Virus record (IMG/VR): IMGVR_UViG_3300010885_014887
Span: 1-64,000 of that record
Length of the DNA: 64,000 nt
Source: a virus
Strand: one strand, 5' to 3'
Below, piece by piece: positions 1 to 64,000 of the stretch; within the stretch, counting starts at the first letter, position 1, and each line of letters begins with the position of its first letter. Position numbers and translations under genes: made by a program. The notes under the pieces are model-generated. The model was not told the origin of the DNA, made no database searches, and saw nothing but the letters and a program-made list of their open reading frames with translations.

Positions 1-311
1 AAAGCAACTGAATTCATATCACGCCTATCCTTATAATATAGGTCATGATTACCAGGAAAGAAGATTGTTTTTTCAAAAGCAGCACCAATCTTTTCTAGAC
101 ATTCTAGTCCAGCGTTCATGGTAGTGATATTGATGCTGTTTCTATTGTGATTCCAATCGCCGCAGAATATCGCAGTTTCGCAACCTTCTGCTTTAGCAGT
201 TGCTATAAACCAATCTACGAATTCTACGCAATCATCATTATGGGTCTTAGCATTTGATTTTAATCCAAGATGGATATCTGTAAACACAGCGGCTTTTTTA
301 AAAAATGTCAT
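1..311 (-). CDS. gp47: Metallophosphoesterase, gp47/SbcD-like recombination nuclease subunit (partial, runs off the left edge)
   Basis: This frame is open from an ATG at 311 to the window edge, giving about 103 N-terminal residues. Three calcineurin-type metal-site motifs are visible in order: TDIHLG near residue 11, FCGDWNHNR near 56 and FPGNHD near 89. This is the signature of the Mre11/SbcD/T4 gp47 group, which in T4 pairs with the gp46 ATPase to process DNA ends for recombination-dependent replication. Its position next to the late sigma gene matches T4-like marine phages. A near-consensus sigma70 promoter lies just upstream (329-357). The C-terminal half and any gp46 gene lie outside the window, so a stand-alone phosphoesterase is the alternative reading. 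Confidence 0.8.
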   Translation of the reverse strand, partial: MTFFKKAAVFTDIHLGLKSNAKTHNDDCVEFVDWFIATAKAEGCETAIFCGDWNHNRNSINITTMNAGLECLEKIGAAFEKTIFFPGNHDLYYKDRRDMNSVA

Positions 312-328
312 AAGTGTCCTCTGACATT

Positions 329-357
329 ATAATAACACCGCCGTGTTTAAATGTCAA
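329..357 (-). promoter_or_regulatory. Sigma70-type promoter for the gp47-like gene
   Basis: Reading the minus strand, TTGACA (357-352) is followed by a 17-base spacer and TATTAT (334-329). The start codon of the phosphoesterase follows about 18 bases after the -10 box. The spacer contains a small hairpin, AACAC/GTGTT around GGCG, that could be an operator or the tail of the preceding gene's transcript. This is a sequence match only. Confidence 0.6.
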
Positions 358-360
358 TCA

Positions 361-1326
361 TTACTTAGGAAAAAAGTATTCTGGATATGTACGAAACTTT
401 TCTTGGATTGAATCGTATGTTTTAAATTCTGGATTTTGTTCTTGTGTTAACATATCAAGCCATTGATTAATCCATTGTTGATCGATTTTTTGAGATTCTT
501 TTATTTGTAACAATAATTCTACCGCACAATCGTATAATCCAAAAATTTCAAATAAGCAAATTAATTTAAGTTGCTTACTGATATCCAATGATCCGTTGCG
601 TTGGGAATCGTATACGTTTGCATAGTCTCGGAGATACAATGCATCTCCCCAGATAACCTGTCCTGTACGTGTCTGAGCAAAGAGATTTTTATAGAAAAAT
701 TCACCAGGGAGAACAGACTTAGTATATCTATGTACATCTAAATCAAATAATGAATATCCATAATCTGTAAGTTTTTTATCAATATTTCTAAATGTATTAC
801 TTGTATCTTTAGATTGACCGTGGAATTGACATTCAATATGTACACCTAATACTTGTTTTTCAATTAGTGTGTTTTTTGAACTAACTAATGCTTCTAAATC
901 AAGACCGTCAGTATCGATTTTAATAAAATCAATGTTACCTACTGTGTAATCTCTACAAAAATTATCAATTGAGGTATATTTTATAGGATCTTGCTTACTT
1001 ATTCCAGCAGCACTATATGCACTTGTTCGAGAATATAATCCTCCCGATAACTGTGTATCCCAAACAGAATTAATATCTCGAATACCAAAATTAAAATATT
1101 TTATGTTTGGATTATTGCATTCAGCATTGAGTTTCTTTACTTCTTGTAGATTTATTTCAAACCCATAAGCCCTAAAATCTTTTTTAAAGACATCCCAAAT
1201 TGTATGAATTCCGCCACCTGCTCCTATATCTATCAATGTAAATGGATTGTCTTTAATTAACCCTTTGGATATAATATCTCTTGTTACTAAAGGGTTATAG
1301 GTTGCTGTAGGTGTCATATTAATCAT
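361..1326 (-). CDS. FkbM-family SAM-dependent methyltransferase
   Basis: The protein has the class I methyltransferase glycine motif (IDIGAGGGIHT, near residue 33), an acidic strand-2 end (YGFEINLQEV) and the FkbM hallmark IDNFC...IDFIKIDTDGLDLEAL. The last motif is the region that names the family of sugar or peptide O-methyltransferases. The frame is open up to 1353, but the ATG at 1326 overlaps the stop of the gp55 gene and has GGAAA just upstream, so that start is preferred; 1317 is also possible. The substrate is unknown. In marine phages such genes accompany surface-glycan genes. Sitting between two core genes (gp55 and gp47), it looks like an inserted cargo gene translationally coupled to gp55. 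Confidence 0.85.
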   Translation of the reverse strand: MINMTPTATYNPLVTRDIISKGLIKDNPFTLIDIGAGGGIHTIWDVFKKDFRAYGFEINLQEVKKLNAECNNPNIKYFNFGIRDINSVWDTQLSGGLYSRTSAYSAAGISKQDPIKYTSIDNFCRDYTVGNIDFIKIDTDGLDLEALVSSKNTLIEKQVLGVHIECQFHGQSKDTSNTFRNIDKKLTDYGYSLFDLDVHRYTKSVLPGEFFYKNLFAQTRTGQVIWGDALYLRDYANVYDSQRNGSLDISKQLKLICLFEIFGLYDCAVELLLQIKESQKIDQQWINQWLDMLTQEQNPEFKTYDSIQEKFRTYPEYFFPK

Positions 1327-2146
1327 TGTTTCCGCTATTGCGATCTTTAGCAAGTTGCCATTCGTGATTGCCTTGACGTGTATAACTTGGATTGAAGTTA
1401 TTCATTTCTAGGATGTCGTCACGTATGTTTTGATTTCGCTTCTCGATATTGATTACTCGGACGAAACTGTTAGTGACTGCGGCAGTATAGTATGCAAATG
1501 GATTATTTGACTTGCTCTCATCAAACTGTAATCCAATCTGTGTTAGTTGTAAGATAGCCTGTCCCCGCATCTCATCGTTGTATGTGTATCCTCTTACGTT
1601 ACCTCTAGTAGCATAACGTTCGCAAAGCTTCATAAACATCTTTGCTAGTTTTGGAGTAAACTGTCCGTGGTCTTTAGTAAAGTGACCATTTTCCATTCCA
1701 CCTTGCCAGTGGCTCTTTCCTACGCAAACTAAATTACCTTGCTCATCATATTTCCAATGTTGGAACGGTGGAAAGTTTACTTTATCGTGTTTATCTGCTG
1801 TAGTCTTTGTCTTCTTCTTTCTTCCAGGAGCAAGTGGTATATGATCAAAAGTCATTATACGGAACACTAAATCACTCTTTTCAATCTTGCGATAATCTAC
1901 TTCGCAATCAGCCATCTTGCTCTTTTTATCCCCGGCTAGTTTGCGTTTTTCAGACTCTCTAGCAGTTAGTTTCTTGGCTTGTATACGTTTAGCTTCTGCT
2001 ATCGTTCTTATATTAAGTTTATCTAAGTCAGGTAATATTAGATCGTATTCATTATATACAGGATCAACATAGCTACAATATGATCCTTTACTTTTATGTA
2101 TTTCTTCTAACAGATCCTTATTATTTAGGTAATTAACTTTTGCCAT
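1319..2146 (-). CDS. gp55: Late-transcription sigma factor gp55
   Basis: This 275-residue protein ends with the region shared by T4-like phage gp55 proteins: RGYTYNDEMRGQAI, then FDESKSNNPFAYYTAAVTNSF, then INIEKRNQ. This is a reduced sigma region 2 that directs host RNA polymerase to late promoters of TATAAATA type, with the gp33 and gp45 partners known from T4. The N-terminal part is Lys-rich and includes a patch around GRKKKTKTTADK (about residue 108). The start at 2146 has a GGAG ribosome site, and a sigma70-like promoter lies at 2167-2195. AATAAATA boxes in front of several structural genes in this window are its plausible targets. Confidence 0.88.
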   Translation of the reverse strand: MAKVNYLNNKDLLEEIHKSKGSYCSYVDPVYNEYDLILPDLDKLNIRTIAEAKRIQAKKLTARESEKRKLAGDKKSKMADCEVDYRKIEKSDLVFRIMTFDHIPLAPGRKKKTKTTADKHDKVNFPPFQHWKYDEQGNLVCVGKSHWQGGMENGHFTKDHGQFTPKLAKMFMKLCERYATRGNVRGYTYNDEMRGQAILQLTQIGLQFDESKSNNPFAYYTAAVTNSFVRVINIEKRNQNIRDDILEMNNFNPSYTRQGNHEWQLAKDRNSGNND

Positions 2147-2166
2147 TTTTTGGAGTCTCCAAACTT

Positions 2167-2195
2167 AGTATAATATCACCACATTTTTATTGCAA
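2167..2195 (-). promoter_or_regulatory. Sigma70-type promoter for gp55
   Basis: On the minus strand TTGCAA (2195-2190), a 17-base spacer and TATACT (2172-2167) are followed by GGAG and the gp55 start at 2146, predicting a leader of roughly 14 bases. It shares the divergent gap with the plus-strand late element at 2194-2201, so the two promoters touch. Confidence 0.55.
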
Positions 2196-2201
2196 TAAAT
2201 A
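2194..2201 (+). promoter_or_regulatory. T4-type late promoter, start of the structural operon
   Basis: AATAAATA differs from the T4 late consensus TATAAATA at one base. It sits 18 bases before the gp48-like ATG, with a clear AAGGAG ribosome site at 2207-2212 between them. Confidence 0.55.
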
Positions 2202-2218
2202 TATTTAAGGAGATTTCA

Positions 2219-3070
2219 ATGTCTGATAGCTTTTTTGGAGATATTGGTGAAGGTATTGCAGATGTTACTAGTGCAATAGGTGAGACTATATCAAATGTTG
2301 GTACTGGTATATCTAATTTTTTAACTGGTGGAGTAGGAACTGATCCTAGCAGATTAATTAGCGCATTTAGAGCACAAGGAATTCCACCTGGAGCTGAACA
2401 GAGATACAGTGATGGTTCAAGTAATATTTCAGCACAGTTTTCTGAAGCGATAAAAGATAAAGATTGGCGTGTAAAGTTATCCCATGGTATGATATATGAT
2501 GAACCAGTATTTGAACCAATGGTCGGTACTGGTGGCATGGTCTGGCCCTATCTTCCCACTATAACTATGTCCTCAACAGCAAACTATGATTCAAGTTCTC
2601 CAGCACATTCGAATTATCCAATATTATCTTATAAAAATAGCCAAGTAGATGATATACAGATACAAGGCGCATTCACAGTTCAGAGTCAAGACGAAGCCCG
2701 TTATTGGTTAGCTATGATGCATTTTTTGAGGACAGTTACAAAATCTTATTTTGGACAAGGTGCTAATCTTGGTAATCCGCCACCAATCTGTACATTAAAT
2801 GGGTATGGTGATTTTGTTTATAAAGATGTTTCAGTTGTAGTGAAATCATTTAATATTGGTTTAGGTCAAGATTGTGATTATATTTCTGTACAGTTAAACC
2901 CAAGTCAATCATCTAAAGCAGGGCAGAATATAAGTTATGTTCCTACTATGTCTACTGTTAGTGTAACGGTAGCACCAGTTTATAGTAGAGGAAAGATGAA
3001 GAATTTTGATCTTTCTAAATTTGCAGCAGGTACATTAGTAACAGCTCCTGATAAGAAAGGATTCATCTAA
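2219..3070 (+). CDS. gp48: gp48-like baseplate tail-tube cap protein
   Basis: 283 residues. The central part (VWPYLPTITMSSTANYDSSS near residue 102, then DEARYWLAMMHFLRTVTKSYFG near 158) is the pattern of marine T4-like gp48 proteins, which cap the baseplate dome and start the tail tube. The first 40 residues are a Gly/Ile-rich segment with spaced hydrophobics. It is the first gene behind a late-type promoter with an AAGGAG ribosome site, and it overlaps the next gene by one base. gp54 would be the other tube-end protein to consider; the assignment rests on sequence pattern and gene order. Confidence 0.62.
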   Translation: MSDSFFGDIGEGIADVTSAIGETISNVGTGISNFLTGGVGTDPSRLISAFRAQGIPPGAEQRYSDGSSNISAQFSEAIKDKDWRVKLSHGMIYDEPVFEPMVGTGGMVWPYLPTITMSSTANYDSSSPAHSNYPILSYKNSQVDDIQIQGAFTVQSQDEARYWLAMMHFLRTVTKSYFGQGANLGNPPPICTLNGYGDFVYKDVSVVVKSFNIGLGQDCDYISVQLNPSQSSKAGQNISYVPTMSTVSVTVAPVYSRGKMKNFDLSKFAAGTLVTAPDKKGFI

Positions 3071-3372
3071 TGGCAACTTATTCTTCTTCAAGTCCTTGGT
3101 ATATTACTACACAGAATACATCATATTTAGAACTTTGGGAACCAAGACCAATACCCTCATCAGATGATGACTTCCAATATACTATACAGCCACAATATAA
3201 TTATAGACCAGATCTATTGGCTTATGATATATACGGAAATCCAAAATTGTGGTGGGTATTTACACAACGTAATATTAATATTTTAATAGATCCAATATAT
3301 GATTTTCGTTCGGGAGTTACGATTGCATTGCCTAAGAAAACAACATTACTATCTGCGTTAGGATTGTCATAA
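3070..3372 (+). CDS. gp53: gp53-like baseplate wedge protein
   Basis: This 100-residue protein has RPDLLAYDIYGNPKLWWVF in the middle and ends with a D-F-R-S-G-V-T-I stretch. That LysM-like arrangement (a YG step, a WW core, then a hydrophobic strand) is typical of T4 gp53 and its cyanophage relatives, which join neighbouring baseplate wedges. It overlaps both neighbours by one base and stands between the gp48-like and hub-like genes, as in related phages. It is short compared with T4 gp53 (196 residues), as is common for the marine forms. Confidence 0.65.
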   Translation: MATYSSSSPWYITTQNTSYLELWEPRPIPSSDDDFQYTIQPQYNYRPDLLAYDIYGNPKLWWVFTQRNINILIDPIYDFRSGVTIALPKKTTLLSALGLS

Positions 3373-5258
3373 TGGGTTATACGGCTCCAACTGGACAAAT
3401 ATCTGCGTATGGTGCTAAAGGTACTAATCCTTTAGATGACTATGCGAGTTATAGTTGTCATTTTACTTTGGCTGCATTAACAAAAGAACAGCAAGCTGCC
3501 CGTGTTATTTCTCCATCTAGTATTACAAATATAATAGCATCTACTAAGGGTGATTGGGGAGACGGGGGTAAGAAGCGAGTAGTTACGGATTTTGGATCAT
3601 TTGATTATTTTATTGATGATGTTTTAATTGTTTCTATTCCAAGTATGACTCAGCAGACAGGAAATTCTTTTGCTACTAAGATTAGTTTTAAAGTAATTGA
3701 ACCTTATAGCATGGCTTTATTTTTCTTAACATTACAATTAGGAGCAAAAGCATCTGGATATGACAATTATAGAGAAGCACCTTTTTTGTTAATGATAGAA
3801 TTTATAGGATACAATGATAGAGGTACTCCAATAGTTAATCCAACTTTAACAAGATATATTCCTATTAAATTTATTAGATCTAAGATGAAAGTTACAGGTG
3901 CTGGAACAACTTATGATTGTGAAGCTATACCATATAATGAAATTCTTTTTAGAGATGAGATTGCTGCTATTAAAAAAGATCACACCCTCAGAGGGTCAAA
4001 TGTTAAAGAACTACTAACTGGAAAAGGACCTGAAAGCCTAGCATCAGTATTAAAGAAACAGTTCCAAGAAGATGTGTCTGATAAAATTATGGACGTATCA
4101 GATCAGATAGAAATACATTTTCCTAAGAATTTTGCTGATACTGGAGATTCGGAAAATGATATTTCTAAGAGTGATGTTTTTAAAGATTTTACCGATGGTG
4201 GTTCAGTTAAGTTTCCAAATCAAGATGAAGTTTATAATAGCATTGGACAGATTTATAATAATAAACAGATAAAACTTGATAAAGATAGAAACTTTCATTT
4301 TGAACCTAATATGAAAATACAAGAAGTTATTACTGAAGTTATATTACGTAGTGATTATATCACAAAACAATTAACTAATTCTAAAGTACTTCATGATGCT
4401 AAGGGAATGATTAAATGGTTCCGTGTTGAAGCAAATATATTTGATGGACCATTTAGTAAGAAATTAAATCGTCAGACTCGTAAGATGGTATATCGAGTAA
4501 TTCCATATATGGTACATCTTAGTAAATTAATTCCTCCTAATGTAATCCCTCCAGGTTATGCTGAGATAAAGAAAACAGTATTACGTGTTTATGATTATAT
4601 CTATACTGGCAAGAACACTGAGATTTTAAATCTCGAGTTAGATTTTAATGTGAGTTTCTTTTCTGAATTACCTGCAGATGCTGGACGAAGGACTGGACAA
4701 AATGCTCCTAACCTTACTGGTGATGCCAGCGGAGGCGATCCTGTTACAAATCTCAATAGCACCGGTACTGGCCACACTTCTGAAGTATCAACTGGGACGA
4801 CATCTAATTCAAAAGAAGCATTACGTTTACCAGGAGGTGGTTCTAGTACTAATGATACGCGAACTATGCAGGTTAGAGCATTAGCAGCACTATTAGAAAA
4901 TCCTGCTGATCTTGTTAGGATCACAATGACTGTTATGGGAGATCCTTATTATCTTCCTACTAGCGGAATGGGAAATATAATAGTTCCACCTAAAGGTGAA
5001 AATGAATTAACTGACGGTTCTATGAATTATCAGAATGGCGAAGTTGATATTACGATTAATTTTCGTACACCAGTTGATTTAGATCCTGTAACTGGATTAT
5101 ATAGATTTATAAAAACTGCCGATCAATTTAGTGGATTATATATGATAATAAGAGTAGAATCAAAATTTAATCAAAATAAATTTACACAGACAATAACTGC
5201 AAATAAACGTTTAGCACAGTTGTCCGGCAGTCCACAGAGCGAAATAGCATTAGGATAG
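3372..5258 (+). CDS. Virion structural protein, probable baseplate hub component
   Basis: 628 residues with no motif that names a family. The N-terminal part (residues 20-200) is rich in short beta strands, for example FDYFIDDVLIVSIPSM and SFATKISFKVIEPYS. The centre carries a charged segment with several KD/DK pairs, and a Gly/Ser/Thr-rich linker lies near residues 445-485. The C-terminal third returns to strand-rich sequence (LVRITMTVMGDPYYL, LYMIIRVESKFNQN). Position between gp53 and gp5 suggests the gp27-like hub partner of gp5 or another hub protein of marine T4-like phages; this is inference from order, not from recognisable homology. Confidence 0.55.
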   Translation: MGYTAPTGQISAYGAKGTNPLDDYASYSCHFTLAALTKEQQAARVISPSSITNIIASTKGDWGDGGKKRVVTDFGSFDYFIDDVLIVSIPSMTQQTGNSFATKISFKVIEPYSMALFFLTLQLGAKASGYDNYREAPFLLMIEFIGYNDRGTPIVNPTLTRYIPIKFIRSKMKVTGAGTTYDCEAIPYNEILFRDEIAAIKKDHTLRGSNVKELLTGKGPESLASVLKKQFQEDVSDKIMDVSDQIEIHFPKNFADTGDSENDISKSDVFKDFTDGGSVKFPNQDEVYNSIGQIYNNKQIKLDKDRNFHFEPNMKIQEVITEVILRSDYITKQLTNSKVLHDAKGMIKWFRVEANIFDGPFSKKLNRQTRKMVYRVIPYMVHLSKLIPPNVIPPGYAEIKKTVLRVYDYIYTGKNTEILNLELDFNVSFFSELPADAGRRTGQNAPNLTGDASGGDPVTNLNSTGTGHTSEVSTGTTSNSKEALRLPGGGSSTNDTRTMQVRALAALLENPADLVRITMTVMGDPYYLPTSGMGNIIVPPKGENELTDGSMNYQNGEVDITINFRTPVDLDPVTGLYRFIKTADQFSGLYMIIRVESKFNQNKFTQTITANKRLAQLSGSPQSEIALG

Positions 5259-5270
5259 ATAAGGTAAAAA

Positions 5271-7862
5271 ATGGCAGAATCATCTAGATCACGGATAGAT
5301 ACATATAGAGACGGACTTTCTTCTCCGGGCCCTTATCTGGCTCGTGTAATCAATAATATCGATCCTATGCGTCAAGGATCTTTAGAAGTTGAATTATTAA
5401 GGACTATTGGTAATAGAGAAGCATCGAATCAGCAATTATTCACAGTAAAATATCTCAGTCCTTTTTATGGAACTACTGATATTATGCTAAATGGCGCCGA
5501 TCCTAATGACTTTAATCACACACAAAAAAGTTACGGATTTTGGTTTGTACCTCCAGATACAGGTACACTTGTTATGGTTATATTTGTTGAAAGCGATCCT
5601 GGACAAGGGTATTGGATAGGATGTGCTCAAGACATTTACACTAATCATATGGTTCCAGGAATCGCAGGAAGTAAAGCATCATCTGAACAGACTAGGGATA
5701 GTGATGAGACAACTTGGAAAGAAGTAAAAAAATCAAAAGAGTTATACGGAACAGATTTCCTTCCAGTAGGTGAGATTAATAGGAACTCTATTAAGCAAGG
5801 TTCTACTACTATTAATCCTGAAATTGATGCTATGACTAAGCCAGTGCATCCTATAGCAAAGGTATTATCAGATCAAGGAACTATAGGTGATACAGTACGA
5901 GGTGTACATACATCAAGTGCTAGGAGAGATACGCCAAGTAATGTTTACGGTATTAGTACTCCTGGTCCAATTGATAAAAGAACAAATGCTCAAAAGGCTA
6001 GCGTAGGTAGGGCTGATAATAAAGTTAACAAATTCATCAGTCGATTAGGCGGGCATACTATGGTCATGGATGACGGAAATGATCGGTTCTTGAGGAAATT
6101 CAAACCCGGTGAAGGTCCGCCTGAGTATGCTGATTTAGAAAAAGGTGAAACAGGAGGACTTGTTGAATTTCCCCAGGACGAGAGTTTCCGTATTAGGACC
6201 AGGACCGGTCATCAGATTCTAATGCATAATAGTGAAGATATAATCTATATTACTAACGCTAGTGGATCGGCATGGATTGAATTAACTAGCCAAGGTAAGA
6301 TCGATATCTATTCATCTGATAGTGTTAGTATAAGGACAGAAGCTGATTTTAACTTTGTTGCTGACAGAGATATTAATTTATCAGCAGGACGTAGTATTAA
6401 TTTACATTCAGCATCGAGGACGAACATTAATGCGATTGATAATGTAAGCATTAGATCAGATTCTACGATATATGTTAATGCTGAAAGTAATTTACATTTA
6501 AAATCAACTGGTAAATTAATGGTCAGTGGTGATAATAGTGTTGAAATAAAAACACAAGCATTTAAGTTAGGAAGTAGTACTACAGATATTCTAACAGCAG
6601 GTGCAATACATATGACTGCTAGTGGAAATATTGAATTAAAAGGAAGTAGTACACTAATAAGTTCAGAAGGTAGCACAGAAATATTAAGTGGAATTAGCAA
6701 TAAGTTAACATCATCAGATTTACATATTAATGCTTCTGGTAGTGCTCTAATAACTAGTTTCAGGACCCACTTAAGCAGTTCTGGTTCTATTATAGCAAAA
6801 GGCACTACTATTGATTTAGGATCTTCAGGTAATATTACTATTAAAAGTGGTGCTAATATAGATTTAAATGGAGGAAATGCTGCTACTCCTGATCCTGCTG
6901 ATGTAGCAAGACAAGCAAATGCTGCTACGGTTGCTTCGGGTGCTGAGTCTGCTCCGAAATTAGTATTGTTTCCAAATCCAGGTGTTGGTCAGTTAATAGT
7001 TAAGAGAGCGCCAACACAGGAACCATGGGATCATCATGAGAATCAAAATCCAGCAGGATTTACATTTGATCTAACAGACAGAGAATCGTCACAGATGCCT
7101 TATACTAAGGACGGACCAAAGATTGAAATACGAAGTACTGAGGATAATGAAAAAGTTCCATCTGAACAGGGAGGTAATGCCGGATACGATGGTCAATCTT
7201 CAGAAGGTGTTGCAGGTGGCGGCATTGGAAACAGTCGCAGACAATCTAAACTTCCTCCCGATTCTTCCAATTCTACTACTGAAAAGGTCAACGAAGCACA
7301 ACTTGCTAAGATGCCAAGTGAATGGACTAAAGATCAAGATTTCCTCAGTGCTGTCCAGGCCCTTGCTGGTAAGATGGGATCTAAACCTATCGAATTATTA
7401 GCACTAATGTCCTTTGAATCAGCAGGAACGATGAGTCCTTCGATTACTAATAGTTTGGGATACACTGGTTTGATACAGTTTGGTAATTCAGCGTGTGAAA
7501 CAATGTCTAAGTATTACAAGACAAGTATTACTACTGCAATGTTAAGACAGATGAGTCGTGCGCAACAGATGGAATGGGTTGACAAATACTTTAGTTATTG
7601 GATGAAAAATAAAAATGTAAAACCTCCAATGACATTGGCACAGATGTATATTTTAGTAGCACTACCTAAATATGTCAATGCCCCAGCAAACGAAACTCTT
7701 GCAGGTCCTAACGGTCCAAATATTCCAATATGGAGAGCTAATCCAGGATGGAGAATAGGTACCGGCGATGTTATTACACGAGAATCGATTGGAAACGCTC
7801 CAAGGAAGCATATTCCTAGAGTACAGGGACTATTGGATAGAAACGGTGTAAAGTTTGAATAG
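5271..7862 (+). CDS. gp5: gp5-like baseplate hub/spike with C-terminal lytic transglycosylase-like domain
   Basis: 863 residues. Residues 18-125 form the OB-fold found at the start of gp5 proteins (GPYLARVINNIDP, then YGFWFVPPDTGTLVMVIF and GYWIGC). Residues about 305-535 are a long run of short alternating strands with N/D/S turns (SGNIELKG, SGSIIAKGTTIDLGSSG), matching the triangular beta-helix of the cell-puncturing needle. A low-complexity linker follows. Residues about 675-863 contain SFESAGTMSPSI, with Glu716 as likely catalytic acid, and YTGLIQFG, the arrangement of SLT-type transglycosylases/lysozymes. The enzyme therefore lies after the needle, whereas in T4 gp5 it lies between the OB-fold and the needle. 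It should cut peptidoglycan during infection. Confidence 0.85.
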   Translation: MAESSRSRIDTYRDGLSSPGPYLARVINNIDPMRQGSLEVELLRTIGNREASNQQLFTVKYLSPFYGTTDIMLNGADPNDFNHTQKSYGFWFVPPDTGTLVMVIFVESDPGQGYWIGCAQDIYTNHMVPGIAGSKASSEQTRDSDETTWKEVKKSKELYGTDFLPVGEINRNSIKQGSTTINPEIDAMTKPVHPIAKVLSDQGTIGDTVRGVHTSSARRDTPSNVYGISTPGPIDKRTNAQKASVGRADNKVNKFISRLGGHTMVMDDGNDRFLRKFKPGEGPPEYADLEKGETGGLVEFPQDESFRIRTRTGHQILMHNSEDIIYITNASGSAWIELTSQGKIDIYSSDSVSIRTEADFNFVADRDINLSAGRSINLHSASRTNINAIDNVSIRSDSTIYVNAESNLHLKSTGKLMVSGDNSVEIKTQAFKLGSSTTDILTAGAIHMTASGNIELKGSSTLISSEGSTEILSGISNKLTSSDLHINASGSALITSFRTHLSSSGSIIAKGTTIDLGSSGNITIKSGANIDLNGGNAATPDPADVARQANAATVASGAESAPKLVLFPNPGVGQLIVKRAPTQEPWDHHENQNPAGFTFDLTDRESSQMPYTKDGPKIEIRSTEDNEKVPSEQGGNAGYDGQSSEGVAGGGIGNSRRQSKLPPDSSNSTTEKVNEAQLAKMPSEWTKDQDFLSAVQALAGKMGSKPIELLALMSFESAGTMSPSITNSLGYTGLIQFGNSACETMSKYYKTSITTAMLRQMSRAQQMEWVDKYFSYWMKNKNVKPPMTLAQMYILVALPKYVNAPANETLAGPNGPNIPIWRANPGWRIGTGDVITRESIGNAPRKHIPRVQGLLDRNGVKFE

Positions 7863-7872
7863 GAGTAGTTAA

Positions 7873-8304
7873 ATGGCAGTCCAGGGTTACAATAATCTTC
7901 AGATAGGGTCAACGAATAGTCAGAAACCTTTTCTTCCGAGGACATATAAGGGGTTCAGTACAGTTAATAGTAATTCTATTAAAGGATCTCTATATGATTT
8001 AACATTGATTAAACAAGATCTAATCAATCAATTTTATATTAGGAAGGGTGAAAAGTTAGAGAATCCTGAGTTTGGAACTATCATATGGGATATGATTTTT
8101 GAACCATTAACTGAACAAACAAAATCATTAATAGTAAATGATGTTACTGTAATTGTTAATAGCGATCCTCGCATTAAATCGATACAAACTATTGTTACAC
8201 AAGTAAAATTAGGTTTACAGATTGAATTAACTTTGATGTACGTTCCTTATAATATACAAGAAACAATGCAGCTTACATTTGATCAATCTAACGGCATTTC
8301 TTAA
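7873..8304 (+). CDS. gp25: gp25-like baseplate wedge protein (gpW/gp25 family)
   Basis: 143 residues. The core from about 47 to 128 reads NQFYIRKGEKLENPEFG, then IIWDMIFEPLTEQT, then SDPRIKS and a final amphipathic strand pair. These are the family features of the gpW/gp25 lysozyme-fold wedge protein that starts sheath polymerisation. The Pro-Glu-Phe-Gly box and the later DPR are characteristic. It starts after AGGAG at a spacing of 7 and lies directly between gp5 and gp6, as in many contractile tails. Confidence 0.9.
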   Translation: MAVQGYNNLQIGSTNSQKPFLPRTYKGFSTVNSNSIKGSLYDLTLIKQDLINQFYIRKGEKLENPEFGTIIWDMIFEPLTEQTKSLIVNDVTVIVNSDPRIKSIQTIVTQVKLGLQIELTLMYVPYNIQETMQLTFDQSNGIS

Positions 8305-8314
8305 TAAAATACCA

Positions 8315-8330
8315 TATTTTAATTAAAATA
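8315..8330. repeat. Perfect 16-base palindrome before gp6
   Basis: TATTTTAATTAAAATA equals its own reverse complement. It lies in the 52-base gap between gp25 and gp6 and runs straight into the late-type element at 8327-8334. It could be a protein-binding dyad or simply an AT-rich accident. Confidence 0.5.
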
Positions 8331-8334
8331 AATA
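8327..8334 (+). promoter_or_regulatory. T4-type late promoter before gp6
   Basis: AATAAATA is 22 bases before the gp6 ATG, and a GGGG ribosome-site-like run (8343-8346) lies between them. It would start a second late transcript for gp6 and the giant gp7-like gene. Confidence 0.5.
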
Positions 8335-8356
8335 AACTAAACGGGGTATGTGATCG

Positions 8357-11300
8357 ATGTCAATAACTGGTCGTCAAAATAATTTATTTCTAGCAGAGGA
8401 TTGGAAAAAAATATACCAATCCTTTAAAAATTCTAACTTCGCTAGCTATGATTTTGAAAATCTGCGTAGAGTGATGATTGCGTATCTTAGAGAAAATTAT
8501 CCAGAGGATTTTAATGATTACATCGAGTCTAGTGAATATATCGCTCTAATTGATCTTATTGCATTCCTTGGACAAAGTTTAGCATTCCGTATCGATCTTA
8601 ATGCTCGTGAGAACTTTTTAGAATTAGCAGAGCGTAGAGAAAGCATTTTAAGGCTCGCTCAATTAATAAGTTATAATCCTAAGCGTAGTATCTGTGGTAG
8701 TGGATTGCTTAAAGTTGAGTCTATTTCTACTACTGAAATGATTATTGATTCAACAGGACGTAATTTACAAAACATTGAAGTAGTATGGAATGATATAACT
8801 AATACCAATTGGTTTGATCAGTTTATTAAAGTTGTTAATGCGTCAATGGTAGAAAATATGGAATTTGGATTACCCGGACCTAGTGATTGGGTTGATGGTA
8901 TCTGGTCCGAACAATATAAGATTAATAGTGTTATAAATGACTTACCAATCTTTCCATTTAGTAAAACAATAGACGGAAAATCATTTTCATTTGAGACTAC
9001 AAGCACTGTAGTAAGCAAAGATCAGATAACAGGATATAGTACAATACAGGAAGACACTCCATTGCATGGTAATAGTGTTTCCTTTATATATAGAGATGAC
9101 TTGTCTGGATATGGTAGTAACAATACTGGATTTTTCTTCCATTTCCGTCAGGGTGACCTTCATACTCAAGATTTTACATTAACAACTCCGACTACTAATC
9201 AGATAGTTAGTATAAGTGATAAAAATATTAACAATGACGATGTTTGGTTATATTCATTATCAAACACTGATATTGAAAATTCAAGTAACTTATGGACCAA
9301 AGTATCTGCCATTACTGGAAATAATATTATCTATAATAGTATTTCTAAAACAATTAAAAACATCTATAGTGTACAGACATCAACTGACGATTCAGTTAAT
9401 TTAATATTTGCCGATGGCATCTTTGGTAATTTACCAAAAGGATCTTTCCGTTGTTATTATAGAACATCTAACGGCATATCATACACGATTAATCCAAAAG
9501 ATATGAGAGGAATAGTTATTAGTATTCCTTATACTTCAGCAACTGGTTCTTTAGAAACTATTAGATTTGTTGCTTCTCTTAAGTCTTCAGTGACAAATGC
9601 TACAGCGGCTGAAACTAACGATGAGATTAGATTAAGAGCTCCTTCAACATATTATACTCAAAATAGAATGATCACTGGTGAAGATTATAATTTAGCACCA
9701 CTTAGTGTTAGTCAGAACATAGCAAAAATAAAATCAATCAACCGCACTTCTAGCGGCATTAGTAGGAATTTTGATATTGTTGATGCTACTGGAAATTATA
9801 GTACTACATCGACTTTTTGTACAGACGGTATAATTTATAGAGAACCTATACAAAATCAACTTGAATTTAAATTCAATTCTAGAACTGACATTGAATCAAT
9901 AATAACTAATAAGATTGAACCTATAACTAAGATGCCAATGATACGTGATTTTTATTATCGATATTATAGTAAAACTAATCTATCTAACCCGTATCCTATT
10001 TTTACACAAGTAACATCTAGTTATAACGAATCAACTGGTTATTTAAAAAATAATATTGGTACTGTAATTAAGATAGGATCATTTACAGGAGACACTGTAA
10101 AATATATTGAACCCGGTGCTTTAGTTAAATTCACAGCTCCAACAGGAAAGTCATTTAAAAAAGGTAAGTTAGTAACAACAGTTCCTACAGATCCTGATCA
10201 GACTGATTTTATATGGACTAAGGTAGTATCAGTAGTAGGTGATGGAACTGCAAATGCTCTGGGTATTTTGCCAACTAAAATTGGTCCATTAGTGTTCAAT
10301 GTTAATATCCCAACAGGTTCATTAGTATCACAGATCATACCTAAATTTTTAGGATACATTCCAACTGACATACAGTCACTAATGATGGATCTAATTTTCA
10401 ATTATAAGAATTTTGGATTAAGATATGACATAACAACAAGAACTTGGAATATTATACAACAGAGAAACTTAAATCTTTATGAAAGTTGGAATTATTCGGC
10501 CTCGGGAGACAATTCAGGAACTAACCAAGATAAGAGTTGGATTTTTGCATTTGAAACTAATGGTGAGAAATATACAGTGACTTATAGAGGATTGGAATAT
10601 TACTTTGAATCAATAAAAGAAAATCGCTTTTTCTTTGATGGAACGAGAAAAGTATATGATAGTTCTACTGGTAAAGTACAAAAAGATAAAGTTTCAATAT
10701 TAAAAGTTAATCCAAAACCCAATACTCTATATGGGTTAGGCGCTGATTATCCTTGGCAGATTATAGGTAATACTATTGAAAATGATGGATATATTAGTAG
10801 TAAAGCAGTAAAGATTACATTCTGGGATGATAATGATGACAACATCGTTGATAACCCTGAAGCATTTGATATAGTGGTTAATCCAACTGCTACTGTTGAA
10901 ATAGGAGGTAAATCTTATTTAAAGAATTTTATTTTCTTTGAAAAATATACTACTAACAATTATGTAGAAGATTATAGATATGTTTCTAATGAAACTGATA
11001 TGTTTATAATTAGAGATTCTGAAAATTCAGTAACTGATTTATCATCCTACACTGATGGACAATTATTTTATTTTTATGAAAGTGATACTGTAAAGAAATT
11101 CAATAAAGCCTCAATGAAACTAACTGTAACTTTAGATTACTATGCAGTTATAGGAAGACAGGGTATATATTTCCATTACTTACATAACGCAGAATCAACT
11201 ACTAGAATTGATCCAAGTTCTACAAATATAATTGATTTATATCTTTTAACTAAAGATTATGATACAACATATCGTCAATATCTTAGTGGAGCAATTGAAT

Positions 11301-11842
11301 CGGCACCGTTACCTCCAAGTAGTACTAGTTTAAGATTAACATATGGTAAAAATCTTGAAAATATTAAAAGTGTTAGTGATGATTTAATTTATCATCCTGT
11401 TAATTATAAAGTATTATTTGGATCAACTGCTGATCCTAAATTACAAGCATCTTTTAAAGTAGTCAAGAATAATGAACAGGTTATAACTGATAATGATATC
11501 AAGACTAGAATAATTATATCTATTAATGAATTTTTTAGATTAGATAATTGGGATTTTGGAGATACTTTTTACTTTACTGAACTATCTACATATGTAATGA
11601 ATAAAGTTTCACCGTTTATTACAACATTTGTTATTGTTCCTACAAACAGCCATCAAGTATATGGTAGTTTACAACAGATAACATCATCACCGAATGAGAT
11701 ATTTATTAGTGGTGCAACTGTTAGTGATATTGAGATAATACCAGCAATAACTGCTTCAAGATTAAAGACATCAGGTTACATAGTAACTACATCGTTAAGT
11801 GAAGTTAATACTACAAGCATACAAAGTTCTACAAATTATTAA
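8357..11842 (+). CDS. gp6: gp6-like baseplate wedge protein (baseplate J-like)
   Basis: 1161 residues. The N-terminus (LFLAEDWKKIYQSFKNSNFA, DFENLRRVMIAYLRENYPEDFNDYIESSEYIALIDLIAFLGQS in pieces) is the strongly conserved opening of marine T4-like gp6. It continues with RENFLELAERRESILRLA and a J-like body containing TNDEIRLRAPSTYYTQNRMITGEDY. gp6 forms the inner ring of the baseplate and binds gp7 and gp25, which are its two neighbours here. It is much longer than T4 gp6 (660 residues), with extra strand-rich insertions after about residue 480. Its C-terminus is Thr/Ser-rich. Confidence 0.88.
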   Translation: MSITGRQNNLFLAEDWKKIYQSFKNSNFASYDFENLRRVMIAYLRENYPEDFNDYIESSEYIALIDLIAFLGQSLAFRIDLNARENFLELAERRESILRLAQLISYNPKRSICGSGLLKVESISTTEMIIDSTGRNLQNIEVVWNDITNTNWFDQFIKVVNASMVENMEFGLPGPSDWVDGIWSEQYKINSVINDLPIFPFSKTIDGKSFSFETTSTVVSKDQITGYSTIQEDTPLHGNSVSFIYRDDLSGYGSNNTGFFFHFRQGDLHTQDFTLTTPTTNQIVSISDKNINNDDVWLYSLSNTDIENSSNLWTKVSAITGNNIIYNSISKTIKNIYSVQTSTDDSVNLIFADGIFGNLPKGSFRCYYRTSNGISYTINPKDMRGIVISIPYTSATGSLETIRFVASLKSSVTNATAAETNDEIRLRAPSTYYTQNRMITGEDYNLAPLSVSQNIAKIKSINRTSSGISRNFDIVDATGNYSTTSTFCTDGIIYREPIQNQLEFKFNSRTDIESIITNKIEPITKMPMIRDFYYRYYSKTNLSNPYPIFTQVTSSYNESTGYLKNNIGTVIKIGSFTGDTVKYIEPGALVKFTAPTGKSFKKGKLVTTVPTDPDQTDFIWTKVVSVVGDGTANALGILPTKIGPLVFNVNIPTGSLVSQIIPKFLGYIPTDIQSLMMDLIFNYKNFGLRYDITTRTWNIIQQRNLNLYESWNYSASGDNSGTNQDKSWIFAFETNGEKYTVTYRGLEYYFESIKENRFFFDGTRKVYDSSTGKVQKDKVSILKVNPKPNTLYGLGADYPWQIIGNTIENDGYISSKAVKITFWDDNDDNIVDNPEAFDIVVNPTATVEIGGKSYLKNFIFFEKYTTNNYVEDYRYVSNETDMFIIRDSENSVTDLSSYTDGQLFYFYESDTVKKFNKASMKLTVTLDYYAVIGRQGIYFHYLHNAESTTRIDPSSTNIIDLYLLTKDYDTTYRQYLSGAIESAPLPPSSTSLRLTYGKNLENIKSVSDDLIYHPVNYKVLFGSTADPKLQASFKVVKNNEQVITDNDIKTRIIISINEFFRLDNWDFGDTFYFTELSTYVMNKVSPFITTFVIVPTNSHQVYGSLQQITSSPNEIFISGATVSDIEIIPAITASRLKTSGYIVTTSLSEVNTTSIQSSTNY

Positions 11843-11861
11843 ATGGAGTTTTTACAGATAA

Positions 11862-14800
11862 ATGGCTCAGAATAATCAAGATGAATTTCCACTTACTACA
11901 GGGTTAGAAAGTCAGATTAAGAGACAGACTGCCCGTCATCTTCCTAATTTTTTTCGTACGGATCCTAATAAAAAATTCTTAGGAGGAACATTAGATCCTC
12001 TAACTCAACCTGGAAAATTGACTAGAATTAATTCTTACATTGGTCGTAAAGATATTCCAAATTATGAATTTACTGACAATTATATAGAAGAAGATACAAC
12101 TGCTAGACAATCTTATCAGTTAGAGCCCTCATTTGTTCACGATGACATTGTTACTGGTAACGTTGAGTGGTATGCTGATTACAACGATTACATCAATAGT
12201 TTAAAGTATTTTGGAGTATTTACTGGCAATCATAGCAACTTAAACAAGAGTGAAGCATATTCATGGGATCCACATATTGATTGGGATAAATTTGTAAATT
12301 ATAAAGAATACTATTGGCTTCCAAATGGTCCTGATCCTATTACTGTATATGGTGAGAAAGAAACAATTGTCTCACAGTATACAGTAACAAGTCGAAAAGA
12401 CGATGACAATGTGGCTTACATATTTTCTCCAGATGGCCTTAGCGTTAATCCGTTACTAACTCTTTATAGAGGACAGACTTATAATTTTACAATTGATGCT
12501 AAAGGAGCACCATTTTGTATTAAAACTAAACCTGAAGTAGGACCAAGTTATTTTTATAATACAGGTGTTAATTTACAATCAGTTGAAAGTGGTAAATTAA
12601 TATTCACAGTTCCACTAGAAGCACCGTCTCTTCTTTTTTATATGAATTCTAAAGATGCTAATACTGTAGGTATTATTGAGATTAAAGATATTGTTGAAGC
12701 TACTCATCTTGATGTTGAAGCATCTATTATTGGCATGAAAACAGTTTCTATTATGAAGACTGACGTTAATCCGTCAGGAACTGAACTTATAAATGGTCTT
12801 AAACTTAAATTTTCCGGAAATGTATTACCTGAGAAATATGCTACTGGATATTGGTATGTTGAAGGTGTTGGAAGTAAGATTAAGTTAATAAATTCAACAG
12901 ATTTAGATAGTCCTCTTACATACGGCAATACAGTAGAAGCACCGTTTGATGCACAACCTTTTGATTCGTATCCTTGGGAGACAGCAGAAAATTATTCAGG
13001 AACTAAAGACTATATCCTAATTAACAGAGCCTCTAAGGATAGAAACAATTGGTCTAGAAATAACAGATGGTTCCATATTAATGTTATTAATACTACTTCA
13101 GCAGCCAATAATCGAGTTTCTCTATTTGCTCAATCACAGAGAGCAATACGACCCATTATTGAGTTTGCTTCAGATATAAAACTTTTCAATAATGGTTGGA
13201 TCGCAAAACAAGATGTTGATCTTATAGATACGATCACAACAGATGTATTCTCAACAATTGAAGGGAAAATTGAATATTGGATTGATGAAGAAAAAGTTTA
13301 TCCAGGGTATCGAATTTTATTTACTGCCGATACTGATACAACAGTTGTTGGTAGAATATTCCAAGTAGTGAATATTTTTAATGCTAATGAGAATAAGAAT
13401 CAACTTTCTTTACAGAGTGTTAGCGATTCTGAACCATTAGACGGTGAAGTAGTATATGCAAGAAAAGGATCTGTTAATAAGGGAAATTCTTATTACTATC
13501 AAGACGGTGTTTGGTCAAAATCACAGATCAAAAATGCATTAAATCAGACACCATTATTTGATTTATTTGACGAATCTTATAACAGTTACTCAGATAAAAT
13601 AAACTATCCATTTAGTACATTTTCTGGAAATAAGATTTTTAGTTATGCGATTGGTACCGGAAAATCTGATACTGAATTAGGATTTTCATTAGCATATCGT
13701 GCTATTGACAATGTTGGAGATATTGAGTTCTCTTTCGATTTACAGAAAGAATCTTGGATATATCAAGAAAATAATATAATAACTTCTGTAAATTCATATG
13801 AAGGATTTTTTAGGAAACTAAACGATAACAATACATTTTCATACTCAAATGGATGGGTTAGGACATATAAGAATCTAGAACAACCTGTAGTAAGAGTATT
13901 AAAAGTTACTAAAGTAACAGATTTAATTCCAATTGATGTATATAACGAAAGTGCTAACCTAACTGATTTATCAGTTAGAGTATATGTTGCTAAGACAGAC
14001 GGTGTTCTTAAGAAAGTAGAACCATCAACGATATCTTTTGAAAAAATCAACGGATTTTATTATATAAAGTTTGCTTCATCGTTAGAAATTGGTAATAGGG
14101 TTGTATATAAAGTTAAATCAACTTCTAATAAAAATGCTAGAGGTTATTATGAAATTCCTCATAACTGGCAAAACAACCCATTGAATGAAACTGTAGATTC
14201 TTTTACTTTTGGAGAAGTAATTGATCATGTTAGTACGATAATTGATAACATATTACCATTCAGTGGTAACTTTCCAGGAATTAGCAATTTAGCCAGCCTT
14301 GGATCAATATCACATTATGGACAGAGATTCTTACAACATGCAGGATCGATGCCACTAGCAACTTTTGTACTAACTGATAAACATGCTAATATAATAAAAT
14401 CTTTACGTTACACTGCTAAAAAATATACATCGTTTAAAAAAGAATTTGTTCGTTTAGCAACTAATACAGGAGTAGATGGTACTCCAGCAGAGATTGTTGA
14501 TTCAATATTAAATGGATACACTACTGCGAAAAGTTTTGATCAATCTGCATTTTTCTATTCAGATATGGCTGCTTCTGGTGCTGCTTCAGTTAGAAATTAT
14601 ACAGTAAACGATCCTAGGCTTCCTGTATTTGTTATTGATAAAATTTTTACACCAATGACATCTGACAAGAGGCAGATACTGATATACGTTAATGATGATC
14701 AATTATTATATGGTATAGATTATGAATTTGAAACAGTTGATGCATTTGTTAGAATTTTATCTCCATTAAAGATTGGAGACAAGATTTTAATTAAAGACTA

Positions 14801-17800
14801 CATCAATACTGACGGACGCTCATATATTCCATTTACTCCATCGAAACTTGGATTATTTCCAAGTTATGTCCCACGTATATATGTCGATGACACATATGTT
14901 ACTCCGACTAAGGTTATACAAGGGCATGATGGAAGCATAACTGTAGCTTATAACGATTATCGTGACGATGTTATACTTGAATTAGAAAAAAGGATATTTA
15001 ATTCTCGTAAAGTTAATTATGATCCTTTAATGTTTAACATTGACGATGTTATGGGAGGATATTATCGAAAAACTGATTTTTCTAATGGTGAAGTTAATAA
15101 CCTCCTGTTAAATGATTTCTTAAGATGGAATTCTGTAGCAGATTTAAATCTTAACAGTAACGATTATTATGTTGAAGAAAACTCATTTACTTACAATTAT
15201 AATTCTTCTCTAACACCAAATAGCAACGAGTCACTCTACGGATATTGGAGAGGTATTTACAAATATTTCTATGACACTGATCGTCCGCATACTTGTCCAT
15301 GGGAGATGCAAGGATTTACTATTAAACCTAAGTGGTGGGATAGTGTATATGGAGAAGCACCATATACTAGTGAAAATCGAATAATGTGGGATAATATTGA
15401 AAAAGGATTAATTGCCGATCCTGCCTATCTTAGAATAAATCTTAGATATACTAGATCCGGATTAAAAAATTATATCCCAGTAAATGCCGATGGTGATCTC
15501 CTTAGCCCATTAGACAGTAGTCTTGCACAAGCGTTTTCATTAATCACTGCTAGAAACGACTATTCATTTTCTGATCAAGCACCTGTTGAGACAGCATGGC
15601 GCCGCTCAAGTGAATTTCCTTATTCAGTAATTTCAACAATGTGTCTTTTAAGAGGATCTGAATTTATTGGAAAGATGTGGGATAGATTTACTATTAAGAG
15701 GAACATTGCTGGTCAGATATATTCAACTAAAACTGGATTAAAGATACAACCTTCAAAACTTACATTTCCAAATCAGACCGATCCAACGAATCCAAATGAC
15801 CCAACTGCGCTAGTAACAGTTACCTCAGGATTAGTTAATTTTATTGAAGAATATCTTTTTGATGCAAAGTATACAAACACTGATGTATATAAAGATAATA
15901 TAAAATCATTAGATTCTAAGTTATCTTATCGAATAGGAGGATTTACAAGCAAGGAACAGATTAGCGTCTTGCTTGATAGTCGTAGCCCAAATGCTACAGG
16001 CACTATATTCCTTCCTAACGAAAACTATAAGATTTTTTACAATAAGAGTTCACCGGTTGATACTATTACCTATAGTGGTGTTGTTATTGAAAAAGTAGGT
16101 ACTTCTTATCCGTTATGGGTTTCTGGTTATAGATATCGTGCTAATGATCATGTTACTTTCCAAAGTGAAATATACCGTTGTCTATCAACTCATGTTAGTA
16201 ATAATTCACTTGTTCTTGATTCTATCGCAAAATTTAACCAAGACAGCCAATATTGGATTAAATCAACTACTCAACGGATTGGATATAAAGTTAGAGGTTA
16301 TGATTCTGAAAAGAATTACTTTGAGATTTTTGGATATCGAAAAAACAATAATGATCCAGTAATGAATGTTGGTGGAATATCGGAATCTTATGTACAGTGG
16401 GAAACTAATAGATATTACAATAAAGATCAGATCGTTAAAACAAATGATAATACTTTCTATAAGGCAAAGTATAGTCATACTGCATCAACATCAAATTTCA
16501 ATACAGATTTATCTAAGTGGACTCTATTAGCTAAACTTCCAATTGTTGGCGGAACTTCAGCAATACGTAGGACACAGTTTGGTGATAACCCGATCAAGAT
16601 TAATTACGGAACTATACTTTCGACAGTACAAGAAGTAGTTGATTTTCTAGTTGGATATCAAAGAAGATTGGAATATTGGGGATTTAGTTTTGATGAGTAT
16701 AGTAAAGAATTAGATGTTCCATTAACTTGGGTAACAAGTGCTAAGGAATTTATGTTCTGGACATTACAGAATTGGGCCGCCGGATCAGTCATAACGCTAA
16801 GTCCCGCATCAAATAAAATATCATTTTCGCCGCTAGTTAAAGGATCAATAGATAATACAGATACTGATTTTTATGATTATAGTATCTTTAAAGCTGACGG
16901 TGCACCTCTCAAGGCAGACTTAACTGATATCTATAGAGAAGGCTCAGGTTTTGTTATTAAACCTTCTGATCAGACTAACGATGGTATATTCCATATTAGA
17001 ACTAATTTAGTATATAAAGAACATGTTATCTTATTTGATAATAGATCAATATTCAATGATGTGCTTTATGATAAAGTTCCTGGCTATCGACAGGGTCGAC
17101 TAAAGATTCTTGGATATAAAACAATGGATTGGGACGGTAGTTATGTCAGTCCAGGATTTATGTATGATGATGCTAAAATAAAAGATTGGCAACCAAATAC
17201 AGATTATATGATTGGTGATGTAGTTAAATTTAAGAGTTATTATTTTAGTGCTTTAGTAAATGTATTAGGTAAAGTTGAATTTAGTTATATGGATGGAAAT
17301 TGGAAACAATTAGAGTCCGCTCCAGTCGCAGGATTGATTCCTAACTTTGATTATAAGACTGAACAATTCCGAGATTTCTATAGTTTAGATGCTAGTAACT
17401 TTGATTCAAATCAAGAAGCATTAGCAAGGCATCTTATAGGTTATCAACCACGACAGTACCTAGCTAATATTATTAATGATGAAGTTTCGCAATATAAATT
17501 TTATCAGGGATTTATTAAAGAGAAAGGTACTTTAAACAGTATAACTAAATTGTTTGATGTATTACGTGCTAGTGGTTTTGGTAATATTGATATTAAAGAA
17601 GAGTGGGCATTCAAGGTAGGAGAATTTGGTGCTACTGATGCATATTCTGAAATTGAATTTGCATTAGATGAAGAGAAGTTTTTACATAATCCTCAAAATA
17701 TTAATCTAACAGAAAATCCTTTAGATTTTTCTGATCTATCAATATATAATATAACTTCGAATGATATTTCTATTAAACCAAGTAGTTACAATAGTAAACC

Positions 17801-20800
17801 TTTCAACACAGTTAAAATTGACACAACAGAAAATAATTATGGATTATTTAAATATCAAGTAGCAGGTTATGTTAGAGATGAAGATGTTGATCATGTTGTG
17901 ATTAATGAGTCAGCATTATTAAATTATGATACAACACTCTTCAAAGAAAAAGATAAAATATGGTTAGGATATACTTCTAATAATGATTGGAACGTTTATG
18001 AATATCTTAATACTAATATAACGATTACAGGATGGACTGCATCTGATAATATTATTTCTTTAGAATGTAATATTGCTCCTGATGTTAGTGTAGATGATAT
18101 AATTGTTTTATCAAATCTAGATGCTCTTGATGGCTCATATAAAGTACAGAGTGTTTATAATAATATTATAGACATTTATACATTTAATTCTACAATCTTT
18201 ACTATACAAGATAATATAACTTCCGGAATAGTTCATTTAATGAAATCATCTAGATTTGCTTCGTTATCGGCTGTATCGGCAAATAGATATAACACTAAGA
18301 ATATACTTGGTGACACTATCTGGGTAGATACTGATAAAGACGGTAATTGGTTAGTTTTGGAAAATCAAAGTGCTTTTACTAAGTCTGAAGTACCTGCAAG
18401 ATATCAAATAGCTAATCAATTATATGGTCACGAAGTTAAACTTAGTGCTGATAATAAATGGATGTTCGTTACTTGTTTAAATTATAAGTCAGGAATTATA
18501 GTTGTATATAATCGAGCATCAAATACAGATACTTGGACTTTCGTACAGCCAATAGTATTTCCTGATACATATTTCTCCGATTCAAATTCCGATTCAAAAT
18601 TTGGAACAAGTATTGATGTTACTGACGATGGATCTGTTGTTGTAGTTGGCTGCACAGATGTTAGTAATTTAACATATGATTCTAGTTATTATAATACTTA
18701 CGGGATTTACTTTGGAGTTGATATTGGACCACCAAGCAATAGAGTAAATCAAGGAGCCGCTGTAGTATATGTTTACAATTCAACTACCAAAGTATACGAG
18801 TTAGATGCTGTAATTGGATCTTACGTACAAACTGATAATGAGAAGTTTGGTAATAAAGTAAAGATAGCAAATGATGGAACTAATCTTTGGTTGTTTGTTT
18901 CTAGTAAAAATTATAATAACGATAGTGGAAGAGTACAGATATTTAGAAAGACTAATGGATTCTGGAGAGCAAATGCTCAAACTACATTAGGATCTTCTGG
19001 AAGTACTGGTGATATGCGTGGATACGATATTGATTGTACTAACAGTGCAACTAAAGTTGTTATATCTGCTCCTTATGCTTCTAATGGTATATCAAAATCT
19101 GGAGAGGTTTTAGTATATGAGAGAGTAGGAAATACATTTAATCTTATCGCTCAAATAAATTCTAGTACATTAGTTTCAGCAGTTGTTAACGATGTAACAA
19201 CAAATACTTACTTAGATGATAATGATTATTTTGGATATAGTGTTGCTATTACTAAAAACTATCTGTTTGTTTCGGCACCTGGTCACGATACTTATGGATC
19301 TAATGTTGGTGCTGTTTATAAGTTTTCCTTAACAACTAATACTACTTTTAATAAAACTTACAAGTTATCTCAATTGATACTTCCACCTATCGTTAATACT
19401 AATGAAAGATTTGGTACTAAACTATCAATTAATCCTTTAAATACTGTTTTAGCAATATCAGCAATTGGCGGAAATAGTATAGTTCAAACAACATTTGATG
19501 GGTATTCTGAAAGGATATCATCAGCAACTTACGAATTAAATCCTGACAGCATTAAGATAACCGGAACTACATATGACGGAAACTCAACATCATTTTATGA
19601 TAATGCATTATATACTGGTGCTGTTTATGTTTATAATAAATTTGATGAAAATTATATCTACGGTGATAGATTAATACCAGTAGAATTTTTAGAATCAGAT
19701 GATAAATTTGGTTCATCTATTTCCGTAACTGATAATTCTATTATTGTTGGAACACCTAGTAGACTTGTTGGAAACGAGAGACGAGGTACAGTTTTTGTAT
19801 TTGATTATAATAAATTAAGTTGGAATATTAAAAATTCACAGAATTCTTTAGTTGATATTTCTAAATTTAAGAAAGCATTTATCTACAATTCAAAGCAGAA
19901 CACACTGATTGAGTCGCTTGATTTCTATGATCCACTTAAGGGAAGAATACCATCAATTGCAGATCAAGAACTCAAATATCAGACTTACTACGATCCTGCC
20001 GTGTATCAATATGGTGTTGATACAGAAGTATCTGTTGATGAGAGTATGCCATGGACCGACGAACATGTTGGTGAATTGTGGTGGGATCTATCCAAGGTAA
20101 AGTTTACTTGGTATGAACAAGGTGATTCAACTTTCAGGAATAATAACTGGGGCCGTATCTTTACAGGTTGTACAATTGACATATATGAATGGGTTGAAAC
20201 TACATATCTACCAAGCAAGTGGGCTGAGTTAGCAGATACAGAAACAGGTGTTGCTCTTGGAATCAGTGGTATACCAAAAGATATAGACAACTTCACATGG
20301 AGTAGTAAATTTAAATACGATTCGATTAGCGGAACTAAAACTACCCTATATTACTATTGGGTTAAAAATAAAAATATAGTTCCTAATATTAGTAGCCGAT
20401 ACTTAAGTTGTGCTGATGTAGCCAGATTAATTTTAGATCCTAAATCTCAAGGTTATCAATATGTCTGTATAACAAGTGAAAATACACTGTCCTTAACTAA
20501 TATCGCAAATAAGTTAATCGACACTGATATATCTTTAAATCTACAATTTTATGAAGTAGAAAATACTGATTTATTAGTACACAGAGAATATGCTCTAATA
20601 GCAAAGGATGATAAGAATGCTATTATTCCTCCTTCGATTGAAACTAAATGGTTTGATAGTCTTATCGGATCAAATATCAAAGGTCAATCACTACCTGATA
20701 TGAAGCTTAATAAAAAGCAAAGATATGGTAATTTAAATAGCCCAAGGCAGTCTTGGTTTATCAATAGATTTGAAGCATTAAAGCAGTTATTTGAGTACAC

Positions 20801-23800
20801 AAATACTGTATTAAGAACTGTATCTACTCCGATAGTAGATGAGATTAATTTTGAAAAATTAAATAAAAATGATCCAATTCCTACATTGATGTCAGGAACA
20901 ATTGATAAAATTATTGATGTTCATTATGAATTAAAATTTATCGGAACAGTAAAACTTAAGACAGCCAAACTTTCAATACAAGTAATAAACGGAAAATTAA
21001 CTAATATCTTTATAGATAATCCTGGATATGGTTATGGTTGTAATAAAGTGTATGCACATGATATTTTTGGTGCTCCAACTTCTTGGTACGGTCCCGAAGT
21101 TGATATAAATGGAACTGGAAAAGGCGCTAAAGTACAGACTGTAATTAATGCACAAGGTAAAGTTATAGAGGCTTTAATAATTAAAGCAGGAGAGCAATAC
21201 GATAAAAATGACACGACTCTAATTGTAAGAGATTTTACTGTTCTAATTAATAACGATGAGGAATCGAATAATTCGTGGAGTATGTACAGGTGGAAATCCT
21301 TAACTAACGAATGGGTAAAATTTAAAACTCAATCATTTGATGTAACACGATATTGGAAAAAGAAAGATTGGTATTTAAACGGATACGGATTAGATTCTGA
21401 TATCATTTATCAAATTGATCGAACAGTTGATCTTAATGGTCTTCCATCTAATGTTGGAGATATAGTTAAGATTAATAATATCGGTTATGAAAATTGGTTA
21501 TTGTTAGAAAGAATACAAGTTACAAATGATCCTGATTTTACTAAAGATTATCGAGTAGTAGGAAAAGAAAATGGAACTATTGAATTTTCCGATAAACTTT
21601 ATAATCTATATAAAGATTTAGGATTTGATACTAAGAATAGTTATGATTTAGGATTTTACGATCAAAGTGTATCTGAAGAATTACGTATAATATTAGAAAC
21701 ATTGCGTGATAATATTTTTATTAACAGCCTAAGAGAAGAGTATATAAAGATATTCTTTAATAGCGTTTACTATGTTTTAAGTGAACAATTATATACTGAT
21801 TGGTGTTTTAAAACTAGTTTCTTAAAAATTAATCATTCTGTTGGATCTCTCAAGCAGAGAAAAACTTTCCAGAGTGACGAAGTTGCTAGTTATGAATCAT
21901 TCTTAGAAGAAGCTAAACCATATAAGACTAAAGTTAGAGAATGGGTGACTTCTTATGATTCGTTAGACACTTCTGATAACGTAATAACAGATTTTGATTT
22001 ACCATCATATTACAATGTTAATAACAAACTAATTGAAAGAACACGAATTTCAAGTGATAATGTTGAGTTATATCCTTGGAAAAATTGGTTTGATAATTAC
22101 AAATATCAAATTACAGATATAGTGTTAACAGATAGTGGAAGTAATTATGTAAACACTCCTATGGTAATTATTTCCGGCGGCGGCGGTTCTGGCGCAAAGG
22201 CATCTGCTTATCTTGCAAACGGAAAAGTTTATAGGATTGCAATTGATGATCCTGGTAAAGGATATACATCAGTTCCTACAATATTCATAAGTGGTGATAA
22301 CGGTAATAGTTCTCCTACTAGAGCAAAGGCCCATGCTAAAATTGGTAAAACTTTAGTAAGAACTAATTCTATTGGTATGAAATTTGACAGAATATCTTTT
22401 GGAAAAGAAATTAAGAATTTTAGATATACTGATAGTTTTAAAGGTACAGGAACTCAAAAAACATTTAAATTGACATTTGCTCCTGAAATTGAAAAACATA
22501 AATTTACAATTCTTATCAATGATATTGAATATTATGGATCACAATATGAGATTTCTATTGTAGAAAGCAAACATGATAGTTATACAACATTTGATGGCTA
22601 TATTATTTTCGCAATAGCACCGATATCAGAGTCTAAAATTACAGTAACTTATGATAAGAATATTGATTTATATTCGGCTATTGATAGGATTGATTATGCT
22701 TATAATCCGACAGCCGGACAGTTTGGTATTAACTATATCTATAATCCAGTTACAAAAGAGTATGAAAAAGATTTCAGTCAGTTAATGACAGGAATTGATT
22801 ATAGTGGTGTAACTGTTACTAGTATTGATTTTGAAATTGCTGGTGGTTGGGATGTACTAGATTGGGATATATCTGCCTGGGACGGAATTATCACAAGTAA
22901 TGATGATCAAGTCGAAGTAGTTACTGGTAATCCACCTAATAGAGTTTATACACTTCAGTATATTCCATTAGTCGGTGAACAGATTAATGTTTATCTAACC
23001 TATGCCGGAACTACAGAAACTACAGATAATGTTAGATTAAATTATAATTTCCAAGGAAACGGTACTGATAACACACTAACAATCCCTTCAACTATAACAT
23101 TACATACAAATGATCTATTAACTTTCCGTAAGAGTACAAGTGACGGATCGATATTGATAACAGATAGAAGTTTAATTGATTCTACTATAACCGGCGGAGA
23201 TTTCTCAGTACATTCTTCAGCTTATGGTATTGCCTCTGAAGATTTAATTATTGATGGTGATGGATTTGTTACTTCTGATACAGGGCATGGTCCTGAGGAA
23301 TTAGTTTCGGGACAAGTCTTTGATACCCTATCAGTTAAAGTATATCATACACCTTCATCAGGAGGACCAAATGTATATGTTTATAACTATACCGGTAATG
23401 GAATTAATAATGTGTTTAACATTGATCAACTACCAGCAACGAACAAAAGTTTGATAGCGATAGTTGATAATGTATCGGTAGAATTTTCAATTGATTTCAT
23501 GGATAAAACAGTTACTCTTGTTAATACTCCTGATAATAACTCAAGGATAGTTCTTGCTGTATTTGATACTGCTGGATATGATATCCTAGATAAATTACTA
23601 ACAATTGGAGATGGAAATACTCAAGATTTCTTAACAGCAGCATATTATTCTAAAGATAATATTACAGTATATGTAACAGTTGATGGTATTGAAGTTGGAG
23701 CAGATATTAAGTCTAGCGATAACACATATGAAGTTGTAGGTAACGTAGTAGTTACACTTAACGAAAAACCAGCAATTGATTCAGTAATACAGATTATAGT

Positions 23801-25598
23801 ATTTTCTGGAAACTTTAAGAAATATAGTAAAATGATAACAGAAAATATTGCTGTAGTATCAGGACAATCAATTTATAGTCTTGCTAACGTACCTGCGGTA
23901 AAAGGACCAATATCAGCAAGTGTATTTGTCGCAGTTGACGATGAGTATTTAATTGCTCCTAACTATAAAAATTATATCTATTCTAGTTCCTCATTAGAAA
24001 TTGACGACAATAGATATCAACCATTTTCGTTAACCCAATCTAATATTAATGTTTATCGAAACGGTATAAAGTTAGTTTCATCAACAGATTATGTATTAAA
24101 TCCAGCAACTAACATAATATCAATTACATCGAGTGCAAATGCCATTAATGGTGACGAAATTACTGTAGAAATACTTAAAACTTATGATTATCAGATAATA
24201 GGTAATCAATTGTTTATTTCTTATGATCTAACAGGTAAAAATACTATTAAAATAACTACTTTTACAAATCATGACATTGTTAAAATGAAGAGAGTTAGCA
24301 AAGGATTTAGTTTTGCTACTGGATTTAATCTACTTGGATTTGATATTTTTAGTGTACCATTTACAACTAATAACAGTGGTATTTTTGACTTACCAAATAC
24401 ATTATCTAATACTAGTGGCATATTTGTAGTATTAAGCCATAAAATATTAGAACAAAATATTGATTATGTAATACTTGATAATAGGAAGCAAATTAAAGTT
24501 ATATTACCTCTTATGTTAGATAGTAGTGATTACATTGAAATTATTACTACAAATAGTCAAACAGTACGTCCTAGTTTTGGATTTAATATATTTAAAGATA
24601 TGTTAAATCGTGTATCATACAAGGTATTAGATAAAACTAAAATTACTAAACTTGCTAAAGAATTAACTGTTTATGATACTGAAATTATTGTAACTGATGG
24701 GTCAGTACTAACTTCTGTCCTTAACAATCAAACCAAAGGATCTAGAATTCCTGGAGTCATTGAGATCAACGGAGAGCGGATTGAATACTTTGTAAAGAAT
24801 GGTAATATCATTAGTCAATTAAGAAGAGCTACTTTAGGTACTAGTATTAATAGCATTGTCCCTGTAGGTACCCAAGTTTTTGACATCGGATCTAAGTTAA
24901 ATATTCCATATTCTGATTCAGAATCTAAAAGAACAGCATATGGTGATCACGTAATACCAACTGATCCGACATCTCCATTAAAACAAGTTTTTGATTTAGA
25001 TTTTATTCCAAGAGTAACTACATTACCTAGTCCGTATTTTTATAACGATACCTTAGATATAAATGGAACTTGGTATAGAAAAACTACAATTTCAACATCT
25101 GCAACACCTGCAGGTACTTTTATTATAGGTAGAATTTATGTTATTGACTTTAAAGGAACTACTAACTTTAAAGCATTTGGAGCATCTGAAAATAAAATAG
25201 GAATTAAATTTAAAGCAACAAGTGTAGGATCTGGTTCTGGAAAAGCATTACTAGTCACTTACCCAAGTATTCCTGCAAATTTTGGACAATGCGATGGAAT
25301 TGAAGTATATGTTGGTGGGCGCCGATTAAACAAATCTCCTATGTCAATATATGATCAAACTATGGGACAAGATAGTTATAATGGTGTATCTGATAAGCAG
25401 ATTGAAGCAGAATTTTCAGTTGATGGTATTAGCAAGTCAGTAAGACTAACAGTGGCTCCAGCAGCAGGAGAACGGGTTGTAATCATATCAAAATTAGGCA
25501 AGATATGGCAGAAATATGATGAAAAGATTCCGTTAATTTTTAGTAATACTCCAGTTGCTAAGTTCCTAAACACAAGAGAGGTAGATTTACCTAAATAA
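11862..25598 (+). CDS. gp7: Giant gp7-like baseplate wedge protein, 4578 residues
   Basis: The reading frame is unbroken for 13.7 kb. The start (SQIKRQTARHLPNFFRTD, KFLGGTLDPLTQPG, then WDPHIDWDKFVNYKEYYWLP) matches the opening of marine T4-like gp7-type proteins, and the gene follows gp6. Visible modules in order: three W-x-x-x-x-x-Y-x-x-x-D-x-V-x-Y carbohydrate-binding-like repeats near residues 1415, 1510 and 1776; five or more FG-GAP/propeller-type repeats between about 2190 and 2620 (KFGTSIDVTDDG, KFGNKVKIANDG, YFGYSVAITKN, RFGTKLSINP, KFGSSISVTDN); Gly-rich GxGYxxxP repeats near 3030-3120 and 3416-3476 (GGGGSGAKASA); and a small GSGSG module near 4416-4468 that recurs in the fibre protein downstream. 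Cyanophage gp7 is already long; this is longer still. Ligand binding is inferred. Confidence 0.78.
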   Translation: MAQNNQDEFPLTTGLESQIKRQTARHLPNFFRTDPNKKFLGGTLDPLTQPGKLTRINSYIGRKDIPNYEFTDNYIEEDTTARQSYQLEPSFVHDDIVTGNVEWYADYNDYINSLKYFGVFTGNHSNLNKSEAYSWDPHIDWDKFVNYKEYYWLPNGPDPITVYGEKETIVSQYTVTSRKDDDNVAYIFSPDGLSVNPLLTLYRGQTYNFTIDAKGAPFCIKTKPEVGPSYFYNTGVNLQSVESGKLIFTVPLEAPSLLFYMNSKDANTVGIIEIKDIVEATHLDVEASIIGMKTVSIMKTDVNPSGTELINGLKLKFSGNVLPEKYATGYWYVEGVGSKIKLINSTDLDSPLTYGNTVEAPFDAQPFDSYPWETAENYSGTKDYILINRASKDRNNWSRNNRWFHINVINTTSAANNRVSLFAQSQRAIRPIIEFASDIKLFNNGWIAKQDVDLIDTITTDVFSTIEGKIEYWIDEEKVYPGYRILFTADTDTTVVGRIFQVVNIFNANENKNQLSLQSVSDSEPLDGEVVYARKGSVNKGNSYYYQDGVWSKSQIKNALNQTPLFDLFDESYNSYSDKINYPFSTFSGNKIFSYAIGTGKSDTELGFSLAYRAIDNVGDIEFSFDLQKESWIYQENNIITSVNSYEGFFRKLNDNNTFSYSNGWVRTYKNLEQPVVRVLKVTKVTDLIPIDVYNESANLTDLSVRVYVAKTDGVLKKVEPSTISFEKINGFYYIKFASSLEIGNRVVYKVKSTSNKNARGYYEIPHNWQNNPLNETVDSFTFGEVIDHVSTIIDNILPFSGNFPGISNLASLGSISHYGQRFLQHAGSMPLATFVLTDKHANIIKSLRYTAKKYTSFKKEFVRLATNTGVDGTPAEIVDSILNGYTTAKSFDQSAFFYSDMAASGAASVRNYTVNDPRLPVFVIDKIFTPMTSDKRQILIYVNDDQLLYGIDYEFETVDAFVRILSPLKIGDKILIKDYINTDGRSYIPFTPSKLGLFPSYVPRIYVDDTYVTPTKVIQGHDGSITVAYNDYRDDVILELEKRIFNSRKVNYDPLMFNIDDVMGGYYRKTDFSNGEVNNLLLNDFLRWNSVADLNLNSNDYYVEENSFTYNYNSSLTPNSNESLYGYWRGIYKYFYDTDRPHTCPWEMQGFTIKPKWWDSVYGEAPYTSENRIMWDNIEKGLIADPAYLRINLRYTRSGLKNYIPVNADGDLLSPLDSSLAQAFSLITARNDYSFSDQAPVETAWRRSSEFPYSVISTMCLLRGSEFIGKMWDRFTIKRNIAGQIYSTKTGLKIQPSKLTFPNQTDPTNPNDPTALVTVTSGLVNFIEEYLFDAKYTNTDVYKDNIKSLDSKLSYRIGGFTSKEQISVLLDSRSPNATGTIFLPNENYKIFYNKSSPVDTITYSGVVIEKVGTSYPLWVSGYRYRANDHVTFQSEIYRCLSTHVSNNSLVLDSIAKFNQDSQYWIKSTTQRIGYKVRGYDSEKNYFEIFGYRKNNNDPVMNVGGISESYVQWETNRYYNKDQIVKTNDNTFYKAKYSHTASTSNFNTDLSKWTLLAKLPIVGGTSAIRRTQFGDNPIKINYGTILSTVQEVVDFLVGYQRRLEYWGFSFDEYSKELDVPLTWVTSAKEFMFWTLQNWAAGSVITLSPASNKISFSPLVKGSIDNTDTDFYDYSIFKADGAPLKADLTDIYREGSGFVIKPSDQTNDGIFHIRTNLVYKEHVILFDNRSIFNDVLYDKVPGYRQGRLKILGYKTMDWDGSYVSPGFMYDDAKIKDWQPNTDYMIGDVVKFKSYYFSALVNVLGKVEFSYMDGNWKQLESAPVAGLIPNFDYKTEQFRDFYSLDASNFDSNQEALARHLIGYQPRQYLANIINDEVSQYKFYQGFIKEKGTLNSITKLFDVLRASGFGNIDIKEEWAFKVGEFGATDAYSEIEFALDEEKFLHNPQNINLTENPLDFSDLSIYNITSNDISIKPSSYNSKPFNTVKIDTTENNYGLFKYQVAGYVRDEDVDHVVINESALLNYDTTLFKEKDKIWLGYTSNNDWNVYEYLNTNITITGWTASDNIISLECNIAPDVSVDDIIVLSNLDALDGSYKVQSVYNNIIDIYTFNSTIFTIQDNITSGIVHLMKSSRFASLSAVSANRYNTKNILGDTIWVDTDKDGNWLVLENQSAFTKSEVPARYQIANQLYGHEVKLSADNKWMFVTCLNYKSGIIVVYNRASNTDTWTFVQPIVFPDTYFSDSNSDSKFGTSIDVTDDGSVVVVGCTDVSNLTYDSSYYNTYGIYFGVDIGPPSNRVNQGAAVVYVYNSTTKVYELDAVIGSYVQTDNEKFGNKVKIANDGTNLWLFVSSKNYNNDSGRVQIFRKTNGFWRANAQTTLGSSGSTGDMRGYDIDCTNSATKVVISAPYASNGISKSGEVLVYERVGNTFNLIAQINSSTLVSAVVNDVTTNTYLDDNDYFGYSVAITKNYLFVSAPGHDTYGSNVGAVYKFSLTTNTTFNKTYKLSQLILPPIVNTNERFGTKLSINPLNTVLAISAIGGNSIVQTTFDGYSERISSATYELNPDSIKITGTTYDGNSTSFYDNALYTGAVYVYNKFDENYIYGDRLIPVEFLESDDKFGSSISVTDNSIIVGTPSRLVGNERRGTVFVFDYNKLSWNIKNSQNSLVDISKFKKAFIYNSKQNTLIESLDFYDPLKGRIPSIADQELKYQTYYDPAVYQYGVDTEVSVDESMPWTDEHVGELWWDLSKVKFTWYEQGDSTFRNNNWGRIFTGCTIDIYEWVETTYLPSKWAELADTETGVALGISGIPKDIDNFTWSSKFKYDSISGTKTTLYYYWVKNKNIVPNISSRYLSCADVARLILDPKSQGYQYVCITSENTLSLTNIANKLIDTDISLNLQFYEVENTDLLVHREYALIAKDDKNAIIPPSIETKWFDSLIGSNIKGQSLPDMKLNKKQRYGNLNSPRQSWFINRFEALKQLFEYTNTVLRTVSTPIVDEINFEKLNKNDPIPTLMSGTIDKIIDVHYELKFIGTVKLKTAKLSIQVINGKLTNIFIDNPGYGYGCNKVYAHDIFGAPTSWYGPEVDINGTGKGAKVQTVINAQGKVIEALIIKAGEQYDKNDTTLIVRDFTVLINNDEESNNSWSMYRWKSLTNEWVKFKTQSFDVTRYWKKKDWYLNGYGLDSDIIYQIDRTVDLNGLPSNVGDIVKINNIGYENWLLLERIQVTNDPDFTKDYRVVGKENGTIEFSDKLYNLYKDLGFDTKNSYDLGFYDQSVSEELRIILETLRDNIFINSLREEYIKIFFNSVYYVLSEQLYTDWCFKTSFLKINHSVGSLKQRKTFQSDEVASYESFLEEAKPYKTKVREWVTSYDSLDTSDNVITDFDLPSYYNVNNKLIERTRISSDNVELYPWKNWFDNYKYQITDIVLTDSGSNYVNTPMVIISGGGGSGAKASAYLANGKVYRIAIDDPGKGYTSVPTIFISGDNGNSSPTRAKAHAKIGKTLVRTNSIGMKFDRISFGKEIKNFRYTDSFKGTGTQKTFKLTFAPEIEKHKFTILINDIEYYGSQYEISIVESKHDSYTTFDGYIIFAIAPISESKITVTYDKNIDLYSAIDRIDYAYNPTAGQFGINYIYNPVTKEYEKDFSQLMTGIDYSGVTVTSIDFEIAGGWDVLDWDISAWDGIITSNDDQVEVVTGNPPNRVYTLQYIPLVGEQINVYLTYAGTTETTDNVRLNYNFQGNGTDNTLTIPSTITLHTNDLLTFRKSTSDGSILITDRSLIDSTITGGDFSVHSSAYGIASEDLIIDGDGFVTSDTGHGPEELVSGQVFDTLSVKVYHTPSSGGPNVYVYNYTGNGINNVFNIDQLPATNKSLIAIVDNVSVEFSIDFMDKTVTLVNTPDNNSRIVLAVFDTAGYDILDKLLTIGDGNTQDFLTAAYYSKDNITVYVTVDGIEVGADIKSSDNTYEVVGNVVVTLNEKPAIDSVIQIIVFSGNFKKYSKMITENIAVVSGQSIYSLANVPAVKGPISASVFVAVDDEYLIAPNYKNYIYSSSSLEIDDNRYQPFSLTQSNINVYRNGIKLVSSTDYVLNPATNIISITSSANAINGDEITVEILKTYDYQIIGNQLFISYDLTGKNTIKITTFTNHDIVKMKRVSKGFSFATGFNLLGFDIFSVPFTTNNSGIFDLPNTLSNTSGIFVVLSHKILEQNIDYVILDNRKQIKVILPLMLDSSDYIEIITTNSQTVRPSFGFNIFKDMLNRVSYKVLDKTKITKLAKELTVYDTEIIVTDGSVLTSVLNNQTKGSRIPGVIEINGERIEYFVKNGNIISQLRRATLGTSINSIVPVGTQVFDIGSKLNIPYSDSESKRTAYGDHVIPTDPTSPLKQVFDLDFIPRVTTLPSPYFYNDTLDINGTWYRKTTISTSATPAGTFIIGRIYVIDFKGTTNFKAFGASENKIGIKFKATSVGSGSGKALLVTYPSIPANFGQCDGIEVYVGGRRLNKSPMSIYDQTMGQDSYNGVSDKQIEAEFSVDGISKSVRLTVAPAAGERVVIISKLGKIWQKYDEKIPLIFSNTPVAKFLNTREVDLPK

Positions 25599-25601
25599 AT
25601 A
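25594..25601 (+). promoter_or_regulatory. T4-type late promoter overlapping the gp7 stop codon
   Basis: AATAAATA spans the TAA stop of the giant gene and lies 14 bases before the next ATG (25616), with AAGAGAG as ribosome site between them. Confidence 0.5.
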
Positions 25602-25615
25602 AGAGAGTGACAATC

Positions 25616-26284
25616 ATGCAGACAAAAGATAGTAAACCTAAAGAAACTAAGGATCAGGATAAAGATATGAAGACACAGCCTAATGAAACGGGACCTTTCC
25701 ATATAGAGGGACATATTAAAATATTTGACCCAGAGTCAGGTCATGTCTATATCAATAAACGTAATGCTATCCATTATGAAAATATGAGTTTAGCATTAGC
25801 ACAGAGTCTTGCTAATAGTGGACAAGGTACTATCTATCAGATGGCATTTGGTAATGGGGGAACAATTGTTGATCCTACGGGAATCATTACTTACTTAACT
25901 CCAAATAGTGTTGGCACCAACAGTACTCTTTATAATCAAACATATAAGAAAGTAGTAGATGATCGAAGTGTATCTAATACTGATCCTACTCGTAATAAGA
26001 TAGAATGGGAACATCTTACAGGTACTACTTATACTGATATTAAGGTATCTTGTTTGTTAGATTACGGTGAACCATCCGGGCAGGAAGCATTTGACAATGG
26101 CGATAATAGCGGAGACTATGTTTTTGACGAATTAGGTCTCAAAGGATTTGACCCAACTGCAACCGATAACGAAGGAAAATTATTAACTCACGTAATGTTC
26201 CATCCTGTACAAAAAAGTTTAAACAGATTAATACAAATAGATTATACAGTTCGCATTCAGAGCTTATCGGGGTTTAATGGATAA
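25616..26284 (+). CDS. Conserved virion structural protein, possible baseplate wedge (gp8 position)
   Basis: 222 residues from the ATG at 25616, which has AAGAGAG at a suitable distance; a GTG nine bases upstream is less likely. The first 30 residues are a Lys/Asp/Glu-rich disordered tail. The folded part opens with GHIKIFDPESGHVYINKRNA and IHYENMSLALAQSLA, followed by MAFGNGGTIVDPTG and ITYLTPN, a pattern seen in a protein found near the baseplate genes of marine T4-like phages. It takes the place where gp8 is expected, but no gp8 motif is visible, so only a structural role is claimed. It overlaps the next start by one base. Confidence 0.6.
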   Translation: MQTKDSKPKETKDQDKDMKTQPNETGPFHIEGHIKIFDPESGHVYINKRNAIHYENMSLALAQSLANSGQGTIYQMAFGNGGTIVDPTGIITYLTPNSVGTNSTLYNQTYKKVVDDRSVSNTDPTRNKIEWEHLTGTTYTDIKVSCLLDYGEPSGQEAFDNGDNSGDYVFDELGLKGFDPTATDNEGKLLTHVMFHPVQKSLNRLIQIDYTVRIQSLSGFNG

Positions 26285-28647
26285 TGGCTTACTTTGTCAA
26301 ATACACAGATCAGATTCAAAATAATGTGCCTATCGAAATTCTCGATAACACTACTAATACTAGTACAAGTTTAGGATTTCCAGGTAGAAATCAAAAAGGG
26401 TATGCTAGTGTAATTGCTGAAAATTTCCTACATTTACTGGAAAACTTTGCAGCATCTACTCCGCCTAATCTAACACCTGGAATGTCTGGACAAGCAGTTA
26501 CTGGGCAGCTTTGGTACGACACCACTGACGGTGTTGAGGAATTAAAAGTTTATGATGGATCTTCTTGGAAATCCTCTGGTTCATTAAAAAAAGCATCTAG
26601 TGAACCTACTGTTAGTAACAGTGTAATTGGAGATTTGTGGGTTGATACTTCTAATCAACAGTTGTACCTTTTTAATGGTGGTAAATGGATATTAGTAGGT
26701 CCTACATTTAGTAGTGGTCTCTTAACTGGATCTAAACCTGAAGCAATTGATGATGCTACAACAGCACAAATAACTCATGTGACTTTATTAAATTATGTTA
26801 ATGATTCTGTAGTTACAATAGCAAGCAATAGTACTTTTACTCCAAAATCTGGTATTTCTGGATTCTCTATACTTAAACCTGGAATAAATTTAAATTCTGA
26901 TTCTTCGTACAAGTATTGGGGTACAAGTGAGAAAGCTGAAAATCTAGTTGATGGTACTAGTGTTTTTCCTGCTAGTAGTTTTCTTAGAAAAGATAATAAT
27001 AATGTTACAACACAATCTTTTACAATTGCCAATAATTCCGGATTACTTATTGGTGATAATTCTTCACTACAACTTAACATAGACAATAACAGAGGTGTTT
27101 TATATTATTCTAGAACACAATCAAAATTAGATTTTAGAGTTAATTATGATCCAACAAAGTCTACAGGAACTACATTAATAAGTTTAGATTCTGAATTTGG
27201 TCGCGTTGGAATCGGTATTGACAATACATCACCTACAGCATCTTTATCAGTTAAGGGAACTAGTAATTTTACCGAAACAATGAGAATTGTTTCTACAGAA
27301 GATACTACTGATGCTTCTAGTGGTGCATTAATAGTAAGTGGTGGAGTTGTTTTTAGTAAAACGTTACGTGTTAATGATACAATTAATGCATACGGAGAAA
27401 TAATTACTACTTCTATAGTTCCAAGAACAACTGCTATAACCGAAACGGGGTATACTGTTGGATCATTAGATTTTGTATTTGCTGGGATGTATGCTAATAG
27501 ATTTCATGGAAATTTAACAGGAAATGTTATAGGAAATGTTACAGGAAATATTACAGGAAAATCAACAGGACTAACTAGTCTTACAAAGTTTACAATGACA
27601 GGTGATATACGAAGTGGTGGATTCAGTTTTGATGGATCCTCATCTCTTGTACAGGCTGGATCGTTTACAAGGAATCAAGAGTATAAAATTGCAACTCTAG
27701 GTGATACTAACTGGAATGCAATTGCTGGTACAAGCGGAGCAACATATATTGTTGGAATGGTTATTACAGCAACCATTCCTGGAGCAATTACTAGTAATCC
27801 AGGTACAGCATGGACTTCACAGATTTGCAATTTTACTACTACAGTAGATTCAGATTTTGTTAATAATAAATCTTCTCTTACAACTACTTTATATGATACT
27901 GATGAAATATTGATAAACAGACCTGAAATTCCTGGTAAAGGTGTTAAGGGATTATATAAGACTACTAAAGCAAATCTTCTTACTAACCTACCATTTGTTC
28001 CGGTTGGATCAATTTTTCCGTTTGCCGGAAAAACAATTCCAAAAGGATATTTACTATGCGATGGAAGTGAAAAATTAATAGGTGTATATAGTGATCTTTT
28101 CGATCTCATCAAATATACATACACTCCGGATACTGCTAGTTTAGTTGGTAAGGGTACATTTAAACTTCCTGATTTAAGAGGTAGATTCCCCTTAGGTTTA
28201 GATAATATGGACAACGGCGATACAGTTCCAGATAAAAACGAACAAATAGTAAATGCAGGCTCGTTCATTACTGGTCAAATATATAAAATTCACTTTTTAG
28301 GTAATCCTGGTACTCTTACTGACTTCGTGTCACTAGGTGCTAGTAGAAGTGAAATTAATATCGTATTCACAGCAACAGGACCGGGTAGTGGATCAGGGAC
28401 TGCTTCATTAACTAGTACAAGTTATATCGATAGCGGCGGCGGCGCAGCAAATAGAGTAACTGCTGATACGGCTAAAAATCTAGGTCAAGGTGCCGGAGCA
28501 GAAATCTTAAGACCTGCTGTAAATGGTATCATTGGATATAGTGGATCTAAAGGTGATATTGATTCTAGATCAATAATGAATCCATATTTGGCCATTAATT
28601 ATATAATCTATGCTGGAATAACTACAGCAGACGGAGCAACACAATGA
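26284..28647 (+). CDS. Tail fibre / short-tail-fibre-like protein with collar domain
   Basis: 787 residues. Residues 1-150 hold a domain shared with the next two proteins: IAENFLHLLENFA, GQLWYDT, GDLWVDTSNQQLYLFNGGKW. The middle contains fibre-type strands and a GNxTG tandem repeat (27508-27567). Residues about 573-645 form a phage tail-collar domain (GKTIPKGYLLCDGS, then FKLPDLRGRFPLGLDNM) as in T4 gp12. The collar resumes at GGAANRV and ends with NPYLAINYIIYAG. A module of about 50 residues (NAGSFITGQIYKIHF to TATGPGSGSGTASL) interrupts the collar, and a second copy lies near 457. The likely role is receptor contact or virion attachment. Confidence 0.78.
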   Translation: MAYFVKYTDQIQNNVPIEILDNTTNTSTSLGFPGRNQKGYASVIAENFLHLLENFAASTPPNLTPGMSGQAVTGQLWYDTTDGVEELKVYDGSSWKSSGSLKKASSEPTVSNSVIGDLWVDTSNQQLYLFNGGKWILVGPTFSSGLLTGSKPEAIDDATTAQITHVTLLNYVNDSVVTIASNSTFTPKSGISGFSILKPGINLNSDSSYKYWGTSEKAENLVDGTSVFPASSFLRKDNNNVTTQSFTIANNSGLLIGDNSSLQLNIDNNRGVLYYSRTQSKLDFRVNYDPTKSTGTTLISLDSEFGRVGIGIDNTSPTASLSVKGTSNFTETMRIVSTEDTTDASSGALIVSGGVVFSKTLRVNDTINAYGEIITTSIVPRTTAITETGYTVGSLDFVFAGMYANRFHGNLTGNVIGNVTGNITGKSTGLTSLTKFTMTGDIRSGGFSFDGSSSLVQAGSFTRNQEYKIATLGDTNWNAIAGTSGATYIVGMVITATIPGAITSNPGTAWTSQICNFTTTVDSDFVNNKSSLTTTLYDTDEILINRPEIPGKGVKGLYKTTKANLLTNLPFVPVGSIFPFAGKTIPKGYLLCDGSEKLIGVYSDLFDLIKYTYTPDTASLVGKGTFKLPDLRGRFPLGLDNMDNGDTVPDKNEQIVNAGSFITGQIYKIHFLGNPGTLTDFVSLGASRSEINIVFTATGPGSGSGTASLTSTSYIDSGGGAANRVTADTAKNLGQGAGAEILRPAVNGIIGYSGSKGDIDSRSIMNPYLAINYIIYAGITTADGATQ
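27508..27567 (+). repeat. Five tandem 12-base units coding for GNxT-type turns
   Basis: Units begin at 27508, 27520, 27532, 27544 and 27556, each close to GGAAATGTTACA, and encode Gly-Asn-x-Thr/Ile steps ending in GKST. Such short repeats are common in the shaft of phage fibres and can change number by slippage. Confidence 0.8.
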
Positions 28648-30086
28648 CCTATACTATTAATAAATCTAACGGAACAAAATTAGTTGATGTGCTTGATGGA
28701 ACGATTGATGAGACAACTAATCTTAAATTAATAGGAAAAAATGCTACTACATTTGGAGAAGCACTTAACGAAGATCTTGTTTTCCTCTTAGAGAATTTTT
28801 CTAATTCTATTCCTCCTAGTCGTCCATTAACTGGACAGATATGGTACAACACTGCGGATTCTAAACTACAAGTTTATTCAGGATTAACAGGCGGATGGAG
28901 GACAGCTGGATCTCCGATCGTAAGTCAGACACAGCCCGCTAGCCTTACTACTGGCGATCTTTGGATTAATAGTTTTGATAAACAACTTTATTTCTTTGAT
29001 GGAACTGCTTTAACTTTAGCTGGTCCTATATGGTCTGACAAGCAAGGAACAACTGGATTCGTTGCTGAAACATTATATGATGAATTTGGTAACTCTAAAC
29101 CAATTTTAAAACTTTGGGTTAACAATGTTAATTTAGGAATGTTTTCATCTGCTGAATTCGTACCTGTTCCTGCAATGACCGGTTATACTATAATAAGAAA
29201 AGGTTACACTTCTAATTCAGCGGTTTCGAGCACATTTGATCTTATAGCAATTGATTCTACATTATTAGGTGGTGTTGCGGCGTCTGGATATTTAAGGAGA
29301 GATAGTATCTCCAATGGTGCATCAACAATGACGGTGCCCCTTTATGTTGCAAATAATTCTGGTGTAACTGTTGGAACTACACAAAATGCTCAATTTAAAG
29401 TTAGTGGATATAATTTACAGATAGAAAATACTAGATCTAATGGTAATATATCTATTAGGACTACAAAAACATCTGGTACTGATATTATAACCGATAACAT
29501 TGTTATTAGTGCCTCAAATGGATTTGTAGGTATCAACAACTCGTTACCCAGTGTTCAACTCGATATTACTGGAAATATTAAAGCATCTGGTACTAGTGAA
29601 TTTATCGGAAATCTCTATGTCAATACTGACAAGTTTACAGTAGCATCATCGACTGGTAATACTGTAGTTGCTGGAACACTAAATGTAACAGGGTTGTCAA
29701 CATTGGGTTCAGCAAAGATTAGTAGCCTAACTAGCGGTCGTGTGTTATTAGCAGGGTCATCAGGATTAATACAAGATAATAGTAAATTAACATTTAATAA
29801 TTCTACTTCTACTTTAGCTGTTACTGGTAATTTAACTGTTAGTGGTAAAATTCTCACAAAGCCAATTGCACTTTCATTAATTGATAATGATATATTAGTA
29901 GGTACTGATGTGGTAGCAGGAACTATCACGATATTAAATCAACTTGCAAGTCCTAGCGACTATCTAGATACACAAAAAGCAATAATCCGCTACACTCATA
30001 TAAACTTCCTTACAAGTTCAGTTGATAATAGTTATAATAAGAGTTATACCCTAACAGGAGGAGTATGGACTTTGGATAGTCCATAG
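28644..30086 (+). CDS. Fibre-like structural protein, second of three paralogues
   Basis: 480 residues. The N-terminal domain repeats the pattern of its neighbours: LNEDLVFLLENFSN, LTGQIWYNTADSKLQVYSG, GDLWINSFDKQLYFFDG and a LAGP step. The remainder is Ser/Thr/Gly-rich with strand-turn repeats (FVGINNSLPSVQLDITGNI, AGTLNVTGLSTLGSA), typical of trimeric fibre shafts. Its last 60 residues are less repetitive and may form the tip. It starts inside the preceding stop by a four-base ATGA overlap and ends in a stem-loop (30064-30085). No collar or peptidase domain is visible, so its exact place in the tail is unknown. Confidence 0.68.
   Translation: MTYTINKSNGTKLVDVLDGTIDETTNLKLIGKNATTFGEALNEDLVFLLENFSNSIPPSRPLTGQIWYNTADSKLQVYSGLTGGWRTAGSPIVSQTQPASLTTGDLWINSFDKQLYFFDGTALTLAGPIWSDKQGTTGFVAETLYDEFGNSKPILKLWVNNVNLGMFSSAEFVPVPAMTGYTIIRKGYTSNSAVSSTFDLIAIDSTLLGGVAASGYLRRDSISNGASTMTVPLYVANNSGVTVGTTQNAQFKVSGYNLQIENTRSNGNISIRTTKTSGTDIITDNIVISASNGFVGINNSLPSVQLDITGNIKASGTSEFIGNLYVNTDKFTVASSTGNTVVAGTLNVTGLSTLGSAKISSLTSGRVLLAGSSGLIQDNSKLTFNNSTSTLAVTGNLTVSGKILTKPIALSLIDNDILVGTDVVAGTITILNQLASPSDYLDTQKAIIRYTHINFLTSSVDNSYNKSYTLTGGVWTLDSP
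30064..30085 (+). other. Perfect 8-bp stem-loop at the end of a fibre gene
   Basis: TATGGACT and AGTCCATA flank the six-base loop TTGGAT, covering the last codons and stop of the 480-residue protein. There is no U-run directly after it, so it is not a textbook terminator. It may stabilise the 3' end, slow ribosomes or mark a processing site before the late element at 30092. Confidence 0.55.
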
Positions 30087-30091
30087 TAATT

Positions 30092-30099
30092 GATAAATA
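30092..30099 (+). promoter_or_regulatory. T4-type late promoter before the third fibre gene
   Basis: GATAAATA (one mismatch to the late consensus) lies 29 bases before the ATG at 30129, with AGGAG at 30116-30120 in between. Confidence 0.5.
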
Positions 30100-30128
30100 T
30101 TTCATAAGTATGACCAGGAGCTATTAGT

Positions 30129-31688
30129 ATGCCATATGAATTAAAACGATATAATAACGATAGATTAGTCACTGTACCGGATTCTCAAAACGATACTCTT
30201 ACTACATCTTTAACATTCATAGGAAAGAACTTTGCCGGATACGGTGCAGATCAGAATGAAAATTTCCTTTATCTATTGGAAAACTTTGCTAGAGGAACAG
30301 CTCCGCAGAAACCAATTACAGGACAGATATGGTATGACTCTCAGGCTAAAAAATTAAAGTACTATGATGAGACTATTTCTGGTACTAATAAGTGGCGCAC
30401 AACTGGAGGATCATATGTAGGAACGGTTGATCCTTCGCAGACAAATGCACTTAATATTGGTGATCTTTGGTTTGATGAAGACACTAAGCAACTAAAAGCA
30501 TGGTCAGGCTTAACTTTTGTATTAGTTGGTCCACAGGCTGTTAGTGGCGCAGGCACAACAAATTTAGAAAGCGTATCTGTAACTGATGATGTTGGTGGTA
30601 CACATCCTATAATTAAAGCATCGATCGGTGGTATTGTTATGTACATTATTAGCAATTCCTCATTTACTCTTGCTAGCAGCAATTCAATAACTGGTTTTTC
30701 TTATATAAGAGAAGGTATAACTTTAAAGAATAGTAGTACTACAGGAATCACAGACATTGCTGCTTCAACTAGATTCTGGGGAACAGCATCAGATTCTGAT
30801 AAATTAGGTGGATTAGCAGCCAATACATATGTACAAAAAGGTAGTGCATCTTTCAGTGCTTTAGCAGCATTTCCAAATGCAGGTATTACTATTGGAAATC
30901 CTGCTCTTATTAAGATCTTTGTTGACGAGTCAAATAGTAATCTAGGAACTATCCAGAATTTAATATCAAGTACTTTGTCAATTAAGGTAAGAAATCCAAG
31001 CACTAATGATACATTAAATCCAATCGTAGTTTCTCTTTATAATGTAAATCCTGGAGCACATCAGACATATGATTTAGGAACAGATGCATTACAATGGAAT
31101 AAGTTATATGCTAAAGATGTTTATGCTACAAATTTCCATGGAGCATTAGTCGGCGGTACCTCAGAAAAATCTGATACATTAAAATATGCTAGAGCAACTC
31201 CTGTTAATAGTTATGTATCAGCAACAGATGAAAGCGTTGCTAACACTATCGTTGCTAGAGATAACAATTCTAATTTTGCAGCAAATATTATAACTGCTGT
31301 AGCGACACAAGCACGATACGCTGACTTAGCAGAAAAATATGATGCAGATGCAATTTATGATCCAGGTACAGTTGTTGTGTTTGGCGGAGTTAGAGAGATA
31401 ACAGTTACAACTATCGAAGAAGATACAAGGGTCGCTGGAGTTATTTCAACTAACCCGGCTTATCTAATGAATGTTGAATCAGAAGGATTAGCAGTAGCAC
31501 TGAGAGGTAAAGTTCCTTGTAAAGTAATTGGTCCAATTAAAAAAGGTGATATATTAGTATCATCATCAGTACTTGGTTATGCTATGGCAAGCCGCAGTAA
31601 TAATCCGTTGGCTGCATCTATTATTGGAAAAAGCTTAGAAGACAAGTTTGATCTAGATCTTGGAACCATAATGATAGTAGTTACATAA
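30129..31688 (+). CDS. Fibre-like structural protein with C-terminal fibre-tip domain, third paralogue
   Basis: 519 residues. Residues 1-140 repeat the shared N-terminal domain (QNENFLYLLENFARG, ITGQIWYDSQAKKLKYYD, IGDLWFDEDTKQLKAWSG). The middle is fibre-like and includes HQTYDLGTDALQWNKLYAKD, the peptidase-G2/chaperone-type lead-in often found before fibre tips. The last 130 residues (QARYADLAEKYDAD, YDPGTVVVFGG, DTRVAGVISTNPAYLMN, VPCKVIGPIKKGDILV) form a conserved C-terminal domain seen on many phage fibre proteins, possibly for trimerisation or self-cleavage. It has its own late-type promoter. Confidence 0.72.
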   Translation: MPYELKRYNNDRLVTVPDSQNDTLTTSLTFIGKNFAGYGADQNENFLYLLENFARGTAPQKPITGQIWYDSQAKKLKYYDETISGTNKWRTTGGSYVGTVDPSQTNALNIGDLWFDEDTKQLKAWSGLTFVLVGPQAVSGAGTTNLESVSVTDDVGGTHPIIKASIGGIVMYIISNSSFTLASSNSITGFSYIREGITLKNSSTTGITDIAASTRFWGTASDSDKLGGLAANTYVQKGSASFSALAAFPNAGITIGNPALIKIFVDESNSNLGTIQNLISSTLSIKVRNPSTNDTLNPIVVSLYNVNPGAHQTYDLGTDALQWNKLYAKDVYATNFHGALVGGTSEKSDTLKYARATPVNSYVSATDESVANTIVARDNNSNFAANIITAVATQARYADLAEKYDADAIYDPGTVVVFGGVREITVTTIEEDTRVAGVISTNPAYLMNVESEGLAVALRGKVPCKVIGPIKKGDILVSSSVLGYAMASRSNNPLAASIIGKSLEDKFDLDLGTIMIVVT

Positions 31689-31696
31689 GTAAAAGA

Positions 31697-31704
31697 GATA
31701 AATT
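31697..31704 (+). promoter_or_regulatory. Weak late-promoter-like element
   Basis: GATAAATT, two mismatches to the late consensus, 21 bases before the ATG at 31726 and before a GGAAG ribosome site. This is a weak call. Confidence 0.25.
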
Positions 31705-31725
31705 AAAGAATAGGAAGAATGTAAG

Positions 31726-32670
31726 ATGGTCGCAAATACTGATTTAATAAGTGCAGCTGAATATAATTATTCTAGGGGTTTAGTTTCGGGTATTCTTACT
31801 AGTTATGGGTATACTGCTACTGCTGTTGCTGTTACTGGCGGAACTACAATCGTATCAGCACAGACTTCTGCTTATCAGTGGCTTGCATTAGTTGCTGATA
31901 TGAATAGATGTGCAGCACACCAAGGAACAACTCTTACATTACCATCTGCAGGAAGAGTAGCATCGGGTAACTTAGTATATGCGACAGATATTACTCTCTT
32001 TAGAACTGCTGCTGATTTATTAGATGCTAACAGATATAATATTGCTGAAGCTAGTCTTGTTACATTAAGGAATCCTCAGAGAAATGATACATATCCTGGT
32101 AGTTATTGGGGCGCTGCTGCTGGTTCTGTCTCGCATAACTTTACGATTACATTTAATGATGCTACCCATATAACTAGTTTCTTCAATGCTGGCGGAAAAA
32201 TAGTATGGAATGCAACTCGCACTGGCGGCGCTGCTACACTACAGAATTCTAACTGGGAGACTCTGCTTAATAGTTTAGGAACGGTGCTATATGCTTATAA
32301 TGAAACTAAATGGGGTGCATCTACTGATAGAACTGGAAATTTTGGATATAAAACTACACCAACAGCGTCATCGGGTATACTACTTGTGCAGCAAGGAACT
32401 GATACTGCTAGTTCGGTTCGTGGTACTTTTTATGCTGATAATGATTGTACAATAAGTGTAGTTAAGAGTGCAACTGCAATTACCTTTAGTGTATTATTTA
32501 GAGATGACGACAAAACTGTTGCTATTGGTGCAAATCCTAACGGTGCTGAATGGGGAAATTATGACTATGTTGACGGACTTCTACAATCTTTTGTTAAAGT
32601 TCTTAGACCATCCGGTGCTAATATAGATATTGCTGTTCCAACGTATTCCTTTACAGCAGAACTTACATAA
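31726..32670 (+). CDS. Virion structural-type protein of unknown function
   Basis: 314 residues, Thr/Ala/Asn/Gly-rich, strand-prone and low in charge, as expected for a virion protein. An N-terminal helix (DLISAAEYNYSRGLVSGIL) precedes a body with repeated FTITFNDATHITSFFNAGG- and TISVVKSATAITFSVLFRD-type strands. It closes the structural operon directly downstream of the fibre genes and directly upstream of the accessory island. Similar proteins occur near tail genes of marine T4-like phages, but I cannot name a family. Confidence 0.55.
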   Translation: MVANTDLISAAEYNYSRGLVSGILTSYGYTATAVAVTGGTTIVSAQTSAYQWLALVADMNRCAAHQGTTLTLPSAGRVASGNLVYATDITLFRTAADLLDANRYNIAEASLVTLRNPQRNDTYPGSYWGAAAGSVSHNFTITFNDATHITSFFNAGGKIVWNATRTGGAATLQNSNWETLLNSLGTVLYAYNETKWGASTDRTGNFGYKTTPTASSGILLVQQGTDTASSVRGTFYADNDCTISVVKSATAITFSVLFRDDDKTVAIGANPNGAEWGNYDYVDGLLQSFVKVLRPSGANIDIAVPTYSFTAELT

Positions 32671-32677
32671 TCAAAAC

Positions 32678-32706
32678 TTGATTTCCTAATAATTCTAATG
32701 TATAAT
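32678..32706 (+). promoter_or_regulatory. Sigma70-type promoter at the start of the accessory island
   Basis: TTGATT (32678-32683), a 17-base spacer and a perfect TATAAT (32701-32706) are followed by TTGGAG and the ATG at 32730. No late-type box is present in this 59-base gap. This points to early or host-polymerase expression of the first accessory operon, unlike the structural genes just upstream. Confidence 0.65.
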
Positions 32707-32729
32707 TACATTATTATTGGAGATTTCAT

Positions 32730-33080
32730 ATGGATGACAGATTAAAATCTGCTCTCGATGTAGCTAATCGAATGGTTACATTTAATACTCAAAAAGAATT
32801 AATAAAGCAAGAATATAAAGAAAATTGTCTTTACTACGAAAATGGGCATCAATTTACAGTTAATCGAGAACTTATTAATTTTTTAACATCACTTATCCAA
32901 ATGGGATATACTGAAGATGTAGTAGTCGTTGATGATTTTGAAAATCCATATATGATATCTAATATTGAAGATTTTCGTTCTGCTATTTTTGATATTTACG
33001 CAGAAACAAGTAATCATTATTATCAAAAATATATCGAATTAAAGAAAAGTCGTTCGGTATTAACGATGATTGGAATATAA
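32730..33080 (+). CDS. Hypothetical phage protein, first gene of the accessory operon
   Basis: 116 residues, acidic and helical in appearance. A predicted helical N-terminus (RLKSALDVANRMVTFNTQKELIKQEYK) is followed by short strands (EDVVVVDDFENPYMI) and a C-terminal helix. No known motif is visible. It has a good ribosome site (GGAG, spacing 7) and the sigma70-like promoter directly upstream, and its stop codon abuts the next start. It could be a small regulator or adaptor, but nothing shows this. Confidence 0.5.
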   Translation: MDDRLKSALDVANRMVTFNTQKELIKQEYKENCLYYENGHQFTVNRELINFLTSLIQMGYTEDVVVVDDFENPYMISNIEDFRSAIFDIYAETSNHYYQKYIELKKSRSVLTMIGI

Positions 33081-33962
33081 ATGTCATTGGGTGTATTAAT
33101 GTTTGCCCATAATAATCGAGAAATTGATTACGGTACAATGGCATATGTATCGGCTAGATATGTGAACAAATATCTAAATGTACCAGTGAGTCTAGTAACA
33201 GATTCTAGTACAGTTAGATGGTTAGATAATAAAGATCCTAATATAATAAAATTCTTTGATAAGATTATCTTAACTGATAACATACCCCAACCTAATAGGC
33301 AGGATAAAAGATTTTATGACGGGTCTTTAACTTTTAAAAGGATACCTTTTAAAAACGGATTTCGTTCTCGAGCGTATGAGTTAAGTCCTTATGATAAAAC
33401 TCTAGTAATAGATACTGATGTGTTAATTAAGAATGATAGATTAAAATATATATGGAACTCTAATACAGATTTTATGATTAATTCTAAACATATTGATATT
33501 GCACAAAATCGAGAGACTATGGAATTTAAAAGAGTTAGTGATCATACTATTGATTTTTATTGGGCTACAATTTTTTATTTTGAAAAAACAGAATGGACAA
33601 AAACTTTTTTCAATCTCTGTCAATTTATAGTTGAAAACTATGAATATTATAAATTCCTTTATCAGATATCATATTCAGTGATGCGCAATGACTATGTTTT
33701 TAGTATCGCTATTCATATAATGAATGGGTTTAATAATTTGACAAAGCCAGATACATTGCCTGCAGATTTATACTATACTGTTGACAGAGATGAATTGTAT
33801 CAGATTAATGATGATGGAACATTAATTTTTTTGATACAGAAAGCAAATGTTCTTGGAGAATATACTCTGGCTAAAACAGGAAATCAAAATATACATATAA
33901 TGAACAAGTACAGTTTTAATAGGAACACTTCAAGATTATTGGAGGTGCTAAATGACAACTAA
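33081..33962 (+). CDS. GT8-like glycosyltransferase (first of a pair)
   Basis: 293 residues with a GT-A nucleotide-sugar transferase layout. An N-terminal strand-turn (LGVLMFAHNNREIDYGTMAYVSA) is followed by VPVSLVTDS, a loop with R-R-Y-type basic residues (GFRSRAYELSP) and the metal/nucleotide motif KTLVIDTDVLI near residue 112. The DTD plays the role of the DxD motif. It is homologous in layout to the next gene, which it overlaps by 11 bases. The acceptor is unknown; host or virion glycans are both plausible. Confidence 0.65.
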   Translation: MSLGVLMFAHNNREIDYGTMAYVSARYVNKYLNVPVSLVTDSSTVRWLDNKDPNIIKFFDKIILTDNIPQPNRQDKRFYDGSLTFKRIPFKNGFRSRAYELSPYDKTLVIDTDVLIKNDRLKYIWNSNTDFMINSKHIDIAQNRETMEFKRVSDHTIDFYWATIFYFEKTEWTKTFFNLCQFIVENYEYYKFLYQISYSVMRNDYVFSIAIHIMNGFNNLTKPDTLPADLYYTVDRDELYQINDDGTLIFLIQKANVLGEYTLAKTGNQNIHIMNKYSFNRNTSRLLEVLNDN

Positions 33963-34821
33963 GGGTTATGTAATATTAGCACAGAATAATAGTTCTAATG
34001 ACTATGTACGTATGGCATATGTCTTGGCTCTTTCTATAAAGTTAACTCAAAAAGAAATTACATCTGTTTGTCTTATTACAGATGTTCCTGACGCGGTTCC
34101 TCATCATTGTAACAAAGTTTTCGATCATGTTATACAAATACCTTGGTATGATGATGCACTAAATTCAGAATGGAAGATAGAAAATCGATGGAAGATTTAT
34201 TACATTACTCCATATGACGAAACTATATTACTTGATGCTGATATGTTGTTTTTAAGCAATGTTGATAACAGATGGAAATTTCTTAACAAGAATTATGATT
34301 TATTCATTACTTCAGATGTGTTGACTTATAGAAATGAATTAGTGATTGATAATTATTATAGAAAGGCATTTGTAGAAAATAAACTACCAAATACTTATAG
34401 TGCTTTTACATATTTTAAAAAATCAAAACTTGCTGATGAATTTTGGTTGCTAGTTGATATTATATATAAAAATTGGCAAGAATTTTATAATAGATTTCTA
34501 CCAAACTATAAACCAACACATCTTAGTATGGATGTAGTATTTGCATTGGCAGTAAAGATATTAGATATAGAAGACCAAATTACAACACCATTTACTTATC
34601 CTACCTTTATACATATGAAAAGTCGTATACAGAATTGGGGAAATATTTCTAACGAATGGACAGAATCTATAACACCCTATATTAGCAACGAAGGTAAACT
34701 TAAAATAGGTAATTTCCAGCAGACTGGTATATTTCACTACACGGAGAAGAAGTTTTTAAATAGACATGTAGAGAATGTATATCGAACGATATATGAGGAA
34801 AGATTAAATGGATCAAAATGA
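33952..34821 (+). CDS. GT8-like glycosyltransferase (second of a pair)
   Basis: 289 residues. The order of features mirrors its upstream neighbour: KGYVILAQNNSSNDYVRMAYVLA, SVCLITDVPDAV, IENRWKIYYITPYDETILLDADMLFL, where DAD (near residue 96) is the DxD-type site. A later TFIHMKSRIQNWG and FHYTEKKFLNRHV could shape the donor pocket. A strong GGAGG ribosome site sits inside the end of the previous gene, and the stop overlaps the following gene by 14 bases, so the two enzymes should be made together. Duplicated transferases suggest two steps on one glycan. Confidence 0.66.
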   Translation: MTTKGYVILAQNNSSNDYVRMAYVLALSIKLTQKEITSVCLITDVPDAVPHHCNKVFDHVIQIPWYDDALNSEWKIENRWKIYYITPYDETILLDADMLFLSNVDNRWKFLNKNYDLFITSDVLTYRNELVIDNYYRKAFVENKLPNTYSAFTYFKKSKLADEFWLLVDIIYKNWQEFYNRFLPNYKPTHLSMDVVFALAVKILDIEDQITTPFTYPTFIHMKSRIQNWGNISNEWTESITPYISNEGKLKIGNFQQTGIFHYTEKKFLNRHVENVYRTIYEERLNGSK

Positions 34822-35437
34822 AAAAGATGCAATTGAAGAATTGCTTAGAGTCCTCTCTGAAAAATCTAATCCAATGTACTATTTTTATTACGATCCCTCG
34901 ACTGGTGAAATAATACATATGCGAAATTATCTAGAAGTAGATAAATTACCACATATTGAAATTCCTCAAAGCGAAGTTGAAAGTAATATAATGTTTTCTT
35001 TATCTGATTATCAGATATTAGAAAAAGATGAAAAAATACAATTAGTTAAAAAAGAAAAAATAATTGATGTATCTAGAATATACAGTAATATAAAAGATAT
35101 CAAACGACTATTCATTAATCCTATTAACGAAATATCTCACAGGATTTACCAGTATGATATATTAATTGAACAAGACACAATTAAAAAAGAATATAGAATA
35201 AGATTGTCTGATGTAATAAAAGATCATTCTGAAAAATATTTAGATTTAAATCAACAATTTATTTTTTATGTAACCAAAGATTATGATCCTAACATTGTTC
35301 TTAATACACTTTATACTTCATTCCAGGAATTGTTAAAATGTTCTAGTGTTACTATACCTTATAGTGATCATGATGAAATTTATTCTAATATATTTTCTTC
35401 TTATTCTTATGATTTTTTACATTTGGTGATTGTATGA
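34808..35437 (+). CDS. Hypothetical protein between glycosyltransferase genes
   Basis: 209 residues, charged, with YYFYYDPSTGEIIHMRNYLE near the start, a pattern often seen as a beta-hairpin in phage proteins of unknown function. The middle is Lys/Glu/Ile-rich and the end hydrophobic (SYDFLHLVIV). No catalytic motif is visible. It has a GAGGAAA ribosome site, starts inside the upstream transferase and shares an ATGA overlap with the next gene. Operon membership suggests a role with the surrounding transferases only by association. Confidence 0.5.
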   Translation: MDQNEKDAIEELLRVLSEKSNPMYYFYYDPSTGEIIHMRNYLEVDKLPHIEIPQSEVESNIMFSLSDYQILEKDEKIQLVKKEKIIDVSRIYSNIKDIKRLFINPINEISHRIYQYDILIEQDTIKKEYRIRLSDVIKDHSEKYLDLNQQFIFYVTKDYDPNIVLNTLYTSFQELLKCSSVTIPYSDHDEIYSNIFSSYSYDFLHLVIV

Positions 35438-36309
35438 ATATTATGTTACATGATATTGATACTATATTCATTAGCTACGACGAACCTAATGCTGATAAAA
35501 ATTATTCAGAATTAGTAAAGATATTACCATGGGCTAAACGTATTCATGGAGTTAAAGGCAGTGATAGCGCACACAAGGCTGCTGCTAATCTAAGTGAAAC
35601 TGACAGATTTATTACAGTTGATGCTGATAATATAATAGATCCTAAGTTTTTTTCGCAGATTATTCTTTTAACAGATGAAAATAAAGATTATGTATTTTCG
35701 TGGTGCGGAAAGAATTCGATAAATGGTCTTATATACGGCAATGGCGGACTTAAATGTTGGACTAAAGATTTTGTCCTCAACATGAAGACACACGAAAATG
35801 CAGATCCCAATGACGCTGAAAGTGTAGTTGAATTTTGCTTCGACCCTAGATATTATCAAATGAATGAATGTTATTCTACAAGTTATATCAATGGCAGTCC
35901 TTTCCAAGCATGGCGGGCTGGCTTCCGTGAAGGAGTTAAGATGTGTCTTGATAGGGGAGCAAAATCTGAAAATATTAAAAGAGTTTGGTGGCAGAATTAT
36001 CATAGATTATTAATATGGTGCAATGTTGGTGCTGATGTAAAAAATGGCGTATGGGCAATTTATGGAGCTCGGTTAGGTTGTTATCTTACAGCGTGTACTG
36101 AATGGGATTACACGCAAGTAAGAGATTTTGAGTACTTAACAGATTATTGGAAGAAACATGTTGAACATGTTGATGTTGAAAATGAAGTTGAAGGTATTGG
36201 AAATAATTTACGTCAAAATTTAAATTTAGAAATAGCAGATTTAGATGTTAATGCTTCTCGATTTTTTAAATCTGTATACCAAAATACCCCCAGAGTGATA
36301 GAAAGATAA
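35434..36309 (+). CDS. GT-A-like glycosyltransferase of phage type (paralogue of the gene at 42323)
   Basis: 291 residues. DTIFISYDEPNADKNYSELV, then AKRIHGVKGSDSAHKAAA, and RFITVDADNIIDPKFF with a DAD metal-type site near residue 68 form a GT-A-like nucleotide-binding half. NSINGLIYGNGGLKCW and SPFQAWRAGFREGVKM are shared almost step for step with the smaller protein at 42323-43000. Such proteins occur in marine phage islands and are usually called glycosyltransferase-like. A four-base ATGA overlap couples it to the gene before. The donor and acceptor are unknown. Confidence 0.58.
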   Translation: MNIMLHDIDTIFISYDEPNADKNYSELVKILPWAKRIHGVKGSDSAHKAAANLSETDRFITVDADNIIDPKFFSQIILLTDENKDYVFSWCGKNSINGLIYGNGGLKCWTKDFVLNMKTHENADPNDAESVVEFCFDPRYYQMNECYSTSYINGSPFQAWRAGFREGVKMCLDRGAKSENIKRVWWQNYHRLLIWCNVGADVKNGVWAIYGARLGCYLTACTEWDYTQVRDFEYLTDYWKKHVEHVDVENEVEGIGNNLRQNLNLEIADLDVNASRFFKSVYQNTPRVIER

Positions 36310-36310
36310 A

Positions 36311-37543
36311 ATGACAATGAGTAAGACTATTTGTGCTGTTCCGTGGATGCATCTAAATTTTGAACCTAATGGTAAAGTAGTGCCATGTTGTTTAACAAGT
36401 TATCATAATTATTTTGCAGGTGATCTTAATAAAGAGTCTATTGAAGAAATTTGGAATAGTCAAAATATGAAAGATCTCCGCAAGGAGATGATAGCAGGAA
36501 ATGAACCAAAGATATGCAGTACTTGCTTCGATAGAGAAAAAGTAACTGGAGAGAGCGGACGCATCTATCAAAATAGAGAATTTAAAGATATAGTGGAAAA
36601 AATTCCAGATATCACTCTTGAAGATGGCACTTGTACTACTATGGATCTATTATATTGGGATTTTCGTTTTAGTAATCTATGTAATTTTAAATGTCGCAGT
36701 TGCGGTCCAAGATATAGTTCAGCATGGGTTTCTGATATTAAAAAATTAGGATGGAAGATGGAGGTGGAAAAGGTCACTAACATCGATTCTGTTGACGATG
36801 AGACTAATTTTGATTTTCTTAAAGATCAGATTAAGACAGTAAGAAAGATTTATTTTGCTGGAGGCGAACCTTTATTGATGCCAGAACATTGGCAGATATT
36901 AGAACTTTTAGTAGAGAACAAGAGATTTGATGTAAAATTAAATTATAATACTAATGCTTCTAATTTAACATATGGTGGGAAGAATGTTTTAGATTATTGG
37001 AAACAATGGGAATATGGTAAGTTAGAAGTTTGGCCTAGTATTGACGAGATAGGAGATCGTGCCGAACTTATACGTTCAGGAACTGTCTGGTCTAAAGTAG
37101 AAGATAATCTAAAAGAAATTTCTAAGTTTGAAAATATCATTATACGTCCGGGAATTACAGTTGGTGCTTGGAATGTTAATAGATTACCTGAGATCATATA
37201 TCATCTAGTTGATATTGGGGTCATTAGACCAACATTGAAGCATAAGAATTTCTTTTTAAATCTATTATCTCATCCTACACATTATCACGTACATATATTA
37301 TCTGATGATTATAGGAAATCTACGATTGAAAAATTAAAAAAATTTATGGTAGATTATGATAGAAATTATGGAACTAATATCGAGCCATTGTTTATTCACA
37401 TTTTGCATGAACTTGAAAAACCATTTTCTCCTTCTGCTGCTAAAAAGTTTTTAGAAATTACAAAACAAATAGATACGATTCGTGATGAAGATATCTTTAG
37501 AGTTATTCCTGATTTAGAAGACATACGGAGAATAAATATATGA
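36311..37543 (+). CDS. Radical SAM protein with N-terminal SPASM/twitch-like Cys domain (subfamily A)
   Basis: 410 residues. Before the radical SAM core comes a Cys-rich domain: CAVPWMHLNFEPNG, then a CC pair at 26-27 and CSTCFDRE at 69-76. This is SPASM/twitch-type sequence, normally found after the core. The core has C124-x3-C128-x2-C131 (LCNFKCRSCG) for the [4Fe-4S] cluster and FAGGEPLL for SAM binding. The C-terminal half continues the barrel (YNTNASNL, WPSIDEIGDRAELIRSG). Members of this group modify peptides, proteins or small molecules; the substrate is not visible. It shares an ATGA overlap with the next gene. Two relatives occur at 49939 and 53945. Confidence 0.85.
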   Translation: MTMSKTICAVPWMHLNFEPNGKVVPCCLTSYHNYFAGDLNKESIEEIWNSQNMKDLRKEMIAGNEPKICSTCFDREKVTGESGRIYQNREFKDIVEKIPDITLEDGTCTTMDLLYWDFRFSNLCNFKCRSCGPRYSSAWVSDIKKLGWKMEVEKVTNIDSVDDETNFDFLKDQIKTVRKIYFAGGEPLLMPEHWQILELLVENKRFDVKLNYNTNASNLTYGGKNVLDYWKQWEYGKLEVWPSIDEIGDRAELIRSGTVWSKVEDNLKEISKFENIIIRPGITVGAWNVNRLPEIIYHLVDIGVIRPTLKHKNFFLNLLSHPTHYHVHILSDDYRKSTIEKLKKFMVDYDRNYGTNIEPLFIHILHELEKPFSPSAAKKFLEITKQIDTIRDEDIFRVIPDLEDIRRINI

Positions 37544-38547
37544 TTAAGACGGATAAAGCATTAAAAGTAAATGCTATTAATTCTAAAAATAAAAATATGT
37601 TAGAATTAGAGTATGCGATACTGGATATTGATATATCTGATCGATGGATATCTCTTATTAATAAAAATAACGATCTTAAACGTACTTTAAGATATAATTA
37701 TCGTAGAATTTTAACAGATTTAGAAGTTGAAGAAAAATTTCAAGATTTTAAAAATAACATTCTTTATATAAATGATCATTATGATAGGAAATTAACTGAT
37801 ATAATTTCTTTAGATTTCTTACATGGAAACCAAGATATATTAAATGATCTACATGAAGAATATGAGATTTATGGAGATAGGCTAGCAGAATTAGTAAATG
37901 ACAGATATTTTGATGATCCTATGAAGAGTGTATTTTTTAATCCTATCTGGCCCGGAATAAGACAGAATAAAATTTTACACGAGGGATTTCTTTTATTAAA
38001 CGAACAGATACATAATTTTGAAGCAATATTTCGTTCATATGGAAATAATAAAAGATTCTTATGCACTTGTTTGTTTGATTTTATGCCATCTGGCATACAT
38101 GAAAATTTAAAACCAGAAGATTTTATGTTATTTTCTCCCGAGTCACAATGGGGATGGGCATATTTAGGATATAACACTTTAGGAAAACATTGGGGTAGTG
38201 CGTGTCATGATAATGATATAGAAGCAGTAAAAAGAAAAGCCATTAGACCACAACAAAGATTTGCTGCTGAAACTTACTTGAATTTTAATTTAAATTCTGG
38301 AGGATATTCAACCCGTGTTAAATTATATAAATGGTGGTTAAAGAATAATTTCAGTGAAATACATGATCCAAATATGAGATTGAATGAATTTTGTTTAGGA
38401 TTTATTCCAATTGCAAAATTTACTGGTTATAAGATTAATAATCTCAATTGGACTACAATTGATGAAAAAACCAATCAAGAAGAATGGAATGCTAGTGTTT
38501 GGAGTTTATTTGATACTATAGATTCTGTAGAGATAATTACTAGATGA
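37540..38547 (+). CDS. Hypothetical protein lying between two radical SAM genes
   Basis: 335 residues with no recognisable motif. The first half is Asp/Asn/Lys-rich with likely helices. The second half has conserved-looking aromatic stretches (ESQWGWAYLGYNTLGKHWGSACHD near residue 200, then AAETYLNFNLNSGGYSTRVKLYKWW) that suggest a compact enzyme or binding fold. ATGA overlaps at both ends tie it to the flanking radical SAM genes, so a substrate-presenting or partner role is possible but unsupported. Confidence 0.5.
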   Translation: MIKTDKALKVNAINSKNKNMLELEYAILDIDISDRWISLINKNNDLKRTLRYNYRRILTDLEVEEKFQDFKNNILYINDHYDRKLTDIISLDFLHGNQDILNDLHEEYEIYGDRLAELVNDRYFDDPMKSVFFNPIWPGIRQNKILHEGFLLLNEQIHNFEAIFRSYGNNKRFLCTCLFDFMPSGIHENLKPEDFMLFSPESQWGWAYLGYNTLGKHWGSACHDNDIEAVKRKAIRPQQRFAAETYLNFNLNSGGYSTRVKLYKWWLKNNFSEIHDPNMRLNEFCLGFIPIAKFTGYKINNLNWTTIDEKTNQEEWNASVWSLFDTIDSVEIITR

Positions 38548-39491
38548 ACCAAGAAAAGATTATAAGAGTAGAACAAAGTAAAGATAGTCCATTATACCTA
38601 ACATGGATTATTAACAATATTTGTACTAATCAATGTAGTTATTGTCCAACATCACTTCATAACGGAACAAATCATAATTACAGTTGGGATAATGCTAAAA
38701 AGTTTTTTAAATTGTTATTTGAAAGATATCCAAAAATTCATTGTTCAGTAGCAGGGGGGGAACCAAGTGTTAGTCCATTTTTTCCAGAATTTGTAGAAAT
38801 TTTTCGTAAAAATAATTCTACAATAGGGTTAACATCAAATGCTGCTAAAACTGTTAAGTATTGGGAAAGACTTGCCCCTGATTTACAATATATTTGTTTT
38901 AGTTGGCATTCGGAATTTATAGATAAAGATTTTGATGAAAAAGTAAAAGTTGCATCACAATATACTCCAGTAACTGTTAGGATAATGATGCATCCTGCTC
39001 ACTGGGAAAAATGTGTAGAAAAGTTTAATAGTTATAAAAAACAAAATTCTGTTTTCTTTGAAGCTGTCCGTATACATTATTGGGGCGGCGGCTCTGATCT
39101 AAATGCGTCTATATATACTGATGATCAGTTACAATGGTTTAAAGAAAATGATAATGATAAATTTAAATTTATAATACCTAATTATAATAAACCTCCGTTA
39201 ATTATGAAATCAATTTTTTATTTTAATAATGGAGAAGTTATTGAATACGGTAACACTGTGAAATATATTAATAATGGTCTTACTAATTTTAATGGGTATA
39301 ATTGTGCTATTGGTCTCAGATCATTATTTATTGATTATCAGGGACAAATTCAGAGAGGAAATTGTTCAGTTGGTGGATATATTGGAAATATTAACGATTC
39401 GGATAATATTCAATGGCCTACTGAACCTGTAAAATGCAATATAAATCTTTGTCATTGTACAACAGATGTTGAGATTGAAAAATGGATTTAG
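38544..39491 (+). CDS. Radical SAM protein, short type with C-terminal Cys cluster (subfamily B)
   Basis: 315 residues. C27-x3-C31-x2-C34 (ICTNQCSYCP) binds the radical SAM cluster, and SVAGGEPSVSP at 68-78 is the SAM-binding turn. The tail has single cysteines near 254 and 274 and ends with CNINLCHC, the remnants of a SPASM/twitch auxiliary cluster. The same tail pattern, ending x-E-x-W, occurs in the protein at 51212. The GGE codons contain a run of seven G (38754-38760), unusual in this AT-rich DNA. It starts in an ATGA overlap and overlaps the oxygenase gene after it by 10 bases. Confidence 0.85.
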   Translation: MNQEKIIRVEQSKDSPLYLTWIINNICTNQCSYCPTSLHNGTNHNYSWDNAKKFFKLLFERYPKIHCSVAGGEPSVSPFFPEFVEIFRKNNSTIGLTSNAAKTVKYWERLAPDLQYICFSWHSEFIDKDFDEKVKVASQYTPVTVRIMMHPAHWEKCVEKFNSYKKQNSVFFEAVRIHYWGGGSDLNASIYTDDQLQWFKENDNDKFKFIIPNYNKPPLIMKSIFYFNNGEVIEYGNTVKYINNGLTNFNGYNCAIGLRSLFIDYQGQIQRGNCSVGGYIGNINDSDNIQWPTEPVKCNINLCHCTTDVEIEKWI

Positions 39492-40147
39492 ATTTTCCAA
39501 AAGAATTAATGGAATTTTATGAAGCAAATAAATCGTTTTCGTCTCCTGTACACGATAATGTTATATCGTCACGAGACGATATAAATTGCGCATATTATCC
39601 TATAAAGTTTAATTTTGATACAGAATTACTTTTAGAAGAATGTAAGAGCGTAGATCATTTATATTTTAATCATAGAAACCAAGATAAGAAAAAAGGATAT
39701 GGTCATCGAGGTTGGCAGAGTCTTACATTGCATGGAATAGACAAACATAAGACAGAACATTTTATTAGATATGGATTTAATACACTAGAAGAAGCAAATT
39801 ATCATTGGACTGATGTATGTGAAAATGTTCCTAACCTTTATAAATTTTTGAGTAGTCTTCCTTATAAAATATTTGATCGTGTTAGGATTATGCGATTAGC
39901 ACCATATGGTTATATAATGCCTCATACTGATGGAAATGGTCGGATATTCAGTCCATTGAATATCGCTATAAATAATCCCGATAATTGTCATTTTGTTTTT
40001 AAAGACAAAGGAATAGTACCTTTTGTTGCTGGCACTGGAATGATTATTGATGTAGCACAGGAACATATTGTTATTAATCAGAGCGACGAACCAAGATATC
40101 ATATTATAGTTCATGGACATCAATCAAGTGAGTTTACAAAATTATGA
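39482..40147 (+). CDS. Asp/Asn beta-hydroxylase-like Fe(II)/2-oxoglutarate oxygenase
   Basis: 221 residues. RIMRLAPYGYIMPHTDGN (about 135-152) supplies His148 and Asp150. FSPLNIAINNPDNC follows, then QEHIVINQSDEPRYHIIVHG gives the third ligand His195 and Arg205 for 2-oxoglutarate. This matches the aspartyl/asparaginyl beta-hydroxylase (cupin-type) family. It overlaps the radical SAM gene before it and the unknown gene after it (ATGA). The product likely hydroxylates a side chain or small molecule made in the same pathway. Confidence 0.78.
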   Translation: MDLDFPKELMEFYEANKSFSSPVHDNVISSRDDINCAYYPIKFNFDTELLLEECKSVDHLYFNHRNQDKKKGYGHRGWQSLTLHGIDKHKTEHFIRYGFNTLEEANYHWTDVCENVPNLYKFLSSLPYKIFDRVRIMRLAPYGYIMPHTDGNGRIFSPLNIAINNPDNCHFVFKDKGIVPFVAGTGMIIDVAQEHIVINQSDEPRYHIIVHGHQSSEFTKL

Positions 40148-41490
40148 TGAATAAAGTTTATTTTGAAAACAAACCATTACATGGTAAATCTGTAGTTTTT
40201 GCTATCGTAGACCAAGCCAACGTCAAAATGAAGCATTTTAATCTTTATGAAAAAATGTTAGATATAACAAAATTTTATACTAATAAATTCCAATCGATAG
40301 TTGATTGTGAAATTTTATATTTTGATAATATAGATCAAGCATTGAATTCTTGTGATGAAACTGATATCATGATAATTCAATCTATTAGTAATCATATATT
40401 TTCAAATGTATTTGTAGAATATATTGATGATTATATTAAAGAAAATCCTGAATTCTTCTTAATTGGATTTACCCTAGATTGGCAAGATGATCGTTGGCTT
40501 GAACTACATAATCAGATGATAGTCATGAATATGAATAAATGGAAAGAATTAGGTAGACCTTCGTATGGTGGTTGGGAAAAGAAAGAAGAATCTTTACCTA
40601 ATTACACTCGTTCTATTGAAAATTTTCATGATCATTATACTCCGTATTGGATCAAAGGTGAACCTGGAAATACTTTATGTAGACACGGACGCCAAGGTTG
40701 GAATATTCTCAAAACAGCCTTAGAAGCAGGAATAAAGATTGATAATTTTACCCAAGAAATGCGAGATTGTAGATTATATCTATATCCAGAAGCAGATAGT
40801 GAAACATTTTGGAATTGTATACAGGCAAAGCAACCGATAGATGATATGAATCCAAATCAAAAAAAATGGATTAAAAGTTTTACCCAACCCTCGAAACAAA
40901 TATGGGTTTACAATAGCGAACGCTATAGTTTTCCACATAAAGTTGAGAATTTAAAGACCTATATCGGCCCTTGTGCTGGTTTTAAATTTTTAGATGTTTT
41001 AAAATATTCTGATAATGTAGAATTTGTCTTTTATGATTTTAATATTAAATCTATTGAATGGCTTCAATTTCTTAGAGAAACATGGGACGGTAGAGAATTT
41101 TTAAGATTTATTAAACGGCAAGAAGAATGGAAAAAAATTTACAAATTTATTAATAAAGATATCAATGACAATCAAAGAATATTATTAGAAGAATTTGGTG
41201 GTGAAGAACAGTTGTATAATCTTTGGCAAAAATTTTTAAAATGTAAAGTTACTTTTACGGTTGCTAATCTTTACGAAAAAGAGTCATTAGAAATTTTATC
41301 TAACTATGTATCTGGAAAAACTTTATTTTATTATAGCAATATATTTGCTACAGATTATATGATTAGGCATCATATGCTAACTGAAATTATTACTAGTCAT
41401 AATAAAGTTATAGATATATTTTTATCTAAAAAGAATGTAATATTATACGGAACTAACCCTCTTTCAGAATGGAAAATACATCAAGGATAA
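40144..41490 (+). CDS. Hypothetical protein, possible methyltransferase-like C-terminal half
   Basis: 448 residues. The N-terminal 190 residues show alternating strands and helices (GKSVVFAIVDQANVKMKHF, DIMIIQSISNHIFS, FFLIGFTLDWQDDRW) without a known signature. The C-terminal part has CAGFKFLDVLKYSDNVEFVFYDFNIKS in pieces, which resembles the glycine motif and acidic strand-2 of Rossmann methyltransferases, and later VSGKTLFYYSNIFATDY. Both are weak resemblances. It sits in the plus-strand operon between an oxygenase and an SGNH hydrolase. Confidence 0.45.
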   Translation: MMNKVYFENKPLHGKSVVFAIVDQANVKMKHFNLYEKMLDITKFYTNKFQSIVDCEILYFDNIDQALNSCDETDIMIIQSISNHIFSNVFVEYIDDYIKENPEFFLIGFTLDWQDDRWLELHNQMIVMNMNKWKELGRPSYGGWEKKEESLPNYTRSIENFHDHYTPYWIKGEPGNTLCRHGRQGWNILKTALEAGIKIDNFTQEMRDCRLYLYPEADSETFWNCIQAKQPIDDMNPNQKKWIKSFTQPSKQIWVYNSERYSFPHKVENLKTYIGPCAGFKFLDVLKYSDNVEFVFYDFNIKSIEWLQFLRETWDGREFLRFIKRQEEWKKIYKFINKDINDNQRILLEEFGGEEQLYNLWQKFLKCKVTFTVANLYEKESLEILSNYVSGKTLFYYSNIFATDYMIRHHMLTEIITSHNKVIDIFLSKKNVILYGTNPLSEWKIHQG

Positions 41491-41496
41491 TTTAAA

Positions 41497-42300
41497 ATGA
41501 CAAAAATTCTAATTTATGGTGACAGTTTTTCTTCTTGTGAAAATTCCTTTTGTTGGTCATTTTTTTTAAAAGATCAATATAATGTAGAAGTAAGAAACAA
41601 GGCAATTAGTGGATCTAGTACTGAAAATGCTATGATTGAATTTGAATCTTCTATTAGAAATAATGAAATAAATGATGGAGATACTATTATATTCCAACTT
41701 AGTACACCTGGTAGATTTTATTTAAAAATACAGCGTGATTACCCTGAAACTGCTTCGTTATTTTATCACCCAGTTTCTCCTACTCATTATAAATACCAAT
41801 GGTGGAAAGAAAATAAAAATCATATTGATTGGTATTTAGGTAATTTTGATAATCATGTTAACATTATAAATCATGAATGTTATATACATGTTATGAAGAA
41901 TTATGCTGAATCTTTTCCTAATCAAAAAGTAATGGTTTTACAAAATACTTCTCAGGATATAAAATTTCCAATTTCACGAACACTATCAAATTTCTATATG
42001 CCTAATATAGATTTAAATAAAATTGCCGAAAACGAAATAATAGATTTTAAATCATATAACGATTGGTCAAAATATACCGGATGGGATTTTAGAGAAAATC
42101 ATTTGTCTATTCCAAATAGACAAATATTAGTTAATTTAATCTATGAAAGTTTACAGACAGGAAACACTGATAATTTTACTTATGATAGATTTCAAAAAAA
42201 TATCTTTAGAAGAATGGAAAATTTAGATCAATACTTGCATTATGTTACTAATGGTTATTTAAATGATGATCCTAGAAAAAGATCATCTTTTCAAAAATAA
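41497..42300 (+). CDS. SGNH/GDSL-like hydrolase
   Basis: 267 residues. Block I is ILIYGDSFSS (Ser near residue 10 as nucleophile), block II is AISGSSTENAM and the C-terminal pair DFRENHLSIPNRQI carries the His of block V. The intermediate IIFQLSTPGRFYL takes the place of block III. Such enzymes deacylate or acylate sugars and lipids. Next to glycosyltransferases, an O-acetyl group on a glycan is a reasonable substrate, but this is inference. A second, different SGNH-like protein is at 52113. Confidence 0.68.
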   Translation: MTKILIYGDSFSSCENSFCWSFFLKDQYNVEVRNKAISGSSTENAMIEFESSIRNNEINDGDTIIFQLSTPGRFYLKIQRDYPETASLFYHPVSPTHYKYQWWKENKNHIDWYLGNFDNHVNIINHECYIHVMKNYAESFPNQKVMVLQNTSQDIKFPISRTLSNFYMPNIDLNKIAENEIIDFKSYNDWSKYTGWDFRENHLSIPNRQILVNLIYESLQTGNTDNFTYDRFQKNIFRRMENLDQYLHYVTNGYLNDDPRKRSSFQK

Positions 42301-42322
42301 ATCTTAATTAGAAAGATTACAA

Positions 42323-43000
42323 ATGTATGATATAATTTTTATCAGTTACAATGAGCCTAATGCTGAAGAAAATTGGCAAAAATTAAAAGATAGATTTCCT
42401 ATGGCTAAACGTGTAACTGGTATCAAAGGAATACATCAATCCCATATAGTTGCTGCTAAAAAAAGTTTTACTAAAATGTTTTGGGTAGTTGATGGTGATG
42501 CTATTATTAAAGATGAATTTAAATTTGATCACATTGTATCAGAATGGGATCTAAATACAGTTCATGTTTGGCGTAGTGAAAATCCTGTAAATGGATTAAT
42601 ATATGGCTACGGTGGAGTTAAACTTCTACCTACTAATTTAACTAAGAAAATGGACATATCTAAAACTGATATGACTACTAGCATTAGCAGTAGATTCAAG
42701 ATAGCTAATGCGGTCTCAAATATAACAAATTTTAATACTGACCCATTTAATACTTGGAGATCGGCATTTCGTGAGTGTGTAAAATTGTCAAGTAATACTA
42801 TAGATAGATATAATCTTAAAGATAATAAGGAAAGATTAGAGATATGGTGTACTGTTGGATCTGAAAAACCTTTTGGAAAATATGCTATACAGGGTGCTAA
42901 TCAAGGTAAAGAATATGGTATTGCCAATACAGGGAATGTTGAGATGTTATCTAAGATTAATGATTGGGAATGGTTAACAAATGAATTTAACAAACTCTAA
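42323..43000 (+). CDS. GT-A-like glycosyltransferase of phage type (short paralogue)
   Basis: 225 residues. YDIIFISYNEPNAEENWQKL, AKRVTGIKGIHQSH and FWVVDGDAIIKDEF (DGD in the DxD position) parallel the protein at 35434, as do NPVNGLIYGYGGVKLL and DPFNTWRSAFRECVKL. It lacks about 60 C-terminal residues of that paralogue, but its own end is intact and overlaps the next gene by 20 bases, so it looks like a natural short form. An AGAAAG ribosome site precedes it. Confidence 0.58.
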   Translation: MYDIIFISYNEPNAEENWQKLKDRFPMAKRVTGIKGIHQSHIVAAKKSFTKMFWVVDGDAIIKDEFKFDHIVSEWDLNTVHVWRSENPVNGLIYGYGGVKLLPTNLTKKMDISKTDMTTSISSRFKIANAVSNITNFNTDPFNTWRSAFRECVKLSSNTIDRYNLKDNKERLEIWCTVGSEKPFGKYAIQGANQGKEYGIANTGNVEMLSKINDWEWLTNEFNKL

Positions 43001-43976
43001 TTTTCAAAATATTCCTTGGAATGATATAACTAGTTTTGGACAAAAAACTATGTTAAATAATCCTTTATTTTCTGTTAGTTGGATATTAGGAAGATTCTGT
43101 AATTATAATTGTTCTTATTGCTGGCCATATGCTCGTAGTGATAAAGTTGATCACTATAATCTTGATTTATATAAAACAACTATAGACGAGATTAAAAAAC
43201 AAGCAAGATCTAACGGATTTACAGATTTTCATTTTAGTTTTAGTGGCGGAGAACCGACTGCTTATAAAGATTTTTTAAATTTAATAGATCACTATGCTAG
43301 TGATACTGATTCTAAGTATCAAAGTTTCCATATGACTAGTAATTGTAGTCCGGGATTAAAATGGTGGAAAAGATTAGTTAGTAAGTTGTCTCTTTTAGAT
43401 AGAGCCAGTGTTACTGCTAGTTTTCATGCAGAATTTGCTAACGAAATAGAATTTAGTGAAAAATTATTATTTCTTCTTGATAATCAAATACATGTAACTA
43501 TTAATCAAGTAATGGTTCCTGATCAATTTTACGAATATTATGATCGGTGTAAACGGTTTCATGATCGTGGTATATCTGTAACCTTAAAACCTCAAAGTAA
43601 TGATACAGCTACTGAAATAGTTAATGGATATACAAAAGAAATGATAGACATTATGCAGACTGGATTTCCTCAACATGTTAAGCATGATGCTGTTTATCAG
43701 ATCGAATTAACAGATTTCAACGGAAATAAATATGAATTTGATCAAGCTGAAAGATTTAATGCATTTGGATTTAATAGATTTAAAGGATGGAGTTGTAATA
43801 GTGGTTATCAAAGCATAATAATTAGAGGTAATGAAGTAAAAAGATCATATAGTTGTCATGACAATATATTAGGTACAATAAATGATAGATTTATATTATT
43901 TGATTCTCCTAAATCCTGTATAACTACTAGTTGTATTAGTAGTGCAGATTCAAAGGTACCAAAATGGAAATTATAG
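42981..43976 (+). CDS. Radical SAM protein, subfamily C
   Basis: 331 residues. C40-x3-C44-x2-C47 (FCNYNCSYCW) and FSFSGGEPTA (GGEP at 89-92) define the core. A barrel strand HVTINQVMVP and the tail GWSCNSGYQSIIIRG, YSCHDNILG and CITTSCISS provide extra cysteines for an auxiliary cluster. The tail begins with a GW(S/D/N)C step also found at 43964 and 52947, grouping these three. It overlaps the glycosyltransferase before it by 20 bases and the next radical SAM gene by 13. Confidence 0.85.
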   Translation: MNLTNSNFQNIPWNDITSFGQKTMLNNPLFSVSWILGRFCNYNCSYCWPYARSDKVDHYNLDLYKTTIDEIKKQARSNGFTDFHFSFSGGEPTAYKDFLNLIDHYASDTDSKYQSFHMTSNCSPGLKWWKRLVSKLSLLDRASVTASFHAEFANEIEFSEKLLFLLDNQIHVTINQVMVPDQFYEYYDRCKRFHDRGISVTLKPQSNDTATEIVNGYTKEMIDIMQTGFPQHVKHDAVYQIELTDFNGNKYEFDQAERFNAFGFNRFKGWSCNSGYQSIIIRGNEVKRSYSCHDNILGTINDRFILFDSPKSCITTSCISSADSKVPKWKL

Positions 43977-44941
43977 AAATTAAACAAAATTGGCCAAGTG
44001 ATAGACTGCTAATAAATTATGCAATACATAATGTTTGTAATTATAGATGCCAATATTGTTTTAAAGGATCTAATGAAGGAACATATCGTTGGCCTAATCT
44101 TGAATTAGTAACGTCAAATCTATTGTATCTTATTGAATATTATAGGAAAAATTTAGGAAAAACACAAATGCAATTAAACTTATTAGGCGGGGAACCAACA
44201 TTGTGGCCTGAATTATCTTTGTTTGTAGAAAGATTAAAAGATAAATTAGGAAATAAGATCTCAATAATGATTACTACTAATGGATCACGTTCGGAAAAAT
44301 GGTGGGAACGAAATGGATATTTGTTTGATCATGTATTAATTAGTTGCCATCCGGAATTTGTTAATACAGCACATATAATAAATGTAGCAGATTTATTATA
44401 TGAAAAAAAAGTTCATGTTGATACAAGTGTCTTAATGGATGTAATGTATTGGGATAGGGCTGTTAATATAATTAAAGAATTAAAATCTAGCAAAAGACGA
44501 TGGAGTATTATTGCTTCTCAAGTCATTTATGACACGCCAAAATATTCTTTAGAACAAGAGGAATTTTTAAAAAAATATCTCAAAAGAATGCCTAATTTAT
44601 TTTGGTTTTATAGAGTTAATAAAGAACATAATTATAAAGTATCTATTATTGATAAAAATCATAAAGTAACAAATGTAAAGAAAAATTATTTACTAATACA
44701 TAATTTAAACTATTTTCAAGGATGGGATTGTGATATTGGTATTGATAATATTAGTATACAATTTACAGGAGATTTAACAGGCTCATGCGGAGAATTTTTA
44801 TATAAATTAGATATTCCATATAATTTATATGATATTGATTTTGCACTTAAATTTAATCCTAAATTAATATCTACAACATGTAAAAAAATAGGATGTTTTT
44901 GCGAACATGAATATAATACTAATAAAAGAAAAACGGAATAA
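43964..44941 (+). CDS. Radical SAM protein, subfamily C
   Basis: 325 residues. C25-x3-C29-x2-C32 (VCNYRCQYCF) is the cluster site and LNLLGGEPTLW the SAM-binding turn. TTNGSRSEKWWERNG and LISCHPEF follow, a close counterpart of SNASRSVRWWNTYG and LSFHIKDS in the protein at 52947. The tail has GWDCDIG, GSCGEFL, a lone Cys and CFCEHE. The reading frame starts 13 bases before the end of the gene above, which suggests that the two radical SAM enzymes act as a pair. Confidence 0.85.
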   Translation: MEIIEIKQNWPSDRLLINYAIHNVCNYRCQYCFKGSNEGTYRWPNLELVTSNLLYLIEYYRKNLGKTQMQLNLLGGEPTLWPELSLFVERLKDKLGNKISIMITTNGSRSEKWWERNGYLFDHVLISCHPEFVNTAHIINVADLLYEKKVHVDTSVLMDVMYWDRAVNIIKELKSSKRRWSIIASQVIYDTPKYSLEQEEFLKKYLKRMPNLFWFYRVNKEHNYKVSIIDKNHKVTNVKKNYLLIHNLNYFQGWDCDIGIDNISIQFTGDLTGSCGEFLYKLDIPYNLYDIDFALKFNPKLISTTCKKIGCFCEHEYNTNKRKTE

Positions 44942-44953
44942 ACTGTAAATTTC

Positions 44954-45562
44954 ATGATAGTTGATATAGATCATATTTTATATTGGATGGATGCTATTCG
45001 TAATAGTGATGACAAATCTAGAACCTTAGAAAGTTTTTGGAAAGGTCAAATACATAGCAAGATTTGGTTAATAGATAAAATTATATCATATGTACCTCTA
45101 AAATCTATTAAGATAGTAATACATGGAGGATGGAATGGTGTATTATCTAGTCTTTTATTCCAATCAAATATCAAAGTTGATAAAATAACCTCTATAGATA
45201 TTGATCCTTCTTGTGAAGAAATAGCCAATACTATGAATAAAATAGAAAAAAAAGAACGTAGATTTCAAGCAATAACTTGTAATATGGTAGATTATGATTA
45301 TAGTTTTTTTCCAGATATTGTTATTAATACTAGTTGTGAACATATAGATCAAGAAACATATGAAAAATGGTTAAAAAAAATACCTAATGGATCCATTATT
45401 GTATTACAAAGTAATAATTATTTTGAATTAGATGAACATGTAAGATGCAGTAAAGATTTAAATGATTTTAAAGAACAGAGTAATATTAAAGTAATAGATT
45501 CTTCTATATTAGAATTATCAAAATATAATAGATTTATGTTAATAGGATATAAAAATGTTTAA
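44954..45562 (+). CDS. Class I SAM-dependent methyltransferase-like protein
   Basis: 202 residues. SIKIVIHGGWNGVLSSLLFQ carries the glycine motif, KITSIDIDPSCEEIANTMN the acidic strand-2 end that binds the SAM ribose, FQAITCNMVDYD the motif II acidic residue and PDIVINTSCEHI the motif before the substrate site. This layout is standard for Rossmann methyltransferases. It differs from the FkbM protein at the left edge. It sits between radical SAM genes and overlaps the next by eight bases. The substrate is unknown. Confidence 0.72.
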   Translation: MIVDIDHILYWMDAIRNSDDKSRTLESFWKGQIHSKIWLIDKIISYVPLKSIKIVIHGGWNGVLSSLLFQSNIKVDKITSIDIDPSCEEIANTMNKIEKKERRFQAITCNMVDYDYSFFPDIVINTSCEHIDQETYEKWLKKIPNGSIIVLQSNNYFELDEHVRCSKDLNDFKEQSNIKVIDSSILELSKYNRFMLIGYKNV

Positions 45563-46640
45563 ATTTAAAGAATTAAAAATTATTCACTTAGAAATTACCA
45601 ATAACTGTCAAGCAAAATGTCCTATGTGTTCTAGAAATTTTCATAGCGGATTACAAAATCCACTATTAAAATTAAATGGATGGACCTTATCTGATTTTAA
45701 AAAAATTATGTCAGTTGAAGTTCTTAATACGATTGAATTTATTTACTTTTGTGGAAATTTTGGTGATCCTATTTTAAACAATGATCTCATAAAAATGTGC
45801 GAGTATGTTAAGTCTATAAATCCAAATTTAACTATCTCAATACATACTAATGGTGGAGCTAGAAAAGCATCTTGGTGGAAAGAACTATTCCATGCCTTAC
45901 CTAAAAATCATAACATTCATTTTGCTATAGATGGATTGGAAGATACACATCATCTATATAGAGTAGGAACAACATATAATGATGTTATTGAAAATGCTTC
46001 ATCTTTTATTAATGAGGGAGGTATAGCAGAATGGACTTTTTTAAAATTCAAACATAACGAACATCAAGTAGAAGAATGTAGATCAATAGCTAAATCTTTA
46101 GGATTTAAAAAATTTGCCTTAAAAAATAGTTCTAGATTTTTAGGAGATCCAAAATTTAAAGTTTTAGATAAAAATGGTAATATTACACATTTTATTGAAC
46201 CACCAAGTGAATCGCCATTGTCTCTTATTACTACAGATATAATTAATTCTTATAAAGAATTAGTTCAAGAAGCTGATATACAATGTATAGTTAAAGAAAA
46301 AAAAGAAATTTATATTGATGCTCATAAAAAACTTATGCCATGCTGTTGGGTGTCTTCAATTCCGTCAACATACAATGAACCAACTGGTGTTATTCCTGAA
46401 TTTCTTGATAAGGAAATGAAAGATCAATATGCAAATCTCATAAAGGACTTAAAAGGAGAGAAGTTTTTAGATGCTAGATTAGGTATAAGGAAAATAATTG
46501 ATACAGAAGAATGGCAGAATGTTTGGAAAAAATATTGGAATGAGGAAAAGATGATTACGTGTGCTAGAATATGTGGAAAGTTTAAAGAAGTTACAATTTC
46601 TCAGCCCAATGATCAATTTATAGAGACTGATTTTTATTAA
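45555..46640 (+). CDS. Radical SAM protein, subfamily D (pair member)
   Basis: 361 residues. C18-x3-C22-x2-C25 (NCQAKCPMCS) and FIYFCGNFGDPIL, in which the usual GGEP is replaced by GNFGDP, mark a variant of the SAM-binding turn seen in some SPASM enzymes. NIHFAIDGLEDTHHLYRVGT and a conserved EWTFLKFKHNEHQVEECRSIAKSLGF are shared with the minus-strand gene next door. The C-terminal region has MPCCWVSSIP and CARICGKF for auxiliary clusters. Its 3' end overlaps the convergent gene by 23 bases. Confidence 0.85.
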   Translation: MFKFKELKIIHLEITNNCQAKCPMCSRNFHSGLQNPLLKLNGWTLSDFKKIMSVEVLNTIEFIYFCGNFGDPILNNDLIKMCEYVKSINPNLTISIHTNGGARKASWWKELFHALPKNHNIHFAIDGLEDTHHLYRVGTTYNDVIENASSFINEGGIAEWTFLKFKHNEHQVEECRSIAKSLGFKKFALKNSSRFLGDPKFKVLDKNGNITHFIEPPSESPLSLITTDIINSYKELVQEADIQCIVKEKKEIYIDAHKKLMPCCWVSSIPSTYNEPTGVIPEFLDKEMKDQYANLIKDLKGEKFLDARLGIRKIIDTEEWQNVWKKYWNEEKMITCARICGKFKEVTISQPNDQFIETDFY

Positions 46641-47679
46641 ATGTTAGTATAGTTTCTTTAATACTATTATTATTATTAAATTTTCCACAGATAATCGAAC
46701 AAATTGGATTTTTCCCAGAATTCATTGATTTGTTCCAAGAATTTTTTATTTTTGTAAAAGTAGTTGATTGTATTATATCTTTTATGTCATTTTTATGTAG
46801 ATCAATTTCGTCTTTATTAATTGACTGGTTAGCATGTTTAACCCAGTCATATCCCTTAGGTAAAAAATCATCTGGAATTTGCATTAATCCAGCAGTATGA
46901 CAACATGGATATACTAGCCCTTCAGCAGATATGTATATATGACTAATCTGTATTGAGAAGCAATCTATGTTAGTTAAATTTAAATAATTTTCAACTGAGA
47001 TCATATCATTGAAATCTAAATTAAATCCAGAGTAAGTATAATCTGGATTTGTACTATTCTCTACTTTATTTTTTTTATTTTGTGGTTGATTTATTAAATT
47101 TCTATGAGATTTTTTTATAAAGAAATTATTGAATCCTAAGGATTTAGATATTGATCTACATTCTTCTATTTGATGTTCGTTATGTTTAAATGGTATAAAT
47201 TGCCATTCTGCCATTGCTCCGGTTGAAATATAAGATTTTATATTTTCTATCAGTAAATTCCATTTAACATTTATTCTATATATATGATTTGTATCTTCTA
47301 ATCCATCAACTGCAAATATTACCTTGCCGTTTAATTTTAAAAGATTTCCAATATCGATCCACCAAGAAGTATCTTGTACTCCGCCGTTAGTACATATGTC
47401 AATAGATATATCTGGATTATGTGTTAAAAACCATTTAATAATCTCTGGTAATTCTTTGTTCATGGCAGGTTCTCCCATTACTCCAACAAATGAGAGACAA
47501 CGTAAATTCTTAACAAATTCTTTCGATAGTCGTTCTTCAAAAAACTTTTTTGTTAAATTTACTTGTTTAAAAAAAGAAAGATCACCATTTCTACTTTCTC
47601 TTAGACAATGTGGACATCTTGCATTACATCTAGATGATGCTTCTATTTCTATTTTCTGTATATCGGAATTATAAAACAT
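46618..47679 (-). CDS. Radical SAM protein, subfamily D (pair member, opposite strand)
   Basis: 353 residues from the ATG at 47679, chosen because GAAGAA lies in ribosome-site distance; the frame is open to 47700. C18-x3-C22-x2-C25 (RCNARCPHCL), FVGVMGEPAM, VIFAVDGLEDTNHIYRIN, and EWQFIPFKHNEHQIEECRSI repeat the signature of the gene at 45555, as do the tail motifs YPCCHTAG and CSIICGKF. The two genes face each other tail to tail, so this is an inverted duplication with divergence. It overlaps the hydroxylase gene upstream by 11 bases. Confidence 0.84.
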   Translation of the reverse strand: MFYNSDIQKIEIEASSRCNARCPHCLRESRNGDLSFFKQVNLTKKFFEERLSKEFVKNLRCLSFVGVMGEPAMNKELPEIIKWFLTHNPDISIDICTNGGVQDTSWWIDIGNLLKLNGKVIFAVDGLEDTNHIYRINVKWNLLIENIKSYISTGAMAEWQFIPFKHNEHQIEECRSISKSLGFNNFFIKKSHRNLINQPQNKKNKVENSTNPDYTYSGFNLDFNDMISVENYLNLTNIDCFSIQISHIYISAEGLVYPCCHTAGLMQIPDDFLPKGYDWVKHANQSINKDEIDLHKNDIKDIIQSTTFTKIKNSWNKSMNSGKNPICSIICGKFNNNNSIKETILTFNKNQSL

Positions 47680-48352
47680 TGTATTCTTCAAAAATAACAT
47701 TAAATTTTTTATCTTTTAATTTTTTTATATAAGGATTTAAAACTGATATATTATCACAATTAATTAGCACTTCTTTTGAATTTATTTTTTCAAAACCAGT
47801 TATTAATCCTTTTTTAATAGATCTATTAAAAAATTTCATTAGTATTAAATATGCTTCATGTTTCCAATCAAATTCATCACTTTCAATTGATAGTATATAT
47901 CCCGGAGATTTAAATTTAGGTAGCAATACTCTTACATTTAAATGTATTCTGTCTCTACTGCCAAAATTTGATGCCACATGTGTAAAACTAGTATCCATGT
48001 GATATATGGTTCCGTTGACTGGAATATGATAATTCTTATTATTATCAAAATCTATTAATAAGCAATATGGATTAGTAGTTATTGCTAAATGTAAACGATC
48101 GTCTGGATCACTGTGTGCTATATACGATTCTCCGGGAGAAAGTTTTAATAATCGTGCTTCACCGATATTACCTAGAGAATTTAACAAATCTCCCAAAGGC
48201 GAGTTTTGAAATTCGCTTTTAATATTGTAAGGACCACTTAATAATTTACCATCTGTTTCATTTAAAATTATACTACTGTTAAACAGTCCTATATCTTTAA
48301 CTTGTTGAATTATTGGAACAATATCAACTTTTGTATCTAACTTGGTAATCAT
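47669..48352 (-). CDS. Asp/Asn beta-hydroxylase-like oxygenase
   Basis: 227 residues. ARLLKLSPGESYIAHSDPDD gives His80 and Asp82, FTHVASNFGS gives His125 and RDRIHLNV (133-140) the 2-oxoglutarate arginine region, matching aspartyl/asparaginyl hydroxylases. It differs from the one at 39482 but occupies the same place beside a radical SAM gene. No ribosome site is visible; AATAAATA ends four bases before the ATG, so a leaderless late transcript is suggested. Confidence 0.75.
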   Translation of the reverse strand: MITKLDTKVDIVPIIQQVKDIGLFNSSIILNETDGKLLSGPYNIKSEFQNSPLGDLLNSLGNIGEARLLKLSPGESYIAHSDPDDRLHLAITTNPYCLLIDFDNNKNYHIPVNGTIYHMDTSFTHVASNFGSRDRIHLNVRVLLPKFKSPGYILSIESDEFDWKHEAYLILMKFFNRSIKKGLITGFEKINSKEVLINCDNISVLNPYIKKLKDKKFNVIFEEYNVL

Positions 48353-48357
48353 GAAAT

Positions 48358-48365
48358 ATTTATTT
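48358..48365 (-). promoter_or_regulatory. Late-type element immediately before a start codon
   Basis: Reading the minus strand, AATAAATA is followed by about five bases or fewer and then the ATG of the hydroxylase gene at 48352. With T4-type spacing, transcription would begin at or next to the ATG. Confidence 0.4.
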
Positions 48366-48381
48366 GAATATTATTACTGGG

Positions 48382-48387
48382 TAAATA
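48382..48387 (+). promoter_or_regulatory. Late-type TAAATA element immediately before a start codon
   Basis: GGTAAATA ends four bases before the ATG at 48392 and there is no ribosome site. It lies in the 39-base divergent gap with the mirror-like element on the other strand. Confidence 0.35.
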
Positions 48388-48391
48388 TTCC

Positions 48392-49249
48392 ATGGGTAGG
48401 AAAAAAATAGCATGTATTTATGATACTTCTGAACTAGAAGTTGATAGACCTCAACCCTTAACGGATTCTAAGATAGAAGAGTTAATAAACAATATTATTT
48501 CTAAAAAAATGAAACATGATATAACTGATCAAATATATGAAGATTTTAAAATAGAAATGTGTAATTGGTTAAAAAAATCTACATTAAATAACTTAGTTGG
48601 ATTAGATACTTTTAATCGAATTGATATTTGTAATGGTTGTACCCAATTTATTGATTCTATATATATGAGAACAACTCCTCAGGTTTTTTTAGGAGATTAC
48701 AAATATCATGAAAGATTAAATAAAAATATCCAATATAGTGAAACAGGAAAACTAAAAGAAAATAGTCCATTGCTAATTGCTATGCCTTTTCCATTATCTG
48801 GTTCCCCACATAGTCAAATGTCTAAAATATTAGATGAATGTTTAGAAAAAAATATAGATGTTTATATAGATGGTGCTTGGATAACTTGTTGTAGAGATAT
48901 TGAATTTAATTTTTCGCATCCAGCAATAAAAGAAGTTGCTATTAGTCTTAGTAAAGGTTTAGGATTAGGATGGAATAGAATTGGATTAAGATGGACTAAA
49001 AATATAGAGCCAGATTCAATTAGTATAATGAATGATTTTCATATGAACAATAGAGTATTAGTTATTATAGGATTATATTTTTTAAGGAATTTACCCGTTG
49101 ATTATCTTTGGAAGATACACGAAAATTCTTATTATAAAATTTGTTCAGACTTTAATTTGACCCCAACAAATGCTATACATTTAGCTCTTAAAGATAACAG
49201 TCCTGTCGGAATAAGTCCACTTATAAGGTATTTAGAAAAATATGTATGA
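48392..49249 (+). CDS. Compact PLP-dependent aminotransferase-like protein
   Basis: 285 residues, against about 400 for a normal fold type I enzyme. Features in order: CNGCTQFIDSIY near 80-91 (the phosphate-cup turn), an N-P-x-x-P-like MPFPLSGSPH, VYIDGAWI with Asp160 (pyridine-nitrogen partner) and SLSKGLGLGWNRIGLRW, where Lys188 would bind PLP and Arg196 the phosphate. The Lys-to-Arg spacing of eight is the same as in aspartate aminotransferase. The small domain is reduced. It begins a five-gene operon with a PP-loop enzyme and two radical SAM enzymes. A degenerate or binding-only relative is the alternative. Confidence 0.62.
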   Translation: MGRKKIACIYDTSELEVDRPQPLTDSKIEELINNIISKKMKHDITDQIYEDFKIEMCNWLKKSTLNNLVGLDTFNRIDICNGCTQFIDSIYMRTTPQVFLGDYKYHERLNKNIQYSETGKLKENSPLLIAMPFPLSGSPHSQMSKILDECLEKNIDVYIDGAWITCCRDIEFNFSHPAIKEVAISLSKGLGLGWNRIGLRWTKNIEPDSISIMNDFHMNNRVLVIIGLYFLRNLPVDYLWKIHENSYYKICSDFNLTPTNAIHLALKDNSPVGISPLIRYLEKYV

Positions 49250-49967
49250 TAATAACATTGATAATGTAAATATACCATTTTCAAAAAAATGGAACAGTAT
49301 TGCTATTGGATTAAGTGGCGGAGCAGATAGTGCTTTATTAGCATACTTATTATGTACACTTGTTGATAAGCAAATGGTACATATTATATCTCACACACGA
49401 ATGTGGAAAACTCGTCCATGGCAAGGATATGATAGTATTAATGTTTTTATGTGGTTAACATCTCGATTTCCTAATATTAGATTTGAAAGACATATAAATT
49501 TTATAGCACCTGATATAGAATACGGAAATATAGGACCTTCTATAACAGATGAATATGGAAAACTAGTTAGTGGAGATAATATACAACAACGAGCCTATGC
49601 TGAATATATTTGTCATTATAATAATATTGATGCGTATTACAATGCTGTAACAAGAAATCCTAGAAATATAGATTTATTAGGAATGGCCGAGCGAGATATA
49701 GAACCTAACGAACAAAATCAACATTTATCAATAATGAAACATATGGGAGTGTGGGCGATACACCCATTTAGATTTGTTGAAAAATCTTGGATAGTAAAAC
49801 AATATAAAGATTATGATATTATGGATCTCTTTGATTTAACTAGAAGTTGTGAAGGAGAATTTGAAGGTTTAGATTATAAGACATATAGCGTAGGGGAAAA
49901 AATTCCAGAATGTAGAGTTTGTTTTTGGTGTAAAGAACGTGAGTGGGCAATTGAACAAAATAAGTAA
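49242..49967 (+). CDS. QueC-like PP-loop ATPase with four-Cys metal site
   Basis: 241 residues. IGLSGGADSALLAYL (25-30 SGGADS) is the PP-loop that activates a carboxylate, thiol or amide substrate with ATP. RSCEGEF with Cys203 and ECRVCFWCKEREW with Cys224, Cys227 and Cys230 reproduce the zinc site of 7-cyano-7-deazaguanine synthase. Other queuosine-pathway genes (queD, queE, folE) are not recognisable here, so it may have a different substrate in the island's pathway. It overlaps the aminotransferase-like gene by 8 bases and the radical SAM gene by up to 29. Confidence 0.75.
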   Translation: MYDNNIDNVNIPFSKKWNSIAIGLSGGADSALLAYLLCTLVDKQMVHIISHTRMWKTRPWQGYDSINVFMWLTSRFPNIRFERHINFIAPDIEYGNIGPSITDEYGKLVSGDNIQQRAYAEYICHYNNIDAYYNAVTRNPRNIDLLGMAERDIEPNEQNQHLSIMKHMGVWAIHPFRFVEKSWIVKQYKDYDIMDLFDLTRSCEGEFEGLDYKTYSVGEKIPECRVCFWCKEREWAIEQNK

Positions 49968-51219
49968 AACTTTTTGTATGCATCCTTTTACAGGATTAGC
50001 AACAAGAGGCGACGGTGCTATACTAGCATGTTGTCGAAGCCAACCTATTGGGTGGATACAAGATAATTCTTTAGAAGACATTTGGAATAATGATACTATA
50101 AGAAGTATTCGACATAAAGTATTAAATGATGAAAGACCTAATGAATGTTCTGCTTGTTTTAATTTAGAAGATCAAAATGTAGAAAGTTTACGACAACGAC
50201 ATATAAAAAATAATATTCCTGAATCTCGGGTTAATCTTTATCCAAATGCTTTGTTAAAGTTAGAAGATGATTTTTCTATGCCTTTTGAGATCCCTACAAT
50301 GGAAATTAAACTTAATAATCTCTGTAATTTAAAATGTAAAATGTGTCATCCATTAGATAGTACTAGTTGGAATGATTGGAATCAAGTAGAATCTTTTTAT
50401 AAAGACGAAGACAACTTTATGGTCGAAGCAATCAATAATCTTAACCTCAAGAAAAAACCGTATTTAGATTTTTTTGATGATAACCCTAATTGGTGGAATA
50501 GTTTTGAAAAAATAATACCATATTTTCAAAGGGCAGAGTTTGCAGGTGGGGAGCCGTTAATGGATCCACAACATTATCGTATTTTAGACATGTTAGCACC
50601 ATACGGTCATCAGATTGAAATCAAGTATGCTACTAATATGAGTGTATTAGGAATAAAAGGTGGAAGATCAGTTTGGGACTATTGGCCTAAATTTAAAAGC
50701 GTTGCAGTAAATGTTAGTATAGACGGTATAGGTGAATCATACGAACATATTAGAAGTAATGCTAACTGGAATATTATGGTAGAAAATATTAAACATATAC
50801 AAACCATACCTAATATTACTCGTATCGTAGGTGCAGTATGTGTTCAAGCCGGAAATATAATGATATTAGACGAAATGATTGAATATTTTCTTGACGATTT
50901 AGGAATAGTATTCTACAACAATCATTGTGAGTATCCAAATCTATTATCAGCACAAGTCATTCCATATGATTTAAAAATAAAGGCTATAGAAAAATTAGAA
51001 GCAATTAAACCGAAACTTAAAGAGTTTAAATTGATTAAAGAAAAACCAATATTGTTAGATATAACTACAAAATTAATCAACGGAAATATTAACTATCTTA
51101 AATCTAGAGATCAAAGTCATTTATGGAAAAAATATTTAGAATTTAATAAAAAATTAGATGCAGTTAGGAATCAAAAATCTATCACAGATATTGTTCCGGA
51201 ATTTTTAGATTATGTATAA
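49939..51219 (+). CDS. Radical SAM protein with N-terminal SPASM/twitch-like domain (subfamily A)
   Basis: 426 residues if it begins at the GTG at 49939; TTG 49951 or ATG 49978 would shorten it by 4 or 13 residues. Cys13, a CC pair at 31-32 and NECSACFNLE (70-73) form the N-terminal Cys domain. C129-x3-C133-x2-C136 (LCNLKCKMCH) and FAGGEPLMDP form the core, with YATNMSVLG and VSIDGIGESYEHIRS after it. It matches the genes at 36311 and 53945 along its length. The stop overlaps the start of the subfamily B gene by eight bases. Confidence 0.84.
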   Translation: MSGQLNKISKTFCMHPFTGLATRGDGAILACCRSQPIGWIQDNSLEDIWNNDTIRSIRHKVLNDERPNECSACFNLEDQNVESLRQRHIKNNIPESRVNLYPNALLKLEDDFSMPFEIPTMEIKLNNLCNLKCKMCHPLDSTSWNDWNQVESFYKDEDNFMVEAINNLNLKKKPYLDFFDDNPNWWNSFEKIIPYFQRAEFAGGEPLMDPQHYRILDMLAPYGHQIEIKYATNMSVLGIKGGRSVWDYWPKFKSVAVNVSIDGIGESYEHIRSNANWNIMVENIKHIQTIPNITRIVGAVCVQAGNIMILDEMIEYFLDDLGIVFYNNHCEYPNLLSAQVIPYDLKIKAIEKLEAIKPKLKEFKLIKEKPILLDITTKLINGNINYLKSRDQSHLWKKYLEFNKKLDAVRNQKSITDIVPEFLDYV

Positions 51220-52108
51220 AATAAATTCTAAGTGGAAGCATCAAGACTCTATTAAAATAGAATGGAATCTAGGTAAACGCTGTAATCTAGATTGCGGTTA
51301 TTGTCCAGAATATATACACGATAACCACAGTCCACATACAGACATAGAAGTACTTAAACATACTGTGGCGGTTTTAAACGCATTAGAGAAGCCTGTACGT
51401 CTAAGTCTTACAGGAGGCGAGCCTAGCGTACATCCTCAGATAGAAGAGCTTCTAGAGTCTATAAATGCTGCCAATAATATAGTGTGGTTAAGTATGACCA
51501 CTAATGCTACACGCACAGGAAAGTGGTATGTAGATCAATCAAAATATGTAGATCAATATGTATTCAGTCTCCATTATGAAAAAAACAGTAAAACATCACT
51601 CGAACATATTATAGCATTTCATTCTGCCAAAACCGATACAAAAATTCTAGTCCATATTATGGCACATCACAAATATATGCAAGAAGTAAAAGGTGGAGTT
51701 TTTAGTTGTAAGGCATTTGAAATTCCATATGTTATTAGGCGGATACGATGGACAGAAGGTAATCATGATCTATTTGATGACATGAGATACGATTATCATG
51801 ATTTAGAATGGATTAAACAATCTACTAAAACCGCAGAACCAAACTGTATAATCGACAATGATGAATTGTTACATGCTAATGATGTAATTAAATCACATAT
51901 GAATCAATTCAATGGGTGGTCATGTAATGCGGGAATAGAAAGTTTAATGATTAACTGGGACGGCGAGGTCCATAGAGCAACATGTCGTGTAGGGGGGTCT
52001 TTAGGAAATATCTATAATAGAACTTTTATAGTTCCTAAAGATACTATTACATGTACAAGGAATTGGTGTACCTGTGAAGCCGATATACCGCTAACTAAAT
52101 GGAAATAA
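51212..52108 (+). CDS. Radical SAM protein, short type (subfamily B)
   Basis: 298 residues. C24-x3-C28-x2-C31 (RCNLDCGYCPE) and LSLTGGEPSVHP are the core motifs. FSLHYEKN follows, then the tail GWSCNAGIESLMINWDG, ATCRVGGSLGNI and CTRNWCTCEADIPLTKW, which matches the tail of the protein at 38544 step for step. A run of six G lies in the tail (51992-51997). It is coupled to the subfamily A gene before it and followed after four bases by an SGNH-like gene. Confidence 0.85.
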   Translation: MYKINSKWKHQDSIKIEWNLGKRCNLDCGYCPEYIHDNHSPHTDIEVLKHTVAVLNALEKPVRLSLTGGEPSVHPQIEELLESINAANNIVWLSMTTNATRTGKWYVDQSKYVDQYVFSLHYEKNSKTSLEHIIAFHSAKTDTKILVHIMAHHKYMQEVKGGVFSCKAFEIPYVIRRIRWTEGNHDLFDDMRYDYHDLEWIKQSTKTAEPNCIIDNDELLHANDVIKSHMNQFNGWSCNAGIESLMINWDGEVHRATCRVGGSLGNIYNRTFIVPKDTITCTRNWCTCEADIPLTKWK

Positions 52109-52112
52109 TTAG

Positions 52113-52952
52113 ATGAAGATAACAAATTTAGATCCTAAGAAGTATAAAAGATTTTTTGCGTTTGGTTGTAGTTATACAAATTACATATGGCCAACTTGGG
52201 CAGATATTATAGGACAAGATATTGAATTTTATGAAAATTGGGGTCATCCTGGTGCAGGTAACTATTTTATTTTTAATAGTATAATTGAAGCGGATACTAG
52301 ATATAATTTTAATTCTGATGATTTAATCATAGTAATGTGGTCTACGAAAGAACGTGAGGATAGATATTCTAATGGAAATTGGATCCATGCTACAAATATA
52401 GGAATAGAAGAAATATATGGAAAAGAATGGGTTGATCGATTTTATATTGATTCTAGGTCTCAATTAATTAGAGATCTTGCTTATATGAAATCTATACCTT
52501 TAATTTTAGAACATAAGAATACTAATTGGTCAACTATGTCTTGGAATGAGAATATGAATAGTTCTTCTCTTCGACCATTTTTCCATAGATTACAAAGTAA
52601 AAAGAAAAAAGACGAAATGATAGATATATGGAAGAAAAACAGTAAAGACGTATATAATGGTAAAGATATACCAGAAATGATAGACGATAAAGATGTTATA
52701 AAATTATATCAAGATGTTTTTGTTAATATGACTAGCGTATTTGTATGGTTCCGTGATATATACTTGAAAGATCGTAAAGCACCCAACGATGATCTACATC
52801 CAATGCCACAGGAAGCATTATCATTTTTAGACTGGGTTTGGCCAAACAATACAATTAGTAATGAATCTAGAGAATATGTAAAATTTTGGAGTACGAAAAT
52901 TTTTGATGAAATAGATAACACTAAACCTATCTTTAAACCTAATCGTTTATAA
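52113..52952 (+). CDS. SGNH-like hydrolase, second type
   Basis: 279 residues. FFAFGCSYTNYIWPTWAD is a block I in which the GDS motif reads GCS, a variant often seen in phage and bacterial SGNH relatives; HPGAGNYFIFNSI resembles block II, DLIIVMWSTKEREDRY block III and APNDDLHPMPQEA the Asp-x-x-His of block V. It closes the operon that starts at 48392. Its end overlaps the convergent radical SAM gene by six bases. Acyl-sugar or ester substrates are expected for the family. Confidence 0.66.
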   Translation: MKITNLDPKKYKRFFAFGCSYTNYIWPTWADIIGQDIEFYENWGHPGAGNYFIFNSIIEADTRYNFNSDDLIIVMWSTKEREDRYSNGNWIHATNIGIEEIYGKEWVDRFYIDSRSQLIRDLAYMKSIPLILEHKNTNWSTMSWNENMNSSSLRPFFHRLQSKKKKDEMIDIWKKNSKDVYNGKDIPEMIDDKDVIKLYQDVFVNMTSVFVWFRDIYLKDRKAPNDDLHPMPQEALSFLDWVWPNNTISNESREYVKFWSTKIFDEIDNTKPIFKPNRL

Positions 52953-53948
52953 TTTAGATTTTGTTACATGTGTATCTGGTTGGCAAGTGCAACTATTCAT
53001 ACTACATATACTAGATATATTAATAGGTAATTCTTGTTTAATAAAATTATCATTTAATATATTATATGATTTTGTTTTTCCAAATAATATCTGACCGCAG
53101 CTACCTTTAATATCTCCATTCCAACTTACATATATGGCTTCTTGATTAATATTACAATTCCATCCGCGAAAATTAGTATATCCATTATTGATATAAGTTG
53201 AATTTCCTGCTTGTATTTTTTTACCATTATCTAAAGTTGCTATACTTCTAGGGTATCTAATATTATAATTAGTTAATAATTTAATATTTTTAGAAAACCA
53301 AAAAAGATTAGGTAATCTTTTTAATTCTTTTTCTAGATATATGAGTTGAGAATTGTTATATTCTATTTTAACTAATTCTGTATCAACTACTGGTTTTGCT
53401 TCGATAAACCAACTATGTTTACTATTATTTTTCATGTAATTAATTGCTGCTACACAATCATCCCATTGATTGGGATCCATTAACACTGGAACTGTGACTT
53501 TTTTTCCTTGTTCATAAAGTATATCTGCTACTTCTATATGATGATCTATATTAGAATCTTTTATATGGAATGACAATACAGCATTATCGATAAATTTACC
53601 ATAAGTATTCCACCATCGTACAGATCTAGAAGCATTTGAAACTACGGATATGTATATATTATCTTTTTTAATTTCTTTTAGGAATATACCAAAGTTTTTC
53701 CATAGTGTTGGTTCTCCTCCAGTAATAAAAAAATGAAAGTTAGTTTTACCTAATTTTTTTGTATATTGATCAAAAAGATGATTAAAGCTATTAACAAGCA
53801 AACTAATATTATCAATTGTTGGATGTGTCCTAGCATTAGAATCTGGAAAGCAATATCTACAAGAGAAATTACATACGTTATTTACGCCCCATCTTACTTC
53901 TAACGTGTTATCTGGTTGTGTTGATTTTATACTTACTGGATATGTCAT
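52947..53948 (-). CDS. Radical SAM protein, subfamily C
   Basis: 333 residues. C26-x3-C30-x2-C33 (VCNFSCRYCF), FFITGGEPTLW, SNASRSVRWWNTYG and the tail GWNCNINQEAIYVSWNG, GSCGQILFG and CSMNSCTCQPD are those of the group at 42981 and 43964, closest to 43964. Start and preceding stop form a four-base overlap with the subfamily A gene on the same strand, so the pair A then C is a two-gene unit. Confidence 0.85.
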   Translation of the reverse strand: MTYPVSIKSTQPDNTLEVRWGVNNVCNFSCRYCFPDSNARTHPTIDNISLLVNSFNHLFDQYTKKLGKTNFHFFITGGEPTLWKNFGIFLKEIKKDNIYISVVSNASRSVRWWNTYGKFIDNAVLSFHIKDSNIDHHIEVADILYEQGKKVTVPVLMDPNQWDDCVAAINYMKNNSKHSWFIEAKPVVDTELVKIEYNNSQLIYLEKELKRLPNLFWFSKNIKLLTNYNIRYPRSIATLDNGKKIQAGNSTYINNGYTNFRGWNCNINQEAIYVSWNGDIKGSCGQILFGKTKSYNILNDNFIKQELPINISSICSMNSCTCQPDTHVTKSKL

Positions 53949-55330
53949 AATAGATGAGAAATTTCCGGAAATATTTCACGAGATTTAGTATGTCGTATGT
54001 TGTCTAAATTATTTACATATTCCTTAAAATCAGGCAATAGATATGTGTGATCCTCGGCATTAATAAACCTCAATATGGCTTCCCATCTTTTCCAACCGTA
54101 GGGATTTTCTTTCCAAAAGTTGTCATCCTGTCTATAATTATTCCATAACCAATCTTTAAAATCATGAAACATAATTTGAATTTTTTCTTTATCTTCTTTT
54201 GGTAAAATTCTAGCACTAAGGAATGTTGGAATGTAGAGTAGATGTAAGTTTATAATACCACCACCTGCTTCATATTGATCCATTTTAAATTTGTTTATTT
54301 TTTTAAAATTTTGATTTAATTTCCATTTAGCAAAATCTATAATATGATTAATATTGAATATTTGTACAGCACAGGCTATGTGTACATGGATATTATCGGG
54401 AGTATTATCTAAAAGTTTTAAACTTTTTTCTATATCATTCCAATTAGTAGGGTATCTAATATACCAATTTTTTTCAAACAGCGCATCGATACTAAAGGCA
54501 AATCTAACCTGTCTAAATTTTGACCATATTTTTATTATTTCATTGTCGACCATTATTCCGTTAGAATTGTATCTTAACATGATTTTATCACTATATCCTA
54601 GGCGTATAATTTCATCTAGAAATTTTCTATGTTCTTTGATTATTAATGGTTCACCACCTGCAAAATAAATCTGACTTATATTAGGAATTTGATCAAATAT
54701 CTCTTGCCAAAATTCTGGTTTCTTATACCAGAAATTATTAAATTCTTTTTTATCCCAACTAATCTGATTTATAACTACCTCACTCTTTGTAGCATCAATC
54801 ATTTTTGAGTGATCTTCTATCCACTTACTACTATCGTGAGGACTACACATTACACATTTAAGATTACAAGTATGACCTAATCTCAAATCTAAATATCGTA
54901 TAACTGGCGGAACTATTCCGTCTTCGGATGTTTCGTCAATTAATTTGTTAAAATCTAAACCTTCTTTATTCCATTCGTATAGTTCCCAAAGACGTTTACT
55001 TACAACACCATTTGATTCTTCTTCAAAACACTTAGTACAACTAGCAGGAATATTTCCTGCTAACATAGTTTTCCTAACATCTTTCATATATTCATTGTTA
55101 AAAGCATTAAGCGGTGTATCTTTTCCAAAATTAGCAGTCTCTCCGTTTTCTTTTTTAACTAATCCTACAGAATGATCTCCAGTATGTGCTCCACTAGCAT
55201 TAGTAACGCAACATAGTCTAGCATCACCATTTGGGCGAGTGGCTAGATGTATCCAAGGTAGTACACAAAATGTACAAGAACCAGTTCGCTCTTTAATCAT
55301 TTGACTATATTCTTTAATTTTATCTTTCAC
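53945..55330 (-). CDS. Radical SAM protein with N-terminal SPASM/twitch-like domain (subfamily A)
   Basis: 461 residues from a GTG at 55330; an ATG at 55300 is an alternative start and would fit better with the TAAATA element at 55331-55336. CTFCVLPWIHLATRPNGDA, a CC pair at 40-41 and SCTKCFEEE (98-101) form the N-terminal domain. C155-x3-C159-x2-C162 (TCNLKCVMCS) and FAGGEPLI form the core, followed by RYNSNGIMV and FSIDALFEKNWYIRYP. It is the longest of three subfamily A members. An approximate inverted repeat lies in the gap upstream. Confidence 0.85.
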   Translation of the reverse strand: MKDKIKEYSQMIKERTGSCTFCVLPWIHLATRPNGDARLCCVTNASGAHTGDHSVGLVKKENGETANFGKDTPLNAFNNEYMKDVRKTMLAGNIPASCTKCFEEESNGVVSKRLWELYEWNKEGLDFNKLIDETSEDGIVPPVIRYLDLRLGHTCNLKCVMCSPHDSSKWIEDHSKMIDATKSEVVINQISWDKKEFNNFWYKKPEFWQEIFDQIPNISQIYFAGGEPLIIKEHRKFLDEIIRLGYSDKIMLRYNSNGIMVDNEIIKIWSKFRQVRFAFSIDALFEKNWYIRYPTNWNDIEKSLKLLDNTPDNIHVHIACAVQIFNINHIIDFAKWKLNQNFKKINKFKMDQYEAGGGIINLHLLYIPTFLSARILPKEDKEKIQIMFHDFKDWLWNNYRQDDNFWKENPYGWKRWEAILRFINAEDHTYLLPDFKEYVNNLDNIRHTKSREIFPEISHLL

Positions 55331-55351
55331 TATTTACTTAGTAATTAAATA

Positions 55352-55406
55352 TTTTTGAAGAAATAAATAATAAAATCTACCTAAATAGATAATTTATCTT
55401 CAAAAA
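55352..55406. repeat. Inverted repeat in the divergent gap
   Basis: TTTTTGAAGA (55352-55361) and TCTTCAAAAA (55397-55406) are exact reverse complements, 35 bases apart, in the 96-base gap between the radical SAM genes on opposite strands. They could be an operator pair for both operons or a long weak hairpin. Confidence 0.5.
55362..55369 (+). promoter_or_regulatory. T4-type late promoter candidate
   Basis: AATAAATA lies 57 bases before the ATG at 55427. A second AATAAATA (55414-55421) ends only five bases before the same ATG, which is the spacing expected between a T4 late box and its transcription start. Confidence 0.4.
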
Positions 55407-55413
55407 ATATTCT

Positions 55414-55421
55414 AATAAATA
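55414..55421 (+). promoter_or_regulatory. Late-type element placing the transcript start at the ATG
   Basis: AATAAATA, five bases, then ATG at 55427; there is no ribosome site in between. If used, the mRNA would be leaderless. Confidence 0.38.
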
Positions 55422-55426
55422 CAGAT

Positions 55427-56911
55427 ATGACACATCATGGACTTATATTTCCTTGTAATTTTTTAAATATGCAAAGATTCCTAGGAGCATATCGGATAGC
55501 ATCTTTTTTACGTGAAAACAATTGGGATGTAGAAGTGATTGATTTTATGAAATTTTTTACGCTAGATGAACTGAAAGAAATCACAAAATCTAGAGTAAAT
55601 TTAGAAACTAAATTCATAGGATTCTCTACATTATATAATGTATGGAATGATACGCTAGAAGATTTTATATCGTGGATAAAACTAACCTATCCTGATATAC
55701 TGATCATAGTTGGTGGACAATACTGTGAAGTCCTTAATTTGAATGCTGATTATTATGTTGGCGGGTATGGCGAGAATTCTATATTAGCAATATTAAATTA
55801 TCATTTTACAAATAGTAATGAAGAATTAAAACTAGATCCTAAGTGGTTATCGCAATCTAAAAACGTTGTTCAAAATGTTTATTATCCATCTGCCCCAATG
55901 AAAAGTCTATTGGTAAAATATGAAGATAGAGATTTTATTGAGCCAAATGAATGGCTCTTTATGGAATTTAGTAGAGGATGTATATTTAAATGTGATTTCT
56001 GTAACGTTCCAATGATGGGTGTAAAGGGAGACTGGACACGAGATGCAGAAGATTTTGAATTACAGATGAGAGATACATATGAACGATTCGGAGTTAAAAA
56101 TTATTATACTACTGACGAAACGTTCAATGACTCAACTGAAAAACTTCAAAAATATGCCGAAGTAGTTAAAAGATTAGATTTTGATCCAATCTTTTCAGGT
56201 TGTCTTAGGGCAGATCTTTTAATCAGTAGATTGTCAGATAGAGAATTATTAGGAGAAATGGGATTTATTTCTCATTTCTATGGTATAGAAACATTTAATC
56301 ATCCTTCTGGAAAATCGATAGGTAAAGGAATGCATCCAGATAGACTTAAAGAAGGTTTATTGGATTTACAATCTTATTATAAAAAACAAGGCCCGTATAG
56401 AGGACATATATCTATGATAATTGGATTACCTCAAGAAACAGAAGAGACTATCGCACAATCTGTTGATTGGATTTTTAATAATTGGCAAGGCGAGTCAATG
56501 TCTTTCTTACCATTAGAGATATCAGATAAAACACGCAAAAATACAGTAGAAAATCATATCAGTGCATTATCTAGAAATCCGGAAAAATACGGATATAGGA
56601 AATCAAATTTAGAAATTCCTCCAGATAACTTTTATATAAAGAAACATCATATAAGATTAAAATTTGCTCAAACTATTTACAATTGGCACAGTGACGGTCT
56701 TTCTTATGTACGTGCTTGTGAATTAGCAGATAACATTTTTAGAGAAAGTTTACAAAAAGATTTTAGATTAGGTACTTATAATTTACATAATCCAGGGATA
56801 ACAGACATAAATGAAATATTAGAATACCCCCAAAGGATGGAAAATACATGGAAAATTGAATTAGATGCTGTCGAAAAATATAAAGAAAAAAAAATAAATT
56901 ATAAAGAATAA
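55427..56911 (+). CDS. Radical SAM protein with B12-binding-like N-terminal domain (first of tandem pair)
   Basis: 494 residues. Residues 1-125 alternate strands and helices like a cobalamin-binding domain (ASFLRENNWDVEVIDF, ILIIVGGQY, DYYVGGYGENSI), but the cobalamin-His motif DxHxxG is not visible. The core has C185-x3-C189-x2-C192 (GCIFKCDFCN), then TTDETFNDS, GFISHFYGIETFNH, and IGLPQETEETI. Such proteins carry out methylations or rearrangements, sometimes B12-independently. It starts without a ribosome site. The gene after it is a close relative, with a 74-base identical stretch. Confidence 0.83.
   Translation: MTHHGLIFPCNFLNMQRFLGAYRIASFLRENNWDVEVIDFMKFFTLDELKEITKSRVNLETKFIGFSTLYNVWNDTLEDFISWIKLTYPDILIIVGGQYCEVLNLNADYYVGGYGENSILAILNYHFTNSNEELKLDPKWLSQSKNVVQNVYYPSAPMKSLLVKYEDRDFIEPNEWLFMEFSRGCIFKCDFCNVPMMGVKGDWTRDAEDFELQMRDTYERFGVKNYYTTDETFNDSTEKLQKYAEVVKRLDFDPIFSGCLRADLLISRLSDRELLGEMGFISHFYGIETFNHPSGKSIGKGMHPDRLKEGLLDLQSYYKKQGPYRGHISMIIGLPQETEETIAQSVDWIFNNWQGESMSFLPLEISDKTRKNTVENHISALSRNPEKYGYRKSNLEIPPDNFYIKKHHIRLKFAQTIYNWHSDGLSYVRACELADNIFRESLQKDFRLGTYNLHNPGITDINEILEYPQRMENTWKIELDAVEKYKEKKINYKE
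56421..56494 (+). repeat. 74-base perfect direct repeat, copy 1
   Basis: Identical base for base to 57919-57992 in the tandem paralogue, covering the GLPQETEETIAQSVD to NNWQGE coding region. The flanking sequence diverges at once on both sides. Confidence 0.85.
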
Positions 56912-56915
56912 TATA

Positions 56916-58397
56916 ATGAAGAATCATGCACTAATATTTCCATGTGTTTATCCTGATAAGATACAAAGATCTTTAGGGGGGCATCGTATTGCTTCTTTTT
57001 TACGAGAATATAATTGGGATGTTGAGGTTATAGATTATGTGTTACATTTTACTATTGATGAATTAAAAGAAATAGTTAGATCTAGAGTAACTTCTTGTAC
57101 AAAATTTTTTGGATTTTCTTTTATTTTTAATGAATATGATCATAATTTCCTACAAGAATTTTTACCTTGGTTAAAGAAAATGTATTCGGATATTTTAATA
57201 ATCTTTGGAGGACAAAATATTGTTGTAAATCCATATCCTGCTGATTATTATGTAAATGGTTTTGGTGAAAATGCATTGATGGCAATACTTAACTATCATT
57301 TTACAAATAGTAATAAAGAATTAAAACTAGATGATCGATGGTTATTGGTAGGAAAAAAAGTTATTACAAATAATAACTACTCTTCTGCTCCAATGAAAAG
57401 CCTATTAGTGAATTATGAAGATAGAGATTTTATTCAACCAGATGAATGGGTGTATACCGAATTAAGTAGAGGATGCAAGTTTAAATGTGAATTTTGTAAT
57501 TTTCCTTTGTTAGGAGTAAAAGGTGATTGGACCCGAGATGCAGAAGATTTTGAATTATATTTAAAAAACATGTACGATAGGTTTGGAGTTAAAAATTATT
57601 ATATTACAGATGAGACATTTAATGACTCAACTGGAAAAATAGAGAAATTTTCTAATGTAGTTAAAAGATTAGATTTTGATCCTATATTTTCGGGATTTAT
57701 TAGAGCAGATTTATTAGTTAGTCGTCCATTAGATAGAGAATTATTAGGAGAAATGGGATTCATATCTCATTTTTACGGAACAGAAACTTTTAATCATTTA
57801 ACTGGTAAGATAATAGGTAAAGGAATGCATCCGGATAGACTTAAAGAAGGTTTACTAGATGTTAGAAAATATTTTAAAAATAATACCGTATTATATAGAG
57901 GGCAACTTACTTTAATTGTTGGATTACCTCAAGAAACAGAAGAGACTATCGCACAATCTGTTGATTGGATTTTTAATAATTGGCAAGGCGAGGCTATAGT
58001 ATTTAATTCGTTAGAGTTACAAGAATTTAATAGTTTAGATGCTAATTTAAGTATATTATCTAAAAATCCAGAAAAATACGGGTATAGAAGATCAAATATA
58101 CCTATCCCCTCAGTTGACACATTTGAAAGTAAAAAAAAATATATACAGACTAAATTTTCAGACAAAATTTTTAATTGGGAAAATGATAATTTTACTTATT
58201 CTAGAGCATTAGATTTAGTTAATAAAATTTATCTAAAAGCACATAAGTTAGATTTTAGATTAGGTGCGTTTAATCTACATGTTTCTGGAGTAAATGATAT
58301 AAATGAAACTTTAAAATGTGATCAGAAAGTTTATAATTGGTCAGCATTTGATGGAAAAATTTCTAGATATAAAAACAGTAAGATAAATTATAAATGA
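56916..58397 (+). CDS. Radical SAM protein with B12-binding-like N-terminal domain (second of tandem pair)
   Basis: 493 residues, colinear with the gene before it: ASFLREYNWDVEVIDY, ILIIFGGQNIVVN, C187-x3-C191-x2-C194 (GCKFKCEFCN), TDETFNDS, GTETFNH and GLPQETEETI. Differences cluster in the first 160 and last 100 residues, so the two enzymes may accept different substrates. Again the DxHxxG motif is missing. It follows the first copy after four bases and overlaps the kinase-like gene after it by an ATGA. Confidence 0.83.
   Translation: MKNHALIFPCVYPDKIQRSLGGHRIASFLREYNWDVEVIDYVLHFTIDELKEIVRSRVTSCTKFFGFSFIFNEYDHNFLQEFLPWLKKMYSDILIIFGGQNIVVNPYPADYYVNGFGENALMAILNYHFTNSNKELKLDDRWLLVGKKVITNNNYSSAPMKSLLVNYEDRDFIQPDEWVYTELSRGCKFKCEFCNFPLLGVKGDWTRDAEDFELYLKNMYDRFGVKNYYITDETFNDSTGKIEKFSNVVKRLDFDPIFSGFIRADLLVSRPLDRELLGEMGFISHFYGTETFNHLTGKIIGKGMHPDRLKEGLLDVRKYFKNNTVLYRGQLTLIVGLPQETEETIAQSVDWIFNNWQGEAIVFNSLELQEFNSLDANLSILSKNPEKYGYRRSNIPIPSVDTFESKKKYIQTKFSDKIFNWENDNFTYSRALDLVNKIYLKAHKLDFRLGAFNLHVSGVNDINETLKCDQKVYNWSAFDGKISRYKNSKINYK
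57919..57992 (+). repeat. 74-base perfect direct repeat, copy 2
   Basis: Second copy of the stretch at 56421-56494. Neighbouring regions of the two genes differ at many silent positions, which makes this block stand out. Confidence 0.85.
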
Positions 58398-59086
58398 AAA
58401 ATATAGACATAACTGACTGGACAAATTACGGAAAATTGATAGATGGTGCATATTCAAGATCTAATCTATTATATACTCCTAAAATGAATAAAAATAAAGA
58501 TATACTTTGTATGTCATGGGATATACATGACCCATACCAGTATAATGATGGAAAAAAAAGAGAAGGTTTAACATTAGAGTTGATGGATTTCTTTTTTGAA
58601 AGAGAAGTAAAAAATCTACAGTTTTTTAAAGATTATGATTGGGTTCCTAAAATTTTAGATTTAGATATTTTTAATAAAAAAATATTTTTAGAATGGAATG
58701 GTGATACAGTAAATGATCTTATAAGTAAAGGATATAACATAGATGAGATTTGTCCTACATGGAAAAATCAATTACATAATATTTTAAATGATATTTTAGA
58801 TTCTGGTTATTATAAAATGAGTTTATATACACACTGTTTTTTTATTAATAATAAAGGAATATTAAAAACTTTTGATTTTTATGCCTGTGTTGAGCGCAGT
58901 TATCCTTTTATAGAAATAAAAAAATTAAAAGGAATGATGGGAGAAGATTCTTCTGGAAGATTCCAAGAGGCTACTGTAAATGATTATGTAGATTTTGATT
59001 TTTTCTTTAAACAAGCTATTAAAAAATATATTAAATGGCCTGATAATGCATTGATGGAATTTTATAAGGAAAAATTTAATGAATGA
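58394..59086 (+). CDS. Hypothetical protein with weak kinase-like features
   Basis: 230 residues, very rich in Asp, Asn, Phe and Lys. EREVKNLQFFKDYDWVPKIL followed by IFLEWNGDTVNDLI resembles the strand-hinge part of small kinase-like phosphotransferases. LYTHCFFINNKGILKTFDFY could correspond to a catalytic-loop plus DFx region, though the usual HxD is lacking. I would not name it a kinase on this basis. It is coupled by ATGA to the radical SAM gene before and overlaps the oxygenase-like gene after it by eight bases. Confidence 0.4.
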   Translation: MKNIDITDWTNYGKLIDGAYSRSNLLYTPKMNKNKDILCMSWDIHDPYQYNDGKKREGLTLELMDFFFEREVKNLQFFKDYDWVPKILDLDIFNKKIFLEWNGDTVNDLISKGYNIDEICPTWKNQLHNILNDILDSGYYKMSLYTHCFFINNKGILKTFDFYACVERSYPFIEIKKLKGMMGEDSSGRFQEATVNDYVDFDFFFKQAIKKYIKWPDNALMEFYKEKFNE

Positions 59087-59654
59087 TTATATTGGTAATT
59101 GTAAAAATTTAATAGATTGGAATAAAGTTATAGAAAATTTAGAAAAATCTGATGAAGGTGAAATTTTTAACAAAAAAAGAATAGAAAAATTAATAGAAGA
59201 TATATCTAAAGATGTAAAAAATTCTTCCGAAATCGAACATAATAAACAAACTTCTGTGATATGGAAAGAAAATAATTATTTTTTAGACTCGATCAATTTT
59301 AAATTATATCGACCTGGAAAAAATTACGAACATACAATTTGTGATATAATTTCTTCTTTTTTAAAAGGAAAATATTTAACGTCGAGTATAAGTAGAGTAG
59401 ATCCTGGATTCACAGTAGGAATACATAGGGATTCAACACCAAATTTATTGTTAGATAAAACTGTTAAGAGATATGTTATTTTTATAAATCCTCCAGAAGT
59501 GGGACAAATCTTTATATTAGGAGATGAATGTTTTCATAATGAAGAATTAGGAAATATTTATGAATGGAGAAATATGGATTTATTGCACTCTGCTGCTAAC
59601 ACTAGTTTTAAATCACAATATCTTTTTCATATTGAGTGTAAATTTGATATATAA
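59079..59654 (+). CDS. HxD...H oxygenase-like protein (first of an array)
   Basis: 191 residues. It opens with YIGNCKNLIDWNKVIENLE, the N-terminal tag shared by the array. ISRVDPGFTVGIHRDS supplies His116 and Asp118, YVIFINPPEVGQIFILGDECF the central strands of a double-stranded beta-helix, and LLHSAANTSFKSQYLFHIEC the third ligand His170. Layout and spacing fit Fe(II)/2-oxoglutarate oxygenases. It is most like the next gene. Confidence 0.65.
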   Translation: MNDYIGNCKNLIDWNKVIENLEKSDEGEIFNKKRIEKLIEDISKDVKNSSEIEHNKQTSVIWKENNYFLDSINFKLYRPGKNYEHTICDIISSFLKGKYLTSSISRVDPGFTVGIHRDSTPNLLLDKTVKRYVIFINPPEVGQIFILGDECFHNEELGNIYEWRNMDLLHSAANTSFKSQYLFHIECKFDI

Positions 59655-59657
59655 ATA
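59650..59657 (+). promoter_or_regulatory. Perfect T4 late promoter TATAAATA
   Basis: TATAAATA overlaps the stop codon of the preceding gene and lies 23 bases before the ATG at 59681, with GAGG as ribosome site. This is the best late-consensus match I found in the window. Confidence 0.65.
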
Positions 59658-59680
59658 TTTTTTATAATTGAGGATTTAAA

Positions 59681-60295
59681 ATGGCAACATATATTGGTAA
59701 TTGTGCTGATCTAATTGATTGGAAAAAAATTACTGCTCCGTTGGATGATATAGTTTCGGATGAACTATATAACGCCGATACGATGAGACTTTATGAAAAT
59801 CATTTTCTCAATAGCACTAATCAATTAAGTGATTTTTTAAAAGATCAAGTTGCTACGAGTTCAAGTCAAATAGATTATAATTTATTTTTAATCAAAGAAT
59901 GGTCTTCAAAGTATAGACTAGATACGATTGGTTTTTCTTTATATAGACCTGGAAAACATTATGATGCTACAGTAGATAATATTTTAATAAAACTATTAGG
60001 AGGTAATATTACTACTACATCAATAAGTAGATTAGATCCTGGCTATAATGTACCTATCCATGAAGATTATACTAATATAAAAGAACCAAACTATGATCCT
60101 AATAAAAAAGTTTGTAGATATGTTATTTTTATTACTCCTCCAGAAACTGGACAATTCTTTACATTAGGAGATGAATGTTTTCATAATATAAAAATTGGCG
60201 AAATCTATAAATGGGATCGTCCACAACAACTACATTGCGCTGCTAATGCTAGTTATAAGATAAATTACCTTTATCATTTACAAGTAGAATATTAA
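59681..60295 (+). CDS. HxD...H oxygenase-like protein (array member 2)
   Basis: 204 residues. YIGNCADLIDWKKITAPLDD opens it; ISRLDPGYNVPIHEDY gives His127 and Asp129, RYVIFITPPETGQFFTLGDECF the core strands and QLHCAANASYKINYLYHLQ the third ligand His185. It is clearly the paralogue of the gene before. It has its own late promoter and a good ribosome site, so it can be expressed apart from the upstream radical SAM operon. Confidence 0.66.
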   Translation: MATYIGNCADLIDWKKITAPLDDIVSDELYNADTMRLYENHFLNSTNQLSDFLKDQVATSSSQIDYNLFLIKEWSSKYRLDTIGFSLYRPGKHYDATVDNILIKLLGGNITTTSISRLDPGYNVPIHEDYTNIKEPNYDPNKKVCRYVIFITPPETGQFFTLGDECFHNIKIGEIYKWDRPQQLHCAANASYKINYLYHLQVEY

Positions 60296-60299
60296 AAAT

Positions 60300-61124
60300 A
60301 TGAATGATTTATCTGGATTAACGGCATTAGTTACTGGCGGCGGCCAAAATATAGGATTAGGAATCTCGAAAGCTTTGGCAAAACGAGGTGCTAATATTAT
60401 TGTAGCACAGCGTTCAAAAGAAATAGCAAACGATTGTGCTAAGATGATATCTAACAATTATGGAGTAAAATCTATTGCGATATCGTGTGATTTAACAAAA
60501 CAAAACGATATAGACATGTTATTTAAAGAATCCCAATTATATTTTGAAAAAATAGACATTTTAGTTAACGGAGTTGGTGGAAGATTGGGAATTGATTCTA
60601 TTAAAATAGAAGATCTAACACTAGATCAAATAAATGATAGCATGGATTTAAATTTTAAAACTGCTTTTTTATGTATGAAATCGGTTTTTCCGTTGATGAA
60701 AAAACAGAATTTTGGAAGAATTATTAATGTAACAAGCCATATCACTGAAGGTTTCCATGCCTATAGTGCTCAATACAATATAAGTAAACAGGCATTAGTT
60801 AGTCTTACAAAAACAGCAGCAGTTGAATGGGGAAAATATAATATTACAGTTAATGCTATATGTCCTGCTGTAGGTAATGAGAAAATTAAAGTATTAGAAG
60901 GCACAGATTTACACAACCTAATACTTAAAATGATACCCACGGGACACTTATCTACTTCTGAAGATGATGTTGGATCTATAGTTTCATGGTTAGCAAGTAA
61001 AGAGTCAAGATCTATTACAGGTACAATTCAATATGTAGATGGCGGCGTACATATAAATGGTTTAGGTTCAGATGGCGATAAAACTTTTCACGAAGCTATT
61101 AAAAAAACAACACGAGTGCCATAA
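60300..61124 (+). CDS. Short-chain dehydrogenase/reductase, FabG-like
   Basis: 274 residues. LVTGGGQNIGLGIS (12-19 TGGGQNIG) binds NAD(P), CDLTKQ positions the adenine, ILVNGVGGR replaces the usual NNAG, and Ser146, Tyr159 and Lys163 (YNISK) form the catalytic triad with classical spacing. AICPAV and a C-terminal ITGTIQYVDGGVH complete the family pattern. It reduces or oxidises a carbonyl/hydroxyl of an unknown metabolite. It is flanked by oxygenase-like genes, which makes a hydroxylate-then-oxidise sequence conceivable. Confidence 0.88.
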   Translation: MNDLSGLTALVTGGGQNIGLGISKALAKRGANIIVAQRSKEIANDCAKMISNNYGVKSIAISCDLTKQNDIDMLFKESQLYFEKIDILVNGVGGRLGIDSIKIEDLTLDQINDSMDLNFKTAFLCMKSVFPLMKKQNFGRIINVTSHITEGFHAYSAQYNISKQALVSLTKTAAVEWGKYNITVNAICPAVGNEKIKVLEGTDLHNLILKMIPTGHLSTSEDDVGSIVSWLASKESRSITGTIQYVDGGVHINGLGSDGDKTFHEAIKKTTRVP

Positions 61125-61125
61125 A

Positions 61126-61677
61126 ATGGAAAATGTTTTATTTTTAGGACAATTTAATGAAATAAATTGGAATGATATATTGGAGGATTTAGAAAATAAA
61201 AAAGGTATTAGTATAAATCCTGATTTTTCTAAATGGAATTTAAATACACCAGGATACTTGCAAATTTATAAAATATGGAAAGATGCTAAATTTAATTCTA
61301 ATGCTATTGAATGGATAAATTATTATCCCGAAGATCACTATCCGACATCTGTTGTAGACTCAATAGCAAGATTTTTAAATGTAATTCCTTTACGATCTTG
61401 GATCAGTCAAATCAATCCTGGATATTTTGCTCCATGGCATTGGGATGTAGACGATAATGAAACTGAATATTTAAAATTAGGAACGCCAATAAGGTATAGT
61501 TGTTTTATAGAATCTCCTTCGCATGGCCATATATTTATAATTGGAAATGATTATCTTTACAATCAAGATCAAGGGAATTTATATCAATGGATAGATTATA
61601 AAGAATGGCATAGTGGGATAAATGCCGGAATGGTTCCAAAATATATGTTTCATTTAATTGGAATCAAACGTAGTTAA
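61126..61677 (+). CDS. HxD...H oxygenase-like protein (array member 3)
   Basis: 183 residues from the ATG at 61126, directly after the dehydrogenase stop; the frame is open further upstream, but that part overlaps the dehydrogenase. FLGQFNEINWNDILEDLE is the array's N-terminal tag. ISQINPGYFAPWHWDVDD gives His105 and Asp107 and KEWHSGINAGMVPKYMFHL the third ligand His162. Its end overlaps the convergent paralogue by 24 bases. Confidence 0.65.
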   Translation: MENVLFLGQFNEINWNDILEDLENKKGISINPDFSKWNLNTPGYLQIYKIWKDAKFNSNAIEWINYYPEDHYPTSVVDSIARFLNVIPLRSWISQINPGYFAPWHWDVDDNETEYLKLGTPIRYSCFIESPSHGHIFIIGNDYLYNQDQGNLYQWIDYKEWHSGINAGMVPKYMFHLIGIKRS

Positions 61678-62181
61678 TTGTAATGTGTATCTATTGTCGT
61701 ATCCAATATTAACGCACCCATGATAACACAGTGGATCTACCCATTGATATAAATCTCCTGCTTTATAATTTGTAATAATATTATCTTCCCAAACAAAAAT
61801 ATGTCCTGGTTTAAAATCTTCTAGAAACATAGTATATCTTTTTGGATTTTTAATGTCTATTAAATGCGGATCGAAATGCATCGGTTGCATTTGTCCCGGT
61901 AATAATTTAATTATCCACCAAAGAATCTGTCTATTGTCATTTGGCAATTTAGGCAATACTATATTAAATTCTTTCATATCATTGGATTTTTCATTAAACT
62001 GCTGGAAGTAATGATTTGATTGACTATAACCTTCTCTAGCCCGTTCTAACGCTTCTTCCAATAATGGATTATCTTTCCATCTATACGGTTGCCATACAGG
62101 TGTTGTGTCTCCATTGTGAGATTTTATATGACTCATTAAATTTTCAGTTATTAATTCTTTATAATTGCCAATATATATCAT
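61654..62181 (-). CDS. HxD...H oxygenase-like protein (array member 4)
   Basis: 175 residues. MIYIGNYKELITENLMSHI opens it. LLPGQMQPMHFDPH gives His102 and Asp104, YTMFLEDFKPGHIFVWEDN the core and CYHGCVNIGYDNRYTLQL the third ligand His154. It is closest to the next gene on the same strand. Six bases separate the two. A function on a product of the island is inferred from context only. Confidence 0.63.
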   Translation of the reverse strand: MIYIGNYKELITENLMSHIKSHNGDTTPVWQPYRWKDNPLLEEALERAREGYSQSNHYFQQFNEKSNDMKEFNIVLPKLPNDNRQILWWIIKLLPGQMQPMHFDPHLIDIKNPKRYTMFLEDFKPGHIFVWEDNIITNYKAGDLYQWVDPLCYHGCVNIGYDNRYTLQLTTFDSN

Positions 62182-62187
62182 CTTTTT

Positions 62188-62679
62188 TTACTCGTAAGTA
62201 GCACATTGAAAAGTTAGTCTTGGGCTATAACCAATATTAGACGCTCCGTGTATTATATTTGGATCATCATAAACCCACATGTCTCCTAGTTTATAGTCGG
62301 TAATAAATGTTTTATCATATATGAATATATGACCAGGTTGATAATCTTGTAAAGGCATCCAATATCTAATATAATTAGTTTTATCTGGTAAAAACACATC
62401 TTTATGCATCGGCATAAAATTTCCTGGAGTCATTTTTATGAACCACCATTGCTCGTATCCTTTTGTTTGAAAAGGAAGTTTTACTTTAAATGGAAAACTA
62501 CGAGAGTCATATGAATGCCAATATGTTTTTGTTAAATCGTAACCACATTCTGATGCTATACGAAATTCTTCTGTATCAGGATTTTCGCTTTTTCCTGGTC
62601 TCTCAACGCCATCGTTTGACATTATATAATCTACCCATCTTGGATCTATCCAATTTTTAAAATTTCCTATAAATTTCAT
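62188..62679 (-). CDS. HxD...H oxygenase-like protein (array member 5)
   Basis: 163 residues. MKFIGNFKNWIDPRWVDYI repeats the tag. KMTPGNFMPMHKDVF gives His92 and Asp94, IRYWMPLQDYQPGHIFIYDK the core strands and IIHGASNIGYSPRLTFQCA the third ligand His144. The start shares one base with the stop of the larger oxygenase-like gene upstream. Confidence 0.63.
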   Translation of the reverse strand: MKFIGNFKNWIDPRWVDYIMSNDGVERPGKSENPDTEEFRIASECGYDLTKTYWHSYDSRSFPFKVKLPFQTKGYEQWWFIKMTPGNFMPMHKDVFLPDKTNYIRYWMPLQDYQPGHIFIYDKTFITDYKLGDMWVYDDPNIIHGASNIGYSPRLTFQCATYE

Positions 62680-63485
62680 TAGTAACTCTCTAAATGATCT
62701 ATATTTAATTTTTTTCTAAATGAATCTGAAAATTTACCATCAATTCTTAATCCGTAACTTTGCTCTATTATTTTTTCTCCACCATGCCAATCTTGATCAT
62801 TCCACCATGCTGCTCTGGTATTTAGATAAATTTTATTTTTTGTATTAGGGTCCCATAAGTAAAATGCTTTTTTTGTATTTGGTCTAATATGTATAAATTC
62901 ATTTCTATGTAATGTATACGTTTGGTTATTTCCTTTATTTCCATCAAAATCTCTATGCTCAAATGGTATACCATCAGCTTCGCAATGAAAAAATATTACT
63001 CTTCCTATACTGTCAAAGATATTATCTTCTATCATTTTCTCTACCCACTTAACAACATTTGGAAAATAAGCGGCTTCTTCCGTTAGTTTTCTTGGAGATG
63101 ATCTTTCATCCCAACTACCTTGTTCCCATAAGAAGTAATAGATGTAAGGATCATATGCTCCCATAGCCATTTTTATATATCTAGTAAATTTATTCCTAAT
63201 TCTAAAATCATGGAAGTCTTTATATAAATCAATACCTCCTTTTTTTACAGGATTATCATCAGGGAGGGCTAAGAATTCTTCTATTGCTTTATAAATTGGT
63301 TTCCAGTGTATATTATAACTCATGTCTTTAAAATCAAAACCTGGTTTCATCCATGTACCTTCTTTAGCAAACTCTCTAGATTCGCTAAATCCTCTATATA
63401 TTTCTGGTTGTAATTTTTCAAAGGTGTCCATGTCTATATATGGTTCTATATCAAAATAAGGTTGATTATTAATCCCCTTAATCAT
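62679..63485 (-). CDS. 2-Oxoglutarate/Fe(II) oxygenase-like protein, larger type
   Basis: 268 residues. GRVIFFHCEADGIPFEHRDF gives His177 and Asp179; EFIHIRPNTKKAFYLWDPNT and YLNTRAAWWNDQDWHGGE give the strands and third ligand His234; and SYGLRIDGKF has Arg247, the expected 2-oxoglutarate anchor. It has the same metal triad as the array but a different N-terminal half with many aromatic and charged residues, so it is a separate branch. It shares an ATGA overlap with the gene upstream. Confidence 0.68.
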   Translation of the reverse strand: MIKGINNQPYFDIEPYIDMDTFEKLQPEIYRGFSESREFAKEGTWMKPGFDFKDMSYNIHWKPIYKAIEEFLALPDDNPVKKGGIDLYKDFHDFRIRNKFTRYIKMAMGAYDPYIYYFLWEQGSWDERSSPRKLTEEAAYFPNVVKWVEKMIEDNIFDSIGRVIFFHCEADGIPFEHRDFDGNKGNNQTYTLHRNEFIHIRPNTKKAFYLWDPNTKNKIYLNTRAAWWNDQDWHGGEKIIEQSYGLRIDGKFSDSFRKKLNIDHLESY

Positions 63486-64000
63486 GGGTATCTCCTATAT
63501 TTTTCAGGAATTAAATCTGGCAAAGGTAATCCTTTATTTAATAATGCATCTCTTAAAATAACTTGATGTACTAGAGGAGAAATTGGATATCCTGGCAATA
63601 TATCTGCCCACGCTTCTGTTTGTATTTCTTCTAAATCTATAGTTCTAGCATCAGGCCATTGTATAAGTTTTACAAAAACGCCATTAATTAAAAATGGATA
63701 ATGTGCCCTAATACCACTTTTTTCTAATGGAATAATAGACCAGTTGTTTTTATATGCTATTTCCTTTGTCTTTTGCACTAATTGGCTTAGATAAATTTGT
63801 GGTTGTTTTGGATTTCTACCTATATCAGCACTACATCTTATCCTAAAATTTGCGGATGTTTTTTTATAAAGTTCTTGTATTTCTTTTAGGCAATATTCCA
63901 TTTGTGACATATCGTCTAATGTATAACTAATATCTTTTATTGTTAATCCTAGTTTAATACAATTTTCAATACCTTCTACTTGCTTTTTTCTTATTTTTAA
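63482..64000 (-). CDS. C-terminal part of a probable radical SAM protein (runs off the right edge)
   Basis: The ATG at 63910 is internal: the frame stays open for 30 more codons to the window end and reads naturally (VEGIENCIKLGLTIKDISYT, then LDDMSQM). The visible 172 residues contain FRIRCSADIGRNP, a YLSQL step, GIRAHYPFLINGVFVKLIQW and PDARTIDLEEIQTEAW, ending with SPLVHQVILRDALLNKG. This tail pattern is one I associate with radical SAM proteins of marine microbes; the CxxxCxxC motif would lie outside the window. Without it the assignment is provisional. Confidence 0.5.
   Translation of the reverse strand, partial: LKIRKKQVEGIENCIKLGLTIKDISYTLDDMSQMEYCLKEIQELYKKTSANFRIRCSADIGRNPKQPQIYLSQLVQKTKEIAYKNNWSIIPLEKSGIRAHYPFLINGVFVKLIQWPDARTIDLEEIQTEAWADILPGYPISPLVHQVILRDALLNKGLPLPDLIPEKYRRYP

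Follow-up and report, generated by a model that had tools for sequence, protein, structure and literature searches.

A cassette-built island of radical SAM, oxygenase and glycosyltransferase genes behind the tail genes of a T4-like phage

A T4-like phage was found to carry, directly behind its tail genes, an island of radical SAM (rSAM), oxygenase and glycosyltransferase (GT) genes of a type that recurs in dozens of uncultured phages. The window, which is the whole stretch of DNA analysed, comprised 64,000 bases (positions 1 to 64,000 of the 68,463-base viral record IMGVR_UViG_3300010885_014887). We tentatively suggest, with rather less than even confidence, that the island encodes enzymes that assemble and tailor a glycan in the cytosol, the most likely target being tail proteins of the phage itself.

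In two further IMG samples, probably freshwater ones, overlapping contigs matched the island at ~100%, and phage tail genes border it at both ends; a marine origin, as the original prediction implied, is only presumptive. Given these contigs and the tail genes, the record was judged non-chimeric, so that the joining of a bacterial island to a phage contig, a risk raised in the original prediction, was ruled out. No near match to the window DNA was found in a DNA-level search of the phage collection, and Rfam and tRNA scans of the window gave no matches. Upstream of the island (all genes are on the plus strand unless marked minus) lie a tail/fibre structural protein with PHROG structural matches (28644..30086), the tail-fibre protein f1 (30129..31688; PHROG tail fibre and synteny) and the tail-region protein f2 (31726..32670; synteny).

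The island opens with a core in the order z-G-G-y-g (z-GT-GT-y-GT), starting with the small conserved protein z (32730..33080), which was recognised by its recurrence across loci. Next come the two G genes (33081..33962 and 33952..34821). A joint profile of 33081 and 33952 homologues aligned with glycogenin residues 6-117 (E=2e-8), and DxD was present in all 97 G homologues under a loose pattern; single G proteins had no Pfam GT8 match. With GT-A similarity and DxD, both qualify by sequence as GT8 (glycogenin-like) enzymes of predicted activity. The variable protein y (34808..35437) keeps its position between G and g. The g protein (35434..36309) carries a DxD conserved in 83 of 84 homologues, occurs in fusions and scored 17.8 bits against the PF00535 (GT2) cut-off of 23.3; its profile had no match in the PDB. 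Together with its paralogue at 42323..43000 it forms one GT-like family, with GT2 membership below threshold. The four GT-A-like transferases originally predicted are in line with our total of four or five.

In each of the 61 testable loci a homologue of f2 precedes z, mostly by no more than about 115 bp, and in 55 of them an f1 homologue lies within 3.5 kb upstream of z. The z gene was present in 44 of the first viral loci and in 69 of 80 GT-derived loci. Tandem arrays of N-twitch rSAM genes (428 genes in 96 loci) come after the GT core in many phages. An rSAM gene lay at most four genes from the core in 27 of 71 GT-selected loci, and most such loci had none nearby; strict dependence of the core on rSAM enzymes was therefore ruled out, and the GTs do not need them. 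Searches of cultured phages with window or related-phage queries found no match to y, G or g.

Radical_SAM (PF04055) matched 13 places in the record. Twelve ORFs lie fully inside the window and the thirteenth crosses its end, exactly as had been anticipated (12, probably 13), and the five subfamilies claimed were also recovered. Two of these calls are marginal: 46618 fell below the cut-off in the whole-record scan (30.1 bits against 29.5 in another scan), and 49939 passed in the whole-record scan only with its neighbouring hits. The N-twitch family (A) comprises 36311..37543, 49939..51219 and 53945..55330 (minus). The first belongs to N_Twi_rSAM (NF033640; 364.8 bits, cut-off 170), the scan for which covered this protein; the other two are its paralogues (E=6e-41 and 3e-36) with N-terminal SPASM/twitch matches. 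CxxxCxxC was present in 372 of 372 full-length A homologues. Among its PDB matches, the A profile showed weak similarity to BtrN (a cyclitol enzyme, in its twitch part) and to cytosylglucuronate decarboxylase. The short B family, with a C-terminal Cys-rich, SPASM-like tail, is represented at 38544..39491, 42981..43976, 43964..44941, 51212..52108 and 52947..53948 (minus). The B-type alignment was too diverse to serve in a collection scan. A third family (C) contains 45555..46640 and 46618..47700 (minus), the latter with SPASM. The tandem D pair (55427..56911 and its paralogue 56916..58397) resembles B12-binding rSAM methyltransferases of the PhpK/HpnJ class, below profile cut-offs: the best TIGR04479 score was 62 bits against 600, and the B12-binding Pfam match was also below its own cut-off. 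The thirteenth protein (E; 63482..64000, minus, continuing to 64531 outside the window) is HMPTM/Tes-like, with an HMPTM zinc ribbon.

Eight oxygenase-like proteins had been proposed, and all were retrieved. Two Asp/Asn beta-hydroxylase-like proteins passed the PF05118 cut-off, namely the 2OG-Fe(II) oxygenase H (39482..40147; E=8e-12) and 47669..48352 (minus; E=5e-7). Five (O; 59079..59654, 59681..60295, 61072..61677, 61654..62181 (minus) and 62188..62679 (minus)) are paralogues of one another and share an invariant HxD...H triad; 62188 was below the PF05118 cut-off, the other four retain just the triad, and the nearest PDB match of the family was a beta-hydroxylase at only E=0.026. The last (62679..63485, minus) was assigned by the HxD...H motif and lacked a Pfam match.

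These genes are arranged in cassettes. The first runs A (36311), X (37540..38547), B (38544), H, Y (40144..41490) and S (41497..42300). X was modelled confidently (pLDDT 85) and had no fold match in the PDB; a length filter was applied in its homologue search, given the B-X fusion described below. Y is a two-domain protein (AF2 model, pLDDT 87) with a weak GT-A-like structural match, the best Foldseek hit being COLGALT1 (E=6.4e-4, TM only 0.23). The fold searches added no information on the acceptor. S is a GDSL/SGNH-like hydrolase or acyltransferase, and 52113..52952 is likewise GDSL/SGNH-like (E=4e-6), in agreement with the two SGNH-like proteins expected. Cassette 2 (g-B-M-C) holds the second g, two B genes (42981 and 43964), a putative methyltransferase assigned by eye (M; 44954..45562), which recurs with g, B and C and lacks a Pfam match, and the C gene at 45555. 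In cassette 3, the A and B genes at 49939 and 51212 follow T (48392..49249) and Q (49242..49967), for which the labels aminotransferase-like (E=0.026) and QueC/PP-loop-like (weak PP-loop/NAD-synthase matches) survive only in weak form. Towards the far end are a protein-kinase-fold-like protein (K; 58394..59086, E about 1e-7) and a clear SDR dehydrogenase, as predicted (60300..61124; PF13561, E=1e-48).

The commonest array orthologues occurred in near-invariant order (MI 1.34 against 0.36 in shuffled data, shuffle maximum 0.51). Recent gene amplification was ruled out as the origin of the common arrays, their orthologues being conserved in order; recent duplication holds only for the tandem D pair. 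Two cassettes recurred in 10 loci each (for cassette 2, 10 loci other than this one), against label-shuffle means of 0.8 and 0.3. The island of the window is thus an expanded member assembled from recurrent cassettes. Fusions tie its parts together: a g domain is joined to an N-twitch rSAM in one polypeptide (loci L028 and L016), rSAM domains are joined to each other (L021, L030 and L031), H and Y are fused in both orders (L096, at 4152-6218, and L124) and X is fused to a B-type rSAM (L008). Array neighbours included a carbamoyltransferase (NodU; 22 of 146), NAD epimerase/GDP-mannose dehydratase, GDSL, FkbM, DegT and UDP-glucose dehydrogenase genes. Of 41 proteins encoded in the island and at its end, none had a transmembrane segment; among 149 array neighbours, one did. 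The dedicated pathway of the original prediction is well supported by the cassettes recurring above label shuffle, the conserved order and the fusions, and its homologues, far from never meeting elsewhere, co-occur widely.

A recurrent, ordered island that sometimes includes GT fusions points to a widespread sugar-decorating assembly line. In such a line, placed in the tail-fibre region, the soluble core GTs (G, G and g) would build a short glycan, and the beta-hydroxylase-like oxygenases and Y may prepare or extend the attachment points. Remodelling of the sugars could follow, with the twitch/SPASM rSAM, B12 methyltransferase-like, kinase-like, SDR, aminotransferase-like and GDSL proteins catalysing oxidation, epimerisation, deoxygenation, methylation or acylation. 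Tail-fibre proteins of the phage itself are the most likely acceptor, and they would be modified in the cytosol, ahead of assembly. The linkage to f2 and f1, the arrays behind the core, the fusions, the conserved order, the sugar-gene neighbours, the glycogenin and BtrN-type matches and the scarcity of transmembrane segments were all counted in favour of this proposal. That the tailoring line is linked to a glycan is probable; given that, a virion acceptor has about an even chance or slightly better. We infer from the genes a substrate shared by the GTs and the rSAM enzymes, its being a sugar, and the individual reactions. There is precedent for phage GTs that glycosylate the virion (Freeman 2023, as cited in PMC12619734). 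Against decoration of tail proteins, adjacency to tail genes may simply mark where T4-like phages tolerate cargo, lipid A-core at the inner membrane is another possible target of soluble GTs, most GT-selected loci have the GT core but no rSAM genes nearby, and the match of Y to COLGALT1 is weak.

The candidate substrates named at the outset (host surface glycan, baseplate or fibre proteins of the phage, a small molecule) were sensible. The main rival, itself unlikely, is that the enzymes remodel the glycan on the surface of the infected host (LPS core or O-antigen), for instance as a superinfection block or an aid to release. GT8-like enzymes, epimerases, carbamoyltransferase and FkbM methyltransferase are typical of LPS/exopolysaccharide loci, and pelagimyophage GTs have been interpreted as O-chain modifiers (PMC7029224). 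However, no priming transferase, flippase, polymerase or membrane GT accompanies the island, membrane segments are all but missing as described above, and the strict linkage is to f2 and f1, not to host-takeover genes. Bacterial homologues lay in mixed contexts, some of them near GTs and methyltransferases as host-glycan remodelling would lead one to expect, and these neighbourhoods held no decisive substrate clue. Auxiliary SPASM/twitch clusters are common among peptide-modifying rSAM enzymes. Together with the Asp/Asn beta-hydroxylase-like oxygenases, a collagen-like fibre at the island's far end and two flagellin genes beside homologues in locus L114, they fit direct, RiPP-like maturation of peptide side chains in tail-fibre or baseplate proteins, with glycosylation a separate matter. 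We regard this as improbable: the GT-rSAM fusions and sugar-gene neighbours favour sugars, and domain scans of the island proteins gave no RRE/PqqD peptide-recognition domain. No precursor gene was found beside an rSAM/SPASM maturase within the island, and a RiPP with a local precursor was ruled out for want of space, because the largest intergenic gap is 96 bp and 23 of 36 junctions overlap.

Production of a small molecule, whether diffusible or kept within the cell (aminocyclitol, nucleoside or antibiotic-like), is still less credible. The BtrN and cytosylglucuronate decarboxylase similarities, the PhpK-like enzymes, the aminotransferase-like, kinase-like and SDR genes and a Paenibacillus homologue whose neighbours look, by eye, acyl-carrier- and ketosynthase-like (L105) agree with it, but no export or resistance gene was identified in the island, and the core is obligately linked to tail genes. 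Hypermodification of phage DNA bases against restriction, by the oxygenases, GTs and rSAM enzymes, seems very unlikely. Other phages are known to use a GT-based version (cited in PMC12619734), and 49242 is weakly QueC-like; against this, the oxygenases match protein beta-hydroxylases and none matched the TET/JBP family, the island sits among tail genes with carbohydrate genes as array neighbours, and no nucleotide-precursor genes were seen in it.

The original prediction held that such a pathway was not described for phages. This stands only in part. Published examples include T4-like phages that carry 11-12 rSAM genes (PMC2853527, PMC5332604) and pelagimyophage islands combining GTs with rSAM cassettes (PMC7029224), so rSAM density alone is not new; none of the papers found describes the ordering of the array, the GT core that goes with it or a function. 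One of the closest systems is the hypervariable host recognition cluster of pelagimyophages and cyanomyophages (VrlC to gp14; PMC7029224), a large variable structural-region island that holds tail fibres, rSAM cassettes and several GTs, GT8 being the most frequent. The record contains, in the order expected, gp5- and gp6-like genes, tail proteins and an ORF of 4578 aa; gp14 lies outside it. For that cluster the paper describes neither ordered N-twitch arrays nor fusions, nor a z-G-G-y-g core fixed behind a single tail protein. In the present island rSAM and oxygenase genes predominate; no rSAM was reported in freshwater SAR11 myophages (PMC7029224). The T4-like Campylobacter phages CP220 and CPt10 (Firehammervirus; PMC2853527) have 11-12 rSAM genes. 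Five of these form an interchangeable module close to the baseplate genes, together with an amidinotransferase, an enzyme for which no match was found among our island proteins. Their rSAM proteins share 27-32% identity with the B type; the N-twitch, G and g queries found nothing in the records of these phages.

The 183-kb environmental T4-like genome TARA_ERS488813_N000010, compared by description only, has 12 rSAM genes, treated in the portion of PMC5332604 concerned under Fe-S metabolism without island architecture. Moraphages, aquatic jumbo phages likewise compared by description, have four core GT orthogroups of unknown target and no mention of rSAM (PMC12619734). Collagen-type enzymes (mimivirus L230 and R699, human GLT25D1; PMC9546862) combine a 2OG-Fe(II) hydroxylase with a GT-like domain within a single polypeptide. 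The H-Y fusions do likewise, although the hydroxylase of the collagen-type enzymes is of another family and the structural similarity of Y is weak; the lysyl hydroxylase/glycosyltransferase-type likeness is limited to those fusions and weak Foldseek matches. Vibrio phage KVP40 and relatives have a distant N-twitch homologue (about 22% identity), with one rSAM match per record and no GT core match.

What appears to be undescribed is therefore the architecture, that is, the GT core behind a tail protein, the ordered arrays and the fusions. Phages with many rSAM genes have been noted since 2010 without an assigned function. Conserved order, a fixed GT core and fusions turn a cargo-gene anecdote into a defined, widespread and testable module, and provide a shortlist of single polypeptides for biochemistry, such as a 643-aa GT-rSAM fusion (L028:3478-5409). 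We consider it possible, if doubtful, that uncultured T4-like phages share an ordered multi-enzyme pathway, without known counterpart, in which non-redundant twitch-rSAM enzymes physically coupled to GTs place radical-tailored glycans on virion tail proteins. If true, such glycans would constitute a new layer of phage-host recognition and a new source of enzyme chemistry.

The window spans bases 1-64000 of a 68,463-base IMG/VR viral record, in which 13 places matched Radical_SAM. The density of radical SAM (rSAM) genes claimed in the original prediction stands: 12 rSAM ORFs were complete inside the window, and a 13th started inside it and ran to about 64531. Protein comparison divided them into five families, named here with their start coordinates: A, with an N-twitch (36311, 49939 and 53945), B, short and with a Cys-rich tail (38544, 42981, 43964, 51212 and 52947), C (45555 and 46618), D, B12-binding-like (55427 and 56916), and E, HMPTM-like (63482). 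The eight oxygenase-like, four glycosyltransferase (GT)-like and two SGNH-like genes and the SDR gene predicted alongside were also present, with matches of varying strength. ORFs existed for the predicted aminotransferase-like and QueC-like proteins too, but these putative labels are weak. The island was tightly packed, with 23 of its 36 consecutive junctions overlapping and a largest gap of 96 bp.

Ahead of the island, the record encoded a late sigma factor, hub and wedge components of the baseplate, an ORF of 4578 aa and tail fibres; past its downstream end came a fibre protein whose N-terminal domain is of the Mtd type and which carries collagen-like repeats. The sigma factor, of T4 type, accompanied a methyltransferase-like gene at the left end (361-2146, minus strand). 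The 4578-aa single ORF (11862-25598, plus strand) belonged to the baseplate/tail region and occupied the place that VrlC has in marine myophages. Two IMG contigs from other samples agreed with the record to 99.99-100%, through 15.9 kb and, for a contig of 36.1 kb, through the portions compared. Because these independent contigs match, an assembly chimera, the artefact on which the prediction might have fallen, is ruled out in practice. This is a genuine phage island.

An N-twitch rSAM alignment run against IMG/VR gave at least 592 confirmed places, of which the best 80 were retained. A profile of family A found 428 copies spread over 96 viral loci, with five or six to a locus being common, and CxxxCxxC was kept in 372 of 372 full-length copies. 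The proposed check on co-occurrence in other phages came out positive, as neighbour maps repeated the same order: a small conserved protein (z), two GT8-like genes (33081 and 33952 in the window), a variable gene, a GT2-like gene (35434) and then a tandem rSAM array. The mapped loci were selected by rSAM, and the fair test of co-occurrence is the reciprocal, GT2-like-selected set. When loci were fetched by the GT2-like gene alone, z and the GTs were present, and rSAM lay within the next four genes in 27 of 71. Since rSAM was near only these, the conserved part is the GT core, and the array has been added to it at a fixed site. Tail genes, too, are linked to this core: among z loci with enough upstream sequence, a homologue of the tail-region protein at 31726 lay just upstream of z in 61 of 61, and one of the protein at 30129 lay upstream in 55 of 61. 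Among loci L177-L255, a core with a second GT2-like gene and without any rSAM, followed by opposite-strand genes, was common; its GTs form a set that is conserved downstream of tail genes.

In 52 arrays with at least three A genes behind the GT2-like gene, tree clades tracked array position. Mutual information between clade and position was 1.34 bits, against 0.36 in within-locus shuffles (2,000 shuffles, maximum 0.51); as shared phage ancestry feeds into the order, the shuffle describes order conservation and gives no probability of function. For the five largest clades, pairwise order was kept in 29/29, 30/30, 23/23, 33/33, 24/24, 20/20, 24/24 and 21/21 cases, and in only 17/19 and 13/17 in the last two comparisons. 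The array members look like retained, non-redundant enzymes, not recent copies.

Outside the near-identical sister contigs of the window, 10 loci had within 9 kb at least four of A, the gene at 37540 (X), B, a beta-hydroxylase-like gene (H), a weakly GT-A-like gene (Y) and a GDSL/SGNH-like gene (0.8 expected from label shuffles). The GT2-like gene, B, a putative methyltransferase and C lay within 7 kb at 10 loci (0.3 expected, likewise), and the aminotransferase-like gene occurred with two of the QueC-like gene, A and B at three. The window therefore consists of the core followed by three cassettes (36311-42300, 42323-46640 and 48392-52108). After these, a fourth block (55427-65273) combined B12-rSAM genes with kinase-like, oxygenase and SDR ones; as a block it was seen only in the sister contigs. 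Single-ORF fusions joined the GT2-like protein to an N-twitch rSAM (L028, L016), A to B (L021, L030, L031), X to B (L008) and, in both orders, H to Y (L096 and the bacterial MAG contig L124). Every fused rSAM part had an intact rSAM motif and every fused GT a VDGD motif. The fusion-bearing loci are metagenome assemblies, and the same A-B fusion was seen on separate contigs.

The rSAM density is not unique among phages. Large viral records reached 18 PF04055 matches, Campylobacter phages CP220/CPt10 carry 11-12 rSAM genes, with an interchangeable module (PMC2853527), and a T4-like marine genome carries 12 (PMC5332604). The record with 18 Radical_SAM matches (L034, 211 kb) also had the aminotransferase-like and QueC-like genes of the window. 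The architecture of the island goes beyond what the prediction had seen; the ordered array, the core behind the gene at 31726 and the fusions had no report in the literature searched, which took in few subscription journals.

N-twitch rSAM genes also occurred in bacterial contigs, often of Bdellovibrionota and some near homologues of H, the aminotransferase-like gene, B, C or Y. Four Bdellovibrionota contigs (L107, L109, L112, L155) had rSAM islands with relatives of the phage A, H, aminotransferase-like, C or Y families. In L109 (Bdellovibrionia), ORF 5483-6559 looks amidinotransferase-like by eye, and the CPt10 module has an amidinotransferase. Two flagellin-like genes adjoined two N-twitch and one B-type rSAM in a Bdellovibrionales contig (L114:6225-12355). 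An N-twitch rSAM lay amid genes resembling, by eye, those for acyl carrier proteins and ketosynthases in a Paenibacillus isolate (L105:6284-16067). In Vibrio phage K566 (L012:11705-22167), a few kilobases separated several rSAM genes from one with the annotation of lipid A acylation protein PagP.

As to substrates, a profile of the GT8-like proteins matched glycogenin (E=2e-8). The twitch part of A matched BtrN weakly, and its core had weak matches to Tes, cytosylglucuronate decarboxylase and peptide or nucleotide enzymes. Y, with a confident structure prediction, had human collagen hydroxylysine galactosyltransferase as its best PDB match, at a low TM-score, and its close matches were confined to uncharacterised phage proteins. 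Y and the H-Y fusions are comparable with hydroxylase-GT enzymes such as mimivirus L230 (PMC9546862) in their possible mode of action, and not by family membership. X (37540-38547) gave a confident AlphaFold model (pLDDT 85) with no PDB fold match. Its family, with two conserved LNxxH..E-type motifs, is possibly a new metal-binding fold; of its 46 profile members, many are encoded immediately after an rSAM array.

Of 146 proteins encoded after the arrays of other phages, 22 were carbamoyltransferases, and NAD epimerase with GDP-mannose dehydratase, GDSL, FkbM, DegT and UDP-glucose dehydrogenase families also recurred. The 41 proteins taken from the island and its end all lacked a hydrophobic membrane segment, as did all but 1 of 149 neighbours downstream of arrays. 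Aquatic moraphages have four core GTs whose target is not known (PMC12619734), and the GTs and rSAM cassettes of pelagimyophage host recognition clusters were interpreted as modifying the host O-chain (PMC7029224). Action on host-surface glycan, the main rival for the present island, is in line with the latter interpretation and appears less likely beside a core fixed behind tail genes. We tentatively favour a cytosolic line of glycan building and radical tailoring, in which a glycan would be built and then radical-tailored in the cytosol, its most likely destination being the tail proteins of the virion.
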